The notes beneath the pieces were generated by a model. The model searched no databases. It was not told where the DNA came from and worked only from the letters and a program-made list of their open reading frames with translations. From assembly GCF_003481705.1 (NCBI RefSeq), contig NZ_QULN01000001.1, positions 62,001-126,000 on the forward strand: a DNA stretch of 64,000 nt, read 5' to 3'. Shown one piece after another: positions 1-64,000 of this stretch. Made by a program: the position numbers and the translations under genes. Numbering within the stretch: position 1 is the first letter of the stretch; each line of letters starts with the position of its first letter. The DNA comes from Butyricicoccus sp. OM04-18BH (GTDB taxonomy: Bacteria; Bacillota; Clostridia; Oscillospirales; Butyricicoccaceae).

Positions 1-110
1 TTAAGAGGGAGAAAGTTTCTGAATAGGAACTTTCGGACGTCCGTGTTCTGCGGCGCGAAGCGCTGTCAGAACACAGCTTGTCGGCGGAACCGTGGTTCCG
101 CGACAGTTCT
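1..110 (+). repeat. Hairpin-chain repeat family A, copy A1 (left end outside window)
   Basis: Three back-to-back stem-loops are visible: 11-34 (GAAAGTT with AACTTTC), 43-74 (GTGTTCTG with CAGAACAC, with an extra inner GCG/CGC stem not in the other copies) and 79-105 (TGTCG-GGAACC with GGTTCC-CGACA). The linker between the first two, CGGACGTCCGTGTT, recurs in copies at 31.7, 40.5 and 58.9 kb. The element abuts the stop codon of the minus-strand prfC, the same arrangement as at the other copies. Earlier hairpins of the family would lie left of the window. Confidence 0.8.
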
Positions 111-1706
111 TTAAGCGTTTTCCGAGAACTCCGCCAGACGCAGGCCCTCATTGTGGTCGGTCGCGTAGGTGATGTTCCACGGCGAGGTGAACAGCAGGAG
201 CGTGTTGCCCCTGAGGTCCTCGACGATCTTGGTGTCGCTCGTCAGCTGGAGGCGCTTGACGTCAAAGTCCTCCTCGTCGTTCTCGACCCAACGGACATGC
301 TCATACGGCAGGTTCTCGCGGATGATCTCGACGTTGTACTCGTTCTTCAGACGATACTCGAGCACCTCGAACTGGAGCACGCCGACAACGCCGACGATGA
401 CCGACTCCATGCCGGCATTCGGCTCGCGGAAGATCTGAATCGCGCCCTCCTGCGCGATCTGCTCCACGCCCTTGACGAACTGCTTGCGCTTGAGGGTGTC
501 CTTCTGACGAACGACGGCGAACAGCTCGGGCGCGAAGGTCGGGATGCCGGAGAACACGCACTTATGCTTGGGGTCGCACACGGTATCGCCGATGGAGAAC
601 ACGCCCGGGTCAAAAATACCGATGATGTCGCCTGCGTAGGCCTCATCTACGATCGAGCGGTCCTGCGCCATCAGCTGCTGCGGTGCGGCAAGCACCATCT
701 TCTTGCCGGACTGAACGTGCAGCACGTCCTGACCGCGCTCAAACTTGCCGGAGCAGATACGCATGAACGCAACACGGTCGCGGTGCGCCTTGTTCATGTT
801 CGCCTGGATCTTGAACACGAACGCGGAGAAATGCGGGTCGAACGGGTCGATCACGCCGATGTCTGCGGTGCGTGCAGTCGGCGGCGGCGTCATCTGCAGG
901 AACTTCTTCAGGAACGGCTCGACGCCGAAGTTGGTCAGAGCGGAGCCGAAGAATACCGGCGAAAGCCTGCCCTCGTGCACGGCCTTGAGGTCGAACTCGT
1001 CGCCCGCGCCGGAAAGCAGCTCCACATCGTCGATGAGCGTCTGATACTGATCCTCGGGCAGCAGACCCTCGAGAATGGGGTCGTCAATGGACATGCGCTG
1101 CGCCTTGACCTCGTGGCGGAAGTCCGCACCCTCGAAGGCGATGACCTCATCGTCCATGCGGTCGTATACGCCCTTGAAGCGCTTGCCCGAGCCGATCGGC
1201 CAGTTGACGGCATAGGTACCGATGCCGAGCTCGTTCTCGATGTCCTCGAGCAGCTCGTACGGGTCACGCGCCTCGCGGTCCATCTTGTTGATGAAGGTGA
1301 AGATCGGCACGCCGCGCATCGCACAGACCTTGAACAGCTTGCGCGTCTGCGCCTCGACGCCCTTGGATGCGTCGATGACCATGACGGCGGCGTCCGCCGC
1401 CATCAGCGTGCGGTAGGTATCCTCGGAGAAGTCCTGATGGCCCGGAGTATCCAGAATGTTGATGCACTTGCCCTCGTAGCGGAACTGAAGAACGGAGGAC
1501 GTGACCGAAATACCGCGCTGCTTCTCGATCTCCATCCAGTCAGAAACCGCATGGCGGCTGTTCTTCTTGCCCTTGACCATGCCGGCCTCCTGAATCGCTC
1601 CGCCGTACAGCAGGAATTTCTCGGTTATGGTTGTTTTACCGGCGTCAGGATGCGAAATGATCGCAAATGTGCGCCGATTTTCAATTTCTTTCTTCAGATC
1701 AGCCAC
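111..1706 (-). CDS. prfC: Peptide chain release factor 3 (RF3)
   Basis: Translational GTPase that recycles RF1/RF2 from the ribosome after termination. The protein has the G1 loop SHPDAGKTT near residue 20, an effector region around KQRGISVTS, the G3 motif DTPGHQDF near residue 88 and the G4 motif NKMD near residue 140, followed by the RF3-specific C-terminal domains. A GTG at 1706 is chosen as start, giving 531 residues (RF3 is usually 520-530), because a GGGAGG ribosome site lies just upstream; a longer TTG-initiated form would place that site inside the gene. It appears monocistronic, with a family A repeat directly after its stop codon. Confidence 0.95.
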   Translation of the reverse strand: MADLKKEIENRRTFAIISHPDAGKTTITEKFLLYGGAIQEAGMVKGKKNSRHAVSDWMEIEKQRGISVTSSVLQFRYEGKCINILDTPGHQDFSEDTYRTLMAADAAVMVIDASKGVEAQTRKLFKVCAMRGVPIFTFINKMDREARDPYELLEDIENELGIGTYAVNWPIGSGKRFKGVYDRMDDEVIAFEGADFRHEVKAQRMSIDDPILEGLLPEDQYQTLIDDVELLSGAGDEFDLKAVHEGRLSPVFFGSALTNFGVEPFLKKFLQMTPPPTARTADIGVIDPFDPHFSAFVFKIQANMNKAHRDRVAFMRICSGKFERGQDVLHVQSGKKMVLAAPQQLMAQDRSIVDEAYAGDIIGIFDPGVFSIGDTVCDPKHKCVFSGIPTFAPELFAVVRQKDTLKRKQFVKGVEQIAQEGAIQIFREPNAGMESVIVGVVGVLQFEVLEYRLKNEYNVEIIRENLPYEHVRWVENDEEDFDVKRLQLTSDTKIVEDLRGNTLLLFTSPWNITYATDHNEGLRLAEFSENA

Positions 1707-1903
1707 AGGCTTTTTTCCTCCCAAATATAAATTTCAGCGAAATGTTCACAGAATGTACACAATTGTTCCGTATCATAAAAAATGTGGAAAGCGTAAGATC
1801 CCCCCACATGTTCTTGCTTTCTACTCTCTATCCTACCTTTTATTGCGGGAGCGGCTGGGCGAAAGCCCGGCTGTTCCTGTTTTTTTTGCGCTCTTCGCGC
1901 GCG

Positions 1904-2032
1904 ATAGGGGGTATCCAATACCCCCTATCTACAAAATCCGGTTCCGCAGAAACCGAATTTTGATACCCCCGGACGCGCCCCAAGGGCGCTGAGTCGAGGT
2001 ATAAAATGACCGGCAAAGCTGGTCATTTTATA
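1904..2032 (+). repeat. Hairpin-chain repeat family B, copy B1
   Basis: Occupies most of the 360-base gap between prfC and recR. Hairpins in order: HP1 (ATAGGGGGTA with TACCCCCTAT), HP2 (AAAAT-CGGTT with AACCG-ATTTT around the family loop CCGCAGA), linker GATACCCCC, HP3 (CGCCC with GGGCG), linker CTGAGTCGAGGTATA, and HP5 (ATAAAATGACC with GGTCATTTTAT around GGCAAAGCT). Both flanking genes are on the minus strand, so this copy is antisense to them, unlike B2-B5. A short GC hairpin with a run of T lies just upstream (about 1850-1888). Confidence 0.8.
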
Positions 2033-2066
2033 ATATTACACAATATACAGCAAGATTGAGAGCCGC

Positions 2067-2666
2067 CTACAGCTCCCGGCGGCCCTCGAGAGCGCGGGTG
2101 AGCGTGACCTCATCGACAAACTCGAGATGTCCGCCGACCGGAATGCCGTAGGCAAGGCGCGTGATTTTAATGTCGAACGGCTGGAGCAGGCGCGAGATAT
2201 ACATCGCGGTCGCTTCGCCCTCGGTGTCCGGATTGGTCGCGAGGATGACCTCCCGGGTGTCCTCGTCGGCGATGCGCTGCACCAGCTCGCGAATGCGGAT
2301 ATCGTCCGGGCCGACATGACCCATCGGCGAGAGCGTGCCGTGCAGCACATGGTACAGGCCGCGGTATTCCTTCGTGCGCTCGAAGGCGATCACGTCGCGC
2401 GGGTCTGCCACGACGCAGATGGTCTTCTGGTCGCGCGACTTGTCCGCGCAGATCGGGCACTCCTCGCTGTCCGTGAGGTTCTGACAGCGTTTGCAGGTGA
2501 AGGTCTTTTCCTTCGCCTCGCGGATGGCGCTCGCGAAGCGCTCCGCGTCCTCCTTTGGCATATCGAGCACATGGAACGCCAGACGCTGTGCGCTCTTCTG
2601 GCCGATGCCGGGCAGTCTGGCGAACTCCTCAATCAGCCGCTCGACCGGTGGTGCGAAGTAATCCAT
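2067..2666 (-). CDS. recR: Recombination mediator protein RecR
   Basis: DNA-binding clamp acting with RecF/RecO to load RecA at gaps. At 199 residues it has the normal family length: an N-terminal helix-hairpin-helix region (LPGIGQKSAQRL), a C4 zinc finger formed by C58, C61, C70 and C73, and a Toprim domain with EGEAT. Its ATG overlaps the ybaB stop by one base, so the two are translationally coupled in the conserved dnaX-ybaB-recR order of Gram-positive bacteria. Confidence 0.97.
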   Translation of the reverse strand: MDYFAPPVERLIEEFARLPGIGQKSAQRLAFHVLDMPKEDAERFASAIREAKEKTFTCKRCQNLTDSEECPICADKSRDQKTICVVADPRDVIAFERTKEYRGLYHVLHGTLSPMGHVGPDDIRIRELVQRIADEDTREVILATNPDTEGEATAMYISRLLQPFDIKITRLAYGIPVGGHLEFVDEVTLTRALEGRREL

Positions 2667-3019
2667 TACAGCAGGCCGCCCAGACCGCCGCCGAGGCCGC
2701 CCGTCAGTGCGGACATCTGGCTCTGCGACTTCTCGGTCGCCGCCTTGAGCGCCTCGTTGACCGCCGCGACAACGAGATCCTGAAGCATATCGATGTCGTC
2801 CGGATCGACAACATCCGGCTTGATCTCGATGCTCTTGAGCGTGGAGGTGCCGGTAACGACTGCGGTCACCATGCCGCCGCCCGCCGTGCCGGTGGTCTCC
2901 ATAACGGCGATCTCCTCCTGTGCCTTGAGCATATTCTCCTGCATCTTCTGCGCCTGCTTCATCATTGCCTGCATGTTCATGCCGCCGCCGAAGCCGCCGA
3001 AATTCTTACCCTTTGCCAT
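2666..3019 (-). CDS. ybaB: YbaB/EbfC family nucleoid-associated protein
   Basis: A small (117 residues) dimeric DNA-binding protein. The sequence shows a Gly-rich N-terminus (GGFGGGMN), a long Met/Gln-rich helix (MQAMMKQAQKMQENM) and the family core with IEIKPDVVDPDDIDMLQDLV. Located between dnaX (15 nt upstream) and recR (1-nt overlap), the canonical context. Its molecular role in nucleoid organisation is known for the family only in outline. Confidence 0.93.
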   Translation of the reverse strand: MAKGKNFGGFGGGMNMQAMMKQAQKMQENMLKAQEEIAVMETTGTAGGGMVTAVVTGTSTLKSIEIKPDVVDPDDIDMLQDLVVAAVNEALKAATEKSQSQMSALTGGLGGGLGGLL

Positions 3020-3033
3020 TTTAAGTGTCCTCC

Positions 3034-4665
3034 TTAAAGTGTCTTTATGTCAACGTCTAAATTCTTCGCATGGTCGATGAGTTCCTCTACCATGTCGTTT
3101 TTTTCCTGTATGATCTCGTCTCCCGCCTCACGCACGCGGACCTTGATTGGGCCGCCGTTCAGCTTCGCCGCCTGTTCCCGAATGACCGCGAGTGTCTCAT
3201 CCTTTTGCGCGAGGATATAAGTCATTCTGTCCTCGCAGAGGATGACGAGCGCGCCGTCCTCGAGCGCGCCCTTCGCGCCGAGCTTGATGTTCGTCAGTGC
3301 GCCGACGTTGATCTTGCCCATCAGGGCATCCAGCAGCCGCGCCCACTGCGGCCAGAGCGTCAGCGTCGGGCCGGCCGGTTTGCCCGGCTTCGCCTGCGGT
3401 GCCGGCTCCCCGTCGATCAGCGGCGGCGCGTCCTCGTCGCCCGGCGGCGGGGGTGCGTCCTCATCTCCCGGCGGAGGGGGCGCCATGCCGCCGCTCTGCG
3501 GCGTCTGCACGACCTGCACCGGCACGCCGTTTTTGAGCTTTTCCTCGAGCGCCTCGACGCGGCCGCCGAGCGTATCATAATTCTCCGCGCCCAGACTGCA
3601 CAGCCGCACGGCGCACAGCTCGGCCTCTACACGGCGGTTCGCCGCCGAGCGCATCCGGTCGAGCGAGTCCCCGATGATGCGGCTCCACGCGATAAGCGTC
3701 GAGGCCGCGAGGCCGTCGCACAGTCCCTGAAGCGTTTTCACCGTATACGCCGGCGAGATTAGCGCGGAAACATCAGTTCTGCTTGTCTTGACGAGCAGCG
3801 CGTCGCGTATCAGGCCGAGCATCTGATCAAATGCCGCCGCAAGGTCGCGGCCTGCGCTGTAATATTCCTCCAGCAGCGTCACCGCCGCCGCGAGATCGCC
3901 TGTCTTGAAGTGCTCCGCAAGATGAATGCCGTCATCCTGCCCCATCACGCCGAGCGCCGCCGTGACCGTCTCCTCGTCGACGGCGCCGGCCGCCGCTGCG
4001 CGGTCGAGCATGGACAGCGCGTCGCGCATCGCGCCGTCTGCGAGGCGGGCGATCAGCCGCGCCGCCCCCTCGGTCAGCTCGATACCTTCGCCTGCCGCGA
4101 CGTCGAGCAGACGCCGCGCGATGTCCTCCGCACCGATGCGGCGGAAGTCGAAGCGCTGACAGCGCGAAAGAATGGTCGCCGGGACCTTGTGCAGCTCGGT
4201 CGTGGCGAGGATGAACAGCACGTGCTCGGGCGGCTCCTCGAGCGTTTTCAGCAGCGCGTTGAACGCGCCGATCGAGAGCATATGCACCTCGTCGATGATG
4301 AACACGCGCTTTTTGACCTGCGCGGGCGTATAGCGCGTCTCGTCGCGCAGGTCGCGGATATTGTCGACGCCGTTGTTGGACGCCGCGTCGATCTCGGTCA
4401 CGTCGAGCACCGAGCCGTCCAGAATGCCGCGGCACGCGGCGCATTCGTTGCACGGGTCGCCGTTCACCGGATGCTCGCAGTTGACCGCCCGGGCGAGAAT
4501 TTTCGCGCAGGTCGTCTTGCCCGTGCCGCGCGTACCGGTGAACAGATACGCATGGCTGAGTCTGCCGCTCTGAAGCTGAGCGCGCAGCGTGTCGGTGACA
4601 TGCTGCTGTCCGATCACGTCCGCAAAGGTCTGCGGCCGCCATTTGCGGTATAAAGCCTGATACAA
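3034..4665 (-). CDS. dnaX: DNA polymerase III subunit gamma/tau
   Basis: Clamp-loader ATPase of the replisome. Walker A is GTRGTGKTT at residues 44-52, the zinc site is C63/C72/C75/C78, Walker B is DEVH near residue 125, and a sensor/arginine-finger region follows. A TTG start at 4665 is supported by the strong upstream GGAGGGAGG. A disordered linker near residues 395-425 carries two tandem PPPPGDEDA units before the short C-terminal tau domain. 543 residues is typical for Clostridia. A terminator-like hairpin (4695-4726) and the SRP RNA lie upstream, suggesting partial read-through from the RNA gene. Confidence 0.96.
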   Translation of the reverse strand: MYQALYRKWRPQTFADVIGQQHVTDTLRAQLQSGRLSHAYLFTGTRGTGKTTCAKILARAVNCEHPVNGDPCNECAACRGILDGSVLDVTEIDAASNNGVDNIRDLRDETRYTPAQVKKRVFIIDEVHMLSIGAFNALLKTLEEPPEHVLFILATTELHKVPATILSRCQRFDFRRIGAEDIARRLLDVAAGEGIELTEGAARLIARLADGAMRDALSMLDRAAAAGAVDEETVTAALGVMGQDDGIHLAEHFKTGDLAAAVTLLEEYYSAGRDLAAAFDQMLGLIRDALLVKTSRTDVSALISPAYTVKTLQGLCDGLAASTLIAWSRIIGDSLDRMRSAANRRVEAELCAVRLCSLGAENYDTLGGRVEALEEKLKNGVPVQVVQTPQSGGMAPPPPGDEDAPPPPGDEDAPPLIDGEPAPQAKPGKPAGPTLTLWPQWARLLDALMGKINVGALTNIKLGAKGALEDGALVILCEDRMTYILAQKDETLAVIREQAAKLNGGPIKVRVREAGDEIIQEKNDMVEELIDHAKNLDVDIKTL

Positions 4666-4694
4666 AGCGAAACCCTCCCTCCGCAGTTCCTCTC

Positions 4695-4726
4695 ATAAAA
4701 AAGAGACGGGCGTAAGCCCGCCTCAA
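4695..4726 (-). terminator. Rho-independent terminator or attenuator ahead of dnaX
   Basis: On the minus strand the hairpin GCGGGC-TTAC-GCCCG is followed by TCTCTTTTTT. It lies 30 nt upstream of the dnaX start and downstream of the SRP RNA, so it probably ends most SRP RNA transcripts while allowing some transcription into dnaX. Confidence 0.75.
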
Positions 4727-4789
4727 AGCGTTCTCTCGCGAACTTTGTCCGCACAGTTCAACCTCCGGTTCATTCAAGGTTGATAAGAA

Positions 4790-4963
4790 CCGCGTCTCCG
4801 ACGCGGCATAAAACTGCATCGCGGAGCGATGCAGCAAATCGCCCAGCTTTGCCGGGTGATTTGCTCCCCGACTCAGCCGCCCAGGGCGGCGTCATTCGGG
4901 TATCAAATCACGGTTTCTCCGGAACCGTGATTTGTATATAGGGGACTTTTGAAGTCCCCTATA
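4790..4963 (-). repeat. Hairpin-chain repeat family B, copy B2, with two extra hairpins
   Basis: Read on the minus strand, it starts 4 nt after the SRP RNA terminal stem. HP1 is TATAGGGGACTT with AGTCCCCTATA; HP2 is AAATCACGGTT with AACCGTGATTT around CCGGAGA; linker GATACCC; HP3 is GCCGCCC with GGGCGGC; linker TGAGTCGGGG; HP5 is AAATC-CCC with GGG-GATTT around GGCAAAGCT (core ends at 4836). Two more hairpins follow: CTGCATCG with CGATGCAG (4814-4834) and CCGCGTC with GACGCGG (4790-4806). It fills most of the 302-base gap before dnaX. Confidence 0.85.
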
Positions 4964-4967
4964 CTTT

Positions 4968-5272
4968 CGTTCAGTGCTCCACAAGACCGCACGCAGGCAA
5001 TTCGAAAACACACACCCGGCTGCCTTTCCGCATTTCGGACTCAAGATCGGCAGCTCTGCGGCACACGATGGTTTCTGCTTAATGCTGCTCGGTTCCCCGC
5101 CTGACATGGTTCACAGTCCTCCGTTGCGCAGTACCGGTCTCTCATCGTCCTGTGAGTGGCTGCCTCGCCGCATATGCGACCCTCTTTGTCTGCACGACCC
5201 CTGCTGAAGCGGATTGCAGGTTCAAGGCACCGCTAACGCCCCGGTCTGTGCGGCCTTGTGCAGCACTGAACG
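4968..5272 (-). ncRNA. ffs: Signal recognition particle RNA, large Bacillus type
   Basis: The reverse complement matches the B. subtilis scRNA from memory in both conserved parts. The Alu-domain side reads GGGGCGTTAGCGGTGCC, then GAACCTGCAATCCGCT. The S-domain side reads CTGCGCAACGGAGGA, then GAACCATGTCAGGC, GGGGAACC and AGCAGCATTAAG. The ends form a long terminal stem (CGTTCAGTGCT with AGCACTGAACG), which sets the approximate 305-nt limits; the mature ends may be trimmed. The place directly before dnaX-ybaB-recR is the conserved one. It works with Ffh in co-translational membrane targeting. The hairpin loop of helix 8 is not the usual GGAAGGAAGCAG form but GGGGAACCGAGCAG. Confidence 0.9.
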
Positions 5273-5355
5273 TTTTTCGGGAGGAGAGCTGCATTCGCGG
5301 CCCTCCGCCCGTCTGTATTTACTTTTCTGTGCCGGACTGTCCGGCATACCGAAGA

Positions 5356-7749
5356 TCAGCTCTCCGGGTCTCCCTCTGACGGATCGGGCGCCGGTTCGGG
5401 ATCGGGCGTCGGTGCAATGTTGCCGCCGTCGTCATCACCGCCGCTGCTGCTGCCGTCATCACCGCCGCTGCTGTCGCCGCCGTCACCGCTGTCGCCGTTT
5501 TCATAACTGCTGTCGCCGTTATCGGTCGAGTCGGTGCTGCTGTCGGTGTTCGAGCTGTCGTCGCTTTCCTCGTCGTCATACTCGTCGTAGTAGTCATCCA
5601 TGCCGCTCGTCTCGAAGTCGTACTTCTCCTCGATGTTTTCATGGCTGCATGTCTGCGTCGGAACCTTGTCCTTCCAGAAGCGGCCGGTCGCTGCACGTCC
5701 CGCCTCGCGGCAGGCGCCGGATGCCAACAGGCCGGTATCCATGCAGTAGGTCTCCTCGACGAAATCCTGCGGATGCGAGTCAAAGACAAGACCGCTGTCG
5801 TCGGCATGAACCTTTTCCATGACCTTGAGCCAGATCTCCGCCGCGTTTCGGCCATACAGGCCGTCCAGACGGTAGTTATGCTCATAGCCTACCCAGACCG
5901 CCGCAGAGTATTCCGGCGTTACGCCGCAGAACCAGATATCCGTGTTCGAGCTCGTGGTACCGGTCTTGCCCGCGGTCTCCACGCCGTCGATCTGAATGCC
6001 GTAGGCGGTACCGTGTGCGGTAACGTTCTGCAGACAGTCGAGCATATCATATACGGTATGGACGTTGGTAAAGCCCTTGTCGGTATAAGGAGTGTTTTCA
6101 AGAACGGTGTTGCCCTCGTTGTCGAGCACCTTCGTATAGGTGCGCGTACCGCCGAACACGCCGTCGTTGATGAAGGTAGAGTAGCCGCCAGCCATTTCGC
6201 GGACCGTCACGCCGTCGGTCAGCGCGCCGAGCGCCAGAGGCGCCAGAGCGATATCCGACTGGACTGTGCCGTCCTCGTTGGTACGGCTGCCGACCAGCTT
6301 GATGTCGAGCTGGTTGGTGAGGAAATCATAGGAAGCCTGCGGTGTCAGTGCGTTGAGCACCTGTACCGAGACGGTGTTGAGCGAGCGCGTAACGCCTTCC
6401 TTGATGGTCAGGGAGCGGCCGGTCGGGTACTTGCCGTCGTTCATCGGCCACGGCATACCGTCCTCGCCCTCGGAGAAGGCGCGGTCGTAGATCGTCGTGC
6501 TCGGAACGATGATGCCTGCATCCATCGCCGGGCCGTAGCTTGCCAGCGGCTTGAACGAGGAACCCGGCTGGCGGCGTGCATCGGTCGCAAAGGAGAACGA
6601 ACGGCTGAGCGTTTTCTGGCCGCGTCCGCCTGCGATCGCGACGATATCGCCCTGCTTGTCCGTGATGACCATGGCGCTTTCCGGCACTTCGCCGTACTTT
6701 TCCGTGTTCGGGAACGCGGAATCATCGGTATATACGCTGTCCAGAGCATCCTGAACCTTGGTATCAATGGTCGCATAAATCTTGAGGCCGCCGGAATATA
6801 CCATATTCTCTGCGACCAGCTCGGAATAACCCTTCTGCTCCTTCAGATCGCCTATGACGTCCTTGATGACCTCATCGGTGAAGTAGCTGTAGGTAGACTT
6901 GACGTCCTTCTGGTATTCCTCGTAGGGACGGTAGTTCAGCTGCTCGGAAACGGCCGCATTGTACTCGTCCTCGGTGATCATCTTCTGATCGAGCATCTGC
7001 GACAGAATGGTCTCCTGACGCGATTTTACTTTATCGGGATGGTTGTATACGTCGTAGATGGACGGATTGTTGGTCAGGCCGGCCAGAACAGCGCATTCCG
7101 CCAGATCGAGCTGCGAAACATCCTTGCCGAAGTAACGGTCCGCCGCGGTCTGCACGCCATAGCTGTTGTAGCCGAGGTAGATGGTGTTGAGGTACATGAC
7201 GAGGATGCGGTCCTTGTCGTCGATCTCCTTTTCGAGCGCAAAAGCACGAAAAATCTCGTTTACCTTGCGCTTAATAGAGTAATCCTTGTCCTCAGTGATG
7301 TTTTTGATGAGCTGCTGCGTGATCGTCGAGCCGCCGTACTGGTCGCCGCCGAGCACCCAGCCCTTGACCGCGCCGAGCGTGCGCCACCAGTCTACGCCGT
7401 GATGCTTGTAGAAGCGCTCGTCCTCGATGGCGACGACGGCGTTCTTGAGATTGTCCGGAATTTTGTCGCTGTCGACCCATTCGCGGTTCTCGCGGCCCTT
7501 GATGGTCTCATAAACGGCCTCCTCGCCTGTCTCCGCGTCCGTCGTATAGATGAACGAGTTGAGGTTCAGGCCGAGACCCTTGCTGATTTCGGAAGCAGTT
7601 TCCTTCGCGGACGGGTTGATGCTCGTATGAACATAGAACGCAAATGCAATGCCGCAGAAGCAGCCGCACAGCACGCCGACGAGCACTAACGTCAGCAGCA
7701 GGCGTCCGAAAAACCGTCCGATGACCGATCCATTTTTTCTTTTTGACAA
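5356..7749 (-). CDS. Class A penicillin-binding protein (transglycosylase/transpeptidase)
   Basis: Bifunctional peptidoglycan synthase anchored by one N-terminal membrane segment (about residues 12-37). The GT51 glycosyltransferase domain carries EDERFYKHHGVDWWR with the catalytic Glu. The transpeptidase domain has the SxxK motif in RQPGSSFKPL and the KTG box in AGKTGTTSSNTD. The C-terminus is a long low-complexity Asp/Ser/Gly-rich tail outside the cell. A TTG start at 7749 with AAGGAGG 8 nt upstream gives 797 residues. A promoter is seen at 7961-7989. It is a PBP1a/PBP1-like protein; the exact subfamily cannot be fixed here. Confidence 0.94.
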   Translation of the reverse strand: MSKRKNGSVIGRFFGRLLLTLVLVGVLCGCFCGIAFAFYVHTSINPSAKETASEISKGLGLNLNSFIYTTDAETGEEAVYETIKGRENREWVDSDKIPDNLKNAVVAIEDERFYKHHGVDWWRTLGAVKGWVLGGDQYGGSTITQQLIKNITEDKDYSIKRKVNEIFRAFALEKEIDDKDRILVMYLNTIYLGYNSYGVQTAADRYFGKDVSQLDLAECAVLAGLTNNPSIYDVYNHPDKVKSRQETILSQMLDQKMITEDEYNAAVSEQLNYRPYEEYQKDVKSTYSYFTDEVIKDVIGDLKEQKGYSELVAENMVYSGGLKIYATIDTKVQDALDSVYTDDSAFPNTEKYGEVPESAMVITDKQGDIVAIAGGRGQKTLSRSFSFATDARRQPGSSFKPLASYGPAMDAGIIVPSTTIYDRAFSEGEDGMPWPMNDGKYPTGRSLTIKEGVTRSLNTVSVQVLNALTPQASYDFLTNQLDIKLVGSRTNEDGTVQSDIALAPLALGALTDGVTVREMAGGYSTFINDGVFGGTRTYTKVLDNEGNTVLENTPYTDKGFTNVHTVYDMLDCLQNVTAHGTAYGIQIDGVETAGKTGTTSSNTDIWFCGVTPEYSAAVWVGYEHNYRLDGLYGRNAAEIWLKVMEKVHADDSGLVFDSHPQDFVEETYCMDTGLLASGACREAGRAATGRFWKDKVPTQTCSHENIEEKYDFETSGMDDYYDEYDDEESDDSSNTDSSTDSTDNGDSSYENGDSGDGGDSSGGDDGSSSGGDDDGGNIAPTPDPEPAPDPSEGDPES

Positions 7750-8101
7750 TTCGGTATCCTCCTTGCCCGGCAGCCGAAGGCCGCAGGGTATGCCCGGCAG
7801 AATGCGCACGGGCAGCTGTCATTTACCTGTACAGGTACGGACGTTTTCACCGCCCGTTTTGTTCCCGCACGGCTGAAAAAACGCCCGCAGAATGAAATAT
7901 CCCCATTTTCGTCCCTGTGCCGGGACAGAGCGGGAATACAGTATTATAGCGGTCTATGCCATTATAACACACAAGAGCCGAAATGCCAAATTATTTTTAC
8001 AGAACTTCGCGGAATAGACAAAAATTTTGTGGGAATACTCAAATCACGCAGTCTCTCTCTTGTCTATTTTAGGAATTACATCTGTAACGGAGGTTTTGTC
8101 A
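7750..8101. other. Intergenic region between divergent pbp and small membrane protein gene
   Basis: About 350 bases. It holds the minus-strand pbp promoter (7961-7989) and, just before 8102, the ribosome site GGAGG of the plus-strand gene. I see no RNA gene or repeat family in it. Confidence 0.6.
7961..7989 (-). promoter_or_regulatory. Sigma-A promoter of the class A PBP gene
   Basis: On the minus strand TTGGCA, exactly 17 nt, then TATAAT. It leaves a leader of about 200 nt before the chosen TTG start. Confidence 0.7.
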
Positions 8102-8425
8102 ATGATACAGGGATTTTTTCTGCTCGCACGCCGTCAGGCGCGGCAGCGCGCCGCCGCGCTCCTGATCTTTCTGCTCCTTGCCGCCGTCATGCTCGTCCTT
8201 GCCGTGCGCGCCGTCCGTGTGCCTGCCGCCGTTCCCGCAGACGCCGCTTCGCTCGTCGCCGGTACGGACGGCACGCACCTGACCATCTCGCAGAACGGCG
8301 AGGTCATCCTCACGACGGCGATCGATGTGCGCACGCTGCCGAGTGCCGACCGGGAAGCGCTCCGCCGCGGCATCACGCTGCAAAGCGAGACCGAGCTGAC
8401 GCAGCTGCTCGAGGACTACTCGTGA
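8102..8425 (+). CDS. Small single-pass membrane protein, BofC C-terminal-like
   Basis: 107 residues starting at an ATG with GGAGG 8 nt upstream. A basic N-terminus (LARRQARQR) precedes one membrane segment (about residues 17-38), giving an outside C-terminal domain of some 65 residues. The ending ISQNGEVILTT, then LPSADREALRRGI and SETELTQLLEDYS resembles the short C-terminal domain of BofC (a forespore protease regulator) that occurs as small stand-alone proteins in Clostridia; this is recognition by pattern only. Converges on pdaA with 7 nt between stops. Confidence 0.6.
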   Translation: MIQGFFLLARRQARQRAAALLIFLLLAAVMLVLAVRAVRVPAAVPADAASLVAGTDGTHLTISQNGEVILTTAIDVRTLPSADREALRRGITLQSETELTQLLEDYS

Positions 8426-8432
8426 CGCACCT

Positions 8433-9251
8433 TCATTCCGCCTTTTCGCCTGCGAGCTCCTCGAGCGAGGCGAAGCGGTAGCCGAGCGCCTCCCACTTTG
8501 CGAGCAGCTCATCGAGGATGCGCGCGTTGGTCGCGCTCGTCGAGTGCAGCAGCACGACCGCGCCCGGATGGATGCGCGGCACGAGCTTGGAAAACGCCTG
8601 CTCATCGGTCGGCTGATCGTCGGTATACCAGTCCACATAGGCGAGCGACCAGAAGATCGTGCGGTAGCCGAGTTTCTGCGCCATGGCGAGATTGCTCTCG
8701 CTGAATTTCCCCTGCGGCGGACGGTAGAATTTCTTCATCTCCTCGCCCGTGAGTTCCCGGTATTTGTCCGCAAGGCCGTCAAGCTCCGCCGAAAACGACG
8801 CTTCGTCCTGTATCGCGGACATATCCGGGTGGTGCAGCGTGTGATTGCCGACGATGTGTCCCTCCTGCACCATGCGGAGCACGAGCTCGGGCGCGGTATC
8901 GATATAGTTGCCGACGACGAAAAAGCAGGCCGGTGCGCTGTGCTTTTTGAGCGCGTCCAGAATCGCTGCTGTGCAGCCGTTCTCATATCCGGCGTCAAAC
9001 GTCAGATAAATAACCTTTTCCGCCGGATCGCCCACATAATACGCATCCCACTGCCGCAGCTCTCCGGCGGAGACGTTGCCTTCGGGCTGCTGCCCCTCCG
9101 CGCGGAACGACAGTCCCCAGTTTCCGTCCGCCGCTGCGGTCTGCTCGGTCTTTCCCTGCGGGAACATCATGAAAAGCGCCGCGACGACCGCAAAAGCCGC
9201 CGCTGCCGCCGCGACACGGCGCAGCATGGAGCGCGTGATGGTGATGAACAT
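8433..9251 (-). CDS. pdaA: Polysaccharide deacetylase, probable muramic delta-lactam biosynthesis PdaA
   Basis: NodB-type metal-dependent deacetylase of 272 residues with an N-terminal signal/anchor segment (about residues 10-30). TFDAGYENG carries the catalytic Asp, HTLHHPD the metal-binding His pair, and YRPPQGKFSE the downstream conserved motif. In PdaA this activity removes the acetyl group from muramic acid so that delta-lactam can form in the spore cortex. The phrase VIYLTFDAGYENG is characteristic of PdaA rather than of chitin deacetylases. Presence points to a spore former. Confidence 0.85.
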   Translation of the reverse strand: MFITITRSMLRRVAAAAAAFAVVAALFMMFPQGKTEQTAAADGNWGLSFRAEGQQPEGNVSAGELRQWDAYYVGDPAEKVIYLTFDAGYENGCTAAILDALKKHSAPACFFVVGNYIDTAPELVLRMVQEGHIVGNHTLHHPDMSAIQDEASFSAELDGLADKYRELTGEEMKKFYRPPQGKFSESNLAMAQKLGYRTIFWSLAYVDWYTDDQPTDEQAFSKLVPRIHPGAVVLLHSTSATNARILDELLAKWEALGYRFASLEELAGEKAE

Positions 9252-9336
9252 TTCTCTCCCCTCCCTCTCTCCATGCTACGCGGACGCCCCGGAAATCATG
9301 ACGGTTTTTCGCGCCGAAATCCGTTCAAAAGGGCAA

Positions 9337-9366
9337 TGGACAGTTCAGCGGCATATGTAGTACAAT
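9337..9366 (+). promoter_or_regulatory. Probable sigma-A promoter of the stalk-domain protein gene
   Basis: TGGACA, 18 nt, TACAAT, ending 46 nt before the ATG of the gene at 9413. Confidence 0.5.
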
Positions 9367-9412
9367 AGAAAAATAAAGCAGTATTCACACCTGCATACAA
9401 AGGAGGATCTCT

Positions 9413-11146
9413 ATGAAGCATAAACGACTGCTCACTGCCGCTCTCGCGGCGTCTCTTGCCGTGTCCTCGCTGCCCGCAGCGCTCGCGCTCGACACCGCGC
9501 CGCCCATGTACCAGCAGTTCGGCTACGACAGCGTGGAGGCGTACACCTCCTCCTATGATTGGTGGTTCGACAAGTTCAGCTACGATCAGGCGAGCGACTG
9601 CTACCGCCGCCATCTCGACGAGATACATAGCGACCCGTCCGTCGCGCTCCGCTTCCATGACGCCGAGCAGAGCGACCTCGAGGAATGGCTCGACAGCGGT
9701 TACTGGGATGACCGCGAGGCCTTCTACCGCAGCACGGCGCTCGACATGACGCTTCAGGACGATTTGTACGCCGTCCCCGCACTCAGCGTGCAGCTTTCCG
9801 GCAAGACGCTCACGTTCCCCGACGTTCAGCCGTTCTTCGAGAACGGCCGCACCATGGTACCCTTCCGCACGGTCGCGGAAGCGCTTGGCGCTGAGGTCGG
9901 CTACGACAGCGGCACGGTTTTCGCTTCGCTTGACGGCACGGTCTGCCGCTTCGCAATCGGCGGTGACACCCTCACCGTTTCCGACAGGGTGACCGGCAAG
10001 GTGCTGAAAACCGTTCCGCTCGACGCCTCGCCCATCGAAAAGGACGGCCGCACCTGCGTCCCCGTACGTTTTCTCGCGGAAAGCCTCGGTCTGACCGTCG
10101 AATGGGACGACGGCGCACAGTGCGCGGTGCTGTATGACCGGGACGCGCTGCTCGAGAGCATCGACAGCGGCTTTACGACCGCGAACCGCTGGCTCGCCGC
10201 CGTGCCCAGGCTGCAAAATGCCGATGCCGTGCGCATGGGGCTCACCGCAAAGCTGGACTGCACCGCGTTCGACACGATCAGCGGCGACAAAAAATACAGC
10301 GCTTCGGGCACGATGACGCTCATCTCGGACGGAAAAAGCGCCTCGCTCTCTGCGTCCGCCGATCTTTCCGCACTCGCGGGTCTTCTCTCGTCCGACCTTA
10401 TCAGCAGCGCGGATGGCCCGACCTCGCAGCTCTTCTCCGCGTCCATGCTTTCCTATTATAAGAGCGCTCTCGGGAACGCGGCGTTCGACCTGATCTACAA
10501 CGCCGATACGGACACGCTGTATGTGCGCAGTCCGCTGCTGTTCTCTGCACTCACCTCGAGCAGCGGTACGGACAAAAAGACGGACGGCTGGTATTATGAG
10601 GAGCATTTCAGCGAAAAGACCGCGCTCGGCGATCTTTTGACGCTGTACCGGAACGCTGATACCCAAAACACCTGCGGCGCGGCGCTTCTCGCCTCCGCCG
10701 AGGCGTATGCGGAGGAATACGGCGGCTGGAGCGGCTTTTACAGCTCGCTCGAGGACAGGCAGCAGAGCCTGTCTGCTGTACTGGGCGATGCGGTGTTCAC
10801 GCGCTCGGGCGATCGCTGTACTGCGCAGCCCTCGGTCAAATCTCTGCTCGGCGGCGAAGAGGATGATATGGTCGGCGTCAGCGGAAGCTATACTCTCAAC
10901 ACTGCCACCGGCGCGGCGTCGGGAGATCTGACCCTCGACATCAAGGGCAGCCTGTTCCCGGTTGCCAACCGCACCCGTCTGACCTTTGATCTCTCCGGCA
11001 CGAGCGGCAGAATGACCCTCTCCAACCATCTGCGCAATCAGGGCACGCTCACGTTCGATCTCTCGCTCAGCCTCGCCCCGTCCTCGGCACCGGTTTCCGC
11101 GCCGCCGAAGGACGCCGTGCTGACGCCGCTCGACGAGCTGAACTGA
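9413..11146 (+). CDS. Secreted protein with copper-amine-oxidase-like stalk domain
   Basis: 577 residues with a clear signal peptide (cleavage near ALA at residue 25). Residues about 120-240 hold a duplicated copper amine oxidase N-terminal-like fold with the hallmark phrases NGRTMVPFRTVAEALGAEV and DGRTCVPVRFLAESLGL. These occur in many clostridial surface proteins and do not imply oxidase activity. The rest (about 240-577) is Ser/Thr/Asp-rich and I do not recognise it. Strong ribosome site AAAGGAGG. It is followed 26 nt later by a 47-codon membrane peptide, probably in the same transcript. Confidence 0.8.
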   Translation: MKHKRLLTAALAASLAVSSLPAALALDTAPPMYQQFGYDSVEAYTSSYDWWFDKFSYDQASDCYRRHLDEIHSDPSVALRFHDAEQSDLEEWLDSGYWDDREAFYRSTALDMTLQDDLYAVPALSVQLSGKTLTFPDVQPFFENGRTMVPFRTVAEALGAEVGYDSGTVFASLDGTVCRFAIGGDTLTVSDRVTGKVLKTVPLDASPIEKDGRTCVPVRFLAESLGLTVEWDDGAQCAVLYDRDALLESIDSGFTTANRWLAAVPRLQNADAVRMGLTAKLDCTAFDTISGDKKYSASGTMTLISDGKSASLSASADLSALAGLLSSDLISSADGPTSQLFSASMLSYYKSALGNAAFDLIYNADTDTLYVRSPLLFSALTSSSGTDKKTDGWYYEEHFSEKTALGDLLTLYRNADTQNTCGAALLASAEAYAEEYGGWSGFYSSLEDRQQSLSAVLGDAVFTRSGDRCTAQPSVKSLLGGEEDDMVGVSGSYTLNTATGAASGDLTLDIKGSLFPVANRTRLTFDLSGTSGRMTLSNHLRNQGTLTFDLSLSLAPSSAPVSAPPKDAVLTPLDELN

Positions 11147-11172
11147 ATACCAGACCAGAGGGAGGAACTAAA

Positions 11173-11316
11173 ATGAAAGAATATCAAAACCTGATCGGCA
11201 AGATCATCATCGCAGCCGCCATCATCATCGCGGCGGTCATCATCGCCGGTGCGATCGAAAGCGCAGGCGTCAACATTCATCAGGGGCTTGCCTATGCGGG
11301 CGAAATGCTCCGGTAG
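11173..11316 (+). CDS. 47-residue membrane peptide
   Basis: A short gene with its own GGAGG ribosome site 8 nt ahead of ATG. A polar start (MKEYQNLIGK) is followed by a very hydrophobic Ile/Ala helix (about residues 8-28, IIIAAAIIIAAVIIAGAI) and a polar tail ending AGEMLR. It lies between the stalk-domain gene and a terminator, so it is the last gene of that transcript. Function unknown; it could be a small stress or accessory membrane protein. Confidence 0.65.
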   Translation: MKEYQNLIGKIIIAAAIIIAAVIIAGAIESAGVNIHQGLAYAGEMLR

Positions 11317-11344
11317 CATAGCCGCCTTCCTCCTTCGACAGTCT

Positions 11345-11370
11345 AAGGGCGCACCTCGGTGCGCCCTTTT
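11345..11370 (+). terminator. Rho-independent terminator
   Basis: AAGGGCGCACC, a short loop, GGTGCGCCC and then TTTT. Ends the transcript of the stalk-domain and 47-residue genes. Confidence 0.85.
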
Positions 11371-11402
11371 CATATGCACCTGCGCGTGCTATAATAAATA
11401 AT

Positions 11403-11430
11403 TGTTCAAAGTATGTTCACATTGTTTTCA
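11403..11430 (+). promoter_or_regulatory. Three 11-bp-phased direct repeats upstream of htrA
   Basis: TGTTCA (11403), TGTTCA (11414) and TTTTCA (11425) occur at an exact 11-bp period about 60-85 nt before the htrA start. Tandem half-sites one helical turn apart are typical of OmpR-family response regulators, and such a regulator is encoded 3 kb away at 14592-15272. Binding is inferred. Confidence 0.45.
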
Positions 11431-11489
11431 ACAAACTGCCACACAGCAAATTTACAATAGAGACAGTAAACGATAAGGAGGCCATTCAA

Positions 11490-13091
11490 ATGGACGACTT
11501 CAATAATAAATTGGAAAACGAAAACCAGACTGCCGAAAACAAGGCAGCGGAAACCCAGACTCCCGCCGCAGAGCCGCAGGCACAGCAGAACGATTCTCCT
11601 GCGCAGCCGCAGCAGACCGAAACGCCGCAGGCGCAGCAGCAGCCACAGTCCGGTGAGGAGCCGCGCACCCCGTTCCAGACGCCGGTGCAGCACCCGGAGT
11701 ATCTGTCTCCGCGTGAGCGCAGCAACGCACAGCAATTCCAGTCCTCCCAGCAGCCGCCGATTCAGCAGACACCGCAGCAGCAGAACGGCATTCCGTACAG
11801 TGACGCATGGCATCAGCAGAATCAGCAGAACGCAATGCCGCACCGCAGCAGAAAAAGCGGCCGCAGGCTCGTCATCGGCCTGTGCAGCGTCGCCGCGGCC
11901 TGCCTTCTGTTCGCAGGCGGCGCGGTAGCCACCTATTTCGTCACCGGCAGCAGCCAAACGGACAGCTCGGCATCTGCCTCGACCGACAACAGCTCCACGC
12001 CGACCATGCAGATCAACAGCAAGCCCTCGGACAGCGGCAGCGGCGATGCGACGGACGGCTTAGCCGGCGAGGACATCTACAAAAAGGTCAGCCCCTCGGT
12101 CGTATCCGTTATCTCGACCACGAGCGAAGGACAGGGCAGCGGCTCGGGCGTTATCATGAGCAAGGACGGCTACATCATCACCAACAACCACGTTGTCGAG
12201 GGTGCGCAGTCGGTATCCGTCCAGCTGAGCGACAGCTCCTCACTCGATGCGACCATCGTCGGCACGGACGAGCAGACCGACCTCGCCGTTATCAAGGTCA
12301 GCTCCTCTGCCGAGCTGACCGCCGCAGAGTTCGGCGACTCCGACCAGCTGGAACCGGGCGAATATGCTTACGCGATCGGCTCCCCCGGCGGCGTTCAGTT
12401 TGCGAACACCATCACCGGCGGCCGCATCTCCGCGATCAACCGCGACCTTACCGTCAATGACCGCGTCATGAGCCTGATCCAGACCGACGCTTCCATCAAC
12501 AACGGCAACTCCGGCGGCGCGCTCATCAACAAGTACGGTCAGGTCGTCGGCATCACCTCGGCGAAGCTGTCCGGCAACGCCTTCGGCAGCGCGACCGTTG
12601 AGGGCATGGGCTTCGCCATCCCGATCAACACCGCAAAGGATATCGTCGACGAGATCATCCAGAACGGCTACGTTTCCGGCCGGCCGTCCATCGGCATCAC
12701 CGGTCAGAACGTCGAGTCCGCAGACGGCAAGGTGTCCGGCGTGCAGGTATATTCCATTGATTCCCGCGCAAAGGCAGCCAGCGAGGGTTTGCAGGTCGGC
12801 GACGTCATCACCGCTGTTGACGGCACCCCGACCCCGACCATGGACGACGTGAACACGGTCAAGGAAGGCAAGAAGGCGGGCGACAAGCTGACGCTGAGCG
12901 TATACCGCATCTCGACCGGCAAGACGCTGAACATCACCGTTATGCTGACTGATGCGCACGATCTGGAGGGCGACGATCCGGCTGAGACACAGCAGCAGAA
13001 CCAGAGCCAGAACGATAATTACGGCAATTACGGCAATGGCTACGGCAGCTTCGGCGGCTTCTCCTCCCCGTTCTCGAGCTTCGGTTGGTAA
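11490..13091 (+). CDS. htrA: HtrA/DegP-type membrane-anchored serine protease
   Basis: Envelope quality-control protease. Residues 1-125 are a Gln/Pro/Asn-rich cytoplasmic region, followed by a single membrane segment (about 127-150) and a Ser-rich linker. The trypsin-like domain has the full triad: H234 (NNHVVEGA), D264 (TDLAVIKV) and S341 (GNSGGAL). One PDZ domain follows (about 400-490), then a Gly/Tyr/Asn tail. Start ATG with AAGGAGG. It faces a sensor kinase/response regulator pair across a terminator, as in CssRS-HtrA stress systems; phased repeats lie in its upstream region. Confidence 0.93.
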   Translation: MDDFNNKLENENQTAENKAAETQTPAAEPQAQQNDSPAQPQQTETPQAQQQPQSGEEPRTPFQTPVQHPEYLSPRERSNAQQFQSSQQPPIQQTPQQQNGIPYSDAWHQQNQQNAMPHRSRKSGRRLVIGLCSVAAACLLFAGGAVATYFVTGSSQTDSSASASTDNSSTPTMQINSKPSDSGSGDATDGLAGEDIYKKVSPSVVSVISTTSEGQGSGSGVIMSKDGYIITNNHVVEGAQSVSVQLSDSSSLDATIVGTDEQTDLAVIKVSSSAELTAAEFGDSDQLEPGEYAYAIGSPGGVQFANTITGGRISAINRDLTVNDRVMSLIQTDASINNGNSGGALINKYGQVVGITSAKLSGNAFGSATVEGMGFAIPINTAKDIVDEIIQNGYVSGRPSIGITGQNVESADGKVSGVQVYSIDSRAKAASEGLQVGDVITAVDGTPTPTMDDVNTVKEGKKAGDKLTLSVYRISTGKTLNITVMLTDAHDLEGDDPAETQQQNQSQNDNYGNYGNGYGSFGGFSSPFSSFGW

Positions 13092-13110
13092 AACCTCAAG
13101 ACAATAATAA

Positions 13111-13144
13111 CAAGGGCATGGACTTTCGTCCATGCCCTTGTTTT
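13111..13144 (+). terminator. Bidirectional terminator between htrA and the sensor kinase
   Basis: CAAGGGCATGGAC, loop TTTC, GTCCATGCCCTTG, then TTTT. A 13-bp perfect stem that can serve both convergent genes. Confidence 0.9.
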
Positions 13145-13157
13145 GTCGACAGTCTTT

Positions 13158-14588
13158 TTATATCTTCGCGAGCGGAAGCGTAAACTCGAATTCGGTCTCT
13201 CCGCCGTCCGAGCGAACGGAGATCTCTCCGCCGTGCAGATTGATGATATTCTTGACGATGTACAGACCGAGGCCTGCGCCGGTCTTGTCCATCGAACGCG
13301 AACGATCCGCCTTGTAGAAGCGGTCGAACACGTGCGGCAGATCCTCGGCGGAAATGCCTGTGCCGGTGTTCGAGATAGAGAACGCACAGAAGTCGCCCTC
13401 CGGATGGGCGCGGAGCGTCAGCCTGCCGCCCTCGTCGATGAACTTCACCGCATTGTCCACCAGATTGTATACCGCACGGTACAGATGGTCACGGTCGCCC
13501 ATGACGATCAGCCGGTCATCAAGCTCGCACTCTACCTCCAGCTTCTTTTTCTCGATCTTCTGCTCGAAGGAGAGGATGATCTGGCTCGTCATGGCGGAGA
13601 AATCGAACGGCGCCGGACTGAGCAGCAGCTCACCCGACTGGATCTTCGCTGCGTCGAGCATACGGTTGACCATGCGCGACAGACGGCGCGTCTCCTCCGC
13701 GATGATGCGCAGATACTTGTCGCGCTGCTCCTCGGGAATGGTGCCGTCGATCATGCCGTCCACGAAGCCGCCGATCGTCGTCATCGGCGTTTTGAACTCA
13801 TGGCTGACATTCGAGATAAAGCCGCGCGTCAGCTCCTCGAGCTGATCGAGGTCGCGCGCCATGTTGTTGAACGAGACCGCCAGCTCGTCGATCTCATAGC
13901 AGTGATTGTCCTCAGGAACGCGCACATCGAAGTTTCCGGAGGCAAATTCCTTCGCCGCCGCCGCGATATTCTTGATCGGGCGCGTGATATGCTGCGATAG
14001 AATGAACGAGATAATGAGCATCGCGGCGAGCGTCACGAGCAGGATGAGCACGAGCGTCTGCGTCGAATGCCGCACTACGCCGGCCGTTGCCGGGTCCTCG
14101 CAGGATACGAAGATGAGCGCCGCGACATTGCCGTCAGTGTCGCGCACGCAGCTGCCGACTGTGTAGCTCGTCGCCTCGGTCAGCACACCGACCGAACCGA
14201 CCGCGGCATAGCTGCCGCTGCGTGTGACCTCGGAGACCACCTCGGCCGGCACGCGGTAGCCGCTGACGCTGTAGGTGGAGCCGTTCGGATGCGCCGCCAT
14301 CTGCACCTCGCCGCTCTCGTTCGTGACGAGGACGGTCAGCTCGTCCTCCTTGGCGATGCGCGCGATGGAGAGCATGTACAGCTCGCGTATCACGTCCGAG
14401 TCCGTGCCCTGCATGAGCTTGCTCTGCTCGGCAAGGGTCTGAACCGTGGTCTTCAGCTCGGTCTGCTTGGCGCGCAGCGCGTAGCTCGCCATCTGATGAT
14501 AGAACACGCTGCCGGCGAGCGTGAATGCAACGACGATCAGAATAAAGTGGGTCAGGTACTCCTTGAAGAAAAAGCTGCGTTTTTTCAT
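13158..14588 (-). CDS. HAMP-containing sensor histidine kinase
   Basis: 476 residues. Membrane segments at about 12-33 and 177-198 enclose an extracellular sensor of some 140 residues. HAMP follows (about 198-250), then the HisKA box SHEFKTPM with phospho-acceptor H263, the N box, and the ATP-binding region (DKTGAGLGLYIVK). Partner of the regulator 3 nt upstream. The location opposite htrA suggests sensing of envelope or secretion stress (CssS-like), but the sensor domain itself is not diagnostic and a PhoR-like role is possible. Confidence 0.92.
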   Translation of the reverse strand: MKKRSFFFKEYLTHFILIVVAFTLAGSVFYHQMASYALRAKQTELKTTVQTLAEQSKLMQGTDSDVIRELYMLSIARIAKEDELTVLVTNESGEVQMAAHPNGSTYSVSGYRVPAEVVSEVTRSGSYAAVGSVGVLTEATSYTVGSCVRDTDGNVAALIFVSCEDPATAGVVRHSTQTLVLILLVTLAAMLIISFILSQHITRPIKNIAAAAKEFASGNFDVRVPEDNHCYEIDELAVSFNNMARDLDQLEELTRGFISNVSHEFKTPMTTIGGFVDGMIDGTIPEEQRDKYLRIIAEETRRLSRMVNRMLDAAKIQSGELLLSPAPFDFSAMTSQIILSFEQKIEKKKLEVECELDDRLIVMGDRDHLYRAVYNLVDNAVKFIDEGGRLTLRAHPEGDFCAFSISNTGTGISAEDLPHVFDRFYKADRSRSMDKTGAGLGLYIVKNIINLHGGEISVRSDGGETEFEFTLPLAKI

Positions 14589-14591
14589 CGC

Positions 14592-15272
14592 TTACTCCTT
14601 GGTCTCGAACTTGTAGCCAACGCCCCAGACCGTTTTCAGCTCCCATTTATCCGACACGCCCTCGAGCTTTTCGCGCAGGCGCTTGACGTGCACGTCGACC
14701 GTGCGCGTATCTCCGAAGTAGTCGAAACCCCACACCTCATCGAGCAGCTGTGCGCGTGTGAATACGCGGTTGGGACTGGAGGCGAGGAAGTACAGCAGTT
14801 CGATCTCCTTCGGGGGCGCGTCCACGCGCTTGCCCTTGATGACGAGATCGTAGGCCTGCTTGTCGATCACGAGATTGTCGAACGACAGCTTTTCGGGTGC
14901 GTCATCGGGCGCAATACGGCGAAATACCGCGCGCACGCGTGCGATGACCTCGGGCATTTCGAGCGGCTTGACGATATAGTCGTCCGCACCCATCTCCAGA
15001 CCGGAAACGCGGTCGGCCGTTTCGCCCTTGGCGGTCAGCATGATGATCGGCACGTCGCTTTCCGCGCGGATCTCCCTGCAGACCTCCCAGCCGTCCATGA
15101 CCGGCATCATGACATCGAGCAGCAGCATATCCGGCTTGTCCGACTTCCATTTTTTAATGCCCTCGACGCCGTTTTCAGCCTCGAGGACGGTATATCCCTC
15201 GCGTTCGAGATACAGGCGCAGCAGCTCGCGGATGTTGGCCTCGTCCTCGACAATGAGTATCTTTTTTGGCAT
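14592..15272 (-). CDS. OmpR-family response regulator
   Basis: 226 residues. The receiver domain has the acidic pair E9/D10, phospho-acceptor D53 (LLLDVMMPVMDG) and the conserved Lys in YIVKPLE. The C-terminal winged helix carries the family end SVDVHVKRLREKL-like sequence (RTVDVHVKRLREKLEG) and WGVGYKFE. Start ATG with GGGGGGAG. First gene of the pair with the kinase. A TTAACA-type palindrome lies 66 nt upstream, possibly for autoregulation. Confidence 0.94.
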   Translation of the reverse strand: MPKKILIVEDEANIRELLRLYLEREGYTVLEAENGVEGIKKWKSDKPDMLLLDVMMPVMDGWEVCREIRAESDVPIIMLTAKGETADRVSGLEMGADDYIVKPLEMPEVIARVRAVFRRIAPDDAPEKLSFDNLVIDKQAYDLVIKGKRVDAPPKEIELLYFLASSPNRVFTRAQLLDEVWGFDYFGDTRTVDVHVKRLREKLEGVSDKWELKTVWGVGYKFETKE

Positions 15273-15338
15273 AGTTCTCCCCCCTGCTTTCGATAAAAAT
15301 ATCTATGATAATTATAACGCAGCCGGAAAGCGATTGCA

Positions 15339-15353
15339 TTAACAAAATGTTAA
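15339..15353 (-). promoter_or_regulatory. Palindrome upstream of the response regulator gene
   Basis: TTAACA-AAA-TGTTAA, a perfect 6-bp inverted repeat. On the minus strand it can also be read as two TTAA half-sites 11 nt apart, the spacing of PhoP-type boxes. A TATAAT-like sequence follows at about 15313-15318. Role inferred; it overlaps the first bases upstream of the trmO stop. Confidence 0.35.
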
Positions 15354-15358
15354 ACCGC

Positions 15359-16039
15359 TCAAACTTTTTCCGCCGAGAGCACGGTCAGCACGCCGTCCGC
15401 AACGGTGAAGCGAACCTCGAAGCCGCCGAAGGGAAAGCCGTAGATGCGGCCCGCCTCATGCTGATAGCCGGGACGGGGGTCCTGCGCGAGAACGCGCAGC
15501 AGAGTCTCCCGTTTTTCCTGCGGCAGGGCATCCAGAACGCCCTCCGCGCACTCGACGCGCACGGCGTCCCCCGCGAGGGCAAAGCTGCCCGACGCCTCGG
15601 GATGCGAATCGGTGTAGGCGAGATAGGGCTTGATGTCGAAGATCGGCGTACCGTCCATCAGGTCCGCGCCCGAAATATGCAGCACCGCGCCCTCGTGCGT
15701 GCCGTATTCGACGCGGTGCAGGCGGACCGAGGACAGGCCGATGGCGTTCGGCCGGAAGGGCGAGCGGGTCGCGAACACGCCGACGCGGCGGTTGCCGCCG
15801 AGTTTGGGCGGACGGACGGTCGGAGACCAGCTCTCGCGCACCGCTTCGGAGAACTGCCAGATGAGCCAGAGATGCGAGTATTCCTCGATGCCGCGCAGCG
15901 CGTCCGCGTTGCGGTATTCCGGCTCGAAAACGATGCGCGCCGGCACGTCGGCAAGGCCGCTCTGGCGCGGGATGCCAAACTTGGTCGGAAAATCCGTGCG
16001 GATGCGCGCGATGATATGTGTCATGACGGTTTCAGACAT
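15359..16039 (-). CDS. trmO: tRNA (N6-threonylcarbamoyladenosine(37)-N6)-methyltransferase TrmO
   Basis: SAM-dependent methylation of t6A37 in a tRNA decoding ACY codons, in the TsaA/YaeB family. Motifs include YSHLWLIWQFSE, the strongly conserved GGNRRVGVFATRSPFRPN and the segment DLMDGTPIFDIKPYLAYTD. The start MSETVMTHII at 16039 is chosen because of an upstream AAAGAGG; a longer frame upstream lacks a ribosome site. 226 residues fits the family. Confidence 0.9.
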   Translation of the reverse strand: MSETVMTHIIARIRTDFPTKFGIPRQSGLADVPARIVFEPEYRNADALRGIEEYSHLWLIWQFSEAVRESWSPTVRPPKLGGNRRVGVFATRSPFRPNAIGLSSVRLHRVEYGTHEGAVLHISGADLMDGTPIFDIKPYLAYTDSHPEASGSFALAGDAVRVECAEGVLDALPQEKRETLLRVLAQDPRPGYQHEAGRIYGFPFGGFEVRFTVADGVLTVLSAEKV

Positions 16040-16116
16040 AGACGTACCTCTTTTCGGAAACGACGGCTGACGGCGGGCGGCAGCTCGGCTTTCATTTGCC
16101 TGCATTCAGAATTTTT

Positions 16117-16151
16117 GAAAAAAGAAAACCACTCACAGAAGTGAGTGGTTT
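16117..16151 (-). terminator. Terminator of the tRNA cluster
   Basis: On the minus strand AACCACTCACT, TC, TGTGAGTGGTT, then TTCTTTTTT. It follows the tRNA-Val gene by a few bases. Confidence 0.9.
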
Positions 16152-16157
16152 CGTTGG

Positions 16158-16231
16158 TGGAAGTTAACGGGCTCGAACCGCTGACCCTCTGCTTGTAAGG
16201 CAGATGCTCTCCCAGCTGAGCTAAACTTCCA
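16158..16231 (-). tRNA. tRNA-Val (TAC)
   Basis: Cloverleaf with acceptor TGGAAGT/ACTTCCA, D loop AGCTCAGCTGGGAGAGC, anticodon loop CTTACAA (anticodon TAC) and T loop GGTTCGAGCC. No CCA is clearly separate from the acceptor end. Last gene of a three-tRNA transcript. Confidence 0.93.
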
Positions 16232-16233
16232 TT

Positions 16234-16308
16234 TGGTGACCCGTGGGGGAATCGAACCCCCGTTACCGCCGTGAAAGGGCGGTGTCTTGACCGCTTGACC
16301 AACGGGCC
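16234..16308 (-). tRNA. tRNA-Glu (TTC)
   Basis: Acceptor GGCCCGT/ACGGGTC, anticodon loop CTTTCAC (anticodon TTC), T loop GGTTCGATTCC, encoded CCA end. Middle gene of the tRNA cluster. Confidence 0.95.
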
Positions 16309-16320
16309 AAGAGAAAAAAG

Positions 16321-16397
16321 TGGTAGCGGTAATTGGACTTGAACCAATGACCTTCCGGGTATGAACCGGACGCTCTAGCCAACTAAGCTATACCGCC
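16321..16397 (-). tRNA. tRNA-Met (CAT), elongator type
   Basis: Acceptor GGCGGTA/TACCGCT, anticodon loop TTCATAC (anticodon CAT), T loop GGTTCAAGTCC, encoded CCA. The fully paired first acceptor position and the absence of the three G-C pairs of initiator tRNA favour the elongator form. First gene of the cluster. Confidence 0.92.
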
Positions 16398-16439
16398 GTT
16401 TGCTTTTCTCATCGTCGCCCTCTCGCTGACGACTTGTTT

Positions 16440-16468
16440 ATAATACACCATAATCCGCGAAGTGTCAA
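16440..16468 (-). promoter_or_regulatory. Sigma-A promoter of the tRNA cluster
   Basis: On the minus strand TTGACA, 17 nt, TATTAT: near-consensus. The -35 box overlaps the last codons of the preceding transglutaminase-like gene. Confidence 0.85.
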
Positions 16469-17301
16469 CACTTTTTCGAAAAAAACTTTAAGAAATTTTT
16501 AAAAAGATTTTCCGGCCCGTTTTCCGCTTTCGGAACGCGCTCCTCCCCGAGGCTGTCGAGCGCCTGCTCGCAGAACACGCGGTCCCACTGATGCGTCTCG
16601 GCAAGCTGCGCCGCGTCCACCAGAAAGAACTCCTCGGAGACGTACTGTCCCCGGTCGGGGACCGGATCGTCAAACGTGCAGTCGACAAACCAGGTCCTGC
16701 CGTCCAGACGCACGGCATTCCAGCCGTGGTTCATCTGCTCGGAGGCAACGTAGACCGCCGGGATGCCTGCCGCATCGCACAGCATGGCGTAAGCGCGGCC
16801 GTAGCCGGCGCACACGGCCCTGTGGTCGAGCAGCGCGCCGTCCGCCGAAAACGGCGCCGTCGAGCCGTCAGGCTGCTCCTGCTGCTCGGTATCGACATCG
16901 TATTCGCACATCCGCACGAGGGCGTCATGCAGCGCGCGCAGCTTCTGCTCGGCCGTCATGTCCTCCGCGATGCAGTCCGCGGCGAGCGCCGCAGCATAGG
17001 CCTTCGCCTGCGCCTGCCGTCCGGGGCGCGACACCTCCACGCGCAGGTCGGTCGTTTTGTTCGCGCGCACGGTCGCGTGCAGCGCAAAGGCATAGGGCCA
17101 GCGCGCCTCCAGCGCGCGGTAGACCGTGTCCGGGTCCACCTCCGACGAGCGGAAGCGCACCGGCTCCTCTCCTGCCTGCTGGAGCAGCTCCGCCGCCTCG
17201 AACGGCGTGCTCACGCGCTCCGCCGACAGGTACGGATACCATACAAGTCCTGCGCTCACCGCGAGCAGACACAGCAGCAGCGCCCAGACTGTCCTGCGCA
17301 T
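16465..17301 (-). CDS. Membrane-anchored transglutaminase-like protein
   Basis: 278 residues from an ATG with AGGAGG upstream. An N-terminal signal or anchor (about residues 4-24) is followed by a transglutaminase/protease-like core with a recognisable triad: C164 in AVCAGYGRAYAMLC, H192 in MNHGWNAVRLDG and D207 in TWFVDCTFDDP. This is the clostridial surface transglutaminase-core pattern; substrate unknown (perhaps peptide bonds in wall proteins). It lies downstream of an 8-helix membrane protein gene, 76 nt apart. Confidence 0.8.
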   Translation of the reverse strand: MRRTVWALLLCLLAVSAGLVWYPYLSAERVSTPFEAAELLQQAGEEPVRFRSSEVDPDTVYRALEARWPYAFALHATVRANKTTDLRVEVSRPGRQAQAKAYAAALAADCIAEDMTAEQKLRALHDALVRMCEYDVDTEQQEQPDGSTAPFSADGALLDHRAVCAGYGRAYAMLCDAAGIPAVYVASEQMNHGWNAVRLDGRTWFVDCTFDDPVPDRGQYVSEEFFLVDAAQLAETHQWDRVFCEQALDSLGEERVPKAENGPENLFKNFLKFFSKKC

Positions 17302-17377
17302 CCGTGTTCCCTCCTTCTCAAAAGCAAAACGGCGGACGACTGCGTGAGCCATCCGCCGCATCCTGCGAACAAATAGA

Positions 17378-18160
17378 TTACATCAGCTTGACCGTGTAGT
17401 AAACCGCGGTCACGAACAGGTATGCCGCTGCCACACCCATCACGACGATCATATGCGTCGGAGCGAGCAGGACGACTGCGGTCAGCACCGCCATGAGGAT
17501 CGGCGTTACGGTCATCATCAGGAAGGCGTTGCTGCTGAAGCGTGCCTCTGCCTTTTTGCCGGTGTTCTTCGCCTTGCCCTGTCTGCCGCGAACGGAATGG
17601 ACGACAGCGATCTGCGCAACGGTCAGAACCGCCGCCGCGATCAGAACGGCATACGCCATCCAGGTGAAGTTCGAGGAAACGAGGGCGCGGTGTACGAGCC
17701 ACATCATGCCGAGCGCCGCACCGCAGTCCACGGTGATCACGAAGAACTCGGTCGAATAGGAATGGTAGACCAGATAGAATACCGCGAGAACGGGCAGGAT
17801 CACATAAAGCGCCTTGATCGGAGCGATGCCGATGTAGCTGATCGCGCTCATGCAGACCGTCATGACAACGCTTGCGATCAGCAGATTGCGTCCGCAGATA
17901 ATGCGGCGGGAGCCGTTTCTGCGGCCCGTGCGCTCCATGCCGAGCATGACCAGACCGCCGACGACGCCGATGATGCCGATGGCGAGCAGGATCTTGGTAA
18001 CGATGAGACCGATCATGAACGTGCTGCCGTAGTTGAGCAGGCGCTGAAGGATCATCAGCACCAGAACGCCGAGCAGGCACACGCTGAACACGGTCAGCAC
18101 CTTGTTTGTTGTATATTCTTCCTCAGAAATTGGCTTTTTGCCCACATTGCTTTTTGCCAA
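17378..18160 (-). CDS. Polytopic membrane protein of unknown function
   Basis: 260 residues starting at TTG (18160) with GAGGGAG upstream. After a polar N-terminus (LAKSNVGKKPISEEEY) there are about eight hydrophobic segments with short loops, one basic loop (RTGRRNGSRRIICGR) and another (RGRQGKAKNTGKKAEAR). No family motif recognised. Sits 19 nt after rsmE, so it is probably co-transcribed with it. Confidence 0.75.
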   Translation of the reverse strand: MAKSNVGKKPISEEEYTTNKVLTVFSVCLLGVLVLMILQRLLNYGSTFMIGLIVTKILLAIGIIGVVGGLVMLGMERTGRRNGSRRIICGRNLLIASVVMTVCMSAISYIGIAPIKALYVILPVLAVFYLVYHSYSTEFFVITVDCGAALGMMWLVHRALVSSNFTWMAYAVLIAAAVLTVAQIAVVHSVRGRQGKAKNTGKKAEARFSSNAFLMMTVTPILMAVLTAVVLLAPTHMIVVMGVAAAYLFVTAVYYTVKLM

Positions 18161-18179
18161 CGAAGTACACTCCCTCTTT

Positions 18180-18905
18180 TTACATATTTCCGCCTGCGTA
18201 CAGCACTGCTGCCAGCGCTGCGACAGGCGCGGTCTCACACCGCAGGATGCGCGTGCCGAGCGAAACGCTCGAAAGACCTGCATTCTGTGCCGCCTGTACC
18301 TCTTCGGGCGCGAAGCCGCCCTCCGGGCCGACGACGAGCGAGACCGTGTCCGAAACGCCCTGTCCTTCGAGCGTCTCGCGCAGTCCCCTTGTCTCATGTT
18401 CGTAGAAAAACAGCGCCGTTCCGCTGTCTGATGCCATGGCGAACGCCTTTTCCGCGCTCTCCACCGCAGTGACGACCGGCAGATAGCCTCGTCCGCACTG
18501 CTTTGCGGCCTCTGCTGCGATCTTCCGCCAGCGCTCGACCTTTTTATCGGTCTTGTCCGGGCGGGACACACAGTTTTTCGACAGGAACGGTACGATCTTC
18601 CGCACGCCCAGCTCCACCGATTTTTGAATGACGAACTCCATCTTGTCGCCCTTCGGCAGCGCCATGAACAGCGTCATGTCCTGCCGGGGTTCGGTCTCCG
18701 ACGGGTGCACCGCCTGCACGCGGCAGACGACCTCGTCCTTTTCCGCCTGCTCAACGGTACAGTCGAAATCAGTGCCTGCGCCGTCGCACAGCGTCAGCGT
18801 CTCGCCCGGTCTGAGCCGGAGCACACGGCCTGCATGGTGCGCATTTTCGCCCGTGAGCGTATAAAGCTCACCCTGCGGTCTGTCGTCGATGAAAAATCTT
18901 GGCAT
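18180..18905 (-). CDS. rsmE: 16S rRNA (uracil(1498)-N3)-methyltransferase
   Basis: SPOUT-class (knotted) SAM-dependent methyltransferase acting on the 30S subunit. N-terminal PUA-like part MPRFFIDD and GENAHHAGRVLRLRPGE, then the SAM-binding knot with SLVVGPEGGFAPEEV and LGTRILRCETAPVAAL. 241 residues, usual length. The neighbour prmA 75 nt upstream is the standard Firmicutes arrangement (prmA-rsmE). Confidence 0.96.
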   Translation of the reverse strand: MPRFFIDDRPQGELYTLTGENAHHAGRVLRLRPGETLTLCDGAGTDFDCTVEQAEKDEVVCRVQAVHPSETEPRQDMTLFMALPKGDKMEFVIQKSVELGVRKIVPFLSKNCVSRPDKTDKKVERWRKIAAEAAKQCGRGYLPVVTAVESAEKAFAMASDSGTALFFYEHETRGLRETLEGQGVSDTVSLVVGPEGGFAPEEVQAAQNAGLSSVSLGTRILRCETAPVAALAAVLYAGGNM

Positions 18906-18980
18906 GCAAACTTAACCTTTCCTATTCTAACAAATTATCGGCCTTTTGGCAAGGGAACAATCAACAAATCATTCCAAAAA

Positions 18981-19943
18981 TCATTTTTTCGCGGTGAACG
19001 CGCTCCAGTCGTCGCTTTTCGCGTGATTTACGACCTCGAAACCCGCCTTTTCGAGCGCCGCACGAACCTCGTCCGCTCGTTCGTTCAGGATGCCCGAGCA
19101 GATGAGCGTGCCGCCCTCGGCGGTTTTCGCGAAGAACATCGGCGCCATGCCGATGATGACGTCCGCCACGATGTTCGCAACGATGACGCTGTAGCCGCTG
19201 CCGATGTCCGCGGCGAGCTTTTCGTCGCGCAGCGCGTCGCCGCACAGGCCGCGGCCGATGCTGACGTGGTTCTTTTCTGCGTTCTCCTGCGCCGTGCGCA
19301 GGCAGTTTTCGTCGATGTCCACGACCGTGCGCACCTCCGCGCCGAGCATGGCCGCAGCGATGGCGAGGATGCCCGAGCCGGTGCCCATGTCGAGCACGGT
19401 GTCGCCCGGCTTTACGTTGTCCTCGAGCGCGCACATGCACAGCTGCGTGGTGTCGTGGCTGCCGGTGCCGAACGAGGACGCCGGGTCGATCTCCAGAATA
19501 CGGCGGCCCTGCGCGTCGTCCACGGTCTCCCACGACGGCTTGATCATAAAGGAATGACCGACCGGGAACGGCTTGAAATACTGCTTCCAGCCCCACTCCC
19601 AGTCCTCCTGACGGGTGAGCGCGGTCTCAGTGACCAGACGGCCCCAGGCGTGCTCCTCGTCGCGCGCCTTGAGGTTTTCGAGCGAGGTGCGCAGCGCCGC
19701 ATACTGCTTCGCGCCGGCCTCATCATCCGAAAGATAAATCTTCAGACAGGTCTCCTGTGCGCGTTTTTCGCGCACCAGCTCCTCGTCAACATAGTCCCAG
19801 TAGATCTCGGTATCCTCGAGAAATTCCTCAAAGTCTGCGGCATCCTCGAGCACATAGCCCTCGATGCCGTTGTCCTCCAGAACCGCCTCGACCGGGCCGA
19901 TGCCCTCGGTGGTGGTGTAGATGGTGACTTCTCTCCAGTCCAT
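18981..19943 (-). CDS. prmA: Ribosomal protein L11 methyltransferase
   Basis: 320 residues. N-terminal substrate-recognition part (VTIYTTTEGIGPVEAVL) with an acidic middle, then a class I methyltransferase core: SSFGTGSHDTTQLCM, the SAM-binding VLDMGTGSGILAIAA, VVDIDENCLRTAQENA and IVANIVADVI. It trimethylates L11. Located in the prmA-rsmE pair and preceded at 64 nt by the unknown gene at 20007-21053. Confidence 0.95.
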   Translation of the reverse strand: MDWREVTIYTTTEGIGPVEAVLEDNGIEGYVLEDAADFEEFLEDTEIYWDYVDEELVREKRAQETCLKIYLSDDEAGAKQYAALRTSLENLKARDEEHAWGRLVTETALTRQEDWEWGWKQYFKPFPVGHSFMIKPSWETVDDAQGRRILEIDPASSFGTGSHDTTQLCMCALEDNVKPGDTVLDMGTGSGILAIAAAMLGAEVRTVVDIDENCLRTAQENAEKNHVSIGRGLCGDALRDEKLAADIGSGYSVIVANIVADVIIGMAPMFFAKTAEGGTLICSGILNERADEVRAALEKAGFEVVNHAKSDDWSAFTAKK

Positions 19944-20006
19944 CCGTTCTCTTTCCTCCTTGTTATCGCCTCATTATAGACGTATCCGGGTCTGTTTTTG
20001 TTCCCC

Positions 20007-21053
20007 TTACAGGCGAACCAGACCGTATTTTCTTTCCCAGTAATGCACGACCTCATCCGGCTGCTCCCAGGTGCCGTCGTACAGCGCCAGACCGGGGAAC
20101 ACGCGCAGGCCCTTTTCGAGTAGGTCTGCGTTCTCCGCGCACAGGCAGATCGGGCGCGAGATCATATACCGGCATTCCTCGAGCGCCACAAGGTCATCCT
20201 CGGTCTCGAGCAGGAGCTTGAACGCGCCGGAGTCATCCTCTGCCTCGAGCAGATCCTCGCCCAGACGCGGGCCGCATTCGATCTCGTCGGAAATGTCGAT
20301 CGTCGGATCGATGAAGTGCGCGTTGGTGCCGTCGGGCGCGAGAATAAAATCGTCGTGGTCGCGCACGATGCTGCGGCAGTCCGCCTTCTCGTCGAGTGCG
20401 CGCAGGAGCGCCGGAACGCTGTCTCCCTCCGCCGGAACAACGATCTCCGTGTTATAAAGCGGCAGGTTTTCGTCGATCCATGCGGACGGAACGCACACGC
20501 CGAGCGACAGCCGCGCATAGGGCGCGGTCCTTTCGAGCGCTTCAGAGAGCTCCTCCATGCTGCGGGCGCGCAGGATGACGGTCGTCACGCCGATGCGCTG
20601 CAGAACGCCGATGGCCGCGCGCACGTCCGTGCCGTCCGCGAGGTGTCCCTCATCGTCCTCGAGCGTCAGCTCCGCGATGACCGTCCGGCCGCAGATGTCG
20701 CCGAGCGCCAGCACCGCTGCGCGCAGAGCCGCAAAGGTCTCCGAGCCGCGCAGATAATAAAATGCAGCGTCCTCGTGCAGTCTGTCGCGAAAAGCGTCCT
20801 TGCACAGACCAATATAGTACAGCGTTACCGGGCGTTCGGTGTCCTCATCCTCTTCGTCGGGTACAGGCGGGCAGTCGAGCGCAATGCCGACCGGAAGCGG
20901 ATCGAGCGTCCTCTCCCATTCGTCGCAGGCGGCTCCGTCCGGGGCGACCGCCCCGGCAAACCGGTCCGGGTGTTCCCTCCATAAGGGAACGTCGTCCGGA
21001 GAAGTGAGCATAAGCTGCGGCTTTCGGCCGCTCTGACTTAAAGGTACGTCCAC
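20007..21053 (-). CDS. Divergent homocysteine/folate methyltransferase-like protein
   Basis: 348 residues from a GTG start with GGAGG 10 nt upstream. I recognise the family only weakly. The middle (TVIAELTLEDDEGHLADGTD, then AAIGVLQRIGVTTVIL) looks like the homocysteine-binding TIM barrel of cobalamin-dependent methionine synthase, and near the end ISRPICLCAENADLLEKGL followed by RVFPGLALYDG resembles the start of a pterin-binding barrel. The GGCC zinc-ligand motif of true homocysteine methyltransferases is not seen, so it is probably a non-catalytic or repurposed relative. Lies between ctpA and prmA on the same strand. Confidence 0.45.
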   Translation of the reverse strand: MDVPLSQSGRKPQLMLTSPDDVPLWREHPDRFAGAVAPDGAACDEWERTLDPLPVGIALDCPPVPDEEDEDTERPVTLYYIGLCKDAFRDRLHEDAAFYYLRGSETFAALRAAVLALGDICGRTVIAELTLEDDEGHLADGTDVRAAIGVLQRIGVTTVILRARSMEELSEALERTAPYARLSLGVCVPSAWIDENLPLYNTEIVVPAEGDSVPALLRALDEKADCRSIVRDHDDFILAPDGTNAHFIDPTIDISDEIECGPRLGEDLLEAEDDSGAFKLLLETEDDLVALEECRYMISRPICLCAENADLLEKGLRVFPGLALYDGTWEQPDEVVHYWERKYGLVRL

Positions 21054-21102
21054 GATAGTTGTTCCTCCCATGCAGACATTTTAATATATCTTTGTGTCGT
21101 TT

Positions 21103-22593
21103 TTATGAATTTCGTTTCCATGTTCCGTCCGGACGCACGGAATACTGCTGCGGCTTTGCCGCCGCGAGACGGCAGATCTCGAGCGCCGACTGCATCTGCA
21201 TATCGAGCGTGTAGGTCTTGCCGGAGAGTGCGGAGATCGCGTCCGAAAGCGCGGAGAGCATCTCGGGCGAAGCGTAGGCCGCCGCCGGCAGGTCATAGCT
21301 GCTGCAGAAGCCGTTCACGGCATCGAGCACATCGCCGTTAAAGGTGTTCGTCGGCTCGCCGATGAGGCCGAGCAGCTGAAGACGCTCGGTCATCGCGTAA
21401 ATATTGTCCGAGACCTCGCCGAAGTACATGGTCCCGCTCGTGTCGAGCGCATGGAGTGCGTCCTCGCGCACGCTGACCGTGCTGTTGCCGACCTGGATGT
21501 CCGGGGTCAGGCCCCTGCCCTCCCAGCAGCCCTGTCCGGGCAGCTCCATTTCGAGCGTCGTGATGACCAGCTTGTCGCCGTTGATGAGCGGCAGGTGCAT
21601 CTGCCCCTGTCCCTTGCCGTAGGTCTTTTCGCCGACGACGGTCACGTTTTTCGCGGTATCCTGAAGGATGCCCGTAAGCAGCTCAGCCGCCGAGGCCGTG
21701 CCGCCGTTGACGAGAACGACGATCTTGTTCAGCGGCAGACCGCCGCCAGTCGAGACGGTCTCCTCCAGACCGCCCATGTCGTCGCGGTAGCGCACGCCGG
21801 CGAGCGTCACGCCCTTGTCCGGCGTCATGGCGTTGGCGATTTTGAAGGCGACGTCGATCAGACCGCCGCCGTTCCCGCGCAGGTCGAGCACGACCGCACG
21901 GGTATTTTTCTTCGCAAGGCCGTTCCAGATCTCAGAGAACGCCTGCCAGTCGTTTTCCGAGGCGAACGAGCTGATCTTGATATACTCGACGCCCTGCGTC
22001 AGCGTGCTGTTCGAGACGTAGACCTGATTGACCTGACGGCGCGTGATCGTGACCGTGATGTCGCGGCCCTGACGGCGCACGGTCACGCTGACCGTCGTGC
22101 CCTCCTGCCCGCGCAGTCTGGACGCCACATCCGCCGTCTCCGCGCCGCTGACGTCCTCGCCGTCGATCTTCACGATAAGGTCGCCGATCTGAAGGCCGGC
22201 CTCCTCGGCCGCGGAATAGCGCATGACCTCGCCGATCTGCACGCCGCCTGCGGTCTGCCGCAGGCCGACGCCGATGCCGACAAAGCCCTCGAGCGTGGAA
22301 AAGCCCTGCGAATACTCCTCGCTCGACAGATACATCGAGTGGGTGTCGAGCAGGCCGAGGATATCGTTGATGACATCATACATCTCCTCGGGATGCTTTT
22401 CCAGATATTTGTTGATATAATTCTGAAGCACATACGGGTCATGCTCGGTCTTGATGCTGAACGCATCGATCAGGCTCCACACGCCGTCGAACCACGTTTC
22501 GCTCTGTCCGTCCGCCGTGATGGCGCCTGCCGGCGCGGTCAGCAGCGCCGCCGAAAGTGCCAGTGCCGTCAGTTTTTTCGCTGTTTTTTTCAT
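21103..22593 (-). CDS. ctpA: C-terminal processing protease, S41 family
   Basis: Exported Ser/Lys protease of 496 residues. Signal peptide (LTALALSAALLTAPAGA), a helical region, a PDZ domain (about 105-180, GVGLRQTAGGVQIGEV), then the tail-specific protease core with the catalytic Ser in NGGTASAAELLTGIL and the Lys in VGEKTYGKGQGQ. The last 120 residues are an extra C-terminal region. In spore formers such proteases also act in sporulation signalling. GAGGAG ribosome site. Probably heads the transcript that includes the unknown gene at 20007. Confidence 0.93.
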   Translation of the reverse strand: MKKTAKKLTALALSAALLTAPAGAITADGQSETWFDGVWSLIDAFSIKTEHDPYVLQNYINKYLEKHPEEMYDVINDILGLLDTHSMYLSSEEYSQGFSTLEGFVGIGVGLRQTAGGVQIGEVMRYSAAEEAGLQIGDLIVKIDGEDVSGAETADVASRLRGQEGTTVSVTVRRQGRDITVTITRRQVNQVYVSNSTLTQGVEYIKISSFASENDWQAFSEIWNGLAKKNTRAVVLDLRGNGGGLIDVAFKIANAMTPDKGVTLAGVRYRDDMGGLEETVSTGGGLPLNKIVVLVNGGTASAAELLTGILQDTAKNVTVVGEKTYGKGQGQMHLPLINGDKLVITTLEMELPGQGCWEGRGLTPDIQVGNSTVSVREDALHALDTSGTMYFGEVSDNIYAMTERLQLLGLIGEPTNTFNGDVLDAVNGFCSSYDLPAAAYASPEMLSALSDAISALSGKTYTLDMQMQSALEICRLAAAKPQQYSVRPDGTWKRNS

Positions 22594-22632
22594 GAGATCT
22601 TCTCCTCACGCACGCGGCGCGGCTCGATTGAA

Positions 22633-24330
22633 TTACATCGACTCCGGTGCGTCAACGCCGATGAGCTTCAGCACGTTCTCGATGGTCTGCTTCGCTGCAA
22701 GGCACAGGGTCAGACGCGCGTCGCGCACCGCCGGCTCTGCGTCCTTGATGCGGCAGGCGTTGTAGAAGTGGTGGAACTGCTGTGCCAGAGCGACGGCGTA
22801 CTTGTTGAGGCGAGACGGGTCGCGGCTGACCGCCGACTGCACGATCTCCTCGGGCAGCAGCGCGATCTGCTTGATGAGCTGGCGCTCGTCCGCGCCGGTC
22901 AGCACGGAAAGATCGGTCTTTTCTGCGTCCGGCAGCGCGATGCCGCTCTCCTGTGCGTTTCTGAGCACGGAGCAGATGCGCGCGTGCGCATACTGAACGT
23001 AGTACAGCGGATTGTCCGAGTCCTGCTTGATGGCAAGGTCGAGGTCGAACTCCATCTGGGTCTCAGCGGCGCGGGAGTTGAAGAAGAAGCGCGCTGCGTC
23101 TACCGGGATCTCGTCGAGCAGATCGGTCAGCGTCAGGCTCTTGCCGGTGCGCTTGGACATACGGACGACCTCGCCGCCCTGCATCATGCGGACGAGCTGC
23201 ATGAGCACGATCTCCAGACGGTGCGAGCCGTCGAGACCGAGCGCATCGAGCGCGCACTGCAGGCGCTTTACATGGCCGTGATGGTCCGCGCCCCAGATGT
23301 TGATGACGCGATCGAAGCCGCGCTTCTCGAATTTGTTGCGGTGATACGCAATATCTGCCGCAAAGTAGGTGTAGAAGCCGTTCGCGCGGCGCAGAACATC
23401 GTCCTTGTCGCAGCCAAAGTCGGTCGAGCGCAGCCACAGTGCGCCGTCCTCGGTCTCGTAGGTCGCGCCCTTCGCGGTCAGCATGTCGATGGTCTCCTTG
23501 ACGTAGCCGCTCTCATGCAGAGTGGACTCGCGGAACCATACGTCGTAGTTGATCTTGTAGCGCTTGAGGTCGCGCTCCATGCGCGCGATATTGGTCGGCA
23601 GACCGTAGCCCTCGATGATGGCGAAGCGCTCCTCCGGGGTCTTTTCAAGCAGACTGTCGCCGTACTGCTCGACCAGATCGTGCGCGAGCGCCTTGATGTC
23701 GTCGCCCTGATACCAGGAAGCGTCGAACTCGATCGCGTCCTCGCCCTTTACCTCCTGAATATAGCGGCCCTCGACCGAATGCGCGAACTTGTCGACCTGA
23801 TTGCCGGCGTCGTTGATATAGAACTCACGGGTCACGTCGTTGCCGGACCAGTCGAGCACGGAGGACAGGCAGTCGCCCAGAACGCCGCCGCGTGCGTTGC
23901 CCATGTGCATCGGGCCGGTGGGGTTGGCGGAAACGAACTCGACCATGACCTTCTCCGGCTTTGCAGCCTTGGTGCGGCCGTAGTTTTCGCCCATCTCGAA
24001 TACACCGCGGACTGCCTTCTCGTACCAGCTCTGGTTCAGGGTAAAGTTCATGAAGCCCGGGCCTGCGATGGTCACGGTGTCGAAGATGCTGCCCTCGAGC
24101 TCGAGGTTCGCGACGATGCCCTCTGCGATCTTGCGCGGCGCCATGTGCAGCGGCTTTGCGCACTGCATGGCAAAGGTGGACGCCCAGTCGCCGTTGGAGG
24201 AATCCTTCGGGGTCTCTACTGCAACCGGCGGGATGCTGCCCTCGGGCAGTTCGCCTGCTGCAACAGCCTTGTGGTAAGCTGCCTCGACGACACGGGTCGC
24301 CTCAGCGCGTGCGATTTCATATGCGTTCAT
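22633..24330 (-). CDS. argS: Arginyl-tRNA synthetase
   Basis: Class I synthetase of 565 residues. The HIGH-type motif is in VSANPTGPMHMGNARGG, and the KMSKS-equivalent is RMSKRTGKSL. The C-terminal DALR anticodon-binding domain includes NKYAVALAQQFHHFYNACR. The N-terminal Add1 domain is present. It follows the DUF1934 gene as in B. subtilis ywiB-argS, with a 164-nt gap holding repeat fragments. Confidence 0.97.
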   Translation of the reverse strand: MNAYEIARAEATRVVEAAYHKAVAAGELPEGSIPPVAVETPKDSSNGDWASTFAMQCAKPLHMAPRKIAEGIVANLELEGSIFDTVTIAGPGFMNFTLNQSWYEKAVRGVFEMGENYGRTKAAKPEKVMVEFVSANPTGPMHMGNARGGVLGDCLSSVLDWSGNDVTREFYINDAGNQVDKFAHSVEGRYIQEVKGEDAIEFDASWYQGDDIKALAHDLVEQYGDSLLEKTPEERFAIIEGYGLPTNIARMERDLKRYKINYDVWFRESTLHESGYVKETIDMLTAKGATYETEDGALWLRSTDFGCDKDDVLRRANGFYTYFAADIAYHRNKFEKRGFDRVINIWGADHHGHVKRLQCALDALGLDGSHRLEIVLMQLVRMMQGGEVVRMSKRTGKSLTLTDLLDEIPVDAARFFFNSRAAETQMEFDLDLAIKQDSDNPLYYVQYAHARICSVLRNAQESGIALPDAEKTDLSVLTGADERQLIKQIALLPEEIVQSAVSRDPSRLNKYAVALAQQFHHFYNACRIKDAEPAVRDARLTLCLAAKQTIENVLKLIGVDAPESM

Positions 24331-24374
24331 TCGTACACTCTCCGTTTTATTTAATGATATGACTTGATTTATAA

Positions 24375-24402
24375 GACTGTCAAAAAACTTCGTTTTTCCA
24401 CA
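24375..24402 (-). repeat. Solitary family A terminal hairpin
   Basis: Read on the minus strand this is nearly the last hairpin of family A copy A3/A4: GGAAAAACGAAGTTTTTTGACAG. The rest of the element is absent. It lies between argS and the DUF1934 gene. Confidence 0.6.
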
Positions 24403-24413
24403 GACCGAACTTT

Positions 24414-24486
24414 AGGCATCACCGCGCCTCGTCAGTGCGCGAAATTTACTCGCAGGTCGCTCTTGTCCGATGATGCGGTATTGCCT
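24414..24486 (-). repeat. Small repeat family C, copy C1 (diverged)
   Basis: Outer arms AGGCATCACCGC and GCGGTATTGCCT pair with two mismatches around a 49-nt middle. The arms match the hairpins at 43134-43166 and 62265-62310. Confidence 0.5.
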
Positions 24487-24494
24487 TTATTATT

Positions 24495-24914
24495 TTATGA
24501 TACGACCATTTCAAAATGGTGTTCGCCCATCAGCGAGTTGTCCACCTCGACGGTGTAGTCGATGACGAGGCGGCCGCCGTTTTCGCCGACCGTGTTGCTT
24601 ACGCGCGACGTATGCGTCGCGATCGTCATGTCCTGCCCGATGGGGGTCTGATACAGACCGATATGGCGCTCATCCTCGGAAAACAGCATGTGCGATGGGA
24701 AGGTTCCCGTGCGGATGAGGGTCACGGTCTTGCCGTCGAGCTTGACGGTGGTCTTGGTGCCTTCGAGGCCGGTCAGCTCGCTTTCCTCGTAGGCGATATA
24801 GTATTTTCCGCCGCGCTCATAGAGCGTCGCTGCGGTTTCAAGGTTGACACGCTCCTCGTCGCAGCCTTCGAACTGCTGCCGCGAACGGATGGTCAGCCAG
24901 ACATCTTTTTTCAT
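24495..24914 (-). CDS. DUF1934 (YwiB-like) protein
   Basis: 139 residues, predicted all-beta. Recognised by DVWLTIRSRQQFEG, YIAYEES and TIATHTSRVSN in the pattern of the DUF1934 calycin-like family. In Bacillus and Clostridia the family sits next to argS, as here. No enzymatic role is known to me. It follows murI by 18 nt and is probably in a ddl-murI-ywiB-argS transcript. Confidence 0.8.
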   Translation of the reverse strand: MKKDVWLTIRSRQQFEGCDEERVNLETAATLYERGGKYYIAYEESELTGLEGTKTTVKLDGKTVTLIRTGTFPSHMLFSEDERHIGLYQTPIGQDMTIATHTSRVSNTVGENGGRLVIDYTVEVDNSLMGEHHFEMVVS

Positions 24915-24932
24915 GCTGTCAAATGCTCCTAA

Positions 24933-25745
24933 TCAAAACCTGGAAATATCGACGAGTCCGGCGTTGGTCTCGACGTCCTCCTGCAGGAACAGTCCTGCAA
25001 GGCGGTCAAAGCCGGCCGGGTCGTCCGAAACATAGTACCGCGTGCCGCCCGGGCCGTCGTTCGGGTTGAACTGGGTCGAGGCGAGGTTGGCGGCCTCCGC
25101 GCCCGAGTCGATGAGCGTCACGTCCGGACCCATATAGTCGGAAATGACCTCCTCGAGCAGCGGATAGTGCGTGCAGCCGAGGATGAGCGTATCCACGCCC
25201 GCTTCCTTGAGCGGCGCGAGGTATTCCGCCGTGACCGTCTCGATGACGATATCGCCCCGGTGCACTCTGCCGTTCTCGACGAGCGGCACGAACAGCGGGC
25301 ACGCCTGCGTGAACAGGCGGAGCGTGCCGTCCTTTTTATGCAGATATTTTTCGTATGCGCCCGACCGCATGGTCGCGGCGGTGCCGATGACGCCGACCCG
25401 GCCGTTTTTCGTCATGGTCATAGCGCGTCGGCAAGCGGGTTCGACCGTGCCGATGATCGGAATGTTGTTCTCCTCCGCGAGCAGATCGAGCGCCACAGAC
25501 GAGACCGTGTTGCAGGCGATGACGATGGCCTTGAGGTCGAACTGCCGCAGGAACGCAACGTCCTGCCGCGCATATTTCACGATGGTGTCGCGGCCGCGCG
25601 TGCCGTAGGGCACACGGCTCGTATCACCGAAATAGATGATGTTTTCCTTCGGCATGAGCGCATGCAGGCGGCGCACTGCGGTCAGACCGCCCATGCCCGA
25701 GTCGAACACACCGATCGAGCGGTTGTCCGGCGCGCGTTTATCCAT
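24933..25745 (-). CDS. murI: Glutamate racemase
   Basis: Makes D-glutamate for peptidoglycan. The two catalytic Cys motifs are present: IACNTVSSVA and LGCTHYPLLE; the N-terminal FDSGMGGLTAVR binds the carboxylate. 270 residues, usual size. Its ATG overlaps the ddl stop by 8 nt, linking D-Glu and D-Ala-D-Ala supply. Confidence 0.96.
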   Translation of the reverse strand: MDKRAPDNRSIGVFDSGMGGLTAVRRLHALMPKENIIYFGDTSRVPYGTRGRDTIVKYARQDVAFLRQFDLKAIVIACNTVSSVALDLLAEENNIPIIGTVEPACRRAMTMTKNGRVGVIGTAATMRSGAYEKYLHKKDGTLRLFTQACPLFVPLVENGRVHRGDIVIETVTAEYLAPLKEAGVDTLILGCTHYPLLEEVISDYMGPDVTLIDSGAEAANLASTQFNPNDGPGGTRYYVSDDPAGFDRLAGLFLQEDVETNAGLVDISRF

Positions 25746-26808
25746 GATGCTCCTCCAGCGCCAGAGAGATCAGGCGGTCGAGCAGCTCCGGATAGCGGAT
25801 GCCCTCGTAGTCGAACAGCTTGGGGTACATGCTGATCGAGGTAAAGCCCGGAATGGCGTTCAGTTCATTAAATACGACCTCGCCGCCGTCGTGCGTGACG
25901 AAGAAATCGACGCGCGACAGGCCGCGGCAGCCGAGCGCGGTGTAGACGCGCAGCGCGTCCTGACGGACGGTCTCGAGCTGCTCGCCGGTGATGTGCGCCG
26001 GGATGTACAGGCGGGAGCTCTCGTCCTTGTACTTCGCATCAAAGGTGTAGAACTCCTGCGTCGGCGCGATCTCGCCGACCGTAGACGCCTGCGGATGCTC
26101 GTTGCCGAGGACCGCACACTCGACCTCATGGCCGTCGATGAACTCCTCGACGAGGACCTTGCTGTCCATCTTGAACGCCTCGGTCAGGCCCTCGGCCAGC
26201 TCAAGTATGTTGTTTGCCTTGGCAACGCCGACCGACGAGCCCTGCGAGCACGGCTTGACGAATACCGGGAACGAGCCGAGCTGCTCGGCCGCCGTGCGGA
26301 CAACGCCCTCGGGGTTGCACGCGAAGTCGCACGCGAGCGCGAGATAGTAGCGCGCCTGACGCACGCCCGTGCCCTCGACGACCTTTTTGGTCAGCGACTT
26401 GTCCATCGTGTTCGCGCTCGCCGCAACGCCGCAGCCGACATACGGGATGCCTGCCAGCTCGAGCACGCCCTGCATGGTGCCGTCCTCGCCGCCTACGCCG
26501 TGCAGCACGGGGAACACGCAGTCGAGGCGGACGAACTCGGTCTCACCCTCGCGCAGCAGCACGAGGCCGTGGATGCTGCGGTCGGGCGGCAGCAGCGCCG
26601 GAACGAGGTCGTTTCTGCTTTCCCATGCGCCGGACTCGATCGCGTCCGCGTCGCACTCCGGCAGATAGTACCACCTGCCCTCGCGCGTGATGCCGACCGC
26701 ATGAATTTCATATTTCGATTTATCAAGATTGCGCAGAATGGATGCGGCAGACAGGCACGAAATGTCGTGCTCACTCGAAATGCCGCCGAATATCACAGCC
26801 AGTTTCAT
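25738..26808 (-). CDS. ddl: D-alanine-D-alanine ligase
   Basis: ATP-grasp ligase for the peptidoglycan precursor dipeptide. N-terminal MKLAVIFGGISSEHDIS, the nucleotide-binding FPVFVKPCSQGSSVGVAKA, and the metal-binding end VVFNELNAIPGFTSISMYP. The start at 26808 (356 residues) is chosen from the family N-terminus and a GGGAGGG upstream, although that spacing (14 nt) is long. A longer form beginning MSKKHWEG is possible. Confidence 0.95.
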   Translation of the reverse strand: MKLAVIFGGISSEHDISCLSAASILRNLDKSKYEIHAVGITREGRWYYLPECDADAIESGAWESRNDLVPALLPPDRSIHGLVLLREGETEFVRLDCVFPVLHGVGGEDGTMQGVLELAGIPYVGCGVAASANTMDKSLTKKVVEGTGVRQARYYLALACDFACNPEGVVRTAAEQLGSFPVFVKPCSQGSSVGVAKANNILELAEGLTEAFKMDSKVLVEEFIDGHEVECAVLGNEHPQASTVGEIAPTQEFYTFDAKYKDESSRLYIPAHITGEQLETVRQDALRVYTALGCRGLSRVDFFVTHDGGEVVFNELNAIPGFTSISMYPKLFDYEGIRYPELLDRLISLALEEHHG

Positions 26809-27021
26809 TTTTTCTGTTACGCCCTCCCAGTGTTTCTTACTCATACTTATACGTATACCATTATACGCCATCCCCCGTTCGATTACAATGTAAAAATACA
26901 TTTAAACGCGCATTGTTCACACAAAATTTATATTTTTGCAGCGCCGTTTTTGGCTATCCTGCGACTGTCTCTTGACGAAACTGTAAAAACAACGTATGAT
27001 AAGGAAAAGGAGTTTTGACTT

Positions 27022-27216
27022 ATGAACGGTAAAAGACTGTATCGCAGCGAGAGCAACCGCATGCTGTGCGGCGTCTGCGCGGGCATCGCAGAGTATTTCA
27101 ACCTTGACCCGACGCTCATCCGTCTGGCCTGGGCGCTGTTCTGCGTCCTCGGCGGCAGCGGCGTGCTCGCCTATATTCTTGCCGCCATCATCATCCCGCC
27201 CGAAAGCCGGGTCTGA
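27022..27216 (+). CDS. PspC-domain small membrane protein
   Basis: 64 residues, matching the stand-alone PspC domain: KRLYRSESNRMLCGVCAGIAE, then YFNLDPTLIRLAW and one hydrophobic segment ending AAIIIPPE. PspC proteins take part in envelope-stress sensing in other bacteria. AAAGGAG ribosome site. Starts a short plus-strand operon with the next gene 21 nt away. Confidence 0.9.
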   Translation: MNGKRLYRSESNRMLCGVCAGIAEYFNLDPTLIRLAWALFCVLGGSGVLAYILAAIIIPPESRV

Positions 27217-27237
27217 CAAGCAAAGGAAGTGACCGCC

Positions 27238-27627
27238 ATGAGCGAAAACGATAAGATCACAGAAGAAACCGCAAACGACACCCTGCCGGCCGAGGTCGAG
27301 ACCGACCTTGCAGAACAGGAGACCGATGTCATGCCTGCCGAGCCGGAGGAGGAGGAAATCGCCCCCGAGGACGTCAAAATCTTCGGCATGCCGCGCCATG
27401 TGTTCCACTGGACCGCGATCGGCGCCGCCGGCGGCTATATCCTGGCCGGCGTTGTCGGCATCATCGGCGAGCAGCTGCCCGGCTCGCTCTTCGAGACCAT
27501 CTCGGGCAAAACGAATGCGACCGTCTGGGCGGTCGTTGTAGGCGCGATCGGCTACTTTTTCAGCTCCCGTGCGTACAAAAAGCGCAAGGCCGCTGAGGAA
27601 GCCGAGAAAAATACAGAACAACTGTGA
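27238..27627 (+). CDS. Small two-helix membrane protein with acidic N-terminus
   Basis: 129 residues from an ATG preceded by AAGGAAG. Residues 1-50 are rich in Glu and Asp; hydrophobic segments at about 60-80 and 95-112 are followed by a basic, Glu-rich tail (SRAYKKRKAAEEAEK). No family recognised. Co-transcribed with the PspC-domain gene and closed by a terminator. Confidence 0.75.
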   Translation: MSENDKITEETANDTLPAEVETDLAEQETDVMPAEPEEEEIAPEDVKIFGMPRHVFHWTAIGAAGGYILAGVVGIIGEQLPGSLFETISGKTNATVWAVVVGAIGYFFSSRAYKKRKAAEEAEKNTEQL

Positions 27628-27630
27628 GCA

Positions 27631-27664
27631 AAAGCAGCGGAACGCAAAAATCCGCTGCTTTTTC
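27631..27664 (+). terminator. Rho-independent terminator
   Basis: AAAGCAGCGGA, 9-nt loop, TCCGCTGCTTT then TTT. Ends the PspC operon. Confidence 0.8.
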
Positions 27665-27692
27665 CTTATGAAATGGAAAAGGAGATTTATAC

Positions 27693-28580
27693 ATGCCGAT
27701 TTTTGACCGATATCATGCCGACTCCCCCGAAAAAGCCTATGTCTATATCCTGCGGTGCGCGGACGGGACGCTGTACTGCGGCTGGACGAACGACCTTGCC
27801 GCGCGGCTCGACGCGCACAACAGCGGAAAGGGCGCGAAATACACGCGCGGCCGCGGCCCGGTCGAGCTCGCGTACAGCGAAATGTTCGGCACGCAGAGCG
27901 AGGCCATGCACCGCGAGGCCGAGATCAAAAAGCTGAGCCGCCCGCAAAAACAGGCGCTGCTCGACCGTCAGACCGGCGGCGAAATGTTGACCGTCTACGA
28001 CGCGGCCGACCGTCCCTGCGGCGCGCGTCCGCGCTCCATCGTCCACGCGCAGGGTCTGCGCCACCATGTCTGCCATCTGTGGGTCGTGGGCGTACGTGAC
28101 GGCGTGCGCGGCATCTGGCTGCAAAAGCGGCAGAACGACCGACCGCTCTATCCCGGCTTCTACGACCTGACCGCGACCGGCCACATGGACCCCGGCGAAA
28201 CGCCGCTCACCGCCGCGCTGCGCGAGGCACGCGAGGAGGTCGGACTGCACGCGGACGAAGCCGATGTCACGCCCGGCGGCAGCTACCGCCAGCGCTATTA
28301 CCGCGCAGACGGCGGCTTTGACGATGAGCTTTCGTTTGTCTTTCTCATGCGCCGGGACGGCGTGCCCCCGTTCGCGCCCGGCCCCGAGGTCGCCGAGATG
28401 GTGTTCGTGCCGCTCGAGGACTTTGCCCTCGCGCATCTCGACCCTCACGACCTCCCTGCGCGCGGCATGGACGGCGTTCCCCTCACGCTGCCGCACGAAA
28501 AGCTCGCCTGCCTGCACGGCGAGGAATGGAACGGCGTGCGCGAGATCGTCGAGCGTCTGCTCGATGATGACCATTCGTAA
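27693..28580 (+). CDS. GIY-YIG nuclease-like domain fused to NUDIX hydrolase
   Basis: 295 residues, AAGGAG ribosome site. Residues 14-95 are a GIY-YIG domain of the small UPF0213 type: YVYILRCADGTLYCGWTND, the Arg in RLDAHNSGKGAKYTRGR and Glu in HREAEIKKLSRPQK. Residues 98-295 are a NUDIX domain of the isopentenyl-isomerase-like/YfcD sort (LTVYDAADRPCG, HVCHLWVV) with a complete NUDIX box G163-L185 (GHMDPGE, then REAREEVGL). Each half is common alone; the fusion is not one I know as standard. Substrate unknown. Closed by a strong terminator. Confidence 0.85.
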   Translation: MPIFDRYHADSPEKAYVYILRCADGTLYCGWTNDLAARLDAHNSGKGAKYTRGRGPVELAYSEMFGTQSEAMHREAEIKKLSRPQKQALLDRQTGGEMLTVYDAADRPCGARPRSIVHAQGLRHHVCHLWVVGVRDGVRGIWLQKRQNDRPLYPGFYDLTATGHMDPGETPLTAALREAREEVGLHADEADVTPGGSYRQRYYRADGGFDDELSFVFLMRRDGVPPFAPGPEVAEMVFVPLEDFALAHLDPHDLPARGMDGVPLTLPHEKLACLHGEEWNGVREIVERLLDDDHS

Positions 28581-28610
28581 TATCTCTATTTTTTATTACA
28601 ATCAGGCGAT

Positions 28611-28650
28611 AAACCACCCCGGCGCAGCTCTTGTGCGCCGGGGTGGTTTT
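28611..28650 (+). terminator. Bidirectional terminator
   Basis: AAACCACCCCGGCGCA, 6-nt loop, TGCGCCGGGGTGGTTT, TT. A 16-bp stem serving the GIY-YIG/NUDIX gene and the convergent HD gene. Confidence 0.88.
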
Positions 28651-28677
28651 ATACTTTTCGTTATATTATACGTTTCG

Positions 28678-29265
28678 TTATTTCTTGAGGCTGCCCTTGG
28701 CGATGTTCTCCTTGAGGATGCAGTCGGTCAGCTCGTACAGCTTTTCCGAGCCGAGGCGGCTCTTTCGCTGGCGGCCGTAGACCTGCTCGGCGTTCACATC
28801 ATGCTCCGCCCAGTCGCTGCCGCCGTTCGAGTTGTTGAGCAGGAGCGGCTGGAGATTGTCCATCGTGTGCGCAAAATGCGCCTCCGGGGTCTCGTCGGCC
28901 TCGAATTCATCGAAGATCGCGCTGAGCGTCTGCTTCTGATCATCCGGCAGCAGCGAGTACACGCGCTCCTTTGCGGCCTCCTCGCGCGCCTTCTGCGTCG
29001 CAAGCCCCTCTCTGTCGTAGGCGTAGGTATCGCCGGCGTCGATCTCCACAACGTCGTGAATCAGGCACATCAGCATGACCTTCGCCACATCCACCCGCTC
29101 GTTCGAATATTCCTGCAAAAGATATGCCATAATGGCCATATGCCAGGCGTGCTCCGCGTCGTTTTCGCGGCGGCCATGCCCCGAGAGATGGGTCTGGCGG
29201 AATACGTTCTTCTCCTTGTCAAGCTCGAGAATAAAATCAAGCTGGCGTTTCAGCCGTTCGTCCAT
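28678..29265 (-). CDS. HD-domain phosphohydrolase, YfbR/HD_3 type
   Basis: 195 residues from an ATG with GAGGAG. Metal-binding motifs are H in ENDAEHAWHMA, HD in CLIHDVVEIDAGD and the later Asp in HTMDNLQPLL, the layout of 5'-deoxynucleotidases of the YfbR/HDDC2 family. Probably a nucleotide monophosphate phosphatase. Convergent with the GIY-YIG/NUDIX gene and divergent from the pot locus. Confidence 0.85.
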   Translation of the reverse strand: MDERLKRQLDFILELDKEKNVFRQTHLSGHGRRENDAEHAWHMAIMAYLLQEYSNERVDVAKVMLMCLIHDVVEIDAGDTYAYDREGLATQKAREEAAKERVYSLLPDDQKQTLSAIFDEFEADETPEAHFAHTMDNLQPLLLNNSNGGSDWAEHDVNAEQVYGRQRKSRLGSEKLYELTDCILKENIAKGSLKK

Positions 29266-29381
29266 GTTTACCGCTCCTCGCTGTATTGTCGTTCTCTCAC
29301 AGTATAGCACACTGCGCCCGCCCCGGCCAGTCCTCCGGCGTTTGTTTTTTCGTCCGCTCTTCGGCATATCTCTACATTTTC

Positions 29382-29467
29382 TTGACATTTCGCATAATTC
29401 TCTATAAGGCGTAAACAACAATATTAAATTACCGCCCCAAACAGAGCCGTTCTCCCGCTCGGTTTGG
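29382..29467 (+). promoter_or_regulatory. Probable pot promoter and leader hairpin
   Basis: TTGACA at 29382 is followed after 15-17 nt by TATAAGGC, a weak -10. Downstream CCCCAAAC and GTTTGGGG (29432-29467) can pair around a 20-nt loop just before the ribosome site of potA. I cannot assign it to a riboswitch class. Confidence 0.4.
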
Positions 29468-29497
29468 GGCTGCATTCTGTCTGGAGAGTGATGAACC

Positions 29498-29990
29498 TTG
29501 GCTGACAGCTTGATTGAACTGCATGACCTCAAAAAAGAATTTGACGGGACCCCGGTGCTCCGGGGCATCTCGCTCGACATCAAAAGCCGCGAGTTCGTAA
29601 CCCTGCTCGGTCCGTCCGGCTGCGGCAAGACCACAACGCTGCGCATCATCGGCGGCTTCGAGCAGCCCGACAGCGGCGACGTGTTCTTCGAGGGCAAGCG
29701 CTTAAACGACGTTCCGCCCTACCGCCGCGAGATCAACACCGTTTTCCAGCGCTACGCTCTGTTCCCCCATCTGAACGTTGCAGAGAACATCGCCTTCGGC
29801 CTGCACATCAAGAAGATGAATCCGTCCGAGATCAAGCTGAAAACGCGCGAAATGCTCTCGCTCGTCGGCCTTTCCGGCTTCGAGGCGCGCGATGTGACCA
29901 GCCTGTCCGGCGGCCAGCAGCAGCGTGTCGCCATCGCGCGTGCGCTCGTCTGTGAGCCGCGCGTGCTGCTGCTCGACGAGCCGCTCGGCG
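29498..29990 (+). pseudogene. potA: potA 5' fragment: polyamine ABC transporter ATPase, truncated
   Basis: TTG start with GGAGAG. The first 165 residues are a normal ABC ATPase: Walker [16 protein letters not shown]-loop, signature [15 protein letters not shown] and Walker [10 protein letters not shown]. Directly after DEPLG the frame changes and the sequence becomes the C-terminal part of the permease PotC. The missing part would include the switch His and the regulatory C-terminal domain of PotA, all of PotB and most of PotC. The shared string GCACTCGACCTC (PotA ALDL; PotC AALDLG) lies at the join. Either a real deletion by short homology or an assembly collapse. Confidence 0.8.
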
Positions 29991-30311
29991 GCACTCGACC
30001 TCGGCGCAACGCCCCGTCAGGCGCTGCACAGGGTCATCCTGCCCGAGATCATGCCCGGCATCGTCACGGGCGACATCATGGCGTTCACGATGTCGGTAGA
30101 CGATTTCGTCGTTTCCTACTTCACCGCCGGCACGACCAATCAGCCGCTTTCGGTCGTCATCTACTCGATGACGCGCCACCGCATGACTCCGAAGATCAAC
30201 GCGGTCTCGACGCTGCTGTTCCTGTTCGTCCTTGTGCTGCTCGTTATCATCAACGTGAGCCAATCGCGCGACGAAAAGCGCCGCGAGGCCGCACGAAGGG
30301 GAGGCTGCATC
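29985..30311 (+). pseudogene. potC: potC 3' fragment: polyamine permease, N-terminus missing
   Basis: Carries only the end of a PotC-type permease: the EAA loop ([19 protein letters not shown], then [17 protein letters not shown]), the conserved [11 protein letters not shown] and a final membrane helix ([16 protein letters not shown]). It is joined upstream to the potA fragment in another frame. Downstream it is in frame with potD with no stop codon, so in the ancestral locus permease and binding protein may have been one fused polypeptide. Confidence 0.8.
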
Positions 30312-31355
30312 ATGAAACTGCTCAAGCGAACGCTCGCTCTGACGCTCTCCGCCGCCATGGTGCTCGGACTGCTGTCCGGCTGCGGCAGCGACGCCTCCGC
30401 GAATGTCCTGAACGTCTATAACTGGGGCGAATATATCGACACAGACCTGCTCGACCGGTTCGAGCAGGAGACCGGCATCAAGGTCATCTACAACACCTTC
30501 GACTCGAACGAAAACCTGTATTCGCGCATCCAGACCACGAGCTATGACGTGATCATCCCGTCGGACTACGCGATCTCGCGCTTTATCGACGAGGATATGC
30601 TCCGGCCGCTGAACTTCGACAATATTCCGAACATGAAGTACATCGACGAGAAGTACACCCATCTTGACTTCGACCCGGAGCAGAAATACTCGGTGCCGTA
30701 CACTTGGGGCGTAGTCGGCATCGTCTACAACACGAAATATGTCGATGAGGCCGACACCGGCTCGTGGGATCTGCTGTGGAACCCCAAATATGCGAACCGC
30801 ACCGCGATGTTCAACAACTCGCGCGACGCGCTCGGCATCGCGCTGATGTACCTCGGCTGCTCGCTCAACACCACCGACCGCGACGAGCTGCGGCAGGCCG
30901 CCGACCTCATCATCGCCGGAAAGCCGGTCTATCAGGGCATCTGGATGGATCAGATATTAGAGAAGCTGCCGGCCGAGGAGATCGTTGCTGCGCCCTACTA
31001 CAACGGCGACGCGGTCACGATGATCGACGAGAACCCCGATCTCGCGTTTTACGTCCTGAAGGAGGGTACGAACCTGTTCGTGGACGCGATGTGCATTCCG
31101 AAGAACGCGAAGAACGTGGAGGGTGCGGAGAAGTTCATCAACTTCATGTGCTCGACCGAGGCGGCGATGGCGAACTGGGAATACATCGGCTATTCCAGTC
31201 CGCACACGGGCGTATACGAACAGCTCGACGAGGAGACCAGAAACGATCCGCTGTACTTCCCGGACACGAGCGCCTATCCCACCGAGGCCTACACGAACCT
31301 TCCGAAGGACATTTCGCAGTATTATAATGATCTGTGGGTCGATATCCTGACCTAA
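30312..31355 (+). CDS. potD: Spermidine/putrescine-binding lipoprotein PotD
   Basis: 347 residues from an ATG with GGGGAGG 7 nt upstream. Type II signal peptide with lipobox LSGC (lipidated Cys near residue 25). The mature part is a periplasmic-binding-protein fold of the PotD group ([54 protein letters not shown]). Intact although the transporter genes ahead are deleted. Its frame is open upstream into the potC remnant, so a PotC-PotD fusion is also possible. Stop codon is 3 nt from repeat B3. Confidence 0.9.
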
Positions 31356-31358
31356 ATT

Positions 31359-31503
31359 CCAGGGGGGACGCTGTCCCCCCTGGATACGTTTTCGGTTCCG
31401 GAGAAACCGAAAACGATACCCCCCTCTCGTCCGCACAGCGGACGAGGCCGCGCCGCCGTGGCGCGGGCAGAGGTATAAAAGTCCGGCAGAGCTGGACTTT
31501 TAT
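31359..31503 (+). repeat. Hairpin-chain repeat family B, copy B3
   Basis: Begins 3 nt after the potD stop. HP1 CCAGGGGGGAC with GTCCCCCCTGG; ATAC; HP2 GTTTTCGGTT with AACCGAAAAC around CCGGAGA; GATACCCCCC; HP3 CTCGTCCGC with GCGGACGAG; HP4 GCCGCGCC with GGCGCGGGC; linker AGAGGTATA; HP5 ATAAAAGTCC with GGACTTTTAT around GGCAGAGCT. Confidence 0.9.
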
Positions 31504-31594
31504 GGGGAATTTGATGCGGCGCTCTGCGAAGCGCCTGTCCTGCCTGTTTTGCCGAAGGCAAAATGCGGCAGGAGAACGCGCCCGAAGGGCGCGA
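31504..31594 (+). repeat. Further hairpins joining B3 to A2
   Basis: Three more stem-loops follow B3 without spacer genes: GGCGCT with AGCGCC (about 31518-31535), CCTGCC-TTTTGCC with GGCAAAA-GGCAGG (about 31538-31572) and GCGCCC with GGGCGC (about 31578-31592). Together with B3 and A2 the potD-zntA gap (496 bases) is an almost unbroken run of about 14 hairpins. Confidence 0.7.
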
Positions 31595-31820
31595 AAAAGG
31601 CACGCCGTCGGCGTGCCTTTTCGTTTAATAGAATTTGCTTTGCAAATTCCAGCCCGTAGGCCTCTAACCTTGAAAATATTAAATGAGAGCAAATCCGGGG
31701 GCGTGTACCTCGGATTTTTGACTTTGAGAGGGAGAAAGTTTTCGCATGGGAACTTTCGGACGTCCGTGTTCTGCGAAGTCAGAACACACTTACCGGCAGA
31801 ACATGAGTTCTGCCGGTAAG
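31595..31820 (+). repeat. Hairpin-chain repeat family A, copy A2
   Basis: Hairpins: AAGGCACGCC with GGCGTGCCTT (terminator-like, followed by TTTCG); linker with AATAG; GAATTTGC with GCAAATTC; a 41-nt stretch special to this copy; AAATCCG with CGGATTT; GAAAGTT with AACTTTC; GTGTTCTG with CAGAACAC; CTTACCGGCAGAAC with GTTCTGCCGGTAAG. Ends 31 nt before the stop of the minus-strand metal ATPase gene. Confidence 0.88.
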
Positions 31821-31851
31821 TAAAAGAGTAAAAGCGGTATGGTTTTGTTTA

Positions 31852-34824
31852 TCAGTCGAACTTCTTGTACAGTATGCGGACCGAGTTGAGTACGCACAGC
31901 ATCGCGACGCCGGTATCTGCGAACACCGCGAGCCACATGGAGGCGTGGTTGGTAAGGCCGAGCACCATGACGAGCAGCTTTACCGCGAGGGCGAAGATGA
32001 TGTTCTCCTTGGAAACGATGTTCGCGCTGCGTGCGATATTGACCGAGGCCGGGACGGAGCTGAGGTCGGCCTTCATGAACACGACGTCCGCCGCCTCGAT
32101 GGCGGCATCGGCGCCGCTGCCCATCGCCGCGCCGACGTCCGCGCCTGCGAGTACGGGTGCATCATTGATGCCGTCGCCGACGAACATGACCGCGCCGTTC
32201 TTCTCACGGATCTCATTCAGTGCAGCCAGCTTATCCTGCGGCAGCAGGCGTGCGTGCACCTCGTCGATGCCGATCGACTGCGCGACCGCATCCGCGCTCG
32301 CCTGACCGTCGCCGGTCAGCATGGCCGTGCGCAGGCCCTGCGCCTTCATGCGGCCGATGGCCTGCTTCGCGTCCGGCTTTACGGTATCCGCGATGTCGAT
32401 ATGACCGAGGAACCTGCCGTCGAGCGCCAGCAGCACCTCGGTGCTGCCCTGCGTGCCGTGGTAGCCGGAAAGATCAATATTGCTGTGCTCCATGAGCTTT
32501 ACGTTGCCGCAGAGCACGGTTTTTCCCTCGACCGATGCAATGACGCCCTCACCGGCCAGCTCGCGGATGTTTTCTACCGTGCTATTGCCGTGCTCGGCGC
32601 CGCGCTCCTCATAGGCGGTGAGGATGGAACGCGCGATCGGGTGGGTGGACGCGCTCTCGCACTTCGCCGCAAGCCACAGCAGCTCGCCTTCGTTCAGCGG
32701 AACGCCCTTCGCCGGGACGATATTCTGAACGACGAAGTTGCCCTTTGTGATGGTGCCGGTCTTATCCATGACGATGGTCTTTACGTTATTGAGCGCCTCG
32801 AGCGACGCGCCGCCCTTGAACAGGATGCCGCGCCTCGAGCCTGCGCCAATGCCGGAGAAGTAGGTCAGCGGCACGCTGAGCACCAGCGCGCACGGGCACG
32901 AGATAACGAGGAAGGTCATGGCGGTGTATACCCATTTATGCCACTCGCCGGTGAACAGGCTGGGCACGATAGCGGTCAGCAGCGCGATCGCGACGACCGC
33001 CGGGGTGTAGACACGGGAGAAGCGGGTGATAAAGCGGTCGATCTTCGGCTTGCGCGCCGCAGCATTTTCCACGCTGTCCAGGATGCGCTGCACCATGCTC
33101 TCCGCAAGCACATGCGTGACGCGGATCTTCACGGCGCCGTCGGTGTTGACGCAGCCGGAAGTCACCCTGTCGCCGACGGTCACGCGGACCGGGACCGGCT
33201 CGCCTGTGACAGCCGAGGTATCCAGACGGGTCTCGCCCTCGCTCACCTCGCCGTCGAGCGGCACGCGGTCGCCCGGACGGACGAGCACGATGTCGCCCTC
33301 CGCCGCGTCCTCTGCCGGGATGACCGAAATGCTTCCGTCCGCCCCGACAAGGTTTACCGTCTCCGGACGCAGGTCGATGGCGTCCATGATCTGTCTGCGC
33401 GAGCGGTCTACGGCGCGGTCCTCGAAGTATTCGCCGACGCGGTAGAACAGCATGACGCCGACCGCCTCGTCGAACGAGCCGACCGCCCATGCGCCGATGG
33501 TCGCGACAGCCATGAGGAAGTTCTCGTCAAACACCTGACCGCGTCCGATGTTTTTGATCGCGGTCAGCAGAACGTGGCGGCCGAGCAGCAGATACGCCGC
33601 GACCATCAGAACGATTTTGACCGCCGTCACCGGAATGACCAGACCCGCGACAAAGAGCGCCGCGCCGATCAGCATTTCCGCGAGAGGGTGACTGCCTTCC
33701 TCGTCCTCCTGCTCCTCCTCGGGGGCGATGACCTTGACCTCGCTCTCGATATTCGAGCAGATTTCGCGGATTTTCGGGAGCAGAGCGTCCGGGTTTTCGC
33801 CCTTGACGCGCAGCTGTTTGGTTTCGTAGACGAGCACGCAGTCGTCGATGCCGTCGAGCTGGCTGATCTGGTGCTGCATCTTGGCGGCGCAGTGGGCGCA
33901 GCCGAGGTTTTCGAGCGTGTAGACACGCTGGCCGTTTTTGCCGTAGTGTCTGGGCGCGGGAGCAATGACCTTCGCCTCGCTCTCGATGCCCGAGCAAATC
34001 TCGCGGATTTTCGGGAGCAGGGCATCCGGGTTTTCGCCGGTCACGCGCAGCTGCTTGGTTTCAAAGACAAGCACGCAGTCCTCCACGCCGTCCAGTTCGC
34101 TGATGCGCTCCTCCATCTTCGCCGCGCAGTGTGCACAGCCGACATTCTGAAGCGTATAAACGCGCTTGACGCTGTGGCCCCCTGCGGCGTGCTCGTGATG
34201 ATGGTGGTGGTGATGCTCGTGGTCATGTCCGCAGCAGCAGTCATCATCATCATCGTGATGGTGGTGATGATGCTCGTGCTCGTGGTCGTGGCCGCAGCAG
34301 CAGTCGTCGTCATCATCGTGATGGTGGTGATGGTGATGCTCGTGGTCGTGACCGCAGCAGCAGTCGTCGTCATCGTCGTGATGGTGGTGATGATGCTCGT
34401 GCTCGTGGTCGTGACCGCAGCAGCAGTCGTCGTCATCGTCATGGTGGTGATGATGCTCGTGCTCGTGGCCGCAGCAGCAGTCATCGTTATCATCGTGGTG
34501 GTGGTGATGGTGTTCGTGCTCGTGGTCGTGACCGCAGCAGCAGTCGTCGTCATCGTCATGGTGATGGTGTTCGTGCTCGTGGTCGTGGTCGTGACCGCAG
34601 CAGCAGTCGTCGTCATCGTCGTGGTGGTGGTGATGGTGATGCTCATGGTCGTGACCGCAGCAGCAGTCGTCATCATCGTCGTGATGGTGATGATGCTCGT
34701 GCTCATGGTCGTGGCCGCAGCAGCAGTCGTCATCATCGTGGTGGTGATGGTGGTGATGGTGTTCGTGCGCTTCTTCTATTTCCTGTGCGTCCGCAGCGGC
34801 TTTTTTCTTCTCCTCTTCTGCCAT
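31852..34824 (-). CDS. P1B-type heavy-metal ATPase (Zn/Cd/Pb class) with His/Asp/Cys repeat N-terminus
   Basis: 990-residue efflux pump. Residues about 20-215 hold nine units of the form D4-5 CCCG H(D/E)HEH H4-8, giving 27 Cys and over 80 His. Two almost identical HMA domains follow, each with GCAHCAAKM (CAHC near 228 and 309). The pump core has the membrane CPC motif C643-P-C645 (SCPCALVLSVP), the phosphorylated D687 (DKTGTITKG), GDGINDAPVL, and in the last helices FADTGVAML with the Asp typical of ZntA/CadA. Start ATG with AAGGAGG. Expression is probably controlled by the SmtB-like operator upstream. No regulator gene is adjacent. Confidence 0.93.
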   Translation of the reverse strand: MAEEEKKKAAADAQEIEEAHEHHHHHHHHDDDDCCCGHDHEHEHHHHHDDDDDCCCGHDHEHHHHHHHDDDDDCCCGHDHDHEHEHHHHDDDDDCCCGHDHEHEHHHHHHDDNDDCCCGHEHEHHHHHDDDDDCCCGHDHEHEHHHHHHDDDDDCCCGHDHEHHHHHHHDDDDDCCCGHDHEHEHHHHHHDDDDDCCCGHDHEHHHHHHHEHAAGGHSVKRVYTLQNVGCAHCAAKMEERISELDGVEDCVLVFETKQLRVTGENPDALLPKIREICSGIESEAKVIAPAPRHYGKNGQRVYTLENLGCAHCAAKMQHQISQLDGIDDCVLVYETKQLRVKGENPDALLPKIREICSNIESEVKVIAPEEEQEDEEGSHPLAEMLIGAALFVAGLVIPVTAVKIVLMVAAYLLLGRHVLLTAIKNIGRGQVFDENFLMAVATIGAWAVGSFDEAVGVMLFYRVGEYFEDRAVDRSRRQIMDAIDLRPETVNLVGADGSISVIPAEDAAEGDIVLVRPGDRVPLDGEVSEGETRLDTSAVTGEPVPVRVTVGDRVTSGCVNTDGAVKIRVTHVLAESMVQRILDSVENAAARKPKIDRFITRFSRVYTPAVVAIALLTAIVPSLFTGEWHKWVYTAMTFLVISCPCALVLSVPLTYFSGIGAGSRRGILFKGGASLEALNNVKTIVMDKTGTITKGNFVVQNIVPAKGVPLNEGELLWLAAKCESASTHPIARSILTAYEERGAEHGNSTVENIRELAGEGVIASVEGKTVLCGNVKLMEHSNIDLSGYHGTQGSTEVLLALDGRFLGHIDIADTVKPDAKQAIGRMKAQGLRTAMLTGDGQASADAVAQSIGIDEVHARLLPQDKLAALNEIREKNGAVMFVGDGINDAPVLAGADVGAAMGSGADAAIEAADVVFMKADLSSVPASVNIARSANIVSKENIIFALAVKLLVMVLGLTNHASMWLAVFADTGVAMLCVLNSVRILYKKFD
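34195..34770 (-). repeat. In-frame tandem repeat coding the His/Asp/Cys array
   Basis: Nine units of about 54-63 nt inside the metal ATPase gene, each built of GAC/GAT runs, TGCTGCTGCGG(C/T) and CAC/CAT runs. Unit lengths alternate (18-21 codons), consistent with expansion and contraction by slippage or unequal recombination. Sequence assemblers may miscount the units. Confidence 0.9.
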
Positions 34825-34851
34825 TGCTGTCGCCTCCTTATTCGGAATAAC

Positions 34852-34888
34852 ATATGAACAGTTGCTCATATGTTCATGTATTCATATT
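34852..34888 (-). promoter_or_regulatory. SmtB/ArsR-type operator of the metal ATPase gene
   Basis: ATATGA-ACAGTTGC-TCATAT (34852-34871) is an inverted repeat, and ATATG-n9-TCATAT overlaps it (34868-34888). ATGAACAGTT followed by TCATAT is very close to the SmtB operator core known from cyanobacterial smt and to CzrA-type sites. It lies from the -10 box into the start of the transcript, where binding would block transcription until Zn or Cd releases the repressor. Confidence 0.65.
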
Positions 34889-34912
34889 AAAACACACAGG
34901 CTGCTTTGTCAA
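34884..34912 (-). promoter_or_regulatory. Sigma-A promoter of the metal ATPase gene
   Basis: On the minus strand TTGACA, 17 nt, TAATAT; the -10 overlaps the second inverted repeat of the operator. Leader of about 50 nt to the start codon. The rest of the 363-base gap (34913-35125) shows no gene. Confidence 0.8.
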
Positions 34913-35125
34913 TATCCCCTGTCTAAAAATATGCACAAAAGAAATCGACCAAAACTGCACATTTTGCAAGATATTCCGCGTGCCGCGTCATTCCCCGCCT
35001 CCGTTTTCTTCTTCTGCGGCAGCTGATGCGCTGAGGCAGGCGTCCGTCAGCCTTCATTATGCAGGATATATCTCTGCATTATTCATTTCCGTTTTGTTTT
35101 TCCTTAATTATCACCTCTCAAACGA

Positions 35126-35154
35126 TTGCAAGTGAATTATTTTTCTGTTATACT
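35126..35154 (+). promoter_or_regulatory. Sigma-A promoter of ppa-dus
   Basis: TTGCAA, 17 nt, TATACT, 34 nt before the ppa start. Confidence 0.75.
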
Positions 35155-35187
35155 TGTATATATTAAATACAGGAGGATATTGAGGAC

Positions 35188-35745
35188 ATGAGAAACATCT
35201 GGCATGACATCGACCCCCGTGCAATCACGCCGACCCATTTCACCGCAGTCATCGAAATATCGGCCGGCAGCAAGAAAAAGTACGAGCTGGACAAAAAGAC
35301 CGGGCTGCTGCGTCTCGACCGAATCCTGTACACCTCGACGCATTATCCGGCGAATTACGGCTTTATTCCGCGTACTTATGCCGATGACGGCGATCCGCTC
35401 GACGTTCTGGTCTTTTGCTCGGAAACGCTCGACCCCATGGTCGAGGTCGACTGCTACCCCATCGGCACGATGCGCATGATCGACGGCGACGCGATCGACG
35501 ACAAGATCATCGCCGTTCCCTTTCAGGACCCAACCTGGAACTTTTACAAGGACATAAGCGAGATTCCGCCGCACTGTGCCAGCGAGATTTCGCACTTTTT
35601 CGAGATCTACAAAGCGCTCGAGCACAAGCACACCGCGACCTCGGACGCACTCGGCAGCGAGCAGGCGCAGGAGGTCATCCGCCGCTGCATCGAGCAGTAC
35701 GAAATTCATTTCTGCGGCAGGGTAGAGCCGGCGCTCGAACTGTAA
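35188..35745 (+). CDS. ppa: Inorganic pyrophosphatase, family I
   Basis: Soluble Mg-dependent hydrolysis of pyrophosphate to phosphate. The signature DDGDPLDVLVF with its three Asp metal ligands, the N-terminal FTAVIEISAGSKKKYELDK, YPANYGFIPRTY and the later DDKIIAVP are present. 185 residues, usual for the family. AGGAGG ribosome site. Followed by dus after 19 nt. Confidence 0.95.
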   Translation: MRNIWHDIDPRAITPTHFTAVIEISAGSKKKYELDKKTGLLRLDRILYTSTHYPANYGFIPRTYADDGDPLDVLVFCSETLDPMVEVDCYPIGTMRMIDGDAIDDKIIAVPFQDPTWNFYKDISEIPPHCASEISHFFEIYKALEHKHTATSDALGSEQAQEVIRRCIEQYEIHFCGRVEPALEL

Positions 35746-35764
35746 AACGCCCAAGGAGGACCGC

Positions 35765-36733
35765 ATGAACTATTACTTTGCCCCGATGGAGGGCATCACC
35801 GGCGCAGTATTCCGCCGCACCCACCACGAATTTTTCCCCGGCATCGACAAATATTTCATGCCGTTCATCACCCCGACGACGCAGGAAAAGCTGACGCCGC
35901 GTCAGAAGCGCGATGTGCTGCCCGAATACAACGAAGGCGTACCGGCCGTGCCGCAGCTGCTCACCCGGACGGCCGCCGACTTTATCTGGGCGGCGAACAC
36001 CCTCGCCTCACTCGGCTACGCCGAGGTCAACCTCAATCTCGGCTGCCCGTCGGGCACCGTGACCGCGAAGGGCAAGGGCGCAGGCTTTCTCGCCCATCCC
36101 GACGAGCTTGACCGCTTTCTGGATGCCGTTTTCTCCGCCTGCACGGTTCCGATCTCCATCAAGACACGGCTCGGCGTACACGATCCGGCGGAATTTGAGG
36201 CGCTGCTCGAGATTTACAGCCGTTATCCTGTTGCGGAGCTGACCATTCATCCGCGCGTGCGGCAGGACTTCTACAAGGGCCGCGTCCGCGAGGACGCCTT
36301 CGCCGCCGCGCTGCCGCGCTGCCCCATGCCGGTCTGCTATAACGGCGATCTGGTCAGCGAGCGCGGCATACGGGAAACGATCGAACGCTATCCGGCGCTT
36401 TCCGCGCTCATGCTCGGCCGCGGCCTGCTCGGTGACCCCTCGCTCGTGACGCGCGTCCGCGGCGGCGAACGCGCCGGCAGCGCCCGGCTTCAGGCGTTTC
36501 ACGATACGCTTTTCGCGCGGTACTGCGAGGCGTTCGGGGACAGCCGCATCGCTATGCTCCGCATGAAGGAGCTGTGGTTTTACTTCGGAAACCTGTTCGA
36601 AAACAGCGAAAAGCTCCAGAAATCCATCAAAAAGGCAAAAAATGCCGAGGAATTCGAGCGTGCGGCGGCGGCACTCTTTCGCTCGTGCGAGGTGCGCGGG
36701 AATGTCGTTCCGGCGTGGTTCCGCCCGGCGTAA
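35765..36733 (+). CDS. dus: tRNA-dihydrouridine synthase
   Basis: FMN-dependent reduction of uridine in tRNA D loops. TIM barrel beginning FAPMEGITGAVFRRTH, with catalytic Cys94 in VNLNLGCPSGTV, the lysine in SIKTRLG, ELTIHPRVR and VCYNGDLVSERG, and the LMLGRGLLGDPSL phosphate site. 322 residues. Second gene of the ppa transcript; the following terminator has a 24-nt loop. Confidence 0.94.
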   Translation: MNYYFAPMEGITGAVFRRTHHEFFPGIDKYFMPFITPTTQEKLTPRQKRDVLPEYNEGVPAVPQLLTRTAADFIWAANTLASLGYAEVNLNLGCPSGTVTAKGKGAGFLAHPDELDRFLDAVFSACTVPISIKTRLGVHDPAEFEALLEIYSRYPVAELTIHPRVRQDFYKGRVREDAFAAALPRCPMPVCYNGDLVSERGIRETIERYPALSALMLGRGLLGDPSLVTRVRGGERAGSARLQAFHDTLFARYCEAFGDSRIAMLRMKELWFYFGNLFENSEKLQKSIKKAKNAEEFERAAAALFRSCEVRGNVVPAWFRPA

Positions 36734-36785
36734 CGCTGTGCGTCCTTGCGCCGAAACAGACTATGCACAATATCCAAATCAGACA

Positions 36786-36831
36786 AACGATGCGAAATAC
36801 TTGCCATATGCAGGCGAACGCATCGTTTTTC
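36786..36831 (+). terminator. Terminator after dus
   Basis: AACGATGCG and CGCATCGTT pair around a 24-nt loop and are followed by TTT. Ends ppa-dus transcription ahead of the pfl leader. Confidence 0.65.
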
Positions 36832-36984
36832 TTATGCAAAGATACCGGAAAATTCCGGGAATGTTTTTCCAAACCGCCGTTTTTTTACCCTGAACGCAGT
36901 TTTTGTCTGTTTGCGCCCGGTTTTTTTCGGCGTTTTGCCTGCTTGCCTGCACCGCGCTTTTGTGCTACCATAATACCAGACAGA

Positions 36985-37090
36985 TTTCCTGCAACTGACG
37001 GACAAGGTGGAGCGCAAACCACCGGGGAGCAGGAAGTTCCGTATCAGAGACAGGTGCGCCTGTACCTGTTTTCATGCCGACCGTCTGGGC
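36985..37090 (+). ncRNA. ZTP (pfl) riboswitch
   Basis: Matches the ZTP aptamer from memory: P1 TTCCTGC with GCAGGAA, the conserved AACTGACGGACA, P2 AGGTGG with ACCACC, then the invariant CCGGGGAGC, a variable region with the hairpin ACAGGTGC/GTACCTGT, and the 3' domain GCCGACCGTCTGGGC whose CCGNCTGGGC is diagnostic. It binds ZTP/ZMP, the signal of 10-formyl-tetrahydrofolate shortage. The gene behind it, pflB, gave the motif its original name. Confidence 0.9.
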
Positions 37091-37129
37091 AGTGTCGTGA
37101 TTATTTTTAACGCGATGCTGTCCTTTTTT
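37087..37129 (+). terminator. Riboswitch-controlled terminator of pflB
   Basis: The arm 37087-37099 (GGGCAGTGTCGTG) can form a 13-bp stem with 37111-37123 (CGCGATGCTGTCC) followed by six T. The first arm contains the GGGC of the ZTP aptamer 3' domain, so ligand-bound aptamer would prevent the terminator: an ON switch. GCTGTCC-TTTT also pairs with AAAAGGGACAGC near 37163, a possible alternative fold. Confidence 0.8.
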
Positions 37130-37188
37130 GTTGCTCTTTTGGGGGCAGAATAAAAGGGACAGCGACCACAAATGGGAGGAATATTGCA

Positions 37189-39417
37189 ATGAACGCATGG
37201 AACAACTTCAATGGCGGCGACTGGGAGACCGGGATCAACGTCCGCGACTTTATCCAGAAGAACTACACCCCGTATGACGGCGACAGCGCTTTCCTTGCGC
37301 CGGCTACCGCACGCACAACCGCTCTGCGAGAGAAGTTCGATGCCCTGCTCGCCGAGGAGCGCGAAAAGGGCGGCGTCCGCAACATCGACACCGAAACCGT
37401 CATCACCATCACCGCGTTCGGCCCCGGCTACCTCGACAAGGACAGCGAGATCATCGTCGGCCTCCAGACCGACGAGCCGCTGAAGCGTGCGTGCAACCCG
37501 TTCGGCGGCATGCGTATGGTGCGCGACGCCTGCAAGCAGTACGGCTACGAGGTCTCCCCGAAGATCGAGGAGGAGTTCAAGTATCACAAGACCCACAATG
37601 ACGGCGTATTCTCCGCGTACACCAAGGACGTCCGCGAGGCGCGTCATGTCGGTCTGCTGACCGGTCTGCCGGATGCCTACGGCCGCGGCCGCATCATCGG
37701 CGACTACCGCCGTGTTGCGCTGTACGGCGTGAACCGTCTGATCGAGGAGAAGCAGAAGGACAAGGACGCGCTCGGCGAAGTACCGACCACCGAGAAGGAG
37801 ATCCGCTGTGCAGAGGAGCTTTCCGACCAGATCAAGGCGCTGAAGGACATGATCGCGATGGCGGCGTCCTACGGCTTCGACATCACCCGCCCGGCGGAGA
37901 ACGCGAAGGAGGCCGTTCAGTGGCTGTACTTCGGCTACCTCGCCGGCATTAAGGAACAGAACGGCGCCGCGATGAGCCTCGGCCGCACCTCCACCTTCCT
38001 CGACATCTACTTCGAGCGCGACATCAAGGCCGGCCTCATGACCGAGTCCGAGGCGCAGGAGATCATGGACGATTTCGTTCTGCATCTGCGCATGGCGCGT
38101 CACCTGCGCACCCCGGAGTATAACGAGCTGTTCGGCGGCGACCCGATGTGGATCACCGAGGCGGTCGGCGGCATCGGCGAGGACGGCCGCCATATGGTAA
38201 CGAAGAACAGCTACCGTATGCTCAACACCCTGTACAACCTGAACGCCGCAGCCGAGCCCAACCTCACCGTGCTCTGGAGCGAAAACCTGCCGGAGAACTG
38301 GAAAAAGTTCATCGCAAAGGTCTCTATCGACACCGATGCGCTCCAGTATGAGAACGACGACGTCATGCGCCCGTACTACGGCGACGATTACGCCATCGCG
38401 TGCTGCGTTTCCGCGATGCGCGTTGGCAAGGATATGCAGTTCTTCGGCGCACGCGCCAACATTGCGAAGCTGATGATGATGGCGATCAACGGCGGCCGTG
38501 ACGAGAACAAGTTCGAGCAGGTCGGCCCGGAGATGCCGGTCATGGAGGGCGACGTTCTCGACTACGAGGAGGTTCTCCGCCGCATGGACATCTACCGTCC
38601 GTGGCTGGCCAAGACCTACGTCTCCGCGATGAACACCATCCACTATATGCACGACAAGTACGCCTACGAGAAGAGCCAGATGGCGCTGCATGACACCGAG
38701 GTCCGCCGCCTGATGGCGTTCGGCATCGCCGGCATGAGCTGCATGGCAGACTCGCTCTCTGCGATCAAGTATGCGAAGGTAAAGCCCATCCGCAACCCGG
38801 AGAACGGCATTATCGTCGATTTCGAGATCGAGGGCGACTTCCCGAAGTTCGGCAACGACGATGACCGCGTAGACAGCATTGCCTGCGAGCAGGTCGAAAA
38901 GTTCTATCAGGCGCTCACCCAGTTCCCGCTGTACCGCGGCGCGATCCACACGATGTCCATCCTGACCATCACCTCCAACGTCATGTACGGCAAAAAGACC
39001 GGCAACACCCCAGACGGCCGCCGTCACGGCGAACCGCTCGCGCCGGGCGCGAACCCGATGAGCGGCCGCGATGTTTCCGGCGCGCTCGCCTCCCTCAACT
39101 CGGTCGCAAAGCTGAGCTACACCTACTGCCGCGACGGCATTTCCAACACGTTCTCCATCACGCCGGGCGCACTCGGCAAGACCGAGGACGAGCAGATCAA
39201 TAACCTCGTCTCCATCATGGGCGGTTATTTCGCGCAGAACGCGCATCATCTGAACGTCAACGTTCTCAACCGCGAGACGCTGATGGCGGCCTACGAGCAT
39301 CCGGAGCAGTACCCGAACCTGACCATCCGCGTTTCCGGCTATGCGGTAAACTTCTACAAGCTGAGCCGCGAGCAGCAGCGCGAGGTTATCTCGCGTACGT
39401 TCCACGAGGCGATCTAA
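37189..39417 (+). CDS. pflB: Formate C-acetyltransferase (pyruvate formate-lyase)
   Basis: Glycyl-radical enzyme splitting pyruvate with CoA into acetyl-CoA and formate. The catalytic Cys pair is C405-C406 in [12 protein letters not shown]; the radical Gly717 is in [12 protein letters not shown] near the C-terminus. 742 residues, close to E. coli PFL (760). GGGAGG ribosome site. Preceded by a ZTP riboswitch and followed by its activase pflA, with repeat B4 between them. Oxygen-sensitive, so it marks anaerobic life. Confidence 0.98.
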
Positions 39418-39422
39418 AACCT

Positions 39423-39568
39423 CTAAGGGGGACGCTGTCCCCCTTAGATACGCCCCCGGTTCCTTGCGAAACCGGGGACGATAACCCCCTCTCGTCCGCA
39501 CGGCGGACGAGGCCGCGCCGCCGCGGCGCGGGCAGCGGTATGGTTCCGCGGCAAAGCCGTGGAACCAT
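39423..39568 (+). repeat. Hairpin-chain repeat family B, copy B4
   Basis: Begins 5 nt after the pflB stop and fills the pflB-pflA gap. HP1 CTAAGGGGGAC with GTCCCCCTTAG; ATAC; HP2 CCCCGGTT with AACCGGGG (loop CCTTGCGA differs); GATAACCCC; HP3 CTCGTCCGC with GCGGACGAG; HP4 GCCGCGCC with GGCGCGGGC; linker AGCGGT; HP5 ATGGTTCC-CGG with CCG-GGAACCAT around CAAAG. Its position inside an operon means it need not act as a full terminator. Confidence 0.9.
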
Positions 39569-39606
39569 TTTATTTTCATCTCCATTGCGAAAGGACTGTG
39601 ACAGGA

Positions 39607-40305
39607 TTGACCGGCAACATTCATTCCATTCAATCTCTCGGCGCGGTCGACGGGCCGGGCGTGCGCTATGTGGTATTCATGCAGGGCTGTCCCCTGCGCT
39701 GCGTCTACTGCCATAATCCGGATACGTGGCTGACCGAGGGCGGCACGCCGACCGACGCGGACGAGCTGGTGCGCAAGGCGCTGCGCTTCCGTCCGTACTG
39801 GAAAAACGGCGGCGGCGTGACCGTGACGGGCGGCGAGCCGCTTCTTCAGGCTGAATTTATCGCGGAATTCTTCGAAAAGCTCCATGAATACGGCGTTCAT
39901 ACTGCGCTCGACACCTCGGGCGTCGGCAATCTCGCACAGGCCGAGAAGGTTTTGGAGCACACCGACCTTGTGCTGTGCGACCTTAAATTTCTCTCTAAAG
40001 CCGACTACCTCAAAAACTGCCGCGCGGATTACGGACAGATCGAGCGCTTTTTGCAGCTGACCGCGATGAAGGGCGTACCGCTGTGGATTCGGCATGTGGT
40101 CGTGCCCGGTCTCACCGACTCGCTCGACCATCTCCGCCGCGTCAAGGCGAAGGCGGAAAGCTATCCGAACTTCGAAAAGCTCGAATTTCTGCCTTTCCAC
40201 AAGCTGTGCATAGAAAAATACGACCGGCTCGGCCTCGAATTCCCGCTGCGTGATACCCCTGCCATGACAAATGAACGTTTAAGCGAGCTGCTCGCGCAGC
40301 TGTAA
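39607..40305 (+). CDS. pflA: Pyruvate formate-lyase activating enzyme (radical SAM)
   Basis: Installs the glycyl radical on PflB. The 4Fe-4S motif is C28-x3-C32-x2-C35 in QGCPLRCVYCHNPDTW, followed by the GGEP motif in TVTGGEPLLQ. A TTG at 39607 is chosen (232 residues) with AAAGGA 11 nt upstream; a GTG at 39598 is an alternative. The family N-terminus (IHSIQSLGAVDGPGVR) supports either. Confidence 0.94.
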   Translation: MTGNIHSIQSLGAVDGPGVRYVVFMQGCPLRCVYCHNPDTWLTEGGTPTDADELVRKALRFRPYWKNGGGVTVTGGEPLLQAEFIAEFFEKLHEYGVHTALDTSGVGNLAQAEKVLEHTDLVLCDLKFLSKADYLKNCRADYGQIERFLQLTAMKGVPLWIRHVVVPGLTDSLDHLRRVKAKAESYPNFEKLEFLPFHKLCIEKYDRLGLEFPLRDTPAMTNERLSELLAQL

Positions 40306-40307
40306 CG

Positions 40308-40334
40308 AAAAAGCACCTCTCCGAGGTGCTTTTT
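40308..40334 (+). terminator. Terminator of the pfl operon
   Basis: AAAAAGCACCTC, TCC, GAGGTGCTTTTT, 2 nt after the pflA stop. Confidence 0.9.
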
Positions 40335-40376
40335 GCTATTCTAACAATAAACTCTGGCTTTCGCACAGAAATATTA

Positions 40377-40555
40377 GCCGCGCGGCAGCGCGCATAAAAT
40401 AGCGTTTGCTGCGCAAACGCAAAAAAACCGAGGACATGCGCCTCGGTTTTTTTACTTTAGGAGGGAGAAAGTTTCTGTATAGGAACTTTCGGACGACTCG
40501 TGTTTTGCGAAGTCAAAACACAGATTGTCGGAAAAACGAAGTTTTTCGACAGTCT
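40377..40555 (+). repeat. Hairpin-chain repeat family A, copy A3
   Basis: Hairpins: GCCGCGCGGCAGCGCGC region; linker AAAATAG; GCGTTTGC with GCAAACGC; AAACCGAGG with CCTCGGTTT; GAAAGTT with AACTTTC; GTGTTTTG with CAAAACAC; TGTCGGAAAAAC with GTTTTTCGACA. The last hairpin ends 6 nt before the stop codon of the minus-strand glgP. Confidence 0.9.
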
Positions 40556-40556
40556 T

Positions 40557-43004
40557 TTAAAACGCGAAATTCGTCTTGACGCGCCAGATGTTCTGCGCAT
40601 ATTCTGCGATGGAACGGTCTGCCGCGAAGCGGCCGGAGTTTGCAATGTTCATCAGAGCCATGCGGTTCCACTTCTCCTGATCGCGATAGGCCTCGCTTAC
40701 GCGCTGCTGCGCCTCTGCGTAGGACGAGAAATCCTTGAGGCTCATGTAGCGGTCAGCCGGGCCGCCGTTGCCGCCGTGGAGCAGCAGGTTTGCGATGTCG
40801 GTATAGTCTACGCCGTCGCCGAAGCCGCGGATCAGCTGATCAAGCACACGGTGGATGACCGGGTCATTCTGATAAATGAGCATCGGCTCGTAGTTGCCGG
40901 AGGCGGCGAGCGCCTCAGCCTCGGGCGTCTCCATGCCGAAGATGAAGATGTTGTCACGGCCGACAGCCTCGCAGATCTCGACGTTTGCACCGTCCATGGT
41001 GCCGATGGTCAGCGCGCCGTTCATCATGAACTTCATGTTGCCGGTGCCGGATGCTTCCTTGCCTGCGATGGATATCTGCTCGGAGACCTCAGCCGCCGGC
41101 ATGATCATCTCAGCGAGCGATACCTTGTAGTCCTCGATGAATACGACCTTGAGCTTGTCGCGGACAGCCGGATCGTTCTCGATCATGTTGGAGATCGAGT
41201 TAATGAGCTGAATGGTCTTTTTCGCGACGGCATAGCCCGGTGCAGCCTTGGAGCCGAAGATATAGGTGCGCGGAACGAAAGCCATATCCGGATTGTCCTT
41301 CAGCTTGTGGTACAGGCTAATGATGTGCAGGATATTGAGCATCTGGCGCTTGTACTCGTGCAGACGCTTGACCTGTACGTCGAAGATCGAGTCCATGCTG
41401 ACCTCGATGCCGTTGTGCGCCTTGATATAGTCGGCGAGGCGCTGCTTGTTGCGGCGCTTGATCTCGCCGAGCCTGCTGAGCAGCTCCTTGTCGTCCTTGT
41501 AGTTCGCGAGAACCTGAAGCTCGGACGGATGGGTGCGGTAGCCGGTGCCGATCTTGCTCTCGATCAGCTCAGCCAGCTCCGGGTTTGCCTCGCACAGCCA
41601 GCGGCGGTGTGCGATGCCGTTGGTAACGTTGCAGAACTTGGAGGAGTAGATCTTGTAGAAGTCGTTGAATACGCGCTCCTTGAGGATCTCAGAGTGCAGC
41701 GCGGATACGCCGTTGATGGAGAACGAGCCTGCGATAGCGAGGTGCGCCATGCGGACGCGGCCGTCGGCGACGATCGCGAGCTTGGAGATCTTCTGGAAGT
41801 CGCCCGGGAAGTAGTTCCACAGCTCCTTGCAGAAGCGCTCGTTGATCTCATGGATGATCTGCATAACGCGCGGCATGAGCTCCTGAACCAGGCTTTCCGG
41901 CCAGCACTCCAGCGCCTCGGGCATAACGGTATGGTTGGTGTAGGCGACAGACTGGCTCGTGATGTTCCACGCCTGCTCCCACGACATATCGTTCTCATCC
42001 ATCAGGATACGCATCAGCTCGGGGATAACGAGCGTCGGATGGGTATCGTTGATATGGAGCACATGCTTGTGTGCAAAGTTCTCGAGCGTGCCGTACTTTG
42101 CCTTGTGCTTCGCGCAGATGTCCTGCAGCGTTGCAGAAACGAGGAAGTACTGCTGCTTGAGGCGGAGAGACTGACCCTCGCGGTGATTATCCTCCGGATA
42201 AAGGATCATCGAAATGGTCTCGGCCATTGCGTGCTTTTCGACCGCCTTGAGGTACTCGCCCGAGGAGAACAGCTTCATGTCGAGCGCGATCGGGCTCTTT
42301 GCCTCCCACAGACGCAGACGCGCGATATTGTTCGTGTCGTAGCCGGAGATCGGCATATCATACGGCACGGCGAGGACCGGGGTATAGTCGTGATAATCCA
42401 CGATCAGCTTGCCGTTCTCGTCGAAATGGGTGTCGATGGTGCCGCCGATCTTGACCTCGCGGGTCTCGTCCATCGCCGGAATCTGCCATACATCGCCGGA
42501 GGCGAGCCAGGAGTCCGGCAGCTCGACCTGCTTGCCGTCCTCGATCTTCTGCTTGAAGATGCCGTGCTCGTAGCGGATGGAATAGCCGGTGCCGCGCACG
42601 CCCGTGGTGGCCATGCCGTCCATGTAGCACGCCGCCAGACGGCCCAGACCGCCGTTGCCGAGGCCCGGGTCAGCCTCCTGCTCGAAGATGTCCGCCATCT
42701 CAAAACCCATGTCTTTGAGCGCTGCGGTCAGCGCGTCGAGCATGCCGAGGTTGTAGGCATTGTTGCGCAGGCTGCGGCCTACGAGGAACTCCATGCACAG
42801 GTAATGAACCTGACGGTCGCCGTCACGCTCTACCTCGTTCTGGGTCTCGATCATGTTTTCGGTCAGCGCGTCGCGGATGACGAGTGCGCATGCCTCATAG
42901 ATCTGATCCTTCTTTGCGTCCTTGACTTCGCACGCGAAGTGGCGCTGCAGCTTGCCTGCGATGGCTTCCTTGAGCGCAGCCTTGGTGTACTGTGTCTTTG
43001 CCAT
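40557..43004 (-). CDS. glgP: Glycogen phosphorylase
   Basis: Releases glucose-1-phosphate from glycogen. 815 residues, usual for the family. MEFLVGRSLRNNAYNLG and EQEADPGLGNGGLGRLAACY mark the N-terminal half; the pyridoxal phosphate lysine is in ASGTGNMKFMMNGALTIGT. Last gene of glgBCDAP, with 170 nt to glgA holding hairpins and a family C repeat. Its 3' end faces pflA across repeat A3. Confidence 0.97.
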   Translation of the reverse strand: MAKTQYTKAALKEAIAGKLQRHFACEVKDAKKDQIYEACALVIRDALTENMIETQNEVERDGDRQVHYLCMEFLVGRSLRNNAYNLGMLDALTAALKDMGFEMADIFEQEADPGLGNGGLGRLAACYMDGMATTGVRGTGYSIRYEHGIFKQKIEDGKQVELPDSWLASGDVWQIPAMDETREVKIGGTIDTHFDENGKLIVDYHDYTPVLAVPYDMPISGYDTNNIARLRLWEAKSPIALDMKLFSSGEYLKAVEKHAMAETISMILYPEDNHREGQSLRLKQQYFLVSATLQDICAKHKAKYGTLENFAHKHVLHINDTHPTLVIPELMRILMDENDMSWEQAWNITSQSVAYTNHTVMPEALECWPESLVQELMPRVMQIIHEINERFCKELWNYFPGDFQKISKLAIVADGRVRMAHLAIAGSFSINGVSALHSEILKERVFNDFYKIYSSKFCNVTNGIAHRRWLCEANPELAELIESKIGTGYRTHPSELQVLANYKDDKELLSRLGEIKRRNKQRLADYIKAHNGIEVSMDSIFDVQVKRLHEYKRQMLNILHIISLYHKLKDNPDMAFVPRTYIFGSKAAPGYAVAKKTIQLINSISNMIENDPAVRDKLKVVFIEDYKVSLAEMIMPAAEVSEQISIAGKEASGTGNMKFMMNGALTIGTMDGANVEICEAVGRDNIFIFGMETPEAEALAASGNYEPMLIYQNDPVIHRVLDQLIRGFGDGVDYTDIANLLLHGGNGGPADRYMSLKDFSSYAEAQQRVSEAYRDQEKWNRMALMNIANSGRFAADRSIAEYAQNIWRVKTNFAF

Positions 43005-43133
43005 TGTTTCTCTGTCTCCTCACATATATTTGGCGGCGCCGCGGCCTTTCGCTCCGCGGAACCGCTCTAAAAGCGCCGATTGCGCTTTTACTGGTTGCCC
43101 TGCGTTACAGAACCCCTTTCCGTTCTGCTTTTG

Positions 43134-43166
43134 AGGCAATACCGCGTTCATTGTGCGGTGCTGCCT
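43134..43166 (-). repeat. Small repeat family C, copy C2
   Basis: AGGCAATACCGC, loop GTTCATTGT, GCGGTGCTGCCT: a 12-bp stem with two mismatches. TTCATTGTGCGGTG recurs in C3 (on its opposite strand). It lies in the glgA-glgP gap after two other hairpins (AAAAGCGC with GCGCTTTT; CAGAAC with GTTCTG). Confidence 0.6.
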
Positions 43167-43174
43167 TTTGCTGT

Positions 43175-44611
43175 TTACCAGCCCAGTGCGGTGTGGTAAA
43201 CCTCGATGTAGCGGTCAGCCGAGCTGTCCCAGCTGAAGTCGCTCTCCATGCCCTGCACCATGAGCTTCTTCCACGCCGGCTTGTTGAAGCGGAATACGCC
43301 GCAGGCCTCACGGATCACGTGCAGCATGTCGTGCGCATTGTAGCTTGCGAAGCTGAAGCCGTTGCCCGTGCCTGCGTAGTCGACGAAGGCATGGACGGTG
43401 TCCTTGAGGCCGCCGGTCTCACGGACGATCGGAATATTGCCGTAGCGCAGCGCGATCATCTGCGCCAGACCGCACGGCTCGAACTTGGACGGCATCAGGA
43501 ACATATCCGCGCCCGCATAGATGCGGTTGGCCAGATCGCCCGAGAACATGATGGACGCCGAGACCTTGTCCGGCCAGCGGCGCTTTGCCTCGATGAACAT
43601 CTGCTCATACTTCCAGTCGCCGGTGCCGAGCACGACAAGGCGTACATCGTCCGAAAGAATGTCCGGCAGAACGGCTTCCACGAGGTCGAGGCCCTTCTGG
43701 TCGACGAAGCGGGTGACGATGCCGATGACCGGCGTGTTCGCGTCGCCCTCCAGACCGCAGAGCTTCAGCAGCTCGGTCTTGTTGACGAGCTTGTCCTCGG
43801 GGGTCTTCGGGCCGTACTGCTTAAAGATTTTGGTATCCGTCTTCGGATTGAAGGCATCCATGTCGATGCCGTTGAGGATGCCGTGCAGCTTGTAGCTGTT
43901 CATGCGCAGCACCGAGTCGAGACGGTAGCCATAGTATTCGGTCTGGATCTCCTCGGCATACGAGGGCGATACGGTGGTAACGGCGGTAGACGCGACGATT
44001 GCAGCCTTCATGAGGTTGACGTCGCCGTCCATTGCCATAAAGCCGGAGCGGAAGTGCGCGTCATCGATGCCGAGCACGTACTCCAGGATCTCGCGGCCGT
44101 AGCGGCCCTGATACTGGATATTATGGATGGTGAAAACGGTCTTGATGTTCTCATAGAACGGACGGGACGCGAACATCAGATTGTAGTATACCGGCACCAG
44201 AGCGGTCTGCCAGTCGTTGCAGTTGATGACGTCCGGCTTCCAGTCGAGGTCGGGCAGCACCTCGAGCACCGCCTTGGAGTAGTACGCGAAGCGCTCTGCG
44301 TCGTCGTACTCGCCGTAGATCTGACCGCGCGCGAAATAGTACTCATTATCAATGAAGTAATAGGTCACGCCGTCCTTTTCGTAGCGGAAAATGCCGCAGT
44401 ACTGGTTGCGCCAGCCGAGACGGACATAGGCGTTCTTGATGTAGAAGAACTTTTCCCGCATCTCCTCGCTGATCGCGGAGTACAGCGGACAGAACACGCG
44501 CACGTCATGTCCCTTTGCCGCGAGGGCCTTGGGCAGAGAGCCTGCCACGTCGCCCAGACCGCCGGTCTTGATGAACGGAGCGCATTCGCTGGTTACATAC
44601 ATGATTTTCAT
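43175..44611 (-). CDS. glgA: Glycogen synthase (ADP-glucose)
   Basis: GT5 transferase extending alpha-1,4-glucan from ADP-glucose. N-terminal MKIMYVTSECAPFIKTGGLGD contains the KTGGL ADP-glucose-binding motif; the C-terminal domain has PSKFEPCGLAQMIALRYG with the catalytic Glu. The start at 44611 is set by that N-terminus with GGGGAGG upstream; 478 residues. Fourth gene of the glg operon, with a possible internal promoter in the 212-nt gap before it. Confidence 0.96.
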   Translation of the reverse strand: MKIMYVTSECAPFIKTGGLGDVAGSLPKALAAKGHDVRVFCPLYSAISEEMREKFFYIKNAYVRLGWRNQYCGIFRYEKDGVTYYFIDNEYYFARGQIYGEYDDAERFAYYSKAVLEVLPDLDWKPDVINCNDWQTALVPVYYNLMFASRPFYENIKTVFTIHNIQYQGRYGREILEYVLGIDDAHFRSGFMAMDGDVNLMKAAIVASTAVTTVSPSYAEEIQTEYYGYRLDSVLRMNSYKLHGILNGIDMDAFNPKTDTKIFKQYGPKTPEDKLVNKTELLKLCGLEGDANTPVIGIVTRFVDQKGLDLVEAVLPDILSDDVRLVVLGTGDWKYEQMFIEAKRRWPDKVSASIMFSGDLANRIYAGADMFLMPSKFEPCGLAQMIALRYGNIPIVRETGGLKDTVHAFVDYAGTGNGFSFASYNAHDMLHVIREACGVFRFNKPAWKKLMVQGMESDFSWDSSADRYIEVYHTALGW

Positions 44612-44719
44612 AAATGCCGAGCCTCCCCTCAGGCTGAGGCATGGGGACCGAGTGTCCCCGTCCTCATCAGCAAGTGCGCCGGGACAGCGTTCACCGCCCG
44701 GCGCACTGCTTATATCTTT

Positions 44720-44746
44720 ATTATACTCGTTTCCTGTATCCTGCAA
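44720..44746 (-). promoter_or_regulatory. Possible internal promoter upstream of glgA
   Basis: On the minus strand TTGCAG, 15 nt, TATAAT. The spacer is short. A GC-rich hairpin (AGTGCGCCGGG with CCGGCGCACT) follows in the leader, and two smaller ones precede the glgA ribosome site. Confidence 0.35.
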
Positions 44747-44823
44747 TATAGGGATTTTTCACGAACATTTCTCCTGCCGGAGCCGTTTTTTCGCCCGTCC
44801 CCTGTACATTTTACAGAAAACAC

Positions 44824-45951
44824 TCAGATTGTGGAGTTTTTGGCGATCGTGATGGGATAGTTCTCGTGACCCATCATCGTGCGGCCGTTGCGTACCACGA
44901 CGTTGCGGTCAGTCACGACGTGCTTGAGCGAAGCCTCGCTCAGGATGCGGCCGCCCTCCATAATGATGCAGTCCTTGAGCACGGCGCCCTTTTCGACCTC
45001 AACATCGCGGAACAGCACGCAGTTTTCAACATGACCCTCGATGCGGCAGCCGTCAGCGATCAGGCAGTCGTCCACCTCAGCCTCATCGCCGTAGTAGGTC
45101 GGCGCTTCATCCTTGATGCGCGTCAGGATCGGACGGGTGCGCTTGAATACCTCGTCGCGAACGTCCTTGTCGAGCATATCCATGTTGGAGCAGAAGTAAT
45201 CCGCGGTATCCTCGATCTTGACCGCATATTCGTTGAACAGATAGCCTGCTACCGTGCCGTCGATCAGTGCACGGGACAGGAACTCGCGCTCGAAGTGGAT
45301 GCAGTTATGGGTCACGCAGTCGGACAGCATATGGATGAGGTACTGGCGGTTCATGACGTAGACGCCGAGCGAAACATGCTTGCACTTGCCTTCGTTCGAG
45401 TCGCCGACGCGGATGTCGACCGCTTCCTTCTTGCGATTGAGCTCAACATAGGTGGTGAACGGCGAATCCTTCTGCTTCTTGGTGCAGACCATGGTCAGAT
45501 CCGCACCCGATTTCTCGTGGCGCTCGATGACCTCGTCGAGCGGAATATTGGCAACGATGTCGCCGTCCGCGATGACAACGTAGTCCGCCTTGTTCTTCTG
45601 GAGGAAGTCGACCGCGCCGGCCAGCGCGTCGATCTTGCCGCGGTACTCGCCGGTCACGAGCGGAGACGCCTTCTTGGAATAGGAATACGGCGGAAGGATG
45701 GTGACACCCGAGTTCTTGCGGGACAGATCCCAGTCCTTTGCGTTGCCGACGTGGTCGATGAGGGACTGATACTTGTCCTTCATCAGGATGCCGACGCGGT
45801 AGATGCCGGAGTTCACCATGTTGGACAGCATGAAGTCCACGATGCGGTAGCGGCCGCCCCACTGGACTGCGGCGACCGTGCGGTGCTCGGTCAGCTCGCG
45901 CAGATCGTTATCGTTATCAAATGCAATAATAATGCCTAAAACACTTTTCAT
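44824..45951 (-). CDS. glgD: Glucose-1-phosphate adenylyltransferase subunit GlgD
   Basis: 375 residues, an ADP-glucose pyrophosphorylase homologue with nucleotidyltransferase fold and C-terminal left-handed beta helix. Compared with GlgC, the N-terminal Gly-rich nucleotide loop is altered (LGIIIAFDNDNDLREL instead of LAGGQGSRL), as expected for the regulatory/partner subunit GlgD of Firmicutes. 15 nt downstream of glgC; the two form a heteromeric enzyme in Bacillus. Confidence 0.94.
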   Translation of the reverse strand: MKSVLGIIIAFDNDNDLRELTEHRTVAAVQWGGRYRIVDFMLSNMVNSGIYRVGILMKDKYQSLIDHVGNAKDWDLSRKNSGVTILPPYSYSKKASPLVTGEYRGKIDALAGAVDFLQKNKADYVVIADGDIVANIPLDEVIERHEKSGADLTMVCTKKQKDSPFTTYVELNRKKEAVDIRVGDSNEGKCKHVSLGVYVMNRQYLIHMLSDCVTHNCIHFEREFLSRALIDGTVAGYLFNEYAVKIEDTADYFCSNMDMLDKDVRDEVFKRTRPILTRIKDEAPTYYGDEAEVDDCLIADGCRIEGHVENCVLFRDVEVEKGAVLKDCIIMEGGRILSEASLKHVVTDRNVVVRNGRTMMGHENYPITIAKNSTI

Positions 45952-45966
45952 CCTGCGTTCTCCCCC

Positions 45967-47178
45967 TTACTCGGCGTCCGGAATATCTTCGTCAGCCATT
46001 TCCTTTGCGGCGAGCTTGACGTTCTCGCCGATGCGGACGTTCTCCGCGACAACGGCAACGCCCCACTTGTCTACGTCGCATTCGGACGGGCCTGCGCCGA
46101 TCGATGCGCCCTTTGCGATGACCGCGCCAGAGGCGACGATGGCATAGCGCACGTTCGCGCCCTCCTCAACGACTGCGCCCGGCATCAGAATGGAGTATTC
46201 GACGTTTGCGTTCTTCGCGACCTTGACGTCCGAGAACAGGACCGACTCGGAAACGTTGCCCGCGATCTCGCAGCCCTCGCTCAGCAGAGTATGCTGTACC
46301 TTCGCGCCCTTTGCGGTGAAGTGCGGAGGCGAACCGGTGGTGCGGCCGTAGATCTTCCAGCTGTCGTCCGACAGGTTGAGGCCGGAATTCGGAGAGAGCA
46401 GATCCATGTTCGCCTCCCACAGGCTCTCGATCGTGCCGACGTCCTTCCAGTAGCCCTCGAAGCGATAGGAGACCATCTTTTCGCCGTTTGCGAGCATCGC
46501 CGGGATGATGTCCTTGCCGAAGTCGTTGGAGGACTTCGAGTTTGCCTCATCCTCCTCAAGATACTTGCGCAGCTTCTTCCATGAGAAGATGTAGATGCCC
46601 ATGGAGGCGAGCGTGGACTTCGGCTCCTTCGGCTTCTCCTCGAACTCGTAGATCGTGCCGTCCGGCTTGCAGTTCATGATGCCGAAGCGGGAAGCCTCGG
46701 AGAGCGGAACATCGAGCACCGCGATAGTCGCGTCCGCGCCGGTCTCCTTGTGCTGGCGGAGCATCTTGTTGTAGTCCATCTTGTAGATGTGGTCGCCGGA
46801 CAGGATGAGAACATATTCCGGATCATAATCCGCGATAAACGGGATATTCTGATAAATTGCGTTCGCCGTACCCTTGTACCACTCCGAAGCCTTGCCGCGC
46901 TGATACGGAGGCAGGACGCTGACGCCGCCGCGCAGGCGGTCGAGGTCCCACGTCTGGCCCGAGCCGATGTAGGCGTTGAGCACGTGCGGCTCGTACTGGG
47001 TCAGCACGCCGACCGTGTCGATGCCGGAGTTGATGCAGTTGGAAAGCGGAAAATCAATAATGCGGTATTTGCCGCCGAACGGTACAGCCGGCTTTGCAAC
47101 ATTCTTGGTCAGAACATACAGGCGGCTGCCCTGGCCGCCTGCCAGAAGCATAGCGACGCATTCCTTTTTACGGTACAT
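45967..47178 (-). CDS. glgC: Glucose-1-phosphate adenylyltransferase, catalytic subunit
   Basis: Makes ADP-glucose from ATP and glucose-1-phosphate. 403 residues with the intact loop [20 protein letters not shown], the [20 protein letters not shown] motif, the active-site region [11 protein letters not shown] and FEEKPKEP. C-terminal beta-helix repeats. AAAGGAGAGG ribosome site. Second gene of the operon. Confidence 0.97.
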
Positions 47179-47217
47179 TTTACCTCTCCTTTTTGCCTTT
47201 ATCTGTATAAATAAATT

Positions 47218-49479
47218 TTATTTATCCTCTTTTATCGTCGTGACCGCGGTCTCGCTCTTCACGGCAACGGCCTTTTCACCCTTGATCGCGACAGCCTTTT
47301 CGCCCTTGACCGCAACGGCCTTTTCGCCCTTGACCGTGACCTCCTTCGGTCCGGTCCGCGCCACCGCCTTTGTACCGGTTTTTACGACCGAGGTCTCGCC
47401 CTTGACCGCGACATCGGCTTTCGCCTTCACCGCGACCTCGGCCTTTGCCTTGACCGCAACCTCGGCTTTCGTCTTTTTCGTTACAGCCTTGGTCTTTGCA
47501 GCCGTCCTGCGCGCCGGCTTTTTCTCCTGCTTTTCCTGCTCCGCGAGCTTTTTCGCGGCCTCGATCTCAGCTCTGGTGCGGCGCTTTGCTTTGGGCTTGC
47601 CCTTGAAGAACAGCACGCCGAAGCGCGGGATTTTAATATTGATGGACTGCTCCTGACCGTGCAGCGGCTTGCTGTCGGTCTTGACCTTGCCGTTTGTGAT
47701 GCCGCTGCCGCCGAACTCGGACTTGTCCGAGGTGAAGATCTCCTCATAGGTGCCCATGATCGGCACGCCGATGCGGTATTCCGACTGCTCCTCCGGGGAG
47801 AAGTTGACAACGACGACAATATCCGAGCCGTCCTTCGCGATGCGGCGGAAGGCGATGATGTTGTTGCGGTTGTCCTCGTGGCTGATCCACTCGAAGCCGT
47901 GCCAGTCGGTGTCCTGCTCCCAGAGCTGCGGCGTTTCCAGATAGAAATGGTTGAGCGCCTTGACGTAGGCCTGCATCTGCCGGTGCGCCGGATAATCGAG
48001 CAGCATCCAGTCCAGGCCGCGCTGATACGCCCACTCGGAGAACTGCGCGAACTCGCCGCCCATGAACAGCATCTTCTTACCCGGATGCGCGGCCATGTAG
48101 CCGTACAGCGCGCGCAGACCGCCGAACTGGTTTTCATACGGGGGCGGCATCTTGCCGATGAGCGAGCACTTGCCGTGCACGACCTCATCATGCGAGAGCG
48201 GCAGGATATAGTTTTCGGAGAAGGCATACATGAACGAGAACGTGATCTTGTCGTGCATATCCTTGCGGAAGAACGGGTCGGCCGAGCAGTAGCACAGCAT
48301 ATCGTTCATCCAGCCCATGTTCCACTTGAAGTTGAAGCCCAGGCCGCCGTCATAGCCGGGCTTTGTGACCATCGGCCACGCGGTGGACTCCTCCGCGATC
48401 ATCATGACGTCCGGATGATCGGTCAGTATGTACTCGTTGAGCAGACGCAGGAAGTCGACCGCTTCGAGGTTCTCGCGTCCGCCGTGGATATTCGGCCGCC
48501 ATTCATTCTGGCGGTTGTAGTCCAGATACAGCATGGACGCGACCGCGTCTACGCGCAGGCCGTCCATGTGGAACTTCTCGATCCAGAACATTGCGGACGA
48601 GAACAGCAGATTTCGCGTCGAAACCTTGCCGTAGTCGAACACGCGCGTACCCCATTCCTTGTGCTCCATCTTGAGCGGATCGGCATACTCGTACAGATGC
48701 GAGCCGTCGAACTCGACCAGACCGCAGCCGTCCTTCGGGAAGTGAGCCGGAACCCAGTCCATGATGACGCCGAGGCCGGCCTGATGCGCCTTGTCGATCA
48801 GGTACATGAGGTCCTTCGGTGTGCCGTAGCGGCTGGTCGCGGCGAAATAGCCGATGACCTGATAACCCCACGAGCCGTCGAACGGATACTCGGTCAGCGG
48901 CATGAACTCGATGTGCGTGTAGCCCATTTCCTTGACGTAGGGCACAAGCCCGTCCGCCATCTGGCGGTAGGAATAAAAGTTGCCGTCCTCGTGCATCTTC
49001 CACGAGCCGAGATGGCATTCGTAGATGTTGACCGGACTGGAATACGGCAGGTGGTTCTTTCTCCACTGGAGCCAGCTGTCGTCGCCCCATTCGTAGCCGC
49101 CGATGTCATACGCCTTGGTGGCGTTGCCCGGGCGAGTCTCGAAATGGAAGCCGTAGGGGTCGGACTTGTCGAAAACGTCGCCCGACTTGGCCCATACGCT
49201 GTACTTGTACGCGGTATATTCCGCGATATTCGGAATGAATTTCTCCCAGATGCCCTGCTCGTCGCGGGTCATGTAATCGGCTTCCCGGTTCCAGCCGTTG
49301 AACTCACCCATGACCGACACGTTCGCCGCCTCCGGCGCGTATACGCGGAACAGATATCCCTGCTCGCCGTCCTGCACGAAGGGGTGTGCGCCCATGTAGT
49401 CATAAGCTCGGCAATCCCTGCCCGAGTAGAAAAGCTCGCTGCGCTTTTCTACGGCCGGGGATGCGGATTTCTTCCTCAT
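47218..49479 (-). CDS. glgB: 1,4-alpha-glucan branching enzyme with Lys/Ala repeat tail
   Basis: GH13 branching enzyme. N-terminal CBM48 (GYLFRVYAPEAANVSVMGEF), then the barrel with GLRVDAVASMLYLDY (nucleophile Asp), MMIAEESTAWP (acid/base Glu) and ILPLSHDEVVHGK. The catalytic protein ends near residue 630; about 120 further residues are a low-complexity basic tail with units such as AEVAVKAK and EKAVAVKG repeated around ten times. B. subtilis GlgB (627 residues) lacks this tail. First gene of glgBCDAP. Confidence 0.94.
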   Translation of the reverse strand: MRKKSASPAVEKRSELFYSGRDCRAYDYMGAHPFVQDGEQGYLFRVYAPEAANVSVMGEFNGWNREADYMTRDEQGIWEKFIPNIAEYTAYKYSVWAKSGDVFDKSDPYGFHFETRPGNATKAYDIGGYEWGDDSWLQWRKNHLPYSSPVNIYECHLGSWKMHEDGNFYSYRQMADGLVPYVKEMGYTHIEFMPLTEYPFDGSWGYQVIGYFAATSRYGTPKDLMYLIDKAHQAGLGVIMDWVPAHFPKDGCGLVEFDGSHLYEYADPLKMEHKEWGTRVFDYGKVSTRNLLFSSAMFWIEKFHMDGLRVDAVASMLYLDYNRQNEWRPNIHGGRENLEAVDFLRLLNEYILTDHPDVMMIAEESTAWPMVTKPGYDGGLGFNFKWNMGWMNDMLCYCSADPFFRKDMHDKITFSFMYAFSENYILPLSHDEVVHGKCSLIGKMPPPYENQFGGLRALYGYMAAHPGKKMLFMGGEFAQFSEWAYQRGLDWMLLDYPAHRQMQAYVKALNHFYLETPQLWEQDTDWHGFEWISHEDNRNNIIAFRRIAKDGSDIVVVVNFSPEEQSEYRIGVPIMGTYEEIFTSDKSEFGGSGITNGKVKTDSKPLHGQEQSINIKIPRFGVLFFKGKPKAKRRTRAEIEAAKKLAEQEKQEKKPARRTAAKTKAVTKKTKAEVAVKAKAEVAVKAKADVAVKGETSVVKTGTKAVARTGPKEVTVKGEKAVAVKGEKAVAIKGEKAVAVKSETAVTTIKEDK
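47230..47480 (-). repeat. In-frame repeats coding the GlgB tail
   Basis: Roughly 24-30-nt units encoding (G/A)(E/K)KAVAVK-type octapeptides, most regular at 47255-47340 where GGCGAAAAGGC and GCCGT(T/C) recur on the coding strand. Confidence 0.7.
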
Positions 49480-49597
49480 ACTGCATCTCTCCCTTATTTT
49501 CTCTGCCAGAAACAGTGCATTTCGGAAACATTTTCCGTTTTTTCCATTTTCTCAGCAGTTCCCTTTTCCTCTTTAGACATATCCAGTATAACGCAAT

Positions 49598-49647
49598 AAA
49601 AAAGAAAAGTCCAGCAATTTTACACAATCGCCGGACTTTTCTTTTTT
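49598..49647 (-). terminator. Terminator between cinA and glgB
   Basis: AAAAGTCC-GC and GC-GGACTTTT pair around a 15-nt loop, and the minus-strand 3' side continues CTTTTTT. Ends cinA transcription; the glg operon starts beyond it. Confidence 0.8.
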
Positions 49648-49717
49648 ATTTTTTGTTCGCTTTACACAGTGTTTGCCGGGAAATGTCGAGAAAACGTACA
49701 AATCACCGGCAAAGTGT

Positions 49718-50947
49718 TTATAAAATATGACGACGGATCAGATCGAGCGCCGTGCTCGCCGCCTGCATTCGGACGCGGTCGCGGCCGAAGGAGGAATTGG
49801 TCTTGCGCGTGAAGAACTTTCCGTCGTACCACACGCTGATATAGACCAGACCGGCCGGCTTGTCCTCGGTGCCGCCGCCCGGGCCCGCGATACCCGTGAT
49901 ACCCACGCCGATATCCGCGCCGAGCGCCTTCGCCACGCCCGCCGCCATCTGCTCTGCGGTCTCTGCGGAGACTGCGCCGACCGTGTCGAGCGTTTCCTTC
50001 CTGACGCCGAGCACGTTCATCTTGACCTCGTTGGCGTAGGAGCACACGCCGCCCAGATAATAGTCCGAACAGCCGGGAACATCCGTGATGCGCTTGGAGA
50101 GCAGGCCGCCCGTGCAGCTTTCCGCGACAGCGAGCTTGAGGCCCTTCTCGCGCAGGCCGTCGCCGACGACCTGTTCGAGCGAGTCGACATCCACGCCGTA
50201 TACGTCGTCGCCGAGCAGCTCGACGATCTCTCTGACCACCGGCTCGAGCAGCTTCTCGCACTCCTCGGTCGTGTCCGCCTTGGCGGTGACGCGCGCGAAG
50301 CACTCGGACGTCTTTGCGTAAGGCGCGATGGTCGGGTTCTTGCTCTTCTCCATCATGTCGTGCAGGATGTGCTCCATGCTGCTCTCGCCCAGACCGAATA
50401 CGCGGATGTTGTGCGAAACGATGCAGCCGCCCGCCAGCTTGTACAGATACGGCATCGCGCATTCCTTCCACATCGGGTTGCACTCACGCGGAGGACCGGG
50501 CAGCATGAGAACGTGCTTGCCGTAGGCCTCAAAGGCGCAGCCGGGCGCCGTGCCCCAGAGATTGGTGAACACGGTGCAGCCCTCGGGCAGCCACGCCTGT
50601 TTCTCGTTGTTTTTGGTCATTTCACGGCCGATCTTGTTGAAAAACTCGGTCAGACGGTCGAGCGACGGCTGATGCAGCGCCATTTTCTTGCCGAAAACCG
50701 TCGCAAGGGTCTCCTTGGTCAGATCGTCGAGCGTCGGCCCGAGGCCGCCGGTGGTGATGATGATGTCCGCACGGTCGCGCGCGGTCTCAATGACATGACG
50801 CAGACGGGCCGGGTTGTCGCCGACGACCGTCTGGTAAAATACGTTGATGCCCAGCTCGGAAAGACCCTGCGAGATCAGCTGCGCATCCGTGTTCACGATG
50901 TCACCGAGCAGGATCTCCGTTCCGACTGCGATAAGTTCTGCGTTCAA
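49718..50947 (-). CDS. cinA: CinA-family protein (nicotinamide-nucleotide amidase/competence-damage protein)
   Basis: 409 residues from a TTG with GAAGGAG 8 nt upstream. The N-terminal MoCF-like domain (ELIAVGTEILLGDIVNTDAQ, TTGGLGPTLDDLTK) is followed by a C-terminal PncC domain (LAVAESCTGGLLSKRITD, then VPGCSDYYLGG and VGITGIAGPGGGTEDKP). PncC domains recycle NMN to NaMN; the full-length protein is competence-linked in some Gram-positives. Downstream of thiI with repeat B5 between. Confidence 0.94.
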   Translation of the reverse strand: MNAELIAVGTEILLGDIVNTDAQLISQGLSELGINVFYQTVVGDNPARLRHVIETARDRADIIITTGGLGPTLDDLTKETLATVFGKKMALHQPSLDRLTEFFNKIGREMTKNNEKQAWLPEGCTVFTNLWGTAPGCAFEAYGKHVLMLPGPPRECNPMWKECAMPYLYKLAGGCIVSHNIRVFGLGESSMEHILHDMMEKSKNPTIAPYAKTSECFARVTAKADTTEECEKLLEPVVREIVELLGDDVYGVDVDSLEQVVGDGLREKGLKLAVAESCTGGLLSKRITDVPGCSDYYLGGVCSYANEVKMNVLGVRKETLDTVGAVSAETAEQMAAGVAKALGADIGVGITGIAGPGGGTEDKPAGLVYISVWYDGKFFTRKTNSSFGRDRVRMQAASTALDLIRRHIL

Positions 50948-51005
50948 TGTAATTTCTCCTTCGTGGGTATCGGCAGCGCGTGCACGCACTGCCATATGAT
51001 TCTCG

Positions 51006-51150
51006 ATAAAAGCGCAGCTCTGCCGCGCTTTTATTCCGCTGCCCGCGCCGCGGCGGCGCGGCCTCGTCCGCCGTGCGGACGAGAGGAGGTTATCGTCTCC
51101 GGTTTCTTCGGAACCGGAGACGTATCTAAGGGGGACAGCGTCCCCCTTAG
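51006..51150 (-). repeat. Hairpin-chain repeat family B, copy B5
   Basis: Read on the minus strand it starts 7 nt after the thiI stop. HP1 CTAAGGGGGAC with GTCCCCCTTAG; ATAC; HP2 GTCTCCGGTT with AACCGGAGAC around CCGAAGA; GATAACC; HP3 CTCGTCCGC with GCGGACGAG; HP4 GCCGCGCC with GGCGCGGGC; linker AGCGGA; HP5 ATAAAAGCGC with GCGCTTTTAT around GGCAGAGCT. Confidence 0.9.
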
Positions 51151-51157
51151 ACTTTTC

Positions 51158-52327
51158 TCACGGCAGATGTACGATCTCCACGCCCTTCACCGCTTCGTCC
51201 ACGAGCGCCTCAACATCCAGATTGCTCTCCGCCTCGAGAATCTTCGGCATCTTGGGCTTGGTGTTCGGGTGCTTGGGCGTAAAGACGGTGCAGCAGTCCT
51301 CATACGGCAGGATCGAGGTCTCGAACGTGTCGATCTTGCGCGCGATGCGGACGATCTCCTCCTTGTCCATGCCGATGCAGGGACGGAATACCGGCAGCTC
51401 GCATACCGCGCCGGTGACGGCCATCGCCGGCATGGTCTGGCTCGCGACCTGACCGAGCGACTCACCGGTGATGAGCGCGCCGCAGCCGTACTCAACTGCC
51501 ACCCGCTCGGCAATGCGCATCATGAAGCGGCGCATGATGAGGGTGAACAGCTCCTCGTGGCACTTGTCGCGGATTTCCTCCTGAATTTTGGTGAACGGCA
51601 CGACCATGACGCTCATGCGGCCGCACCATGCGGTCAGCTTGCGGCCAAGCTCGAGCACCTTTTCCTTGGCGCGCTCCGAGGTGTACGGATAGCTGAAGAA
51701 GTGGATGCCGACCAGCTCCAGACCGCGCTTGGCCATCATCCAGCCCGCGACCGGGGAGTCGATGCCGCCGGAGAGCAGCAGCGCTGCACGGCCGTTCGAG
51801 CCGATCGGCATGCCGCCTGCGCCCGGGACCGGGCCTGCATGAACGAAGGCATACTTCTCGCGCATCTCGACATTGACGACAAGGTCGGGATGGTGCATAT
51901 CCGGGCGAACCTCCGGGAACAGGTCGGCAAGCTCGCCGCCGACGTGCTGGCTGATCTCGGTCGAGGTCATCGGGAACTTCTTGTCGCCGCGCTTGGTCTC
52001 GACCTTGAAGGTCTTAGCCGCCGCAAAATTGGCCGCGAGGTAGTCCTTTGCGGTCGCAATGACGCTTTCGAGCGTCTTTTCCGGGCAGACCGCCGCGCGG
52101 GAAATGGTCGCAAAGCCGAATACACGGCACGCGCATTCCATGACGGCGTCCGCGTCCGCTTCCTCGGGAATTTCCACGTAAACGACCGACTGACGCATGG
52201 AAATTTCGCAGTCCGCTACGTGCGCCATGCGGCGCTTGAGGTTCTTGAGCAGACGGTCCTCGAAGGTCTTGCGATTGAGTCCCTTGAGGACGATTTCGCC
52301 GCATTTGAGCAGTAATACTTCTTTCAT
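51158..52327 (-). CDS. thiI: tRNA 4-thiouridine synthase ThiI
   Basis: Uses persulfide sulfur for s4U8 in tRNA. 389 residues: N-terminal ferredoxin-like/THUMP region and a PP-loop ATPase with LLLSGGIDSPVAGWM. As in other Gram-positives there is no C-terminal rhodanese domain. A cysteine desulfurase gene lies 1.9 kb upstream on the same strand, with three accessory genes between the usual pair. Confidence 0.95.
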   Translation of the reverse strand: MKEVLLLKCGEIVLKGLNRKTFEDRLLKNLKRRMAHVADCEISMRQSVVYVEIPEEADADAVMECACRVFGFATISRAAVCPEKTLESVIATAKDYLAANFAAAKTFKVETKRGDKKFPMTSTEISQHVGGELADLFPEVRPDMHHPDLVVNVEMREKYAFVHAGPVPGAGGMPIGSNGRAALLLSGGIDSPVAGWMMAKRGLELVGIHFFSYPYTSERAKEKVLELGRKLTAWCGRMSVMVVPFTKIQEEIRDKCHEELFTLIMRRFMMRIAERVAVEYGCGALITGESLGQVASQTMPAMAVTGAVCELPVFRPCIGMDKEEIVRIARKIDTFETSILPYEDCCTVFTPKHPNTKPKMPKILEAESNLDVEALVDEAVKGVEIVHLP

Positions 52328-52343
52328 ATATGTTCTCCTTGAT

Positions 52344-52721
52344 TTATTTTACGATTTCGCGTTCCTCGGCGGTCATCAGCTCATCGTGAGTGCTGCTTTC
52401 CGAGCCGAACTCCAGCTTGGTTTTTACATAGTCATCATCCGGCAGGTTGAACACCTGCGCCAGATAGTTCAGGTAAACGTCGGCCATCATTTCCAGCTTG
52501 CCGTAATCGGTCTCCCACGGCACGAGCGACTGCGTGCCGACGCTGACCGTGCCGTCCGCGCGGCGGTCGATTTTGACCGGCAGACTGCACTCCTCCGCAC
52601 GCTTTTCCGCGGTCTCCGGCAGGCTGTCATAAAGGCCCTCCATCCAGAAGCGGCATTTGCCGTCGTAAACGGCGAGCTGCTGCTCCGAGCCGTCCGGCCG
52701 GGTGATGGTTTTGTATTCCAT
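52344..52721 (-). CDS. Hypothetical protein, 125 residues
   Basis: AAGGAG site 6 nt before ATG. Begins MEYKTITRPDGSEQQLAVYD, acidic and without membrane segments or signal. No family recognised. A broken copy of its first 12 codons lies at 53490-53525, evidence of a local duplication. Located 1 nt after the upstream membrane protein gene and 16 nt before thiI. Confidence 0.7.
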   Translation of the reverse strand: MEYKTITRPDGSEQQLAVYDGKCRFWMEGLYDSLPETAEKRAEECSLPVKIDRRADGTVSVGTQSLVPWETDYGKLEMMADVYLNYLAQVFNLPDDDYVKTKLEFGSESSTHDELMTAEEREIVK

Positions 52722-52722
52722 G

Positions 52723-53400
52723 TTATTCTCCTTGTTTTTCCTGTACTTCAATCTGTCCGCGTGCCGCCGAAACGACCACGCAGTATCTTTCTCCGTCTTT
52801 GAAGGCGCGGAAACCGTACCAGCCGAGCGGATCTTTTTCCTCCGGCATGGTGCAGCCGATGCCGGTGCCGTCCGGAAGGGTATCCCAGAATGTGCCGTTA
52901 AATTCGACCTTGAAGCGGTACAGGTCAGTGTAACCGGCCTGCTCGACCAGATTGCGTGCCTGCGATACCGTAATCGGGTGTACGACCAGCAGGAACGCGC
53001 CGAGTGTGAGCAGCATCCAGAGCATCATGAACGTCGCAGTCCACGGTTCCGCGCCGTTATCTCCTTTGCGCAGGAAGAAAATGACGTAAACCACGCCGTA
53101 TACCACGCAGAACCAGCACAGAACGTTATACGGTTCCTCGATGGTGGCGAACAGAACGCTGCCGAAAAGGATGCAGTACAGCAGTTGCAGCAGTCGAACG
53201 CGCACAGCATTCTGCGGACGAGTCTCCGGCTCCAGCGTGCCGGAATAGCCGGCAGCATGCGCGATCCAGACGGCGCAGAACAGCCCGGCATAGCCCGGAC
53301 TTTTCAGCAGCAAGCCGCCATACACAATAAAGTGCAGCAGGAAAATCAGTGCGGTGCAGCCACAGCAGATGAGGGTGTTGAAAACATACGATTTCTTCAT
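52723..53400 (-). CDS. Membrane protein, duplicated family, copy 2
   Basis: 225 residues from ATG with GGAGG 8 nt upstream. About five membrane helices (the first TALIFLLHFIVYGGLLL) and a C-terminal domain of about 85 residues starting VHPITVSQARNLVEQAGYTD. The N-terminal 32 residues are nearly identical to copy 1 at 53532-54209, while the middle and end have diverged. Function unknown. Confidence 0.75.
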   Translation of the reverse strand: MKKSYVFNTLICCGCTALIFLLHFIVYGGLLLKSPGYAGLFCAVWIAHAAGYSGTLEPETRPQNAVRVRLLQLLYCILFGSVLFATIEEPYNVLCWFCVVYGVVYVIFFLRKGDNGAEPWTATFMMLWMLLTLGAFLLVVHPITVSQARNLVEQAGYTDLYRFKVEFNGTFWDTLPDGTGIGCTMPEEKDPLGWYGFRAFKDGERYCVVVSAARGQIEVQEKQGE

Positions 53401-53423
53401 AACTCGCACCTCCGTCCACGTTT

Positions 53424-53525
53424 CTAACGGTTAACGTCTGAACATTTTTGCGCCTTTTTAACGGCATTGATAAATGCGTCTACATCTTCCTTGCCGTCCG
53501 GTTTGGTGATGGTTTTGTATTCCGT
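53424..53525 (-). pseudogene. Duplication scar: fused ends of the 125-residue gene and the cysteine desulfurase gene
   Basis: A 33-codon open stretch: its first part (EYKTITKPDG) copies the start of the gene at 52344-52721 with the ATG changed to ACG, and its second part (KEDVDAFINAVKK) copies the last codons of the cysteine desulfurase with a 1-nt deletion that shifts the end. The join is near 53490. No functional start. Confidence 0.8.
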
Positions 53526-53531
53526 GTAAGA

Positions 53532-54209
53532 TTAAACTCCTTGTTTTTGTTCCTCGTCAATGGTTCCGCGAAAATAAGAGACAAGAACACCGTATTTTTC
53601 GCCATCCTTATTGGCGGAAAAGGCGTAATAGTCGGACCGTTCACCCGACTCCGGCGACGGAACATAGATAATCGCTCCGTCCGGTCGTCCATCTTCGTGA
53701 GCAAGATTGCCGTCCGCATCCACCTTGTAGTAAACGCAGTCGGTATAGCCTGCCTGCTCGACAATACCCTGTGCCTGCGATACCGTAATCGGGTGTACGA
53801 CCAGCAGGAACGCGCCGGTAACGCACAGTGCGAGCACCATAGCAATGGAATAGGCCGCCGAGTTGTCCTCTCGATGTACCAGTTCGATAACGGTCACTGC
53901 AATCCAGAGCAGGAAAACAATCCAGTTATCGAGGGAATACGGGTCGATACACAGCACATACGGGATGGTGCCGAGAGCGGCGCACCATATCAGCTGACAA
54001 AGCCGTGTGACGATATGGTTAGGCGGAAACCAAGGTTCCCGAGACCCGCCGATGCGGCCTGTGGCGGCAGCTATGAAAACAGCGCATATGATACCGATCA
54101 GCAAGGGTTTTTCGAGCAGCACACCGCCATACACAATAAAGTGCAGCAGGAAAATCAGTGCAGTGCAGCCGCAGCAGATGAGGGTGTTGAAAACATACGA
54201 TTTCTTCAT
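53532..54209 (-). CDS. Membrane protein, duplicated family, copy 1
   Basis: 225 residues, same start site context and N-terminus as the gene at 52723-53400, offset by exactly 809 nt. About five membrane helices and a C-terminal domain VHPITVSQAQGIVEQAGYTD followed by a tyrosine-rich strand region. Function unknown. Starts 30 nt after the cysteine desulfurase stop. Confidence 0.75.
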   Translation of the reverse strand: MKKSYVFNTLICCGCTALIFLLHFIVYGGVLLEKPLLIGIICAVFIAAATGRIGGSREPWFPPNHIVTRLCQLIWCAALGTIPYVLCIDPYSLDNWIVFLLWIAVTVIELVHREDNSAAYSIAMVLALCVTGAFLLVVHPITVSQAQGIVEQAGYTDCVYYKVDADGNLAHEDGRPDGAIIYVPSPESGERSDYYAFSANKDGEKYGVLVSYFRGTIDEEQKQGV

Positions 54210-54239
54210 AACTCGCACCTCCGTCCACGTTTCTAACGG

Positions 54240-55367
54240 TTAACGTCTGAACATCTTTGCGCCCTTCTTGACCGCTGCGATGAATGCGTCTACATCTTCC
54301 CTTGTGTTGAATGGTGCAAACGAAACGCGCAGTGCGCTGTCCGTGCGCGTTTTCGGCAGACCGAGCGCCTTGAGCACACCGCTCTGCTTGCCCTTGGAGC
54401 AGGCCGAACCGCTGGAAATGTAAACCTCGTCCCCCTCGAGTACATGCAGCATGACCTCGCTCTTGCAGCCGGGCATGGAAAGATTGACAACATGCGGAAT
54501 GTCGCCCTCGCCGTTGATGACCGCGGTCGGCAGCTCCGCCTCTACCTGCTGACGGAGATAGTCGGCCAGCTCCTGCACATGGGCGTAATCCTCGTCAAAA
54601 TGCGCCATGCGGATTTCGCACGCTTTCGCGAACGCCGCGATATTCGGCACGGCCTCGGTACCGGGACGCATACCCTTTTCCTGTCCTCCGCCGAAGGTCA
54701 GCGGCGGCAGGCGCAGGCCCTTTTTCACATACAGCGCACCGATGCCCTTGGGCGCGCCGATCTTGTGGCCGGAAACGCTCATCAGATCGCAGTTCCACTT
54801 CTTCGGCGTGAGCCGCACGCGGCAGAGACCCTGTACGGCATCAATATGGAACAGCGCCTTGGGTGCTTTGGCCTTGAGCAGCTTTCCGAGCTGCTCGACC
54901 GGCTGCACCGTGCCGATCTCGTTGTTGACCAGCTGGCAGGACAGCAGAACCGTGTCCTCGGTCAGCGCTTCGCTCAGCACCTCGGGCGTGATGTGGCCAG
55001 TCGCGTCCGGCGCGAGGAATACCACATCAAAGCCGCTGTCCGCGAGCTGCTTTGCGGTGTTGATGGTCGCGGCGTGCTCGATCTCGGTCACGATGATGCG
55101 GCCTTTTTTATGGCGGTTGAGATGCGCCGCGCCGTGCAGGCTGATATTCGTGCTCTCCGTGCCGCAAGCGGTGAAATAGACTTCCTCGGGCAGGCAGCCG
55201 AGCGCGGAGGCAACCGTTTTGCGGCTGTCCTCGAGCAGATGTGACGCCTCGAGACCCATGCGGTGCAGGCTCGACGGATTGCCGAATTCCTCGAGCATCG
55301 CGTGCACTGCCGCTTCGGCGGCCTCGGGCAGTACGCGGGTCGTCGCCGCGTTATCCAGATAATGCAT
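54240..55367 (-). CDS. Cysteine desulfurase, NifS/IscS type
   Basis: PLP enzyme making persulfide from cysteine. 375 residues with YLDNAATTRVLPE, the PLP lysine in SVSGHKIGAPKG and the catalytic Cys323 in SSGSACSKGK. Short active-site loop of the NifS/IscS group I. Its neighbourhood with thiI suggests it is the sulfur donor for tRNA thiolation, as B. subtilis NifZ is. Own promoter likely at 55430-55458. Confidence 0.94.
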   Translation of the reverse strand: MHYLDNAATTRVLPEAAEAAVHAMLEEFGNPSSLHRMGLEASHLLEDSRKTVASALGCLPEEVYFTACGTESTNISLHGAAHLNRHKKGRIIVTEIEHAATINTAKQLADSGFDVVFLAPDATGHITPEVLSEALTEDTVLLSCQLVNNEIGTVQPVEQLGKLLKAKAPKALFHIDAVQGLCRVRLTPKKWNCDLMSVSGHKIGAPKGIGALYVKKGLRLPPLTFGGGQEKGMRPGTEAVPNIAAFAKACEIRMAHFDEDYAHVQELADYLRQQVEAELPTAVINGEGDIPHVVNLSMPGCKSEVMLHVLEGDEVYISSGSACSKGKQSGVLKALGLPKTRTDSALRVSFAPFNTREDVDAFIAAVKKGAKMFRR

Positions 55368-55429
55368 AATAAAACGAACTCCTTACCGGGTGCGCCGTCC
55401 TGTGTCGCAGCACACCTTCTGTTATAGAT

Positions 55430-55458
55430 ATTTTACAACGCAGTGCCGTCTTTTACAA
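55430..55458 (-). promoter_or_regulatory. Probable sigma-A promoter of the cysteine desulfurase gene
   Basis: On the minus strand TTGTAA, 17 nt, TAAAAT. Confidence 0.5.
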
Positions 55459-55479
55459 GACAAAAACGTGCAAAACAGG

Positions 55480-55530
55480 TTGAAAACCCTTGTAGTCTAT
55501 GCTATACTTTATCATGTATGACGTGATAAA
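55480..55530 (+). promoter_or_regulatory. Sigma-A promoter of purA with a palindrome at the start of the transcript
   Basis: TTGAAA (55480), 17 nt, TATACT (55503-55508). TTTATCA and TGATAAA (55508-55530) form an inverted repeat over the expected transcript start, a likely operator or 5' hairpin. Confidence 0.7.
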
Positions 55531-55562
55531 TCTACGTCCCATATAGAAAGGAAGGAAACCTC

Positions 55563-56849
55563 ATGCCAGGTAAGGTTATTCTCGGCGCTCAGTGGGGCGA
55601 CGAAGGCAAGGGCAAGTTCATTGATATTTTCGCAGGCAAGGCTGATCTTGTCGTGCGCAGCCAGGGCGGCAACAATGCCGGCCATACCGTCGTTGCAGGC
55701 GGTGAAAAGTACAAATTACAGCTCATTCCGTCCGGCATTCTGTATCCGGAGTGCGTAAACGTGATCGGTCCGGGCGTTGTCGTCAACCCGAAGGCAGTCC
55801 TCGGCGAGATCGACGGCCTGCACGACAAGGGCGTTTCGACCGACAAGCTGTTCATCGACGCGCGCTGCCACTGCATCATGCCGTGGCATCTGGAGCTTGA
55901 TGCGCTGAGCGAGGCGGAGAAGGCCAAGGAAGGCACCGCCATCGGCACCACCAAGAAGGGCATCGGCCCCACCTACATGGATAAATCCGAGCGCAGCGGC
56001 ATCCGCATGCACGACTTCATCGACGCAGAGCGCTTCGAAGAGGTCATCCGCGAGACCTGCGCGCGCAAGAACCGCGTGATCACCGGCGTTTACGGCGGCG
56101 AGCCGCTCGATGCAGACGCGATCATCGAAGAGTACAGGGCCTACGCAGACCGTCTGCGCCCGATGGTACGCGATACCACCGTTATGACCTATGAGGCCGT
56201 CAAGGCCGGCAAGGAAGTGCTGTTCGAAGGCGCGCAGGGCACCCTGCTCGACCTCGACATGGGCACCTATCCGTATGTCACCTCGTCCCATCCGGTCGCA
56301 GGCGGCTGCTGCATCGGCTCGGGTGTCGGCCCGACCGCGATCGACAAGATCATGGGCATCTTCAAGTCCTACACCACCCGTGTCGGCGAAGGCCCGTTCC
56401 CGACCGAGCTGTTCGATGAGACCGGCGACTATATCCGCAATGCAGGCGGCGAGTTCGGTACCGTTACCGGCCGTCCGCGCCGTACCGGCTGGTTCGACGC
56501 TGTCGTTGCACGCTATGCTGTCCGCGTAAACGGCCTGACCGACGTTGTCATCAACAAGATCGACCCGCTGCGCGGCCTGCCGAAGCTCAAGGTCTGCGTA
56601 GCCTACAAGCTGAAGAACGGCGAGACCGTTACCGAGTTCCCGGCGAACTTCATGGATCTCGTTGACTGCGAGCCGGTTTATGAGGAATTCGACGGCTTCA
56701 CCGAGGACATCACGAACTGCCGCTCCTTCGACGAGCTGCCCGCGACCGTTCAGGCATATATCAAGGAACTCGAGCGCATCATCGAGTGCCCGATCACCAT
56801 GCTCGGCGTCGGCCCGGCACGCGATCAGGTCATGGAAATTCATATCTGA
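55563..56849 (+). CDS. purA: Adenylosuccinate synthetase
   Basis: GTP-dependent first step from IMP to AMP. 428 residues with the P-loop-like GAQWGDEGKGKFID, the IMP-binding GGNNAGHTVV, LFEGAQGTLLDLDMGTYPYV and the C-terminal GRPRRTGWFD. Normal length. AAGGAAGG ribosome site. Single-gene transcript with promoter and terminator. Confidence 0.98.
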   Translation: MPGKVILGAQWGDEGKGKFIDIFAGKADLVVRSQGGNNAGHTVVAGGEKYKLQLIPSGILYPECVNVIGPGVVVNPKAVLGEIDGLHDKGVSTDKLFIDARCHCIMPWHLELDALSEAEKAKEGTAIGTTKKGIGPTYMDKSERSGIRMHDFIDAERFEEVIRETCARKNRVITGVYGGEPLDADAIIEEYRAYADRLRPMVRDTTVMTYEAVKAGKEVLFEGAQGTLLDLDMGTYPYVTSSHPVAGGCCIGSGVGPTAIDKIMGIFKSYTTRVGEGPFPTELFDETGDYIRNAGGEFGTVTGRPRRTGWFDAVVARYAVRVNGLTDVVINKIDPLRGLPKLKVCVAYKLKNGETVTEFPANFMDLVDCEPVYEEFDGFTEDITNCRSFDELPATVQAYIKELERIIECPITMLGVGPARDQVMEIHI

Positions 56850-56866
56850 TTTCCGAGTGAAAAAGC

Positions 56867-56895
56867 AAGGGACTGCCTGCGGGCAGTCCCTTTTT
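56867..56895 (+). terminator. Bidirectional terminator between purA and carD
   Basis: AAGGGACTGCC, TGCG, GGCAGTCCC then TTTTT. Confidence 0.92.
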
Positions 56896-56912
56896 CTGTG
56901 CCCCATTGGGGC

Positions 56913-57446
56913 TTACTCCTCGGCTTTGGAAGCCTCAGACTTCTTCCCTTTTCTGCCCGGCTTGCCGATCACGCTCTCTATGTACGCCGGAACCTCGTGA
57001 AACGGAATCCCCAGCGCCACCGACAGCTCGCCGTGCAGCAGCTCCTCCGCACGCTTGCGGTAGCGCTGATCGACCTGACTCAGCCGGCGGCCGCTGCGCT
57101 TGCTCTTTGCGTAGACCGTCTTGATGAGCTGCACCAGATCCCCGCAGTCATGGCTCTGCAGCACCTCCTGATAGTGCTCGCTCGACAGACGCATGCTGTG
57201 GCTCGTGAAATGGTCGACCTCGATATTCGGAATATCACGCACAAGCGTCTCAGCCTGCTCCCTCGAGATGACCGGGCGCATGAAAACCGGCGAGTCCACC
57301 GGAATATAGATGGTCTCTGTGCCCGTAACGGGCGTCAGCGTGTAGTACTGCCGATCCGCTTCATCCTCGAAGGGCGACGGCTTGACCTCGTCCACGCGGC
57401 ATACGCCGCTCGTACCGTAAACGATATAGTCCCCCGCTTGATACAT
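56913..57446 (-). CDS. CarD/CdnL family transcription regulator
   Basis: RNA-polymerase-binding protein of 177 residues. N-terminal Tudor-like domain MYQAGDYIVYGTSGVCRVDEV with YYTLTP and IYIPVDS, then a helical C-terminal domain ending in a Lys-rich tail (KPGRKGKKSEASKAEE). In mycobacteria CarD stabilises open complexes. AGAGGAGG site and a good promoter at 57491-57519. Confidence 0.92.
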   Translation of the reverse strand: MYQAGDYIVYGTSGVCRVDEVKPSPFEDEADRQYYTLTPVTGTETIYIPVDSPVFMRPVISREQAETLVRDIPNIEVDHFTSHSMRLSSEHYQEVLQSHDCGDLVQLIKTVYAKSKRSGRRLSQVDQRYRKRAEELLHGELSVALGIPFHEVPAYIESVIGKPGRKGKKSEASKAEE

Positions 57447-57490
57447 GATAAACCTCCTCTGCGCAGCAAAAAAACATTCTATCTGTAATA

Positions 57491-57519
57491 ATTATAGCAC
57501 ATTTCGCAGAAAAATGTAA
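57491..57519 (-). promoter_or_regulatory. Sigma-A promoter of carD
   Basis: On the minus strand TTACAT, 17 nt, TATAAT. Confidence 0.7.
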
Positions 57520-57522
57520 GTT

Positions 57523-58050
57523 TTATTTTAGATTTTCATGCGGCAGGTAAAAATGCAGATGGTCGCGCACCTCGCCGTTCCACAGCAGCTCCGCACGGTG
57601 CAGCCTGCCCTCATACGCAAAACCGCACTTTTCGAGCACACGGCGCGAACGCGCATTATCCGGGTAGCAGGTCGCGGAAATGAGGTCGAGCGACATCCTT
57701 TCAAAGCCGTATTCCGTGACCGCGCGAAGCGCCTCGGTCATATATCCCCTGCCCCAGTACGCCGTGCCGAGCGAATAACCGACCGCGCGCACTGAGCCGT
57801 ACTGCCGCGCACTGTCCGCAATCAGACCGATCGAGCCCATCACCCGCCCGTCCCCGCGCCGCTCGATCGCCCATACCGTCGGCTGGTCGAGGAACATGAG
57901 GTGCAGCACATCATACGACTCCGTCAGGCTCTCATGCGGCTTCCATCCTGCGTTCAGGCCCACCTCGGGCGCGGAGGAATTATCGTAAATTGCCTGCACA
58001 TCGTCCTCCCGGAACGGGCGAAGGCGCAGTCTTGTCGTTTCAAGCGTCAT
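57523..58050 (-). CDS. GNAT acetyltransferase, RimJ/RimL-like
   Basis: 175 residues: TTRLRLRPFREDDVQAIYDN at the start, the acetyl-CoA loop VGYSLGTAYWGRGYMTEAL and the late motif NARSRRVLEKCGFAYEG are typical of the Acetyltransf_3 group that modifies ribosomal-protein N-termini or small molecules. Substrate unknown. GGAGAG ribosome site. Confidence 0.9.
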   Translation of the reverse strand: MTLETTRLRLRPFREDDVQAIYDNSSAPEVGLNAGWKPHESLTESYDVLHLMFLDQPTVWAIERRGDGRVMGSIGLIADSARQYGSVRAVGYSLGTAYWGRGYMTEALRAVTEYGFERMSLDLISATCYPDNARSRRVLEKCGFAYEGRLHRAELLWNGEVRDHLHFYLPHENLK

Positions 58051-58372
58051 TGCTACATCTCTCCTTTGCTTTTTATTCTATCATGTCCGGACGTTATTGA
58101 AAAGAGACTGTCGAAAAACTGCATTTTCATTTTTCTCCATAAAATTCATTTCTCCTATTGCTTCTCCGCTTCCTTCATATTACAATTAAGACTATACCGC
58201 AATCCCTGAACAGAAATGACCCGGGAGCAGATTTTGTGCATCGACGAGATACGGTTTCCCGTGATTCGGGAAGCCGCCGCACGGTCAGAACACAAGATCT
58301 CCGCAAAGCACCGCAGCTTTTATCGTGCGGCGCTGCCTTAAAATATCAAATCAACACAGGAGGCAATGAGAA
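58051..58372. other. Intergenic region upstream of the Hpt gene
   Basis: About 320 bases. Around 58103-58120 there is a fragment resembling the end of family A (GAGACTGTCGAAAAACT). The segment 58230-58345 has a weak inverted repeat (GTTTCCCG with CGGGAAGC). No gene is seen. Confidence 0.5.
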
Positions 58373-58720
58373 ATGACACTGAAGGAATTCTATGAACAGA
58401 TCGACGGCAGCTACGAGGATACCCTCCATCGTCTGCCGAGCGAGGCGCTGGTTCACCGCTTCGTCCTCAAGTACCCTGCCGACCCGAGCTTTGCGCAGCT
58501 GCGCGAGGCCGTCGCGGCCGCAGACTGGGAGAGCGCGTTCCGCGCCGCCCACACCCTCAAGGGTGTCGCGCAGAACCTTGGCTTTGACGCACTCTACCGC
58601 GCGGCCTCCGCTCTGACCGAGCATCTGCGCGGCGGACAGCCGCTGACCGAACCGCAGCTCCTCGACGCGACCACGGCCGAGCATGAGCGCGTTATGAGCG
58701 CTATCGAAGCGCTCGGATAA
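58373..58720 (+). CDS. Hpt-domain phosphotransfer protein
   Basis: 115 residues that are entirely one histidine-phosphotransfer domain. AAHTLKGVAQNLGF contains the phospho-accepting His (HxLKG). The helical bundle ends with HERVMSAIEALG. It stands alone with no kinase or regulator nearby, so its partner must be coded elsewhere. AGGAGG site. Confidence 0.88.
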   Translation: MTLKEFYEQIDGSYEDTLHRLPSEALVHRFVLKYPADPSFAQLREAVAAADWESAFRAAHTLKGVAQNLGFDALYRAASALTEHLRGGQPLTEPQLLDATTAEHERVMSAIEALG

Positions 58721-58737
58721 AACCATATAAATACAAA

Positions 58738-58765
58738 GAGAGCACAGATTTTCATCTGTGCTCTC
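58738..58765 (+). terminator. Terminator-like hairpin after the Hpt gene
   Basis: GAGAGCACAGAT, TTTC-like loop, ATCTGTGCTCTC. The inner 26 nt recur at 58983-59008 on the other side of repeat A4. Confidence 0.75.
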
Positions 58766-58802
58766 AGTTTGTCGATAAAGTCCGTTTTCACGATACAGGC
58801 AC

Positions 58803-58980
58803 TGCCGCGCGGCAGCGCGCATTGAATAGCGTTTGCTGTGTAAACGCATCAAAACCGGGGGCGTGTACCTCGGTTTTGATACTTTGAAAGGGAGAAAGTT
58901 TCCGTATGGGAACTTTCGGACGTCCGTGTTTTGCAAAGTCAAAACACAGATTGTCGGAAAAACGAAGTTTTTCGACAGTC
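58803..58980 (+). repeat. Hairpin-chain repeat family A, copy A4
   Basis: Hairpins: TGCCGCGCGGCA region; linker TTGAATAG; GCGTTTGC with GTAAACGC; AAACCG-GG with CC-CGGTTT around GGCGTGTA; GAAAGTT with AACTTTC; GTGTTTTG with CAAAACAC; TGTCGGAAAAAC with GTTTTTCGACA. The last two hairpins are almost base-identical to A3. The copy is bracketed by two copies of a 26-nt hairpin. Fills most of the 311-base hpt-parC gap. Confidence 0.9.
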
Positions 58981-58982
58981 TC

Positions 58983-59008
58983 AGAGCACAGATTTTCATC
59001 TGTGCTCT
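58983..59008 (-). terminator. Second copy of the hpt hairpin, facing parC
   Basis: AGAGCACAGAT, TTTC, ATCTGTGCTCT, identical to the core of 58738-58765; followed on the plus strand by CCTTTT. It could serve the convergent parC. Confidence 0.7.
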
Positions 59009-59031
59009 CCTTTTATGCCTTTGCGGCAGTC

Positions 59032-61233
59032 TCATTCAAATTTCAGCTGATCCTCGGTCAGCAGTGCGCCGATGGACGGGATGCTGCGGCAGCGGTAGCG
59101 CGCCTGGTCGAGCAGGTTCGCGTCTTCCGTGCGGCAGGCGCGGGTCACGGTGTGCTTGCCGCGCAGCACCATAGTCTGCACGCCCTGCGTCGAGCGCGTC
59201 GCCTTGATGTCGAGCATGCCCGCGCGGAAGGTCAGCGCGCGGTTTGCGGTCGAGAACATGGTGATCTCGGTCTCGTCATCGACCGGGAAGAAGAAGCCGA
59301 CGGCCGGAGACTTATCCGAATATGCGCCGCTCAGGCGGCGGCGGTTGGTCTTGGTCTCGAACGACTGGAGCGAAAAGCGCGCCGCCTTGCCGTTCTGGAA
59401 CGCGACGACCATGCTGCCCTTGTAGTCGCCCGGGAGCAGCGCGTAGAGCGGCGTTTCTCCCTCATCCATGCCGAGCTTTGCCGGCAGGTAATCGCCCAGA
59501 ACGGACGCCTTGCTGTCGTCGAAATCATACAGACGCGCCTTGTACGCCTGCTGCATGCTGGTGAAGAAGATGATCTCGCTCTTGTTGGTCGCCTCGATGC
59601 TCCAGACGACCTCATCGCCCTCCTTGAGCTTGTGGTCCTGCGACATACGCCACGACTGCGGCGTGATCTTCTTGAAATAGCCCTCGCGCGTCATAAACAG
59701 AAGCACCGGATAATCCTCGATGTGGTCCTCTTCCGCGAACTCGGTCACCTTGTCCGCCCGCACGATGCGCGTTCTGCGCTCGGACGGATACTTTTTGATG
59801 ACCTGCTCGAGCTCTTTTACGATGATATTTCGGATCTTCGTCTTGGATTTTACGATCTCCTCGAGCTTTTTGATCTCGTTCTCGAGCGCCTCGGTCTCCT
59901 GCGTGCGCTTCAGGATATATTCCTTGTTGATGTTGCGCAGGCGGATGTCCGCGATGAACTCGGCCTGGATCTGGTCGATGTCGAAGCCTTCCATCAGGTT
60001 TGGGATGACCTTCGCGTCCTCCTCGGTGCCGCGGATGATGGCGATCGCCTTGTCGATGTCGAGCAGGATCCTGCGCAGACCGAGCAGCAGATGCAGCTTG
60101 TCCTTTTTCTTGCCGAGCTCGAAGAATACGCGGCGGCGGACGCATTCCGTGCGCCACGACGTCCACTCCTCTAAAATCTGCTGTACGCCCAGCACGCGCG
60201 GCATGCCGCCGATGAGGACGTTGAAGTTGCACGAGAAGCTGTCCTGGAGCGTCGTCAGCTTCATCAGGCGCGCCATCAGCTTTTCCGGGTCGGTGCCGCG
60301 CTTGAGGTCGATGGCGATCTTGAGGCCGGAAAGGTCGGTCTCGTCGCGCACGTCCGCGATCTCGCGCACCTTGCCGGTCTTGACCAGCTCCGCGATCTTG
60401 TCGATGATGGCCTCGATCGTGGTGGTGTACGGGATCTCCGTGACCTCGATGAGGTTTTCCTTCTTGTCGTACTGCCATTTCGCGCGCACCTTGAACGAGC
60501 CGCGGCCGCTTTCGTAGATCGCGCGCATCTCGCTCTCGTCATAGATCAGCTCGCCGCCGGTCGTGAAGTCCGGCGCCGGCATGGTCGAGAGGATGTCGTG
60601 CTCCGGGTTTTTAATGCACTCGATCGTCGTGCGGCATACCTCCTCGAGGTTGAAGCCGCAGAAGTTGGACGCCATGCCGACCGCAATGCCGGTGTTGGCG
60701 GAGACGAGGATGTTTGGGAAGGTCGTCGGCAGCAGCGTCGGCTCCTTTATCTCGCCGTCATAGTTATCCACAAAATCCACAGCGTCCGTGTCGATGTCGC
60801 GGAACAGCTCGGCGCAGATGCCGTCGAGCTTGGCCTCGGTGTAACGCGGCGCGGCGTAGGCCATATCGCGCGAATAGACCTTGCCGAAGTTGCCCTTGGA
60901 GTCGACAAACGGCGTCAGCAGCGCCTCGTTGCCGCGCGTCAGACGCACCATCGTCTCATAGATCGCCGCGTCGCCGTGCGGATTGAGCTTCATGGTCTGG
61001 CCGACGATATTCGCAGATTTCGTGCGGTTGCCGTTCAGCAGACCCATTTTATACATGGTATAGAGCAGCTTGCGGTGGGACGGCTTGAAGCCGTCGATCT
61101 CCGGGATGGCGCGCGACACGATAACGCTCATCGCGTAGGGCATATAGTTCTCGCGCAGCGTATCCGTGATGCGCCGGTCTACCGAGGGATGCTCTTTATA
61201 TACTTTCGGTTCATCATTTTTCTTTTTTGCCAT
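59032..61233 (-). CDS. parC: DNA topoisomerase IV subunit A
   Basis: Type IIA breakage-reunion subunit, 733 residues. N-terminal SRAIPEIDGFKPSHRKLLY and MKLNPHGDAAIYETM, catalytic Tyr131 in AAPRYTEAKL, then the coiled-coil tower and a beta-pinwheel-like C-terminal region with degenerate blades. The quinolone-region positions differ from GyrA (HGDAAIYE), fitting the ParC-like clostridial group. Its ATG directly follows the stop of the acyltransferase gene (TAA then ATG), so it is translationally coupled. Confidence 0.92.
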   Translation of the reverse strand: MAKKKNDEPKVYKEHPSVDRRITDTLRENYMPYAMSVIVSRAIPEIDGFKPSHRKLLYTMYKMGLLNGNRTKSANIVGQTMKLNPHGDAAIYETMVRLTRGNEALLTPFVDSKGNFGKVYSRDMAYAAPRYTEAKLDGICAELFRDIDTDAVDFVDNYDGEIKEPTLLPTTFPNILVSANTGIAVGMASNFCGFNLEEVCRTTIECIKNPEHDILSTMPAPDFTTGGELIYDESEMRAIYESGRGSFKVRAKWQYDKKENLIEVTEIPYTTTIEAIIDKIAELVKTGKVREIADVRDETDLSGLKIAIDLKRGTDPEKLMARLMKLTTLQDSFSCNFNVLIGGMPRVLGVQQILEEWTSWRTECVRRRVFFELGKKKDKLHLLLGLRRILLDIDKAIAIIRGTEEDAKVIPNLMEGFDIDQIQAEFIADIRLRNINKEYILKRTQETEALENEIKKLEEIVKSKTKIRNIIVKELEQVIKKYPSERRTRIVRADKVTEFAEEDHIEDYPVLLFMTREGYFKKITPQSWRMSQDHKLKEGDEVVWSIEATNKSEIIFFTSMQQAYKARLYDFDDSKASVLGDYLPAKLGMDEGETPLYALLPGDYKGSMVVAFQNGKAARFSLQSFETKTNRRRLSGAYSDKSPAVGFFFPVDDETEITMFSTANRALTFRAGMLDIKATRSTQGVQTMVLRGKHTVTRACRTEDANLLDQARYRCRSIPSIGALLTEDQLKFE

Positions 61234-62244
61234 TTATAAATCTCCTGTTCGGGATCGTTTTTTCCGGTGAGCGCCGCCGAGCAGCGTACCGAAAGGCAGG
61301 AAGGACAGCAGCACCGCCGCAGCGAGGCCGCCGCCGAACCCCAGCAGATACATCTGCGGCAGGCGCAGGTAAATGACAGGGTCGTGATGGGTCGTCCAGA
61401 CGTTCCACAGGCGCAGCACCATGGGATGAGCGAGGTACAGGCCGAAGGAATGCCGGGCGATAAAGCGCACGGGCGCCGGAAGTGTCTGGCACCGGCTGCA
61501 CAGCGTCCACAGCATGAGCCACGTCGCAAAGACGTAGACCAGAAGGTCGGGACGCAGCGAGGATGCGCTGAGCGAGGGGAACATATGGTTTGTCAGCAGC
61601 ACCCCGAGCGCCGAGAGCAGCCACACCGGTACGCTCACGCAGAGCGGGCAGCGCTGCCATTTCTCGTGCAGGCGCAGCCAGATGCCGCCCGTATAGAACA
61701 GCGTCCAGCCGAAAAAGAGGCGGACCAGCGAAAGCGGCGCGTGAAACATCAGCATGCCGTTCGCCTGACACGCGAGCAGCAGCTGCATGCCGAACGTCGC
61801 GGCCGCCGCACACAGCATCAACCGCCGCGGATGCCTCTGCATCGCGATACAGAAGAAATCCGCCAGCAGAACAAACTGCACAAGGATGAATATGTAATAC
61901 AGATGGACATACGCGCCGCCGGTCAGCAGATCGAAGAGCGGATGGGCGTGCGGCGTGCCGCACAGCGCCTCGAGAACGAGATACGCCGCTGACCAGAGAA
62001 AATACGCCGGCAGCACGCGCGACAGGCGGCGGCGCACTGCCGTCCGGCCCTGCGGCTCGAATTTTCCCTCCGCGAGCGCACCTGCGTGACCGAAGCCGGT
62101 CAGCACGAGGAACATCGGCACCGCAAAGCGCGAAAGCTGATTCCAGACCAGCTCCGCGTCGGTCGTCTGCCCTGCCGAAACGTGTATCATCACGACCGCG
62201 AGCGCCGCCGCCGCCCGCAGTCCGTCCATTTGTCGAAACCGCAT
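61234..62244 (-). CDS. Membrane acyltransferase, Acyltransferase_3/OafA type
   Basis: 336 residues with about ten membrane helices. Begins RFRQMDGLRAAAALAVVMIH with the conserved R/G pattern and the His (VMIHVS) of the Acyltransferase_3 family, and has FGLYLAHPMVL near the end. Such enzymes O-acetylate cell-surface glycans or small molecules. The gene sits between parE and parC and carries the parC ribosome site in its last codons. GGGGGAA site. Confidence 0.88.
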   Translation of the reverse strand: MRFRQMDGLRAAAALAVVMIHVSAGQTTDAELVWNQLSRFAVPMFLVLTGFGHAGALAEGKFEPQGRTAVRRRLSRVLPAYFLWSAAYLVLEALCGTPHAHPLFDLLTGGAYVHLYYIFILVQFVLLADFFCIAMQRHPRRLMLCAAAATFGMQLLLACQANGMLMFHAPLSLVRLFFGWTLFYTGGIWLRLHEKWQRCPLCVSVPVWLLSALGVLLTNHMFPSLSASSLRPDLLVYVFATWLMLWTLCSRCQTLPAPVRFIARHSFGLYLAHPMVLRLWNVWTTHHDPVIYLRLPQMYLLGFGGGLAAAVLLSFLPFGTLLGGAHRKKRSRTGDL

Positions 62245-62264
62245 TGTTTTCCCCCTGTGAAATG

Positions 62265-62310
62265 CTTAGGGCAACACCGCACAATGAAAGCTGCGGTGGT
62301 ATTGCCTTAG
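62265..62310 (-). repeat. Small repeat family C, copy C3
   Basis: On the minus strand TAAGGCAATACCACCGCA pairs with TGCGGTGTTGCCCTAAG around a short loop containing TTTCATTG. It includes the stop codon of parE and lies between parE and the acyltransferase gene. Confidence 0.6.
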
Positions 62311-64000
62311 GAAATATCCGCCAGCTCCAGATAGTCTGCGCCGTGCTCCGCGATGTATTCCTTGCGGCCGGAGAGGTTGTCTCCGAGCAGCAGGTCGAAC
62401 ATCTCGCTCGTTGCGGCGGCTTCATCCGGCGTGATGCGGATGAGGCGGCGCGTTTCAGGGTTCATGGTGGTCTCCCACATCATGTCCGCCTGGTTCTCGC
62501 CCAGACCCTTGGAGCGCTGGATGAGGATCTTCTTGCCCTCGAGCTTTTTGAGGATAGCCGCCTTTTCGGTCTCGTCGAAGGCGAAATAGCTCTTGTCACG
62601 ATAGGTGATCTCGTAGAGCGGAGACTCCGCGATATAGACATAGCCCTGCTCGATGAGCGTCGGGACGAGGCGGTAGATCATGGTCAGGATCAGCGTGCGG
62701 ATCTGGAAGCCGTCCACATCGGCATCGGTGCAGATGATAACGCGGTGCCAGCGCAGGCTGTCGAGGTCGAACGCCGACAGATCCTTCGCCGCCTTGCCGC
62801 GCACCTCGACGCCGCAGCCGAGGACCTTGAGCAGGTCGGTAATGATGTCGTTCTTGAAGATCTTGTCGTAATCCGCCTTCAGGCAGTTCAGGATCTTGCC
62901 GCGCACGGGCATGATCGCCTGAAATTCGCTGTCGCGGCCCTGCTTGACCGAGCCGAGCGCGGAGTCGCCCTCCACGATGTACAGCTCGCGGCGCGTAACG
63001 TCCTTCGTGCGGCAGTCAACGAACTTCTGCACGCGGTTTGCCAGATCGATGTTGCCGGACAGCTTCTTTTTGATGTTGAGACGCGCCTTTTCCGCCTGCT
63101 CGCGGCTGCGCTTGTTGATCAGGATCTGCTCAGCGATCTTGTCCGCCTCAGACTTGTTCTCGATGAAGTAGATCTCGAGTCCCTCCTTGAGGAACTCGGT
63201 CATCGCCTCCTGAATGAACCTGTTCGTGATGGCCTTCTTGGTCTGGTTCTCGTAAGAGGTCTGGGTCGAGAAGCAGTTGGTCACGAGCACAAGGCTGTCG
63301 AAAATGTCCTGATAGGTGACCTTGCTCTCGCTCTTGTTGTACTTGTTGTTCTGCTTGAGGTAGGCGTCGATGGCGGAGACGAACGCCGAGCGCACCGCCT
63401 TGTCCGGCGCGCCGCCGTGCTCGAGCCACGACGAGTTGTGGTAGTATTCGATGCGCGAGACCGCCGAGGAGAAGCAGAACGCACAGGACAGCTTGACCTT
63501 GTATTCCGCCTTGTCCGCGCGGTCGCGGCCGCGCCGCTCGCCCTCAAGAAACTGCACCGAGGTCAGCGGCGTTTCGCCTGCCAGCTCGCCGACATAGTCC
63601 ACGATGCCGTTCTGGTACAGGAATTCGGTGGTGTCGAATTTACTGCCGCTCACCTGATTTTTCAGCACGAATTTGATGTGGCTGTTGACGACTGCCTGAC
63701 GCTTGAGCGTATCGAGGTAGTAATCCACAGGGATGTTGATGTCGGTGAAAACCTCAAGGTCGGGCTTCCATCGGATCGTCGTGCCGGTCTTTCTGGCGTT
63801 CGTCGGCTTTTTCGTGAAGCCTTCCTTTGTGCCGGTCCTGTTTTCGCCTTTTTCGAAGTGCAGGCCGTACTCGAACCCGTCGCGCACGATGGTGACGTCC
63901 ATATATTCCGAGGAATACTGCGTCGCGCAGGTGCCGAGACCGTTCAGACCGAGCGAAAACTCATAGTTTTCGCCGGTGTCGTTCTTGTACTTGCCGCCTG
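62307..64000 (-). CDS. parE: DNA topoisomerase IV subunit B (5' end outside window)
   Basis: About 565 C-terminal residues are present. The reading frame is open to the window edge (GLNGLGTCATQYSSEYMDV precedes the first internal ATG at 63902). Transducer-domain and Toprim motifs are seen: YIVEGDSALGSVKQGRDSEF, RGKILN and ICTDADVDGFQIRTL. The ATPase domain start is missing. The pairing with parC downstream supports ParE rather than GyrB, although GLNGLGTCATQYSS differs from the classical GVGxxxVNALS motif. Confidence 0.88.
   Translation of the reverse strand, partial: GGKYKNDTGENYEFSLGLNGLGTCATQYSSEYMDVTIVRDGFEYGLHFEKGENRTGTKEGFTKKPTNARKTGTTIRWKPDLEVFTDINIPVDYYLDTLKRQAVVNSHIKFVLKNQVSGSKFDTTEFLYQNGIVDYVGELAGETPLTSVQFLEGERRGRDRADKAEYKVKLSCAFCFSSAVSRIEYYHNSSWLEHGGAPDKAVRSAFVSAIDAYLKQNNKYNKSESKVTYQDIFDSLVLVTNCFSTQTSYENQTKKAITNRFIQEAMTEFLKEGLEIYFIENKSEADKIAEQILINKRSREQAEKARLNIKKKLSGNIDLANRVQKFVDCRTKDVTRRELYIVEGDSALGSVKQGRDSEFQAIMPVRGKILNCLKADYDKIFKNDIITDLLKVLGCGVEVRGKAAKDLSAFDLDSLRWHRVIICTDADVDGFQIRTLILTMIYRLVPTLIEQGYVYIAESPLYEITYRDKSYFAFDETEKAAILKKLEGKKILIQRSKGLGENQADMMWETTMNPETRRLIRITPDEAAATSEMFDLLLGDNLSGRKEYIAEHGADYLELADIS

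Follow-up and report, generated by a model that had tools for sequence, protein, structure and literature searches.

A family of interspersed hairpin-chain repeats in gut Butyricicoccus relatives that may be kept palindromic by DNA-level copying

When both arms of a stem change together, has selection kept an RNA fold, or has the DNA been copied from one arm to the other? Covariation is widely accepted as proof of a functional RNA. The question is raised by a chain of hairpins that recurs five times in 64,000 nucleotides of Butyricicoccus sp. OM04-18BH, the whole stretch analysed here and called the window. The family covaries strongly and bears signs of hairpin replacement at the DNA level, which makes it a natural test case for separating the two.

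The copies are c1 (1904..2032, plus strand), c2 (4836..4963, minus), c3 (31359..31503, plus), c4 (39423..39568, plus) and c5 (51006..51150, minus). All five lie where the original prediction placed them and fold as it described, with z scores of -7.1 to -8.6 against 200 dinucleotide shuffles, none of which equalled the native fold. A chain runs in the order HP1, ATAC, HP2, a GATACCC closing stem with one or two inner hairpins, GGGGTATC, HP5 and often HP6 and HP7. The window holds two architectures: type A, in which HP1, HP2, a closing stem with one inner hairpin and HP5 follow one another (c1, c2), and type B with two inner hairpins (c3-c5). The HP2 apex is usually GTTCC..GAAAC, and HP5 is often AAAAG..CTTTT. 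As predicted, the HP2 core is an exact match in four of the five copies and its outer stems differ entirely between copies. Several chains continue further: HP6 and HP7 extend c2 (4790..4835, minus), an extra hairpin, GGCGCT..AGCGCC, stands in the place of HP7 behind c3 (31518..31535, plus), and an HP7-like hairpin lies behind c5, ahead of cinA (50972..50993, minus). The five copies had been read as one family with 4-5 hairpins per chain; the family stands, and the chains are often longer, with four to seven near-perfect stems.

Four of the copies start just behind a gene end, at the 3-7 nt originally reported. c3 begins 3 nt past the potD stop, with the next gene convergent; c4 lies 5 nt past the pflB stop, ahead of pflA, and c5 7 nt past the thiI stop, ahead of cinA. 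c2 sits between dnaX and the large SRP RNA gene upstream of it (4987..5253, minus; Rfam RF01854), and starts 23 nt past the end of the Rfam match and 5 nt past CTGAAC, a motif that by eye is common to most relatives. The remaining copy, c1, is antisense to both of its neighbours, recR (2067-2666, minus) and prfC (111-1706, minus).

To follow the family beyond the window, a covariance model was built from 22 copies and searched against relatives, as had been proposed. Copies c1 and c2 are members of the model (E 1.5e-25 and 3e-27), and the three that were left out, c3, c4 and c5, were recovered at E 8e-14, 1e-8 and 3e-11, so that by this model the five form one family. Pair cells in the 22-copy set hold 91.9% standard pairs (of 1094) versus 81.9% in shuffles. 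Covariation, the absence of which the original prediction had named as fatal, was 0.268 versus 0.110, and 0 of 500 shuffles, which leave the copies' relatedness in place, reached the observed value. Because 20 of the 22 copies came from a pattern search on the HP2 core, conservation of that core within the set is partly built in. The shuffle tests of folds and covariation, together with recovery of the held-out copies, rule out a chance repeat or artefact.

Of 87 genomes from the host family, 31 contain matches at E<=1e-4; in an order-wide sample of 295 genomes, 13 had matches at E<=1e-6, and three of these 13 (G139, G167, G217) lie beyond the 87. The hosts live in the gut and belong to the Agathobaculum and Butyricicoccus group. 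From the model matches, 89 of 109 and 60 of 73 were kept, giving 149 copies; of the 33 dropped, 32 overlapped kept copies on the opposite strand and one was a partial tandem copy (L205). This set favours strong matches, since it was drawn from the best-scoring or most similar places and from fetched stretches. Among the 149 copies the linkers ATAC, GATA and GATAMCC are present in 137, 136 and 126, and the 75 nt behind HP5 contain at least one further hairpin in 134 of 148 copies and at least two in 69 (shuffled: 16 and 0 of 148). Apices, linkers and hairpin order are conserved across many species.

The family appears to be new, and we found no name for it in Rfam or in the literature. In a whole-window scan with Rfam (release 15), none of the five copies was matched at E<=1, and lax scans of the relative L042 and of the c3 region yielded only hits of 15.8-19.9 bits against gathering scores of 42-114; thus the match to a named family that would have spoken against novelty did not appear at threshold in these scans. 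Among the titles listed in searches of open-licence PMC papers, none describes it. An apparent RNA gene upstream of L174, L178 and L180 (the L207 flank is similar) was discarded: Rfam at gathering score found nothing there, and the L180 sequence looks like a terminator-like hairpin.

The position of the copies relative to genes is far from even. The nearest called upstream gene is on the same strand in 133 of 149 copies, and the element starts within -10 to +20 nt of the upstream stop in 108 and at 3-8 nt in 73. At c5 the gene caller errs by laying an antisense ORF of 862 codons over thiI, and this copy is therefore counted among those without a near stop. Relative to the copy, the flanking genes are oriented (+,+) in 120 cases, (-,-) in 6, (+,-) in 7 and (-,+) in 7, with nine at contig ends. 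The bias of 120 versus 6 has a p of 1e-28 with copies counted singly, the 149 copies falling into only 75 site groups. The view that the element is non-random, strongly structured and mostly sense at gene 3' ends is thus borne out by the shuffle tests and by these positions. Lying mostly between same-strand genes, the copies are probably transcribed, to judge from gene layout. The bias indicates that strand matters; copying of palindromes alone leaves it without explanation, and a role at the transcript level would explain it. Conserved apices and linkers, for their part, imply selection or a recognising enzyme. An integron attC-like site was considered because copies follow stops, and dropped because they are widely spaced.

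Chains behind stop codons might act as intrinsic terminators or attenuators, and the frequent AAAAG..CTTTT of HP5 fits such a role. A stem followed by at least six T in 8 nt occurs within HP1-HP5 in only 18 of 149 copies, on which count an intrinsic terminator was rejected for most of them, and in the next 75 nt in 17. Behind the HP5 apex, located in 112 copies, the longest T run does not exceed 4 in 84 copies, reaches 5 in 27 and is 6 in a single one. The SRP gene has, by eye, a terminator-like hairpin 3' of the element, in the window and in 19 of 19 element-bearing relatives. Most copies also stand between same-strand genes, including prophage head genes; among 50,697 phage records none matched the prophage copy. 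A terminator role for most copies appears unlikely on this evidence, and we give the terminator or attenuator account as a whole very little credence.

A structured 3'-UTR or RNA-processing element, under selection for sense-strand pairing, was the reading first given to these chains. Besides the strong covariation of the 22-copy set and the sense orientation right after stop codons, it can draw on very stable folds, on the 19 of 24 genomes in which the element persists at the 3' end of the SRP RNA, and on a G.U pair with a fixed place in the HP5 apex, seen in 54 of 84 copies. The choice of mismatch tells against it. With HP2 positions anchored on the apex and no pairing filter applied, 840 pairs comprised 812 Watson-Crick, 19 A.C, 3 G.U and 6 other. 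HP5, with the fixed apex position left out, gave 10 G.U versus 28 A.C, HP1 14 versus 23, and the three hairpins pooled on the same terms 27 versus 70; a separate tally counted 30 G.U versus 58 A.C (44 AC and 14 CA). Terminator-like hairpins collected by the same kind of finder show the opposite balance, 51 G.U versus 27 A.C, and when these genomes' SRP RNA is read on its consensus structure, G.U enters 1417 of 3037 changed pair comparisons. Covariation above shuffles, as expected of a structured RNA, was thus found, and tolerance of G.U over A.C in the stems was not.

Comparison of orthologous sites points the same way. In 146 orthologous HP1/HP2 comparisons, which share ancestry, both arms differ in 204 of 249 changed pairs; the other 45 are non-Watson-Crick in one species (13 G.U, 24 A.C, 8 other), and mismatched stems are under-counted here because the hairpin finder requires near-perfect stems. 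Hairpins seem to change as whole units and not letter by letter. L192 and L240 are identical through HP1-HP3 and differ in HP5-HP7; L138, L193 and L205 have HP1 and the HP2 stem in common and differ in HP3 and HP5; L172, L177 and L179 keep HP1-HP3 almost unchanged with HP5 altered, apex included; and L142 and L242 differ, by eye, mainly in the HP2 stem. The argument that compensatory change means pairing kept by selection therefore lacks support in that form, given the scarcity of G.U relative to A.C, the paired changes and the whole-hairpin swaps between orthologues. Changes are paired and hairpins are replaced entire rather than passing through G.U, a pattern that DNA copying by template switching or recombination fits better than gradual compensation within an RNA.

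The element itself comes and goes at orthologous sites. Between thiI and cinA it is present in 5 of 19 relatives examined, with a bare spacer of 19-25 nt in seven others, and between pflB and pflA in 1 of 20. At SRP-dnaX it is present in 19 of 24, as type A (8) or the related type C (11), and such long retention may signify function. Weighing the many orthologous sites that lack the element and the replaced hairpins against the points in its favour, we regard the structured-RNA account as rather improbable.

Template switching is able to create and maintain perfect hairpins, according to PMC8794818. With a published mechanism at hand, the repeat might be neutral: a set of palindromes that neither serves a function nor spreads actively, decaying and being renewed while template-switch mutation by itself keeps it perfect. 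Near-perfect stems with no G.U bias, changes paired across the arms and 71 distinct HP2 arms among 117 copies all accord with this. Apices, linkers and order conserved over many species do not, nor do orientation and spacing to the stop codon, and we consider pure neutrality unlikely. The same diversity of stems, with few same-genome donors, led us to drop a small pool of shuffled hairpins. Identical HP2 arms occur in 12 of 554 non-orthologous same-genome pairs versus 59 of 6134 between genomes, and for HP5 in 10 of 536 versus 86 of 5703; the same-genome donor signal is weak, and recombination among copies is for that reason a candidate route only.

On balance, these chains probably represent a novel family of interspersed, non-coding, mosaic palindromic repeats, similar in kind to BIME and BOX elements, whose palindromes are kept largely by copying at the DNA level. 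New or altered hairpins would arise by template switching during replication inside a hairpin, or alternatively by recombination between copies through the conserved linkers, and either route would keep the arms complementary without compensatory evolution of an RNA. Template switching is inferred here from differences between orthologues. With less confidence, the transcribed chain might shield the 3' end of the upstream cistron and loosen coupling to the next gene; effects of this sort have been either described or suggested for BIME and BOX repeats. Going further, we raise as a doubtful but appreciable possibility a new type of mobile system. It would place palindrome chains just past the ends of genes in running operons, a resident prophage's among them, and DNA copying would renew each hairpin separately; stems would then turn over faster than flanking genes as linkers, apices and order persist. 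Under this reading, the excess of A.C over G.U on the sense strand may mean that the constrained single strand is the template strand, in which case single-stranded DNA would be the substrate of a putative enzyme that reads apex and linker motifs. In this group of gut butyrate producers the repeats between same-strand genes are dense and limited to the lineage; one of them separates the SRP RNA from its likely terminator, and their effect on expression is open to direct measurement.

How does the family relate to known repeats? REPs, according to PMC3733652, measure 20-40 bp and carry an unpaired tag that is either GTAG or CGTC, the GTAG type often near a RAYT gene and the CGTC type apparently without a dedicated transposase. 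Like REPs and BIMEs, the hairpin chains are palindromic, extragenic and arranged as mosaic arrays; their A.C excess corresponds to G.T on the complementary strand, and 101 of 149 copies have GACG (CGTC on that strand) next to the inner hairpin, which recalls the CGTC-tagged REPs. Yet the model pairs the GAC of this motif within helix 4, where 89.4% of cells are paired, the chains have 4-7 hairpins with ATAC and GATA linkers, and the HP1-HP2 linker on the complementary strand reads GTAT in 136 copies, GTAG in 5 and neither in 8, with GTAG anywhere on either strand in 27 of 149. The Y1 transposase domain PF01797 (RAYT or IS200/IS605) scored over the cut-off in just 5 of 31 element-bearing genomes (G004, G013, G018, G025, G051) and was not found in the other 26, many of these genomes being drafts; a Y1 link as a general rule was rejected, and we hold a REP/BIME element, perhaps moved by such an enzyme, to be very improbable. 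As for MITEs, copies start with TATAGGGG or CTAAGGGG and end with HP5 or later hairpins, the 3' limit being variable, and by eye no terminal inverted repeats were seen among the copies listed. Inspection by eye of occupied and unoccupied thiI-cinA and SRP-dnaX loci likewise revealed no target site duplication, in relatives only ~80-90% alike.

PMC3049150 describes BOX of Streptococcus pneumoniae as small, modular, intergenic and extensively folded, thought to be non-autonomous and likely to affect co-transcribed genes. The hairpin chains share this description: many dispersed, structured non-coding copies are missing at relatives' orthologous sites, a likeness in kind that implies no homology. 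BOX is, according to the same source, enriched between convergent genes, whereas the chains lie mostly in sense between same-strand genes, often 3-8 nt after stops. Built of boxA, boxB and boxC modules, BOX appears distinct by description from the present family. The bcr1 element of the Bacillus cereus group, found in a different host, resembles it as a group-specific interspersed repeat of ~150 bp with a predicted fold. We know of no hairpin-by-hairpin replacement in bcr1. A parallel in process is offered by the template-switch hairpins that PMC8794818 describes in RNA genes, rRNA among them, which have perfect stems and multi-base compensatory changes made by arm copying; those cases concern RNA genes and ancestral reconstruction, whereas here a dispersed repeat differs between orthologous sites.

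All five copies of the original prediction are present in the window, and each folds as a chain of hairpins: 1904-2032 (+; c1), antisense between recR and prfC; 4836-4963 (-; c2), between the SRP RNA gene and dnaX; 31359-31503 (+; c3), behind potD; 39423-39568 (+; c4), between pflB and pflA; and 51006-51150 (-; c5), between thiI and cinA. Alignment of these copies with relatives gives the order HP1 (beginning TATAGGGG.. or CTAAGGGG..), an ATAC linker, HP2 with the apex GTTCC..GAAAC, a closing stem and HP5. In the closing stem, GATACCC pairs with GGGGTAT and encloses a single inner hairpin in type A (c1 and c2) and a pair of them in type B (c3, c4 and c5); HP5 has GGCRRAGC at its apex or, alternatively, an apex of a second class. 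Among 149 copies collected from the best-scoring or most similar places and from fetched loci, a set that favours strong matches, the ATAC linker is found in 137, GATA in 136 and the HP2 apex in 105; the HP5 apex is GGCRRAGC in 82 and the other pattern in 32. Downstream of HP5, one or more additional hairpins occur within 75 nt in 134 of 148 copies versus 16 of 148 shuffled stretches, and two or more in 69 versus none. With these hairpins counted, the complete element frequently extends beyond what was predicted.

By eye, a ~44-nt module (AAGGTGAATTG-hairpin-CAAGAG..) is nested within element hairpins in either orientation, in the inner hairpin region at four relatives' loci (L001, L003, L008 and L013) and, the other way round, in the HP5 loop at L029 and L298, as if the hairpin loops were insertion sites for it. 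At locus L205 (1512-1795) elements lie in tandem; the second starts behind the first, after sequence that nearly repeats the end of the upstream gene, and is truncated by the contig end.

A covariance model was built from c1, c2 and 20 type-A copies on genome contigs, 22 in all. Their covariation lies far above that of shuffles, as predicted, and the model detects the type-B copies c3, c4 and c5, unseen in its building. The first relatives came from an HP2-core pattern (40 stretches, some by eye unrelated chance matches), so the way the 22 were chosen accounts in part for the conservation of their HP2 core; copies added afterwards were taken from model matches, and core variants occur among them. 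At E<=1e-4 the model matches 31 of the 87 genomes in the family of G004, the genome containing the Butyricicoccus faecihominis locus L010. An even sample across the order yielded matches at E<=1e-6 in 13 of 295 genomes, ten already known and three (G139, G167 and G217) outside the 87; by eye, L323 (G139) and L324 (G217) keep the linkers and closing stem and differ at the HP2 apex. Single-genome searches of sixteen genomes gave 5 to 43 matches apiece, opposite-strand matches counted in, among the 150 candidates scored out of 678 to 1669 at first look. The window belongs to the element-bearing group, and its closest genome among those compared varies by gene: Agathobaculum butyriciproducens (G001) at thiI (89%) and pflB (90%), and other genomes at cinA and dnaX (86% versus 83-84% for G001).

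Compensatory change in the stems had been read as pairing kept by selection. If pairing of sense-strand RNA were selected, G.U would be expected to be better tolerated than A.C. The stems speak against this reading, with G.U rarer than A.C in HP2 (812 Watson-Crick, 19 A.C, 3 G.U and 6 other pairs; apex-anchored, no pairing filter), HP5 (677, 28, 10 and 7, excluding an apex position where 54 of 84 copies have a fixed G.U) and HP1 (1568, 23, 14 and 32; best register). With fixed positions included, the raw count over all 615 hairpins is 91 G.U and 102 A.C; counting distinct contexts and excluding fixed positions, 496 unique hairpins contain 30 G.U, 58 A.C and 27 other among 5639 pairs. When the same method was applied to terminator-like hairpins, with a slightly stricter threshold and duplicates kept, these show 51 G.U versus 27 A.C (Fisher p 9e-5). 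SRP RNA of the same genomes has 251 G.U and 4 A.C in 1913 cells, scored on a consensus structure and thus not like for like; the hairpin finder gave 218 Watson-Crick, 2 G.U and 27 other pairs there, too few to compare. Among changed pairs of orthologous HP1 and HP2, 204 keep Watson-Crick pairing in each of the two species and 45 are non-Watson-Crick in one, counts that are descriptive and no proof of rate, the species pairs being non-independent.

Orthologous sites differ in whether they carry the element and in single modules of it. Between thiI and cinA, 19 of 20 fetched loci were readable: the element is found in five, a bare 19-25 nt in seven, longer spacers without it in four, another repeat in two and apparently an HP1 remnant in one. 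HP6, HP7 and the ribosome-binding site are nearly the same in L072/L073, which are type B, and in L090, a type A lacking HP2. The pflB-pflA gap holds the element in 1 of 20 loci, and L096 and L101 start with something resembling a broken HP1. Behind the SRP RNA, visible in 24 of 25 loci, type A occurs in 8, a related type C in 11 and no full element in 5, including L310, which has a short hairpin. By eye, type C (L297, L298, L303, L304, L306, L308, L309, L311, L313, L315 and L317; degenerate in L306 and L313) has a different 5' half, with hairpins TTCGATTGAAA.. and GATGTACCG.., but its HP2-core and HP5 modules are similar; it occupies the site where other species carry type A. A terminator-like hairpin with a T-run follows the element here in the window and in the 19 element-bearing relatives. 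Of the 149 copies, 117 were parsed, giving 87 ortholog pairs; in several, one module is replaced and the remainder is nearly identical. In other species (L077, L082, L092-L107), many of the gaps between pflB and pflA and between thiI and cinA contain, by eye, further palindrome-rich repeats such as CAAGAGGGAGA..TCTCCCTCTTG.

These findings agree with a mosaic repeat that is dispersed and would renew its hairpins by copying at the DNA level. Template switching, as described in PMC8794818, makes and mends perfect hairpins in one step. From small numbers we infer that the template strand may be the folding strand, because an A.C excess on the sense strand is G.T on the other.

Orientation bias and tight placement after stop codons go beyond what copying can explain. 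With flanking genes called by a codon-usage gene caller made for this analysis, the nearest upstream gene lies on the copy's own strand for 133 of 149 copies; 73 of these start 3-8 nt past its stop, and 108 lie between -10 and +20. In 16 copies the distance is -4, so that a TAG within HP1 itself ends the upstream gene. Eight of the 149 copies lie behind SRP RNA. Where both flanks were called, 126 of 140 copies lie between same-strand genes, versus 342 of 503 comparison gaps of at least 20 nt (the window and 40 fetched loci). Between same-strand flanks, 120 copies are sense and 6 antisense (p 1e-28, ignoring shared descent; the copies form 75 site groups). Short gaps may partly explain the placement, because only the space from stop to ribosome-binding site is free in them; the orientation bias would still require either an effect at the transcript level or a mechanism of insertion with a direction. 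Locus L001 has three copies (4621-4733, 6071-6190 and 8392-8569; -) among prophage genes for portal and major head protein (PHROGs), on the strand of the head genes, which means that acquired DNA can receive or retain the element; L146 (A. desmolans) has the same three and a fourth nearby.

Another dispersed repeat family in the window (GGGAGAAAGTTTC..GGAACTTTCGGAC..) has four copies, at 1-52, 31690-31788, 40423-40521 and 58850-58948, 65-90% alike to a reference copy; one of them shares the intergenic region of c3. An array of ~60-63-nt repeats (34072-34818) lies towards the 5' end of the minus-strand gene at 31852-34824, which encodes a heavy-metal P-type ATPase, and a ZMP/ZTP riboswitch (36981-37097; Rfam, E 2e-6) lies upstream of pflB.

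No name for the element was found in searches of Rfam and of open-licence PMC papers. BIME and BOX repeats are similar to it in kind. Unlike the element, BOX shows enrichment in gaps between convergent genes (PMC3049150). The GTAG tag of REPs is absent from all but a few copies, and in most element-bearing genomes no Y1 transposase was found. In 101 of the 149 copies the inner hairpin has GACG (CGTC on the complementary strand) next to it, a possible echo of CGTC-tagged REPs.
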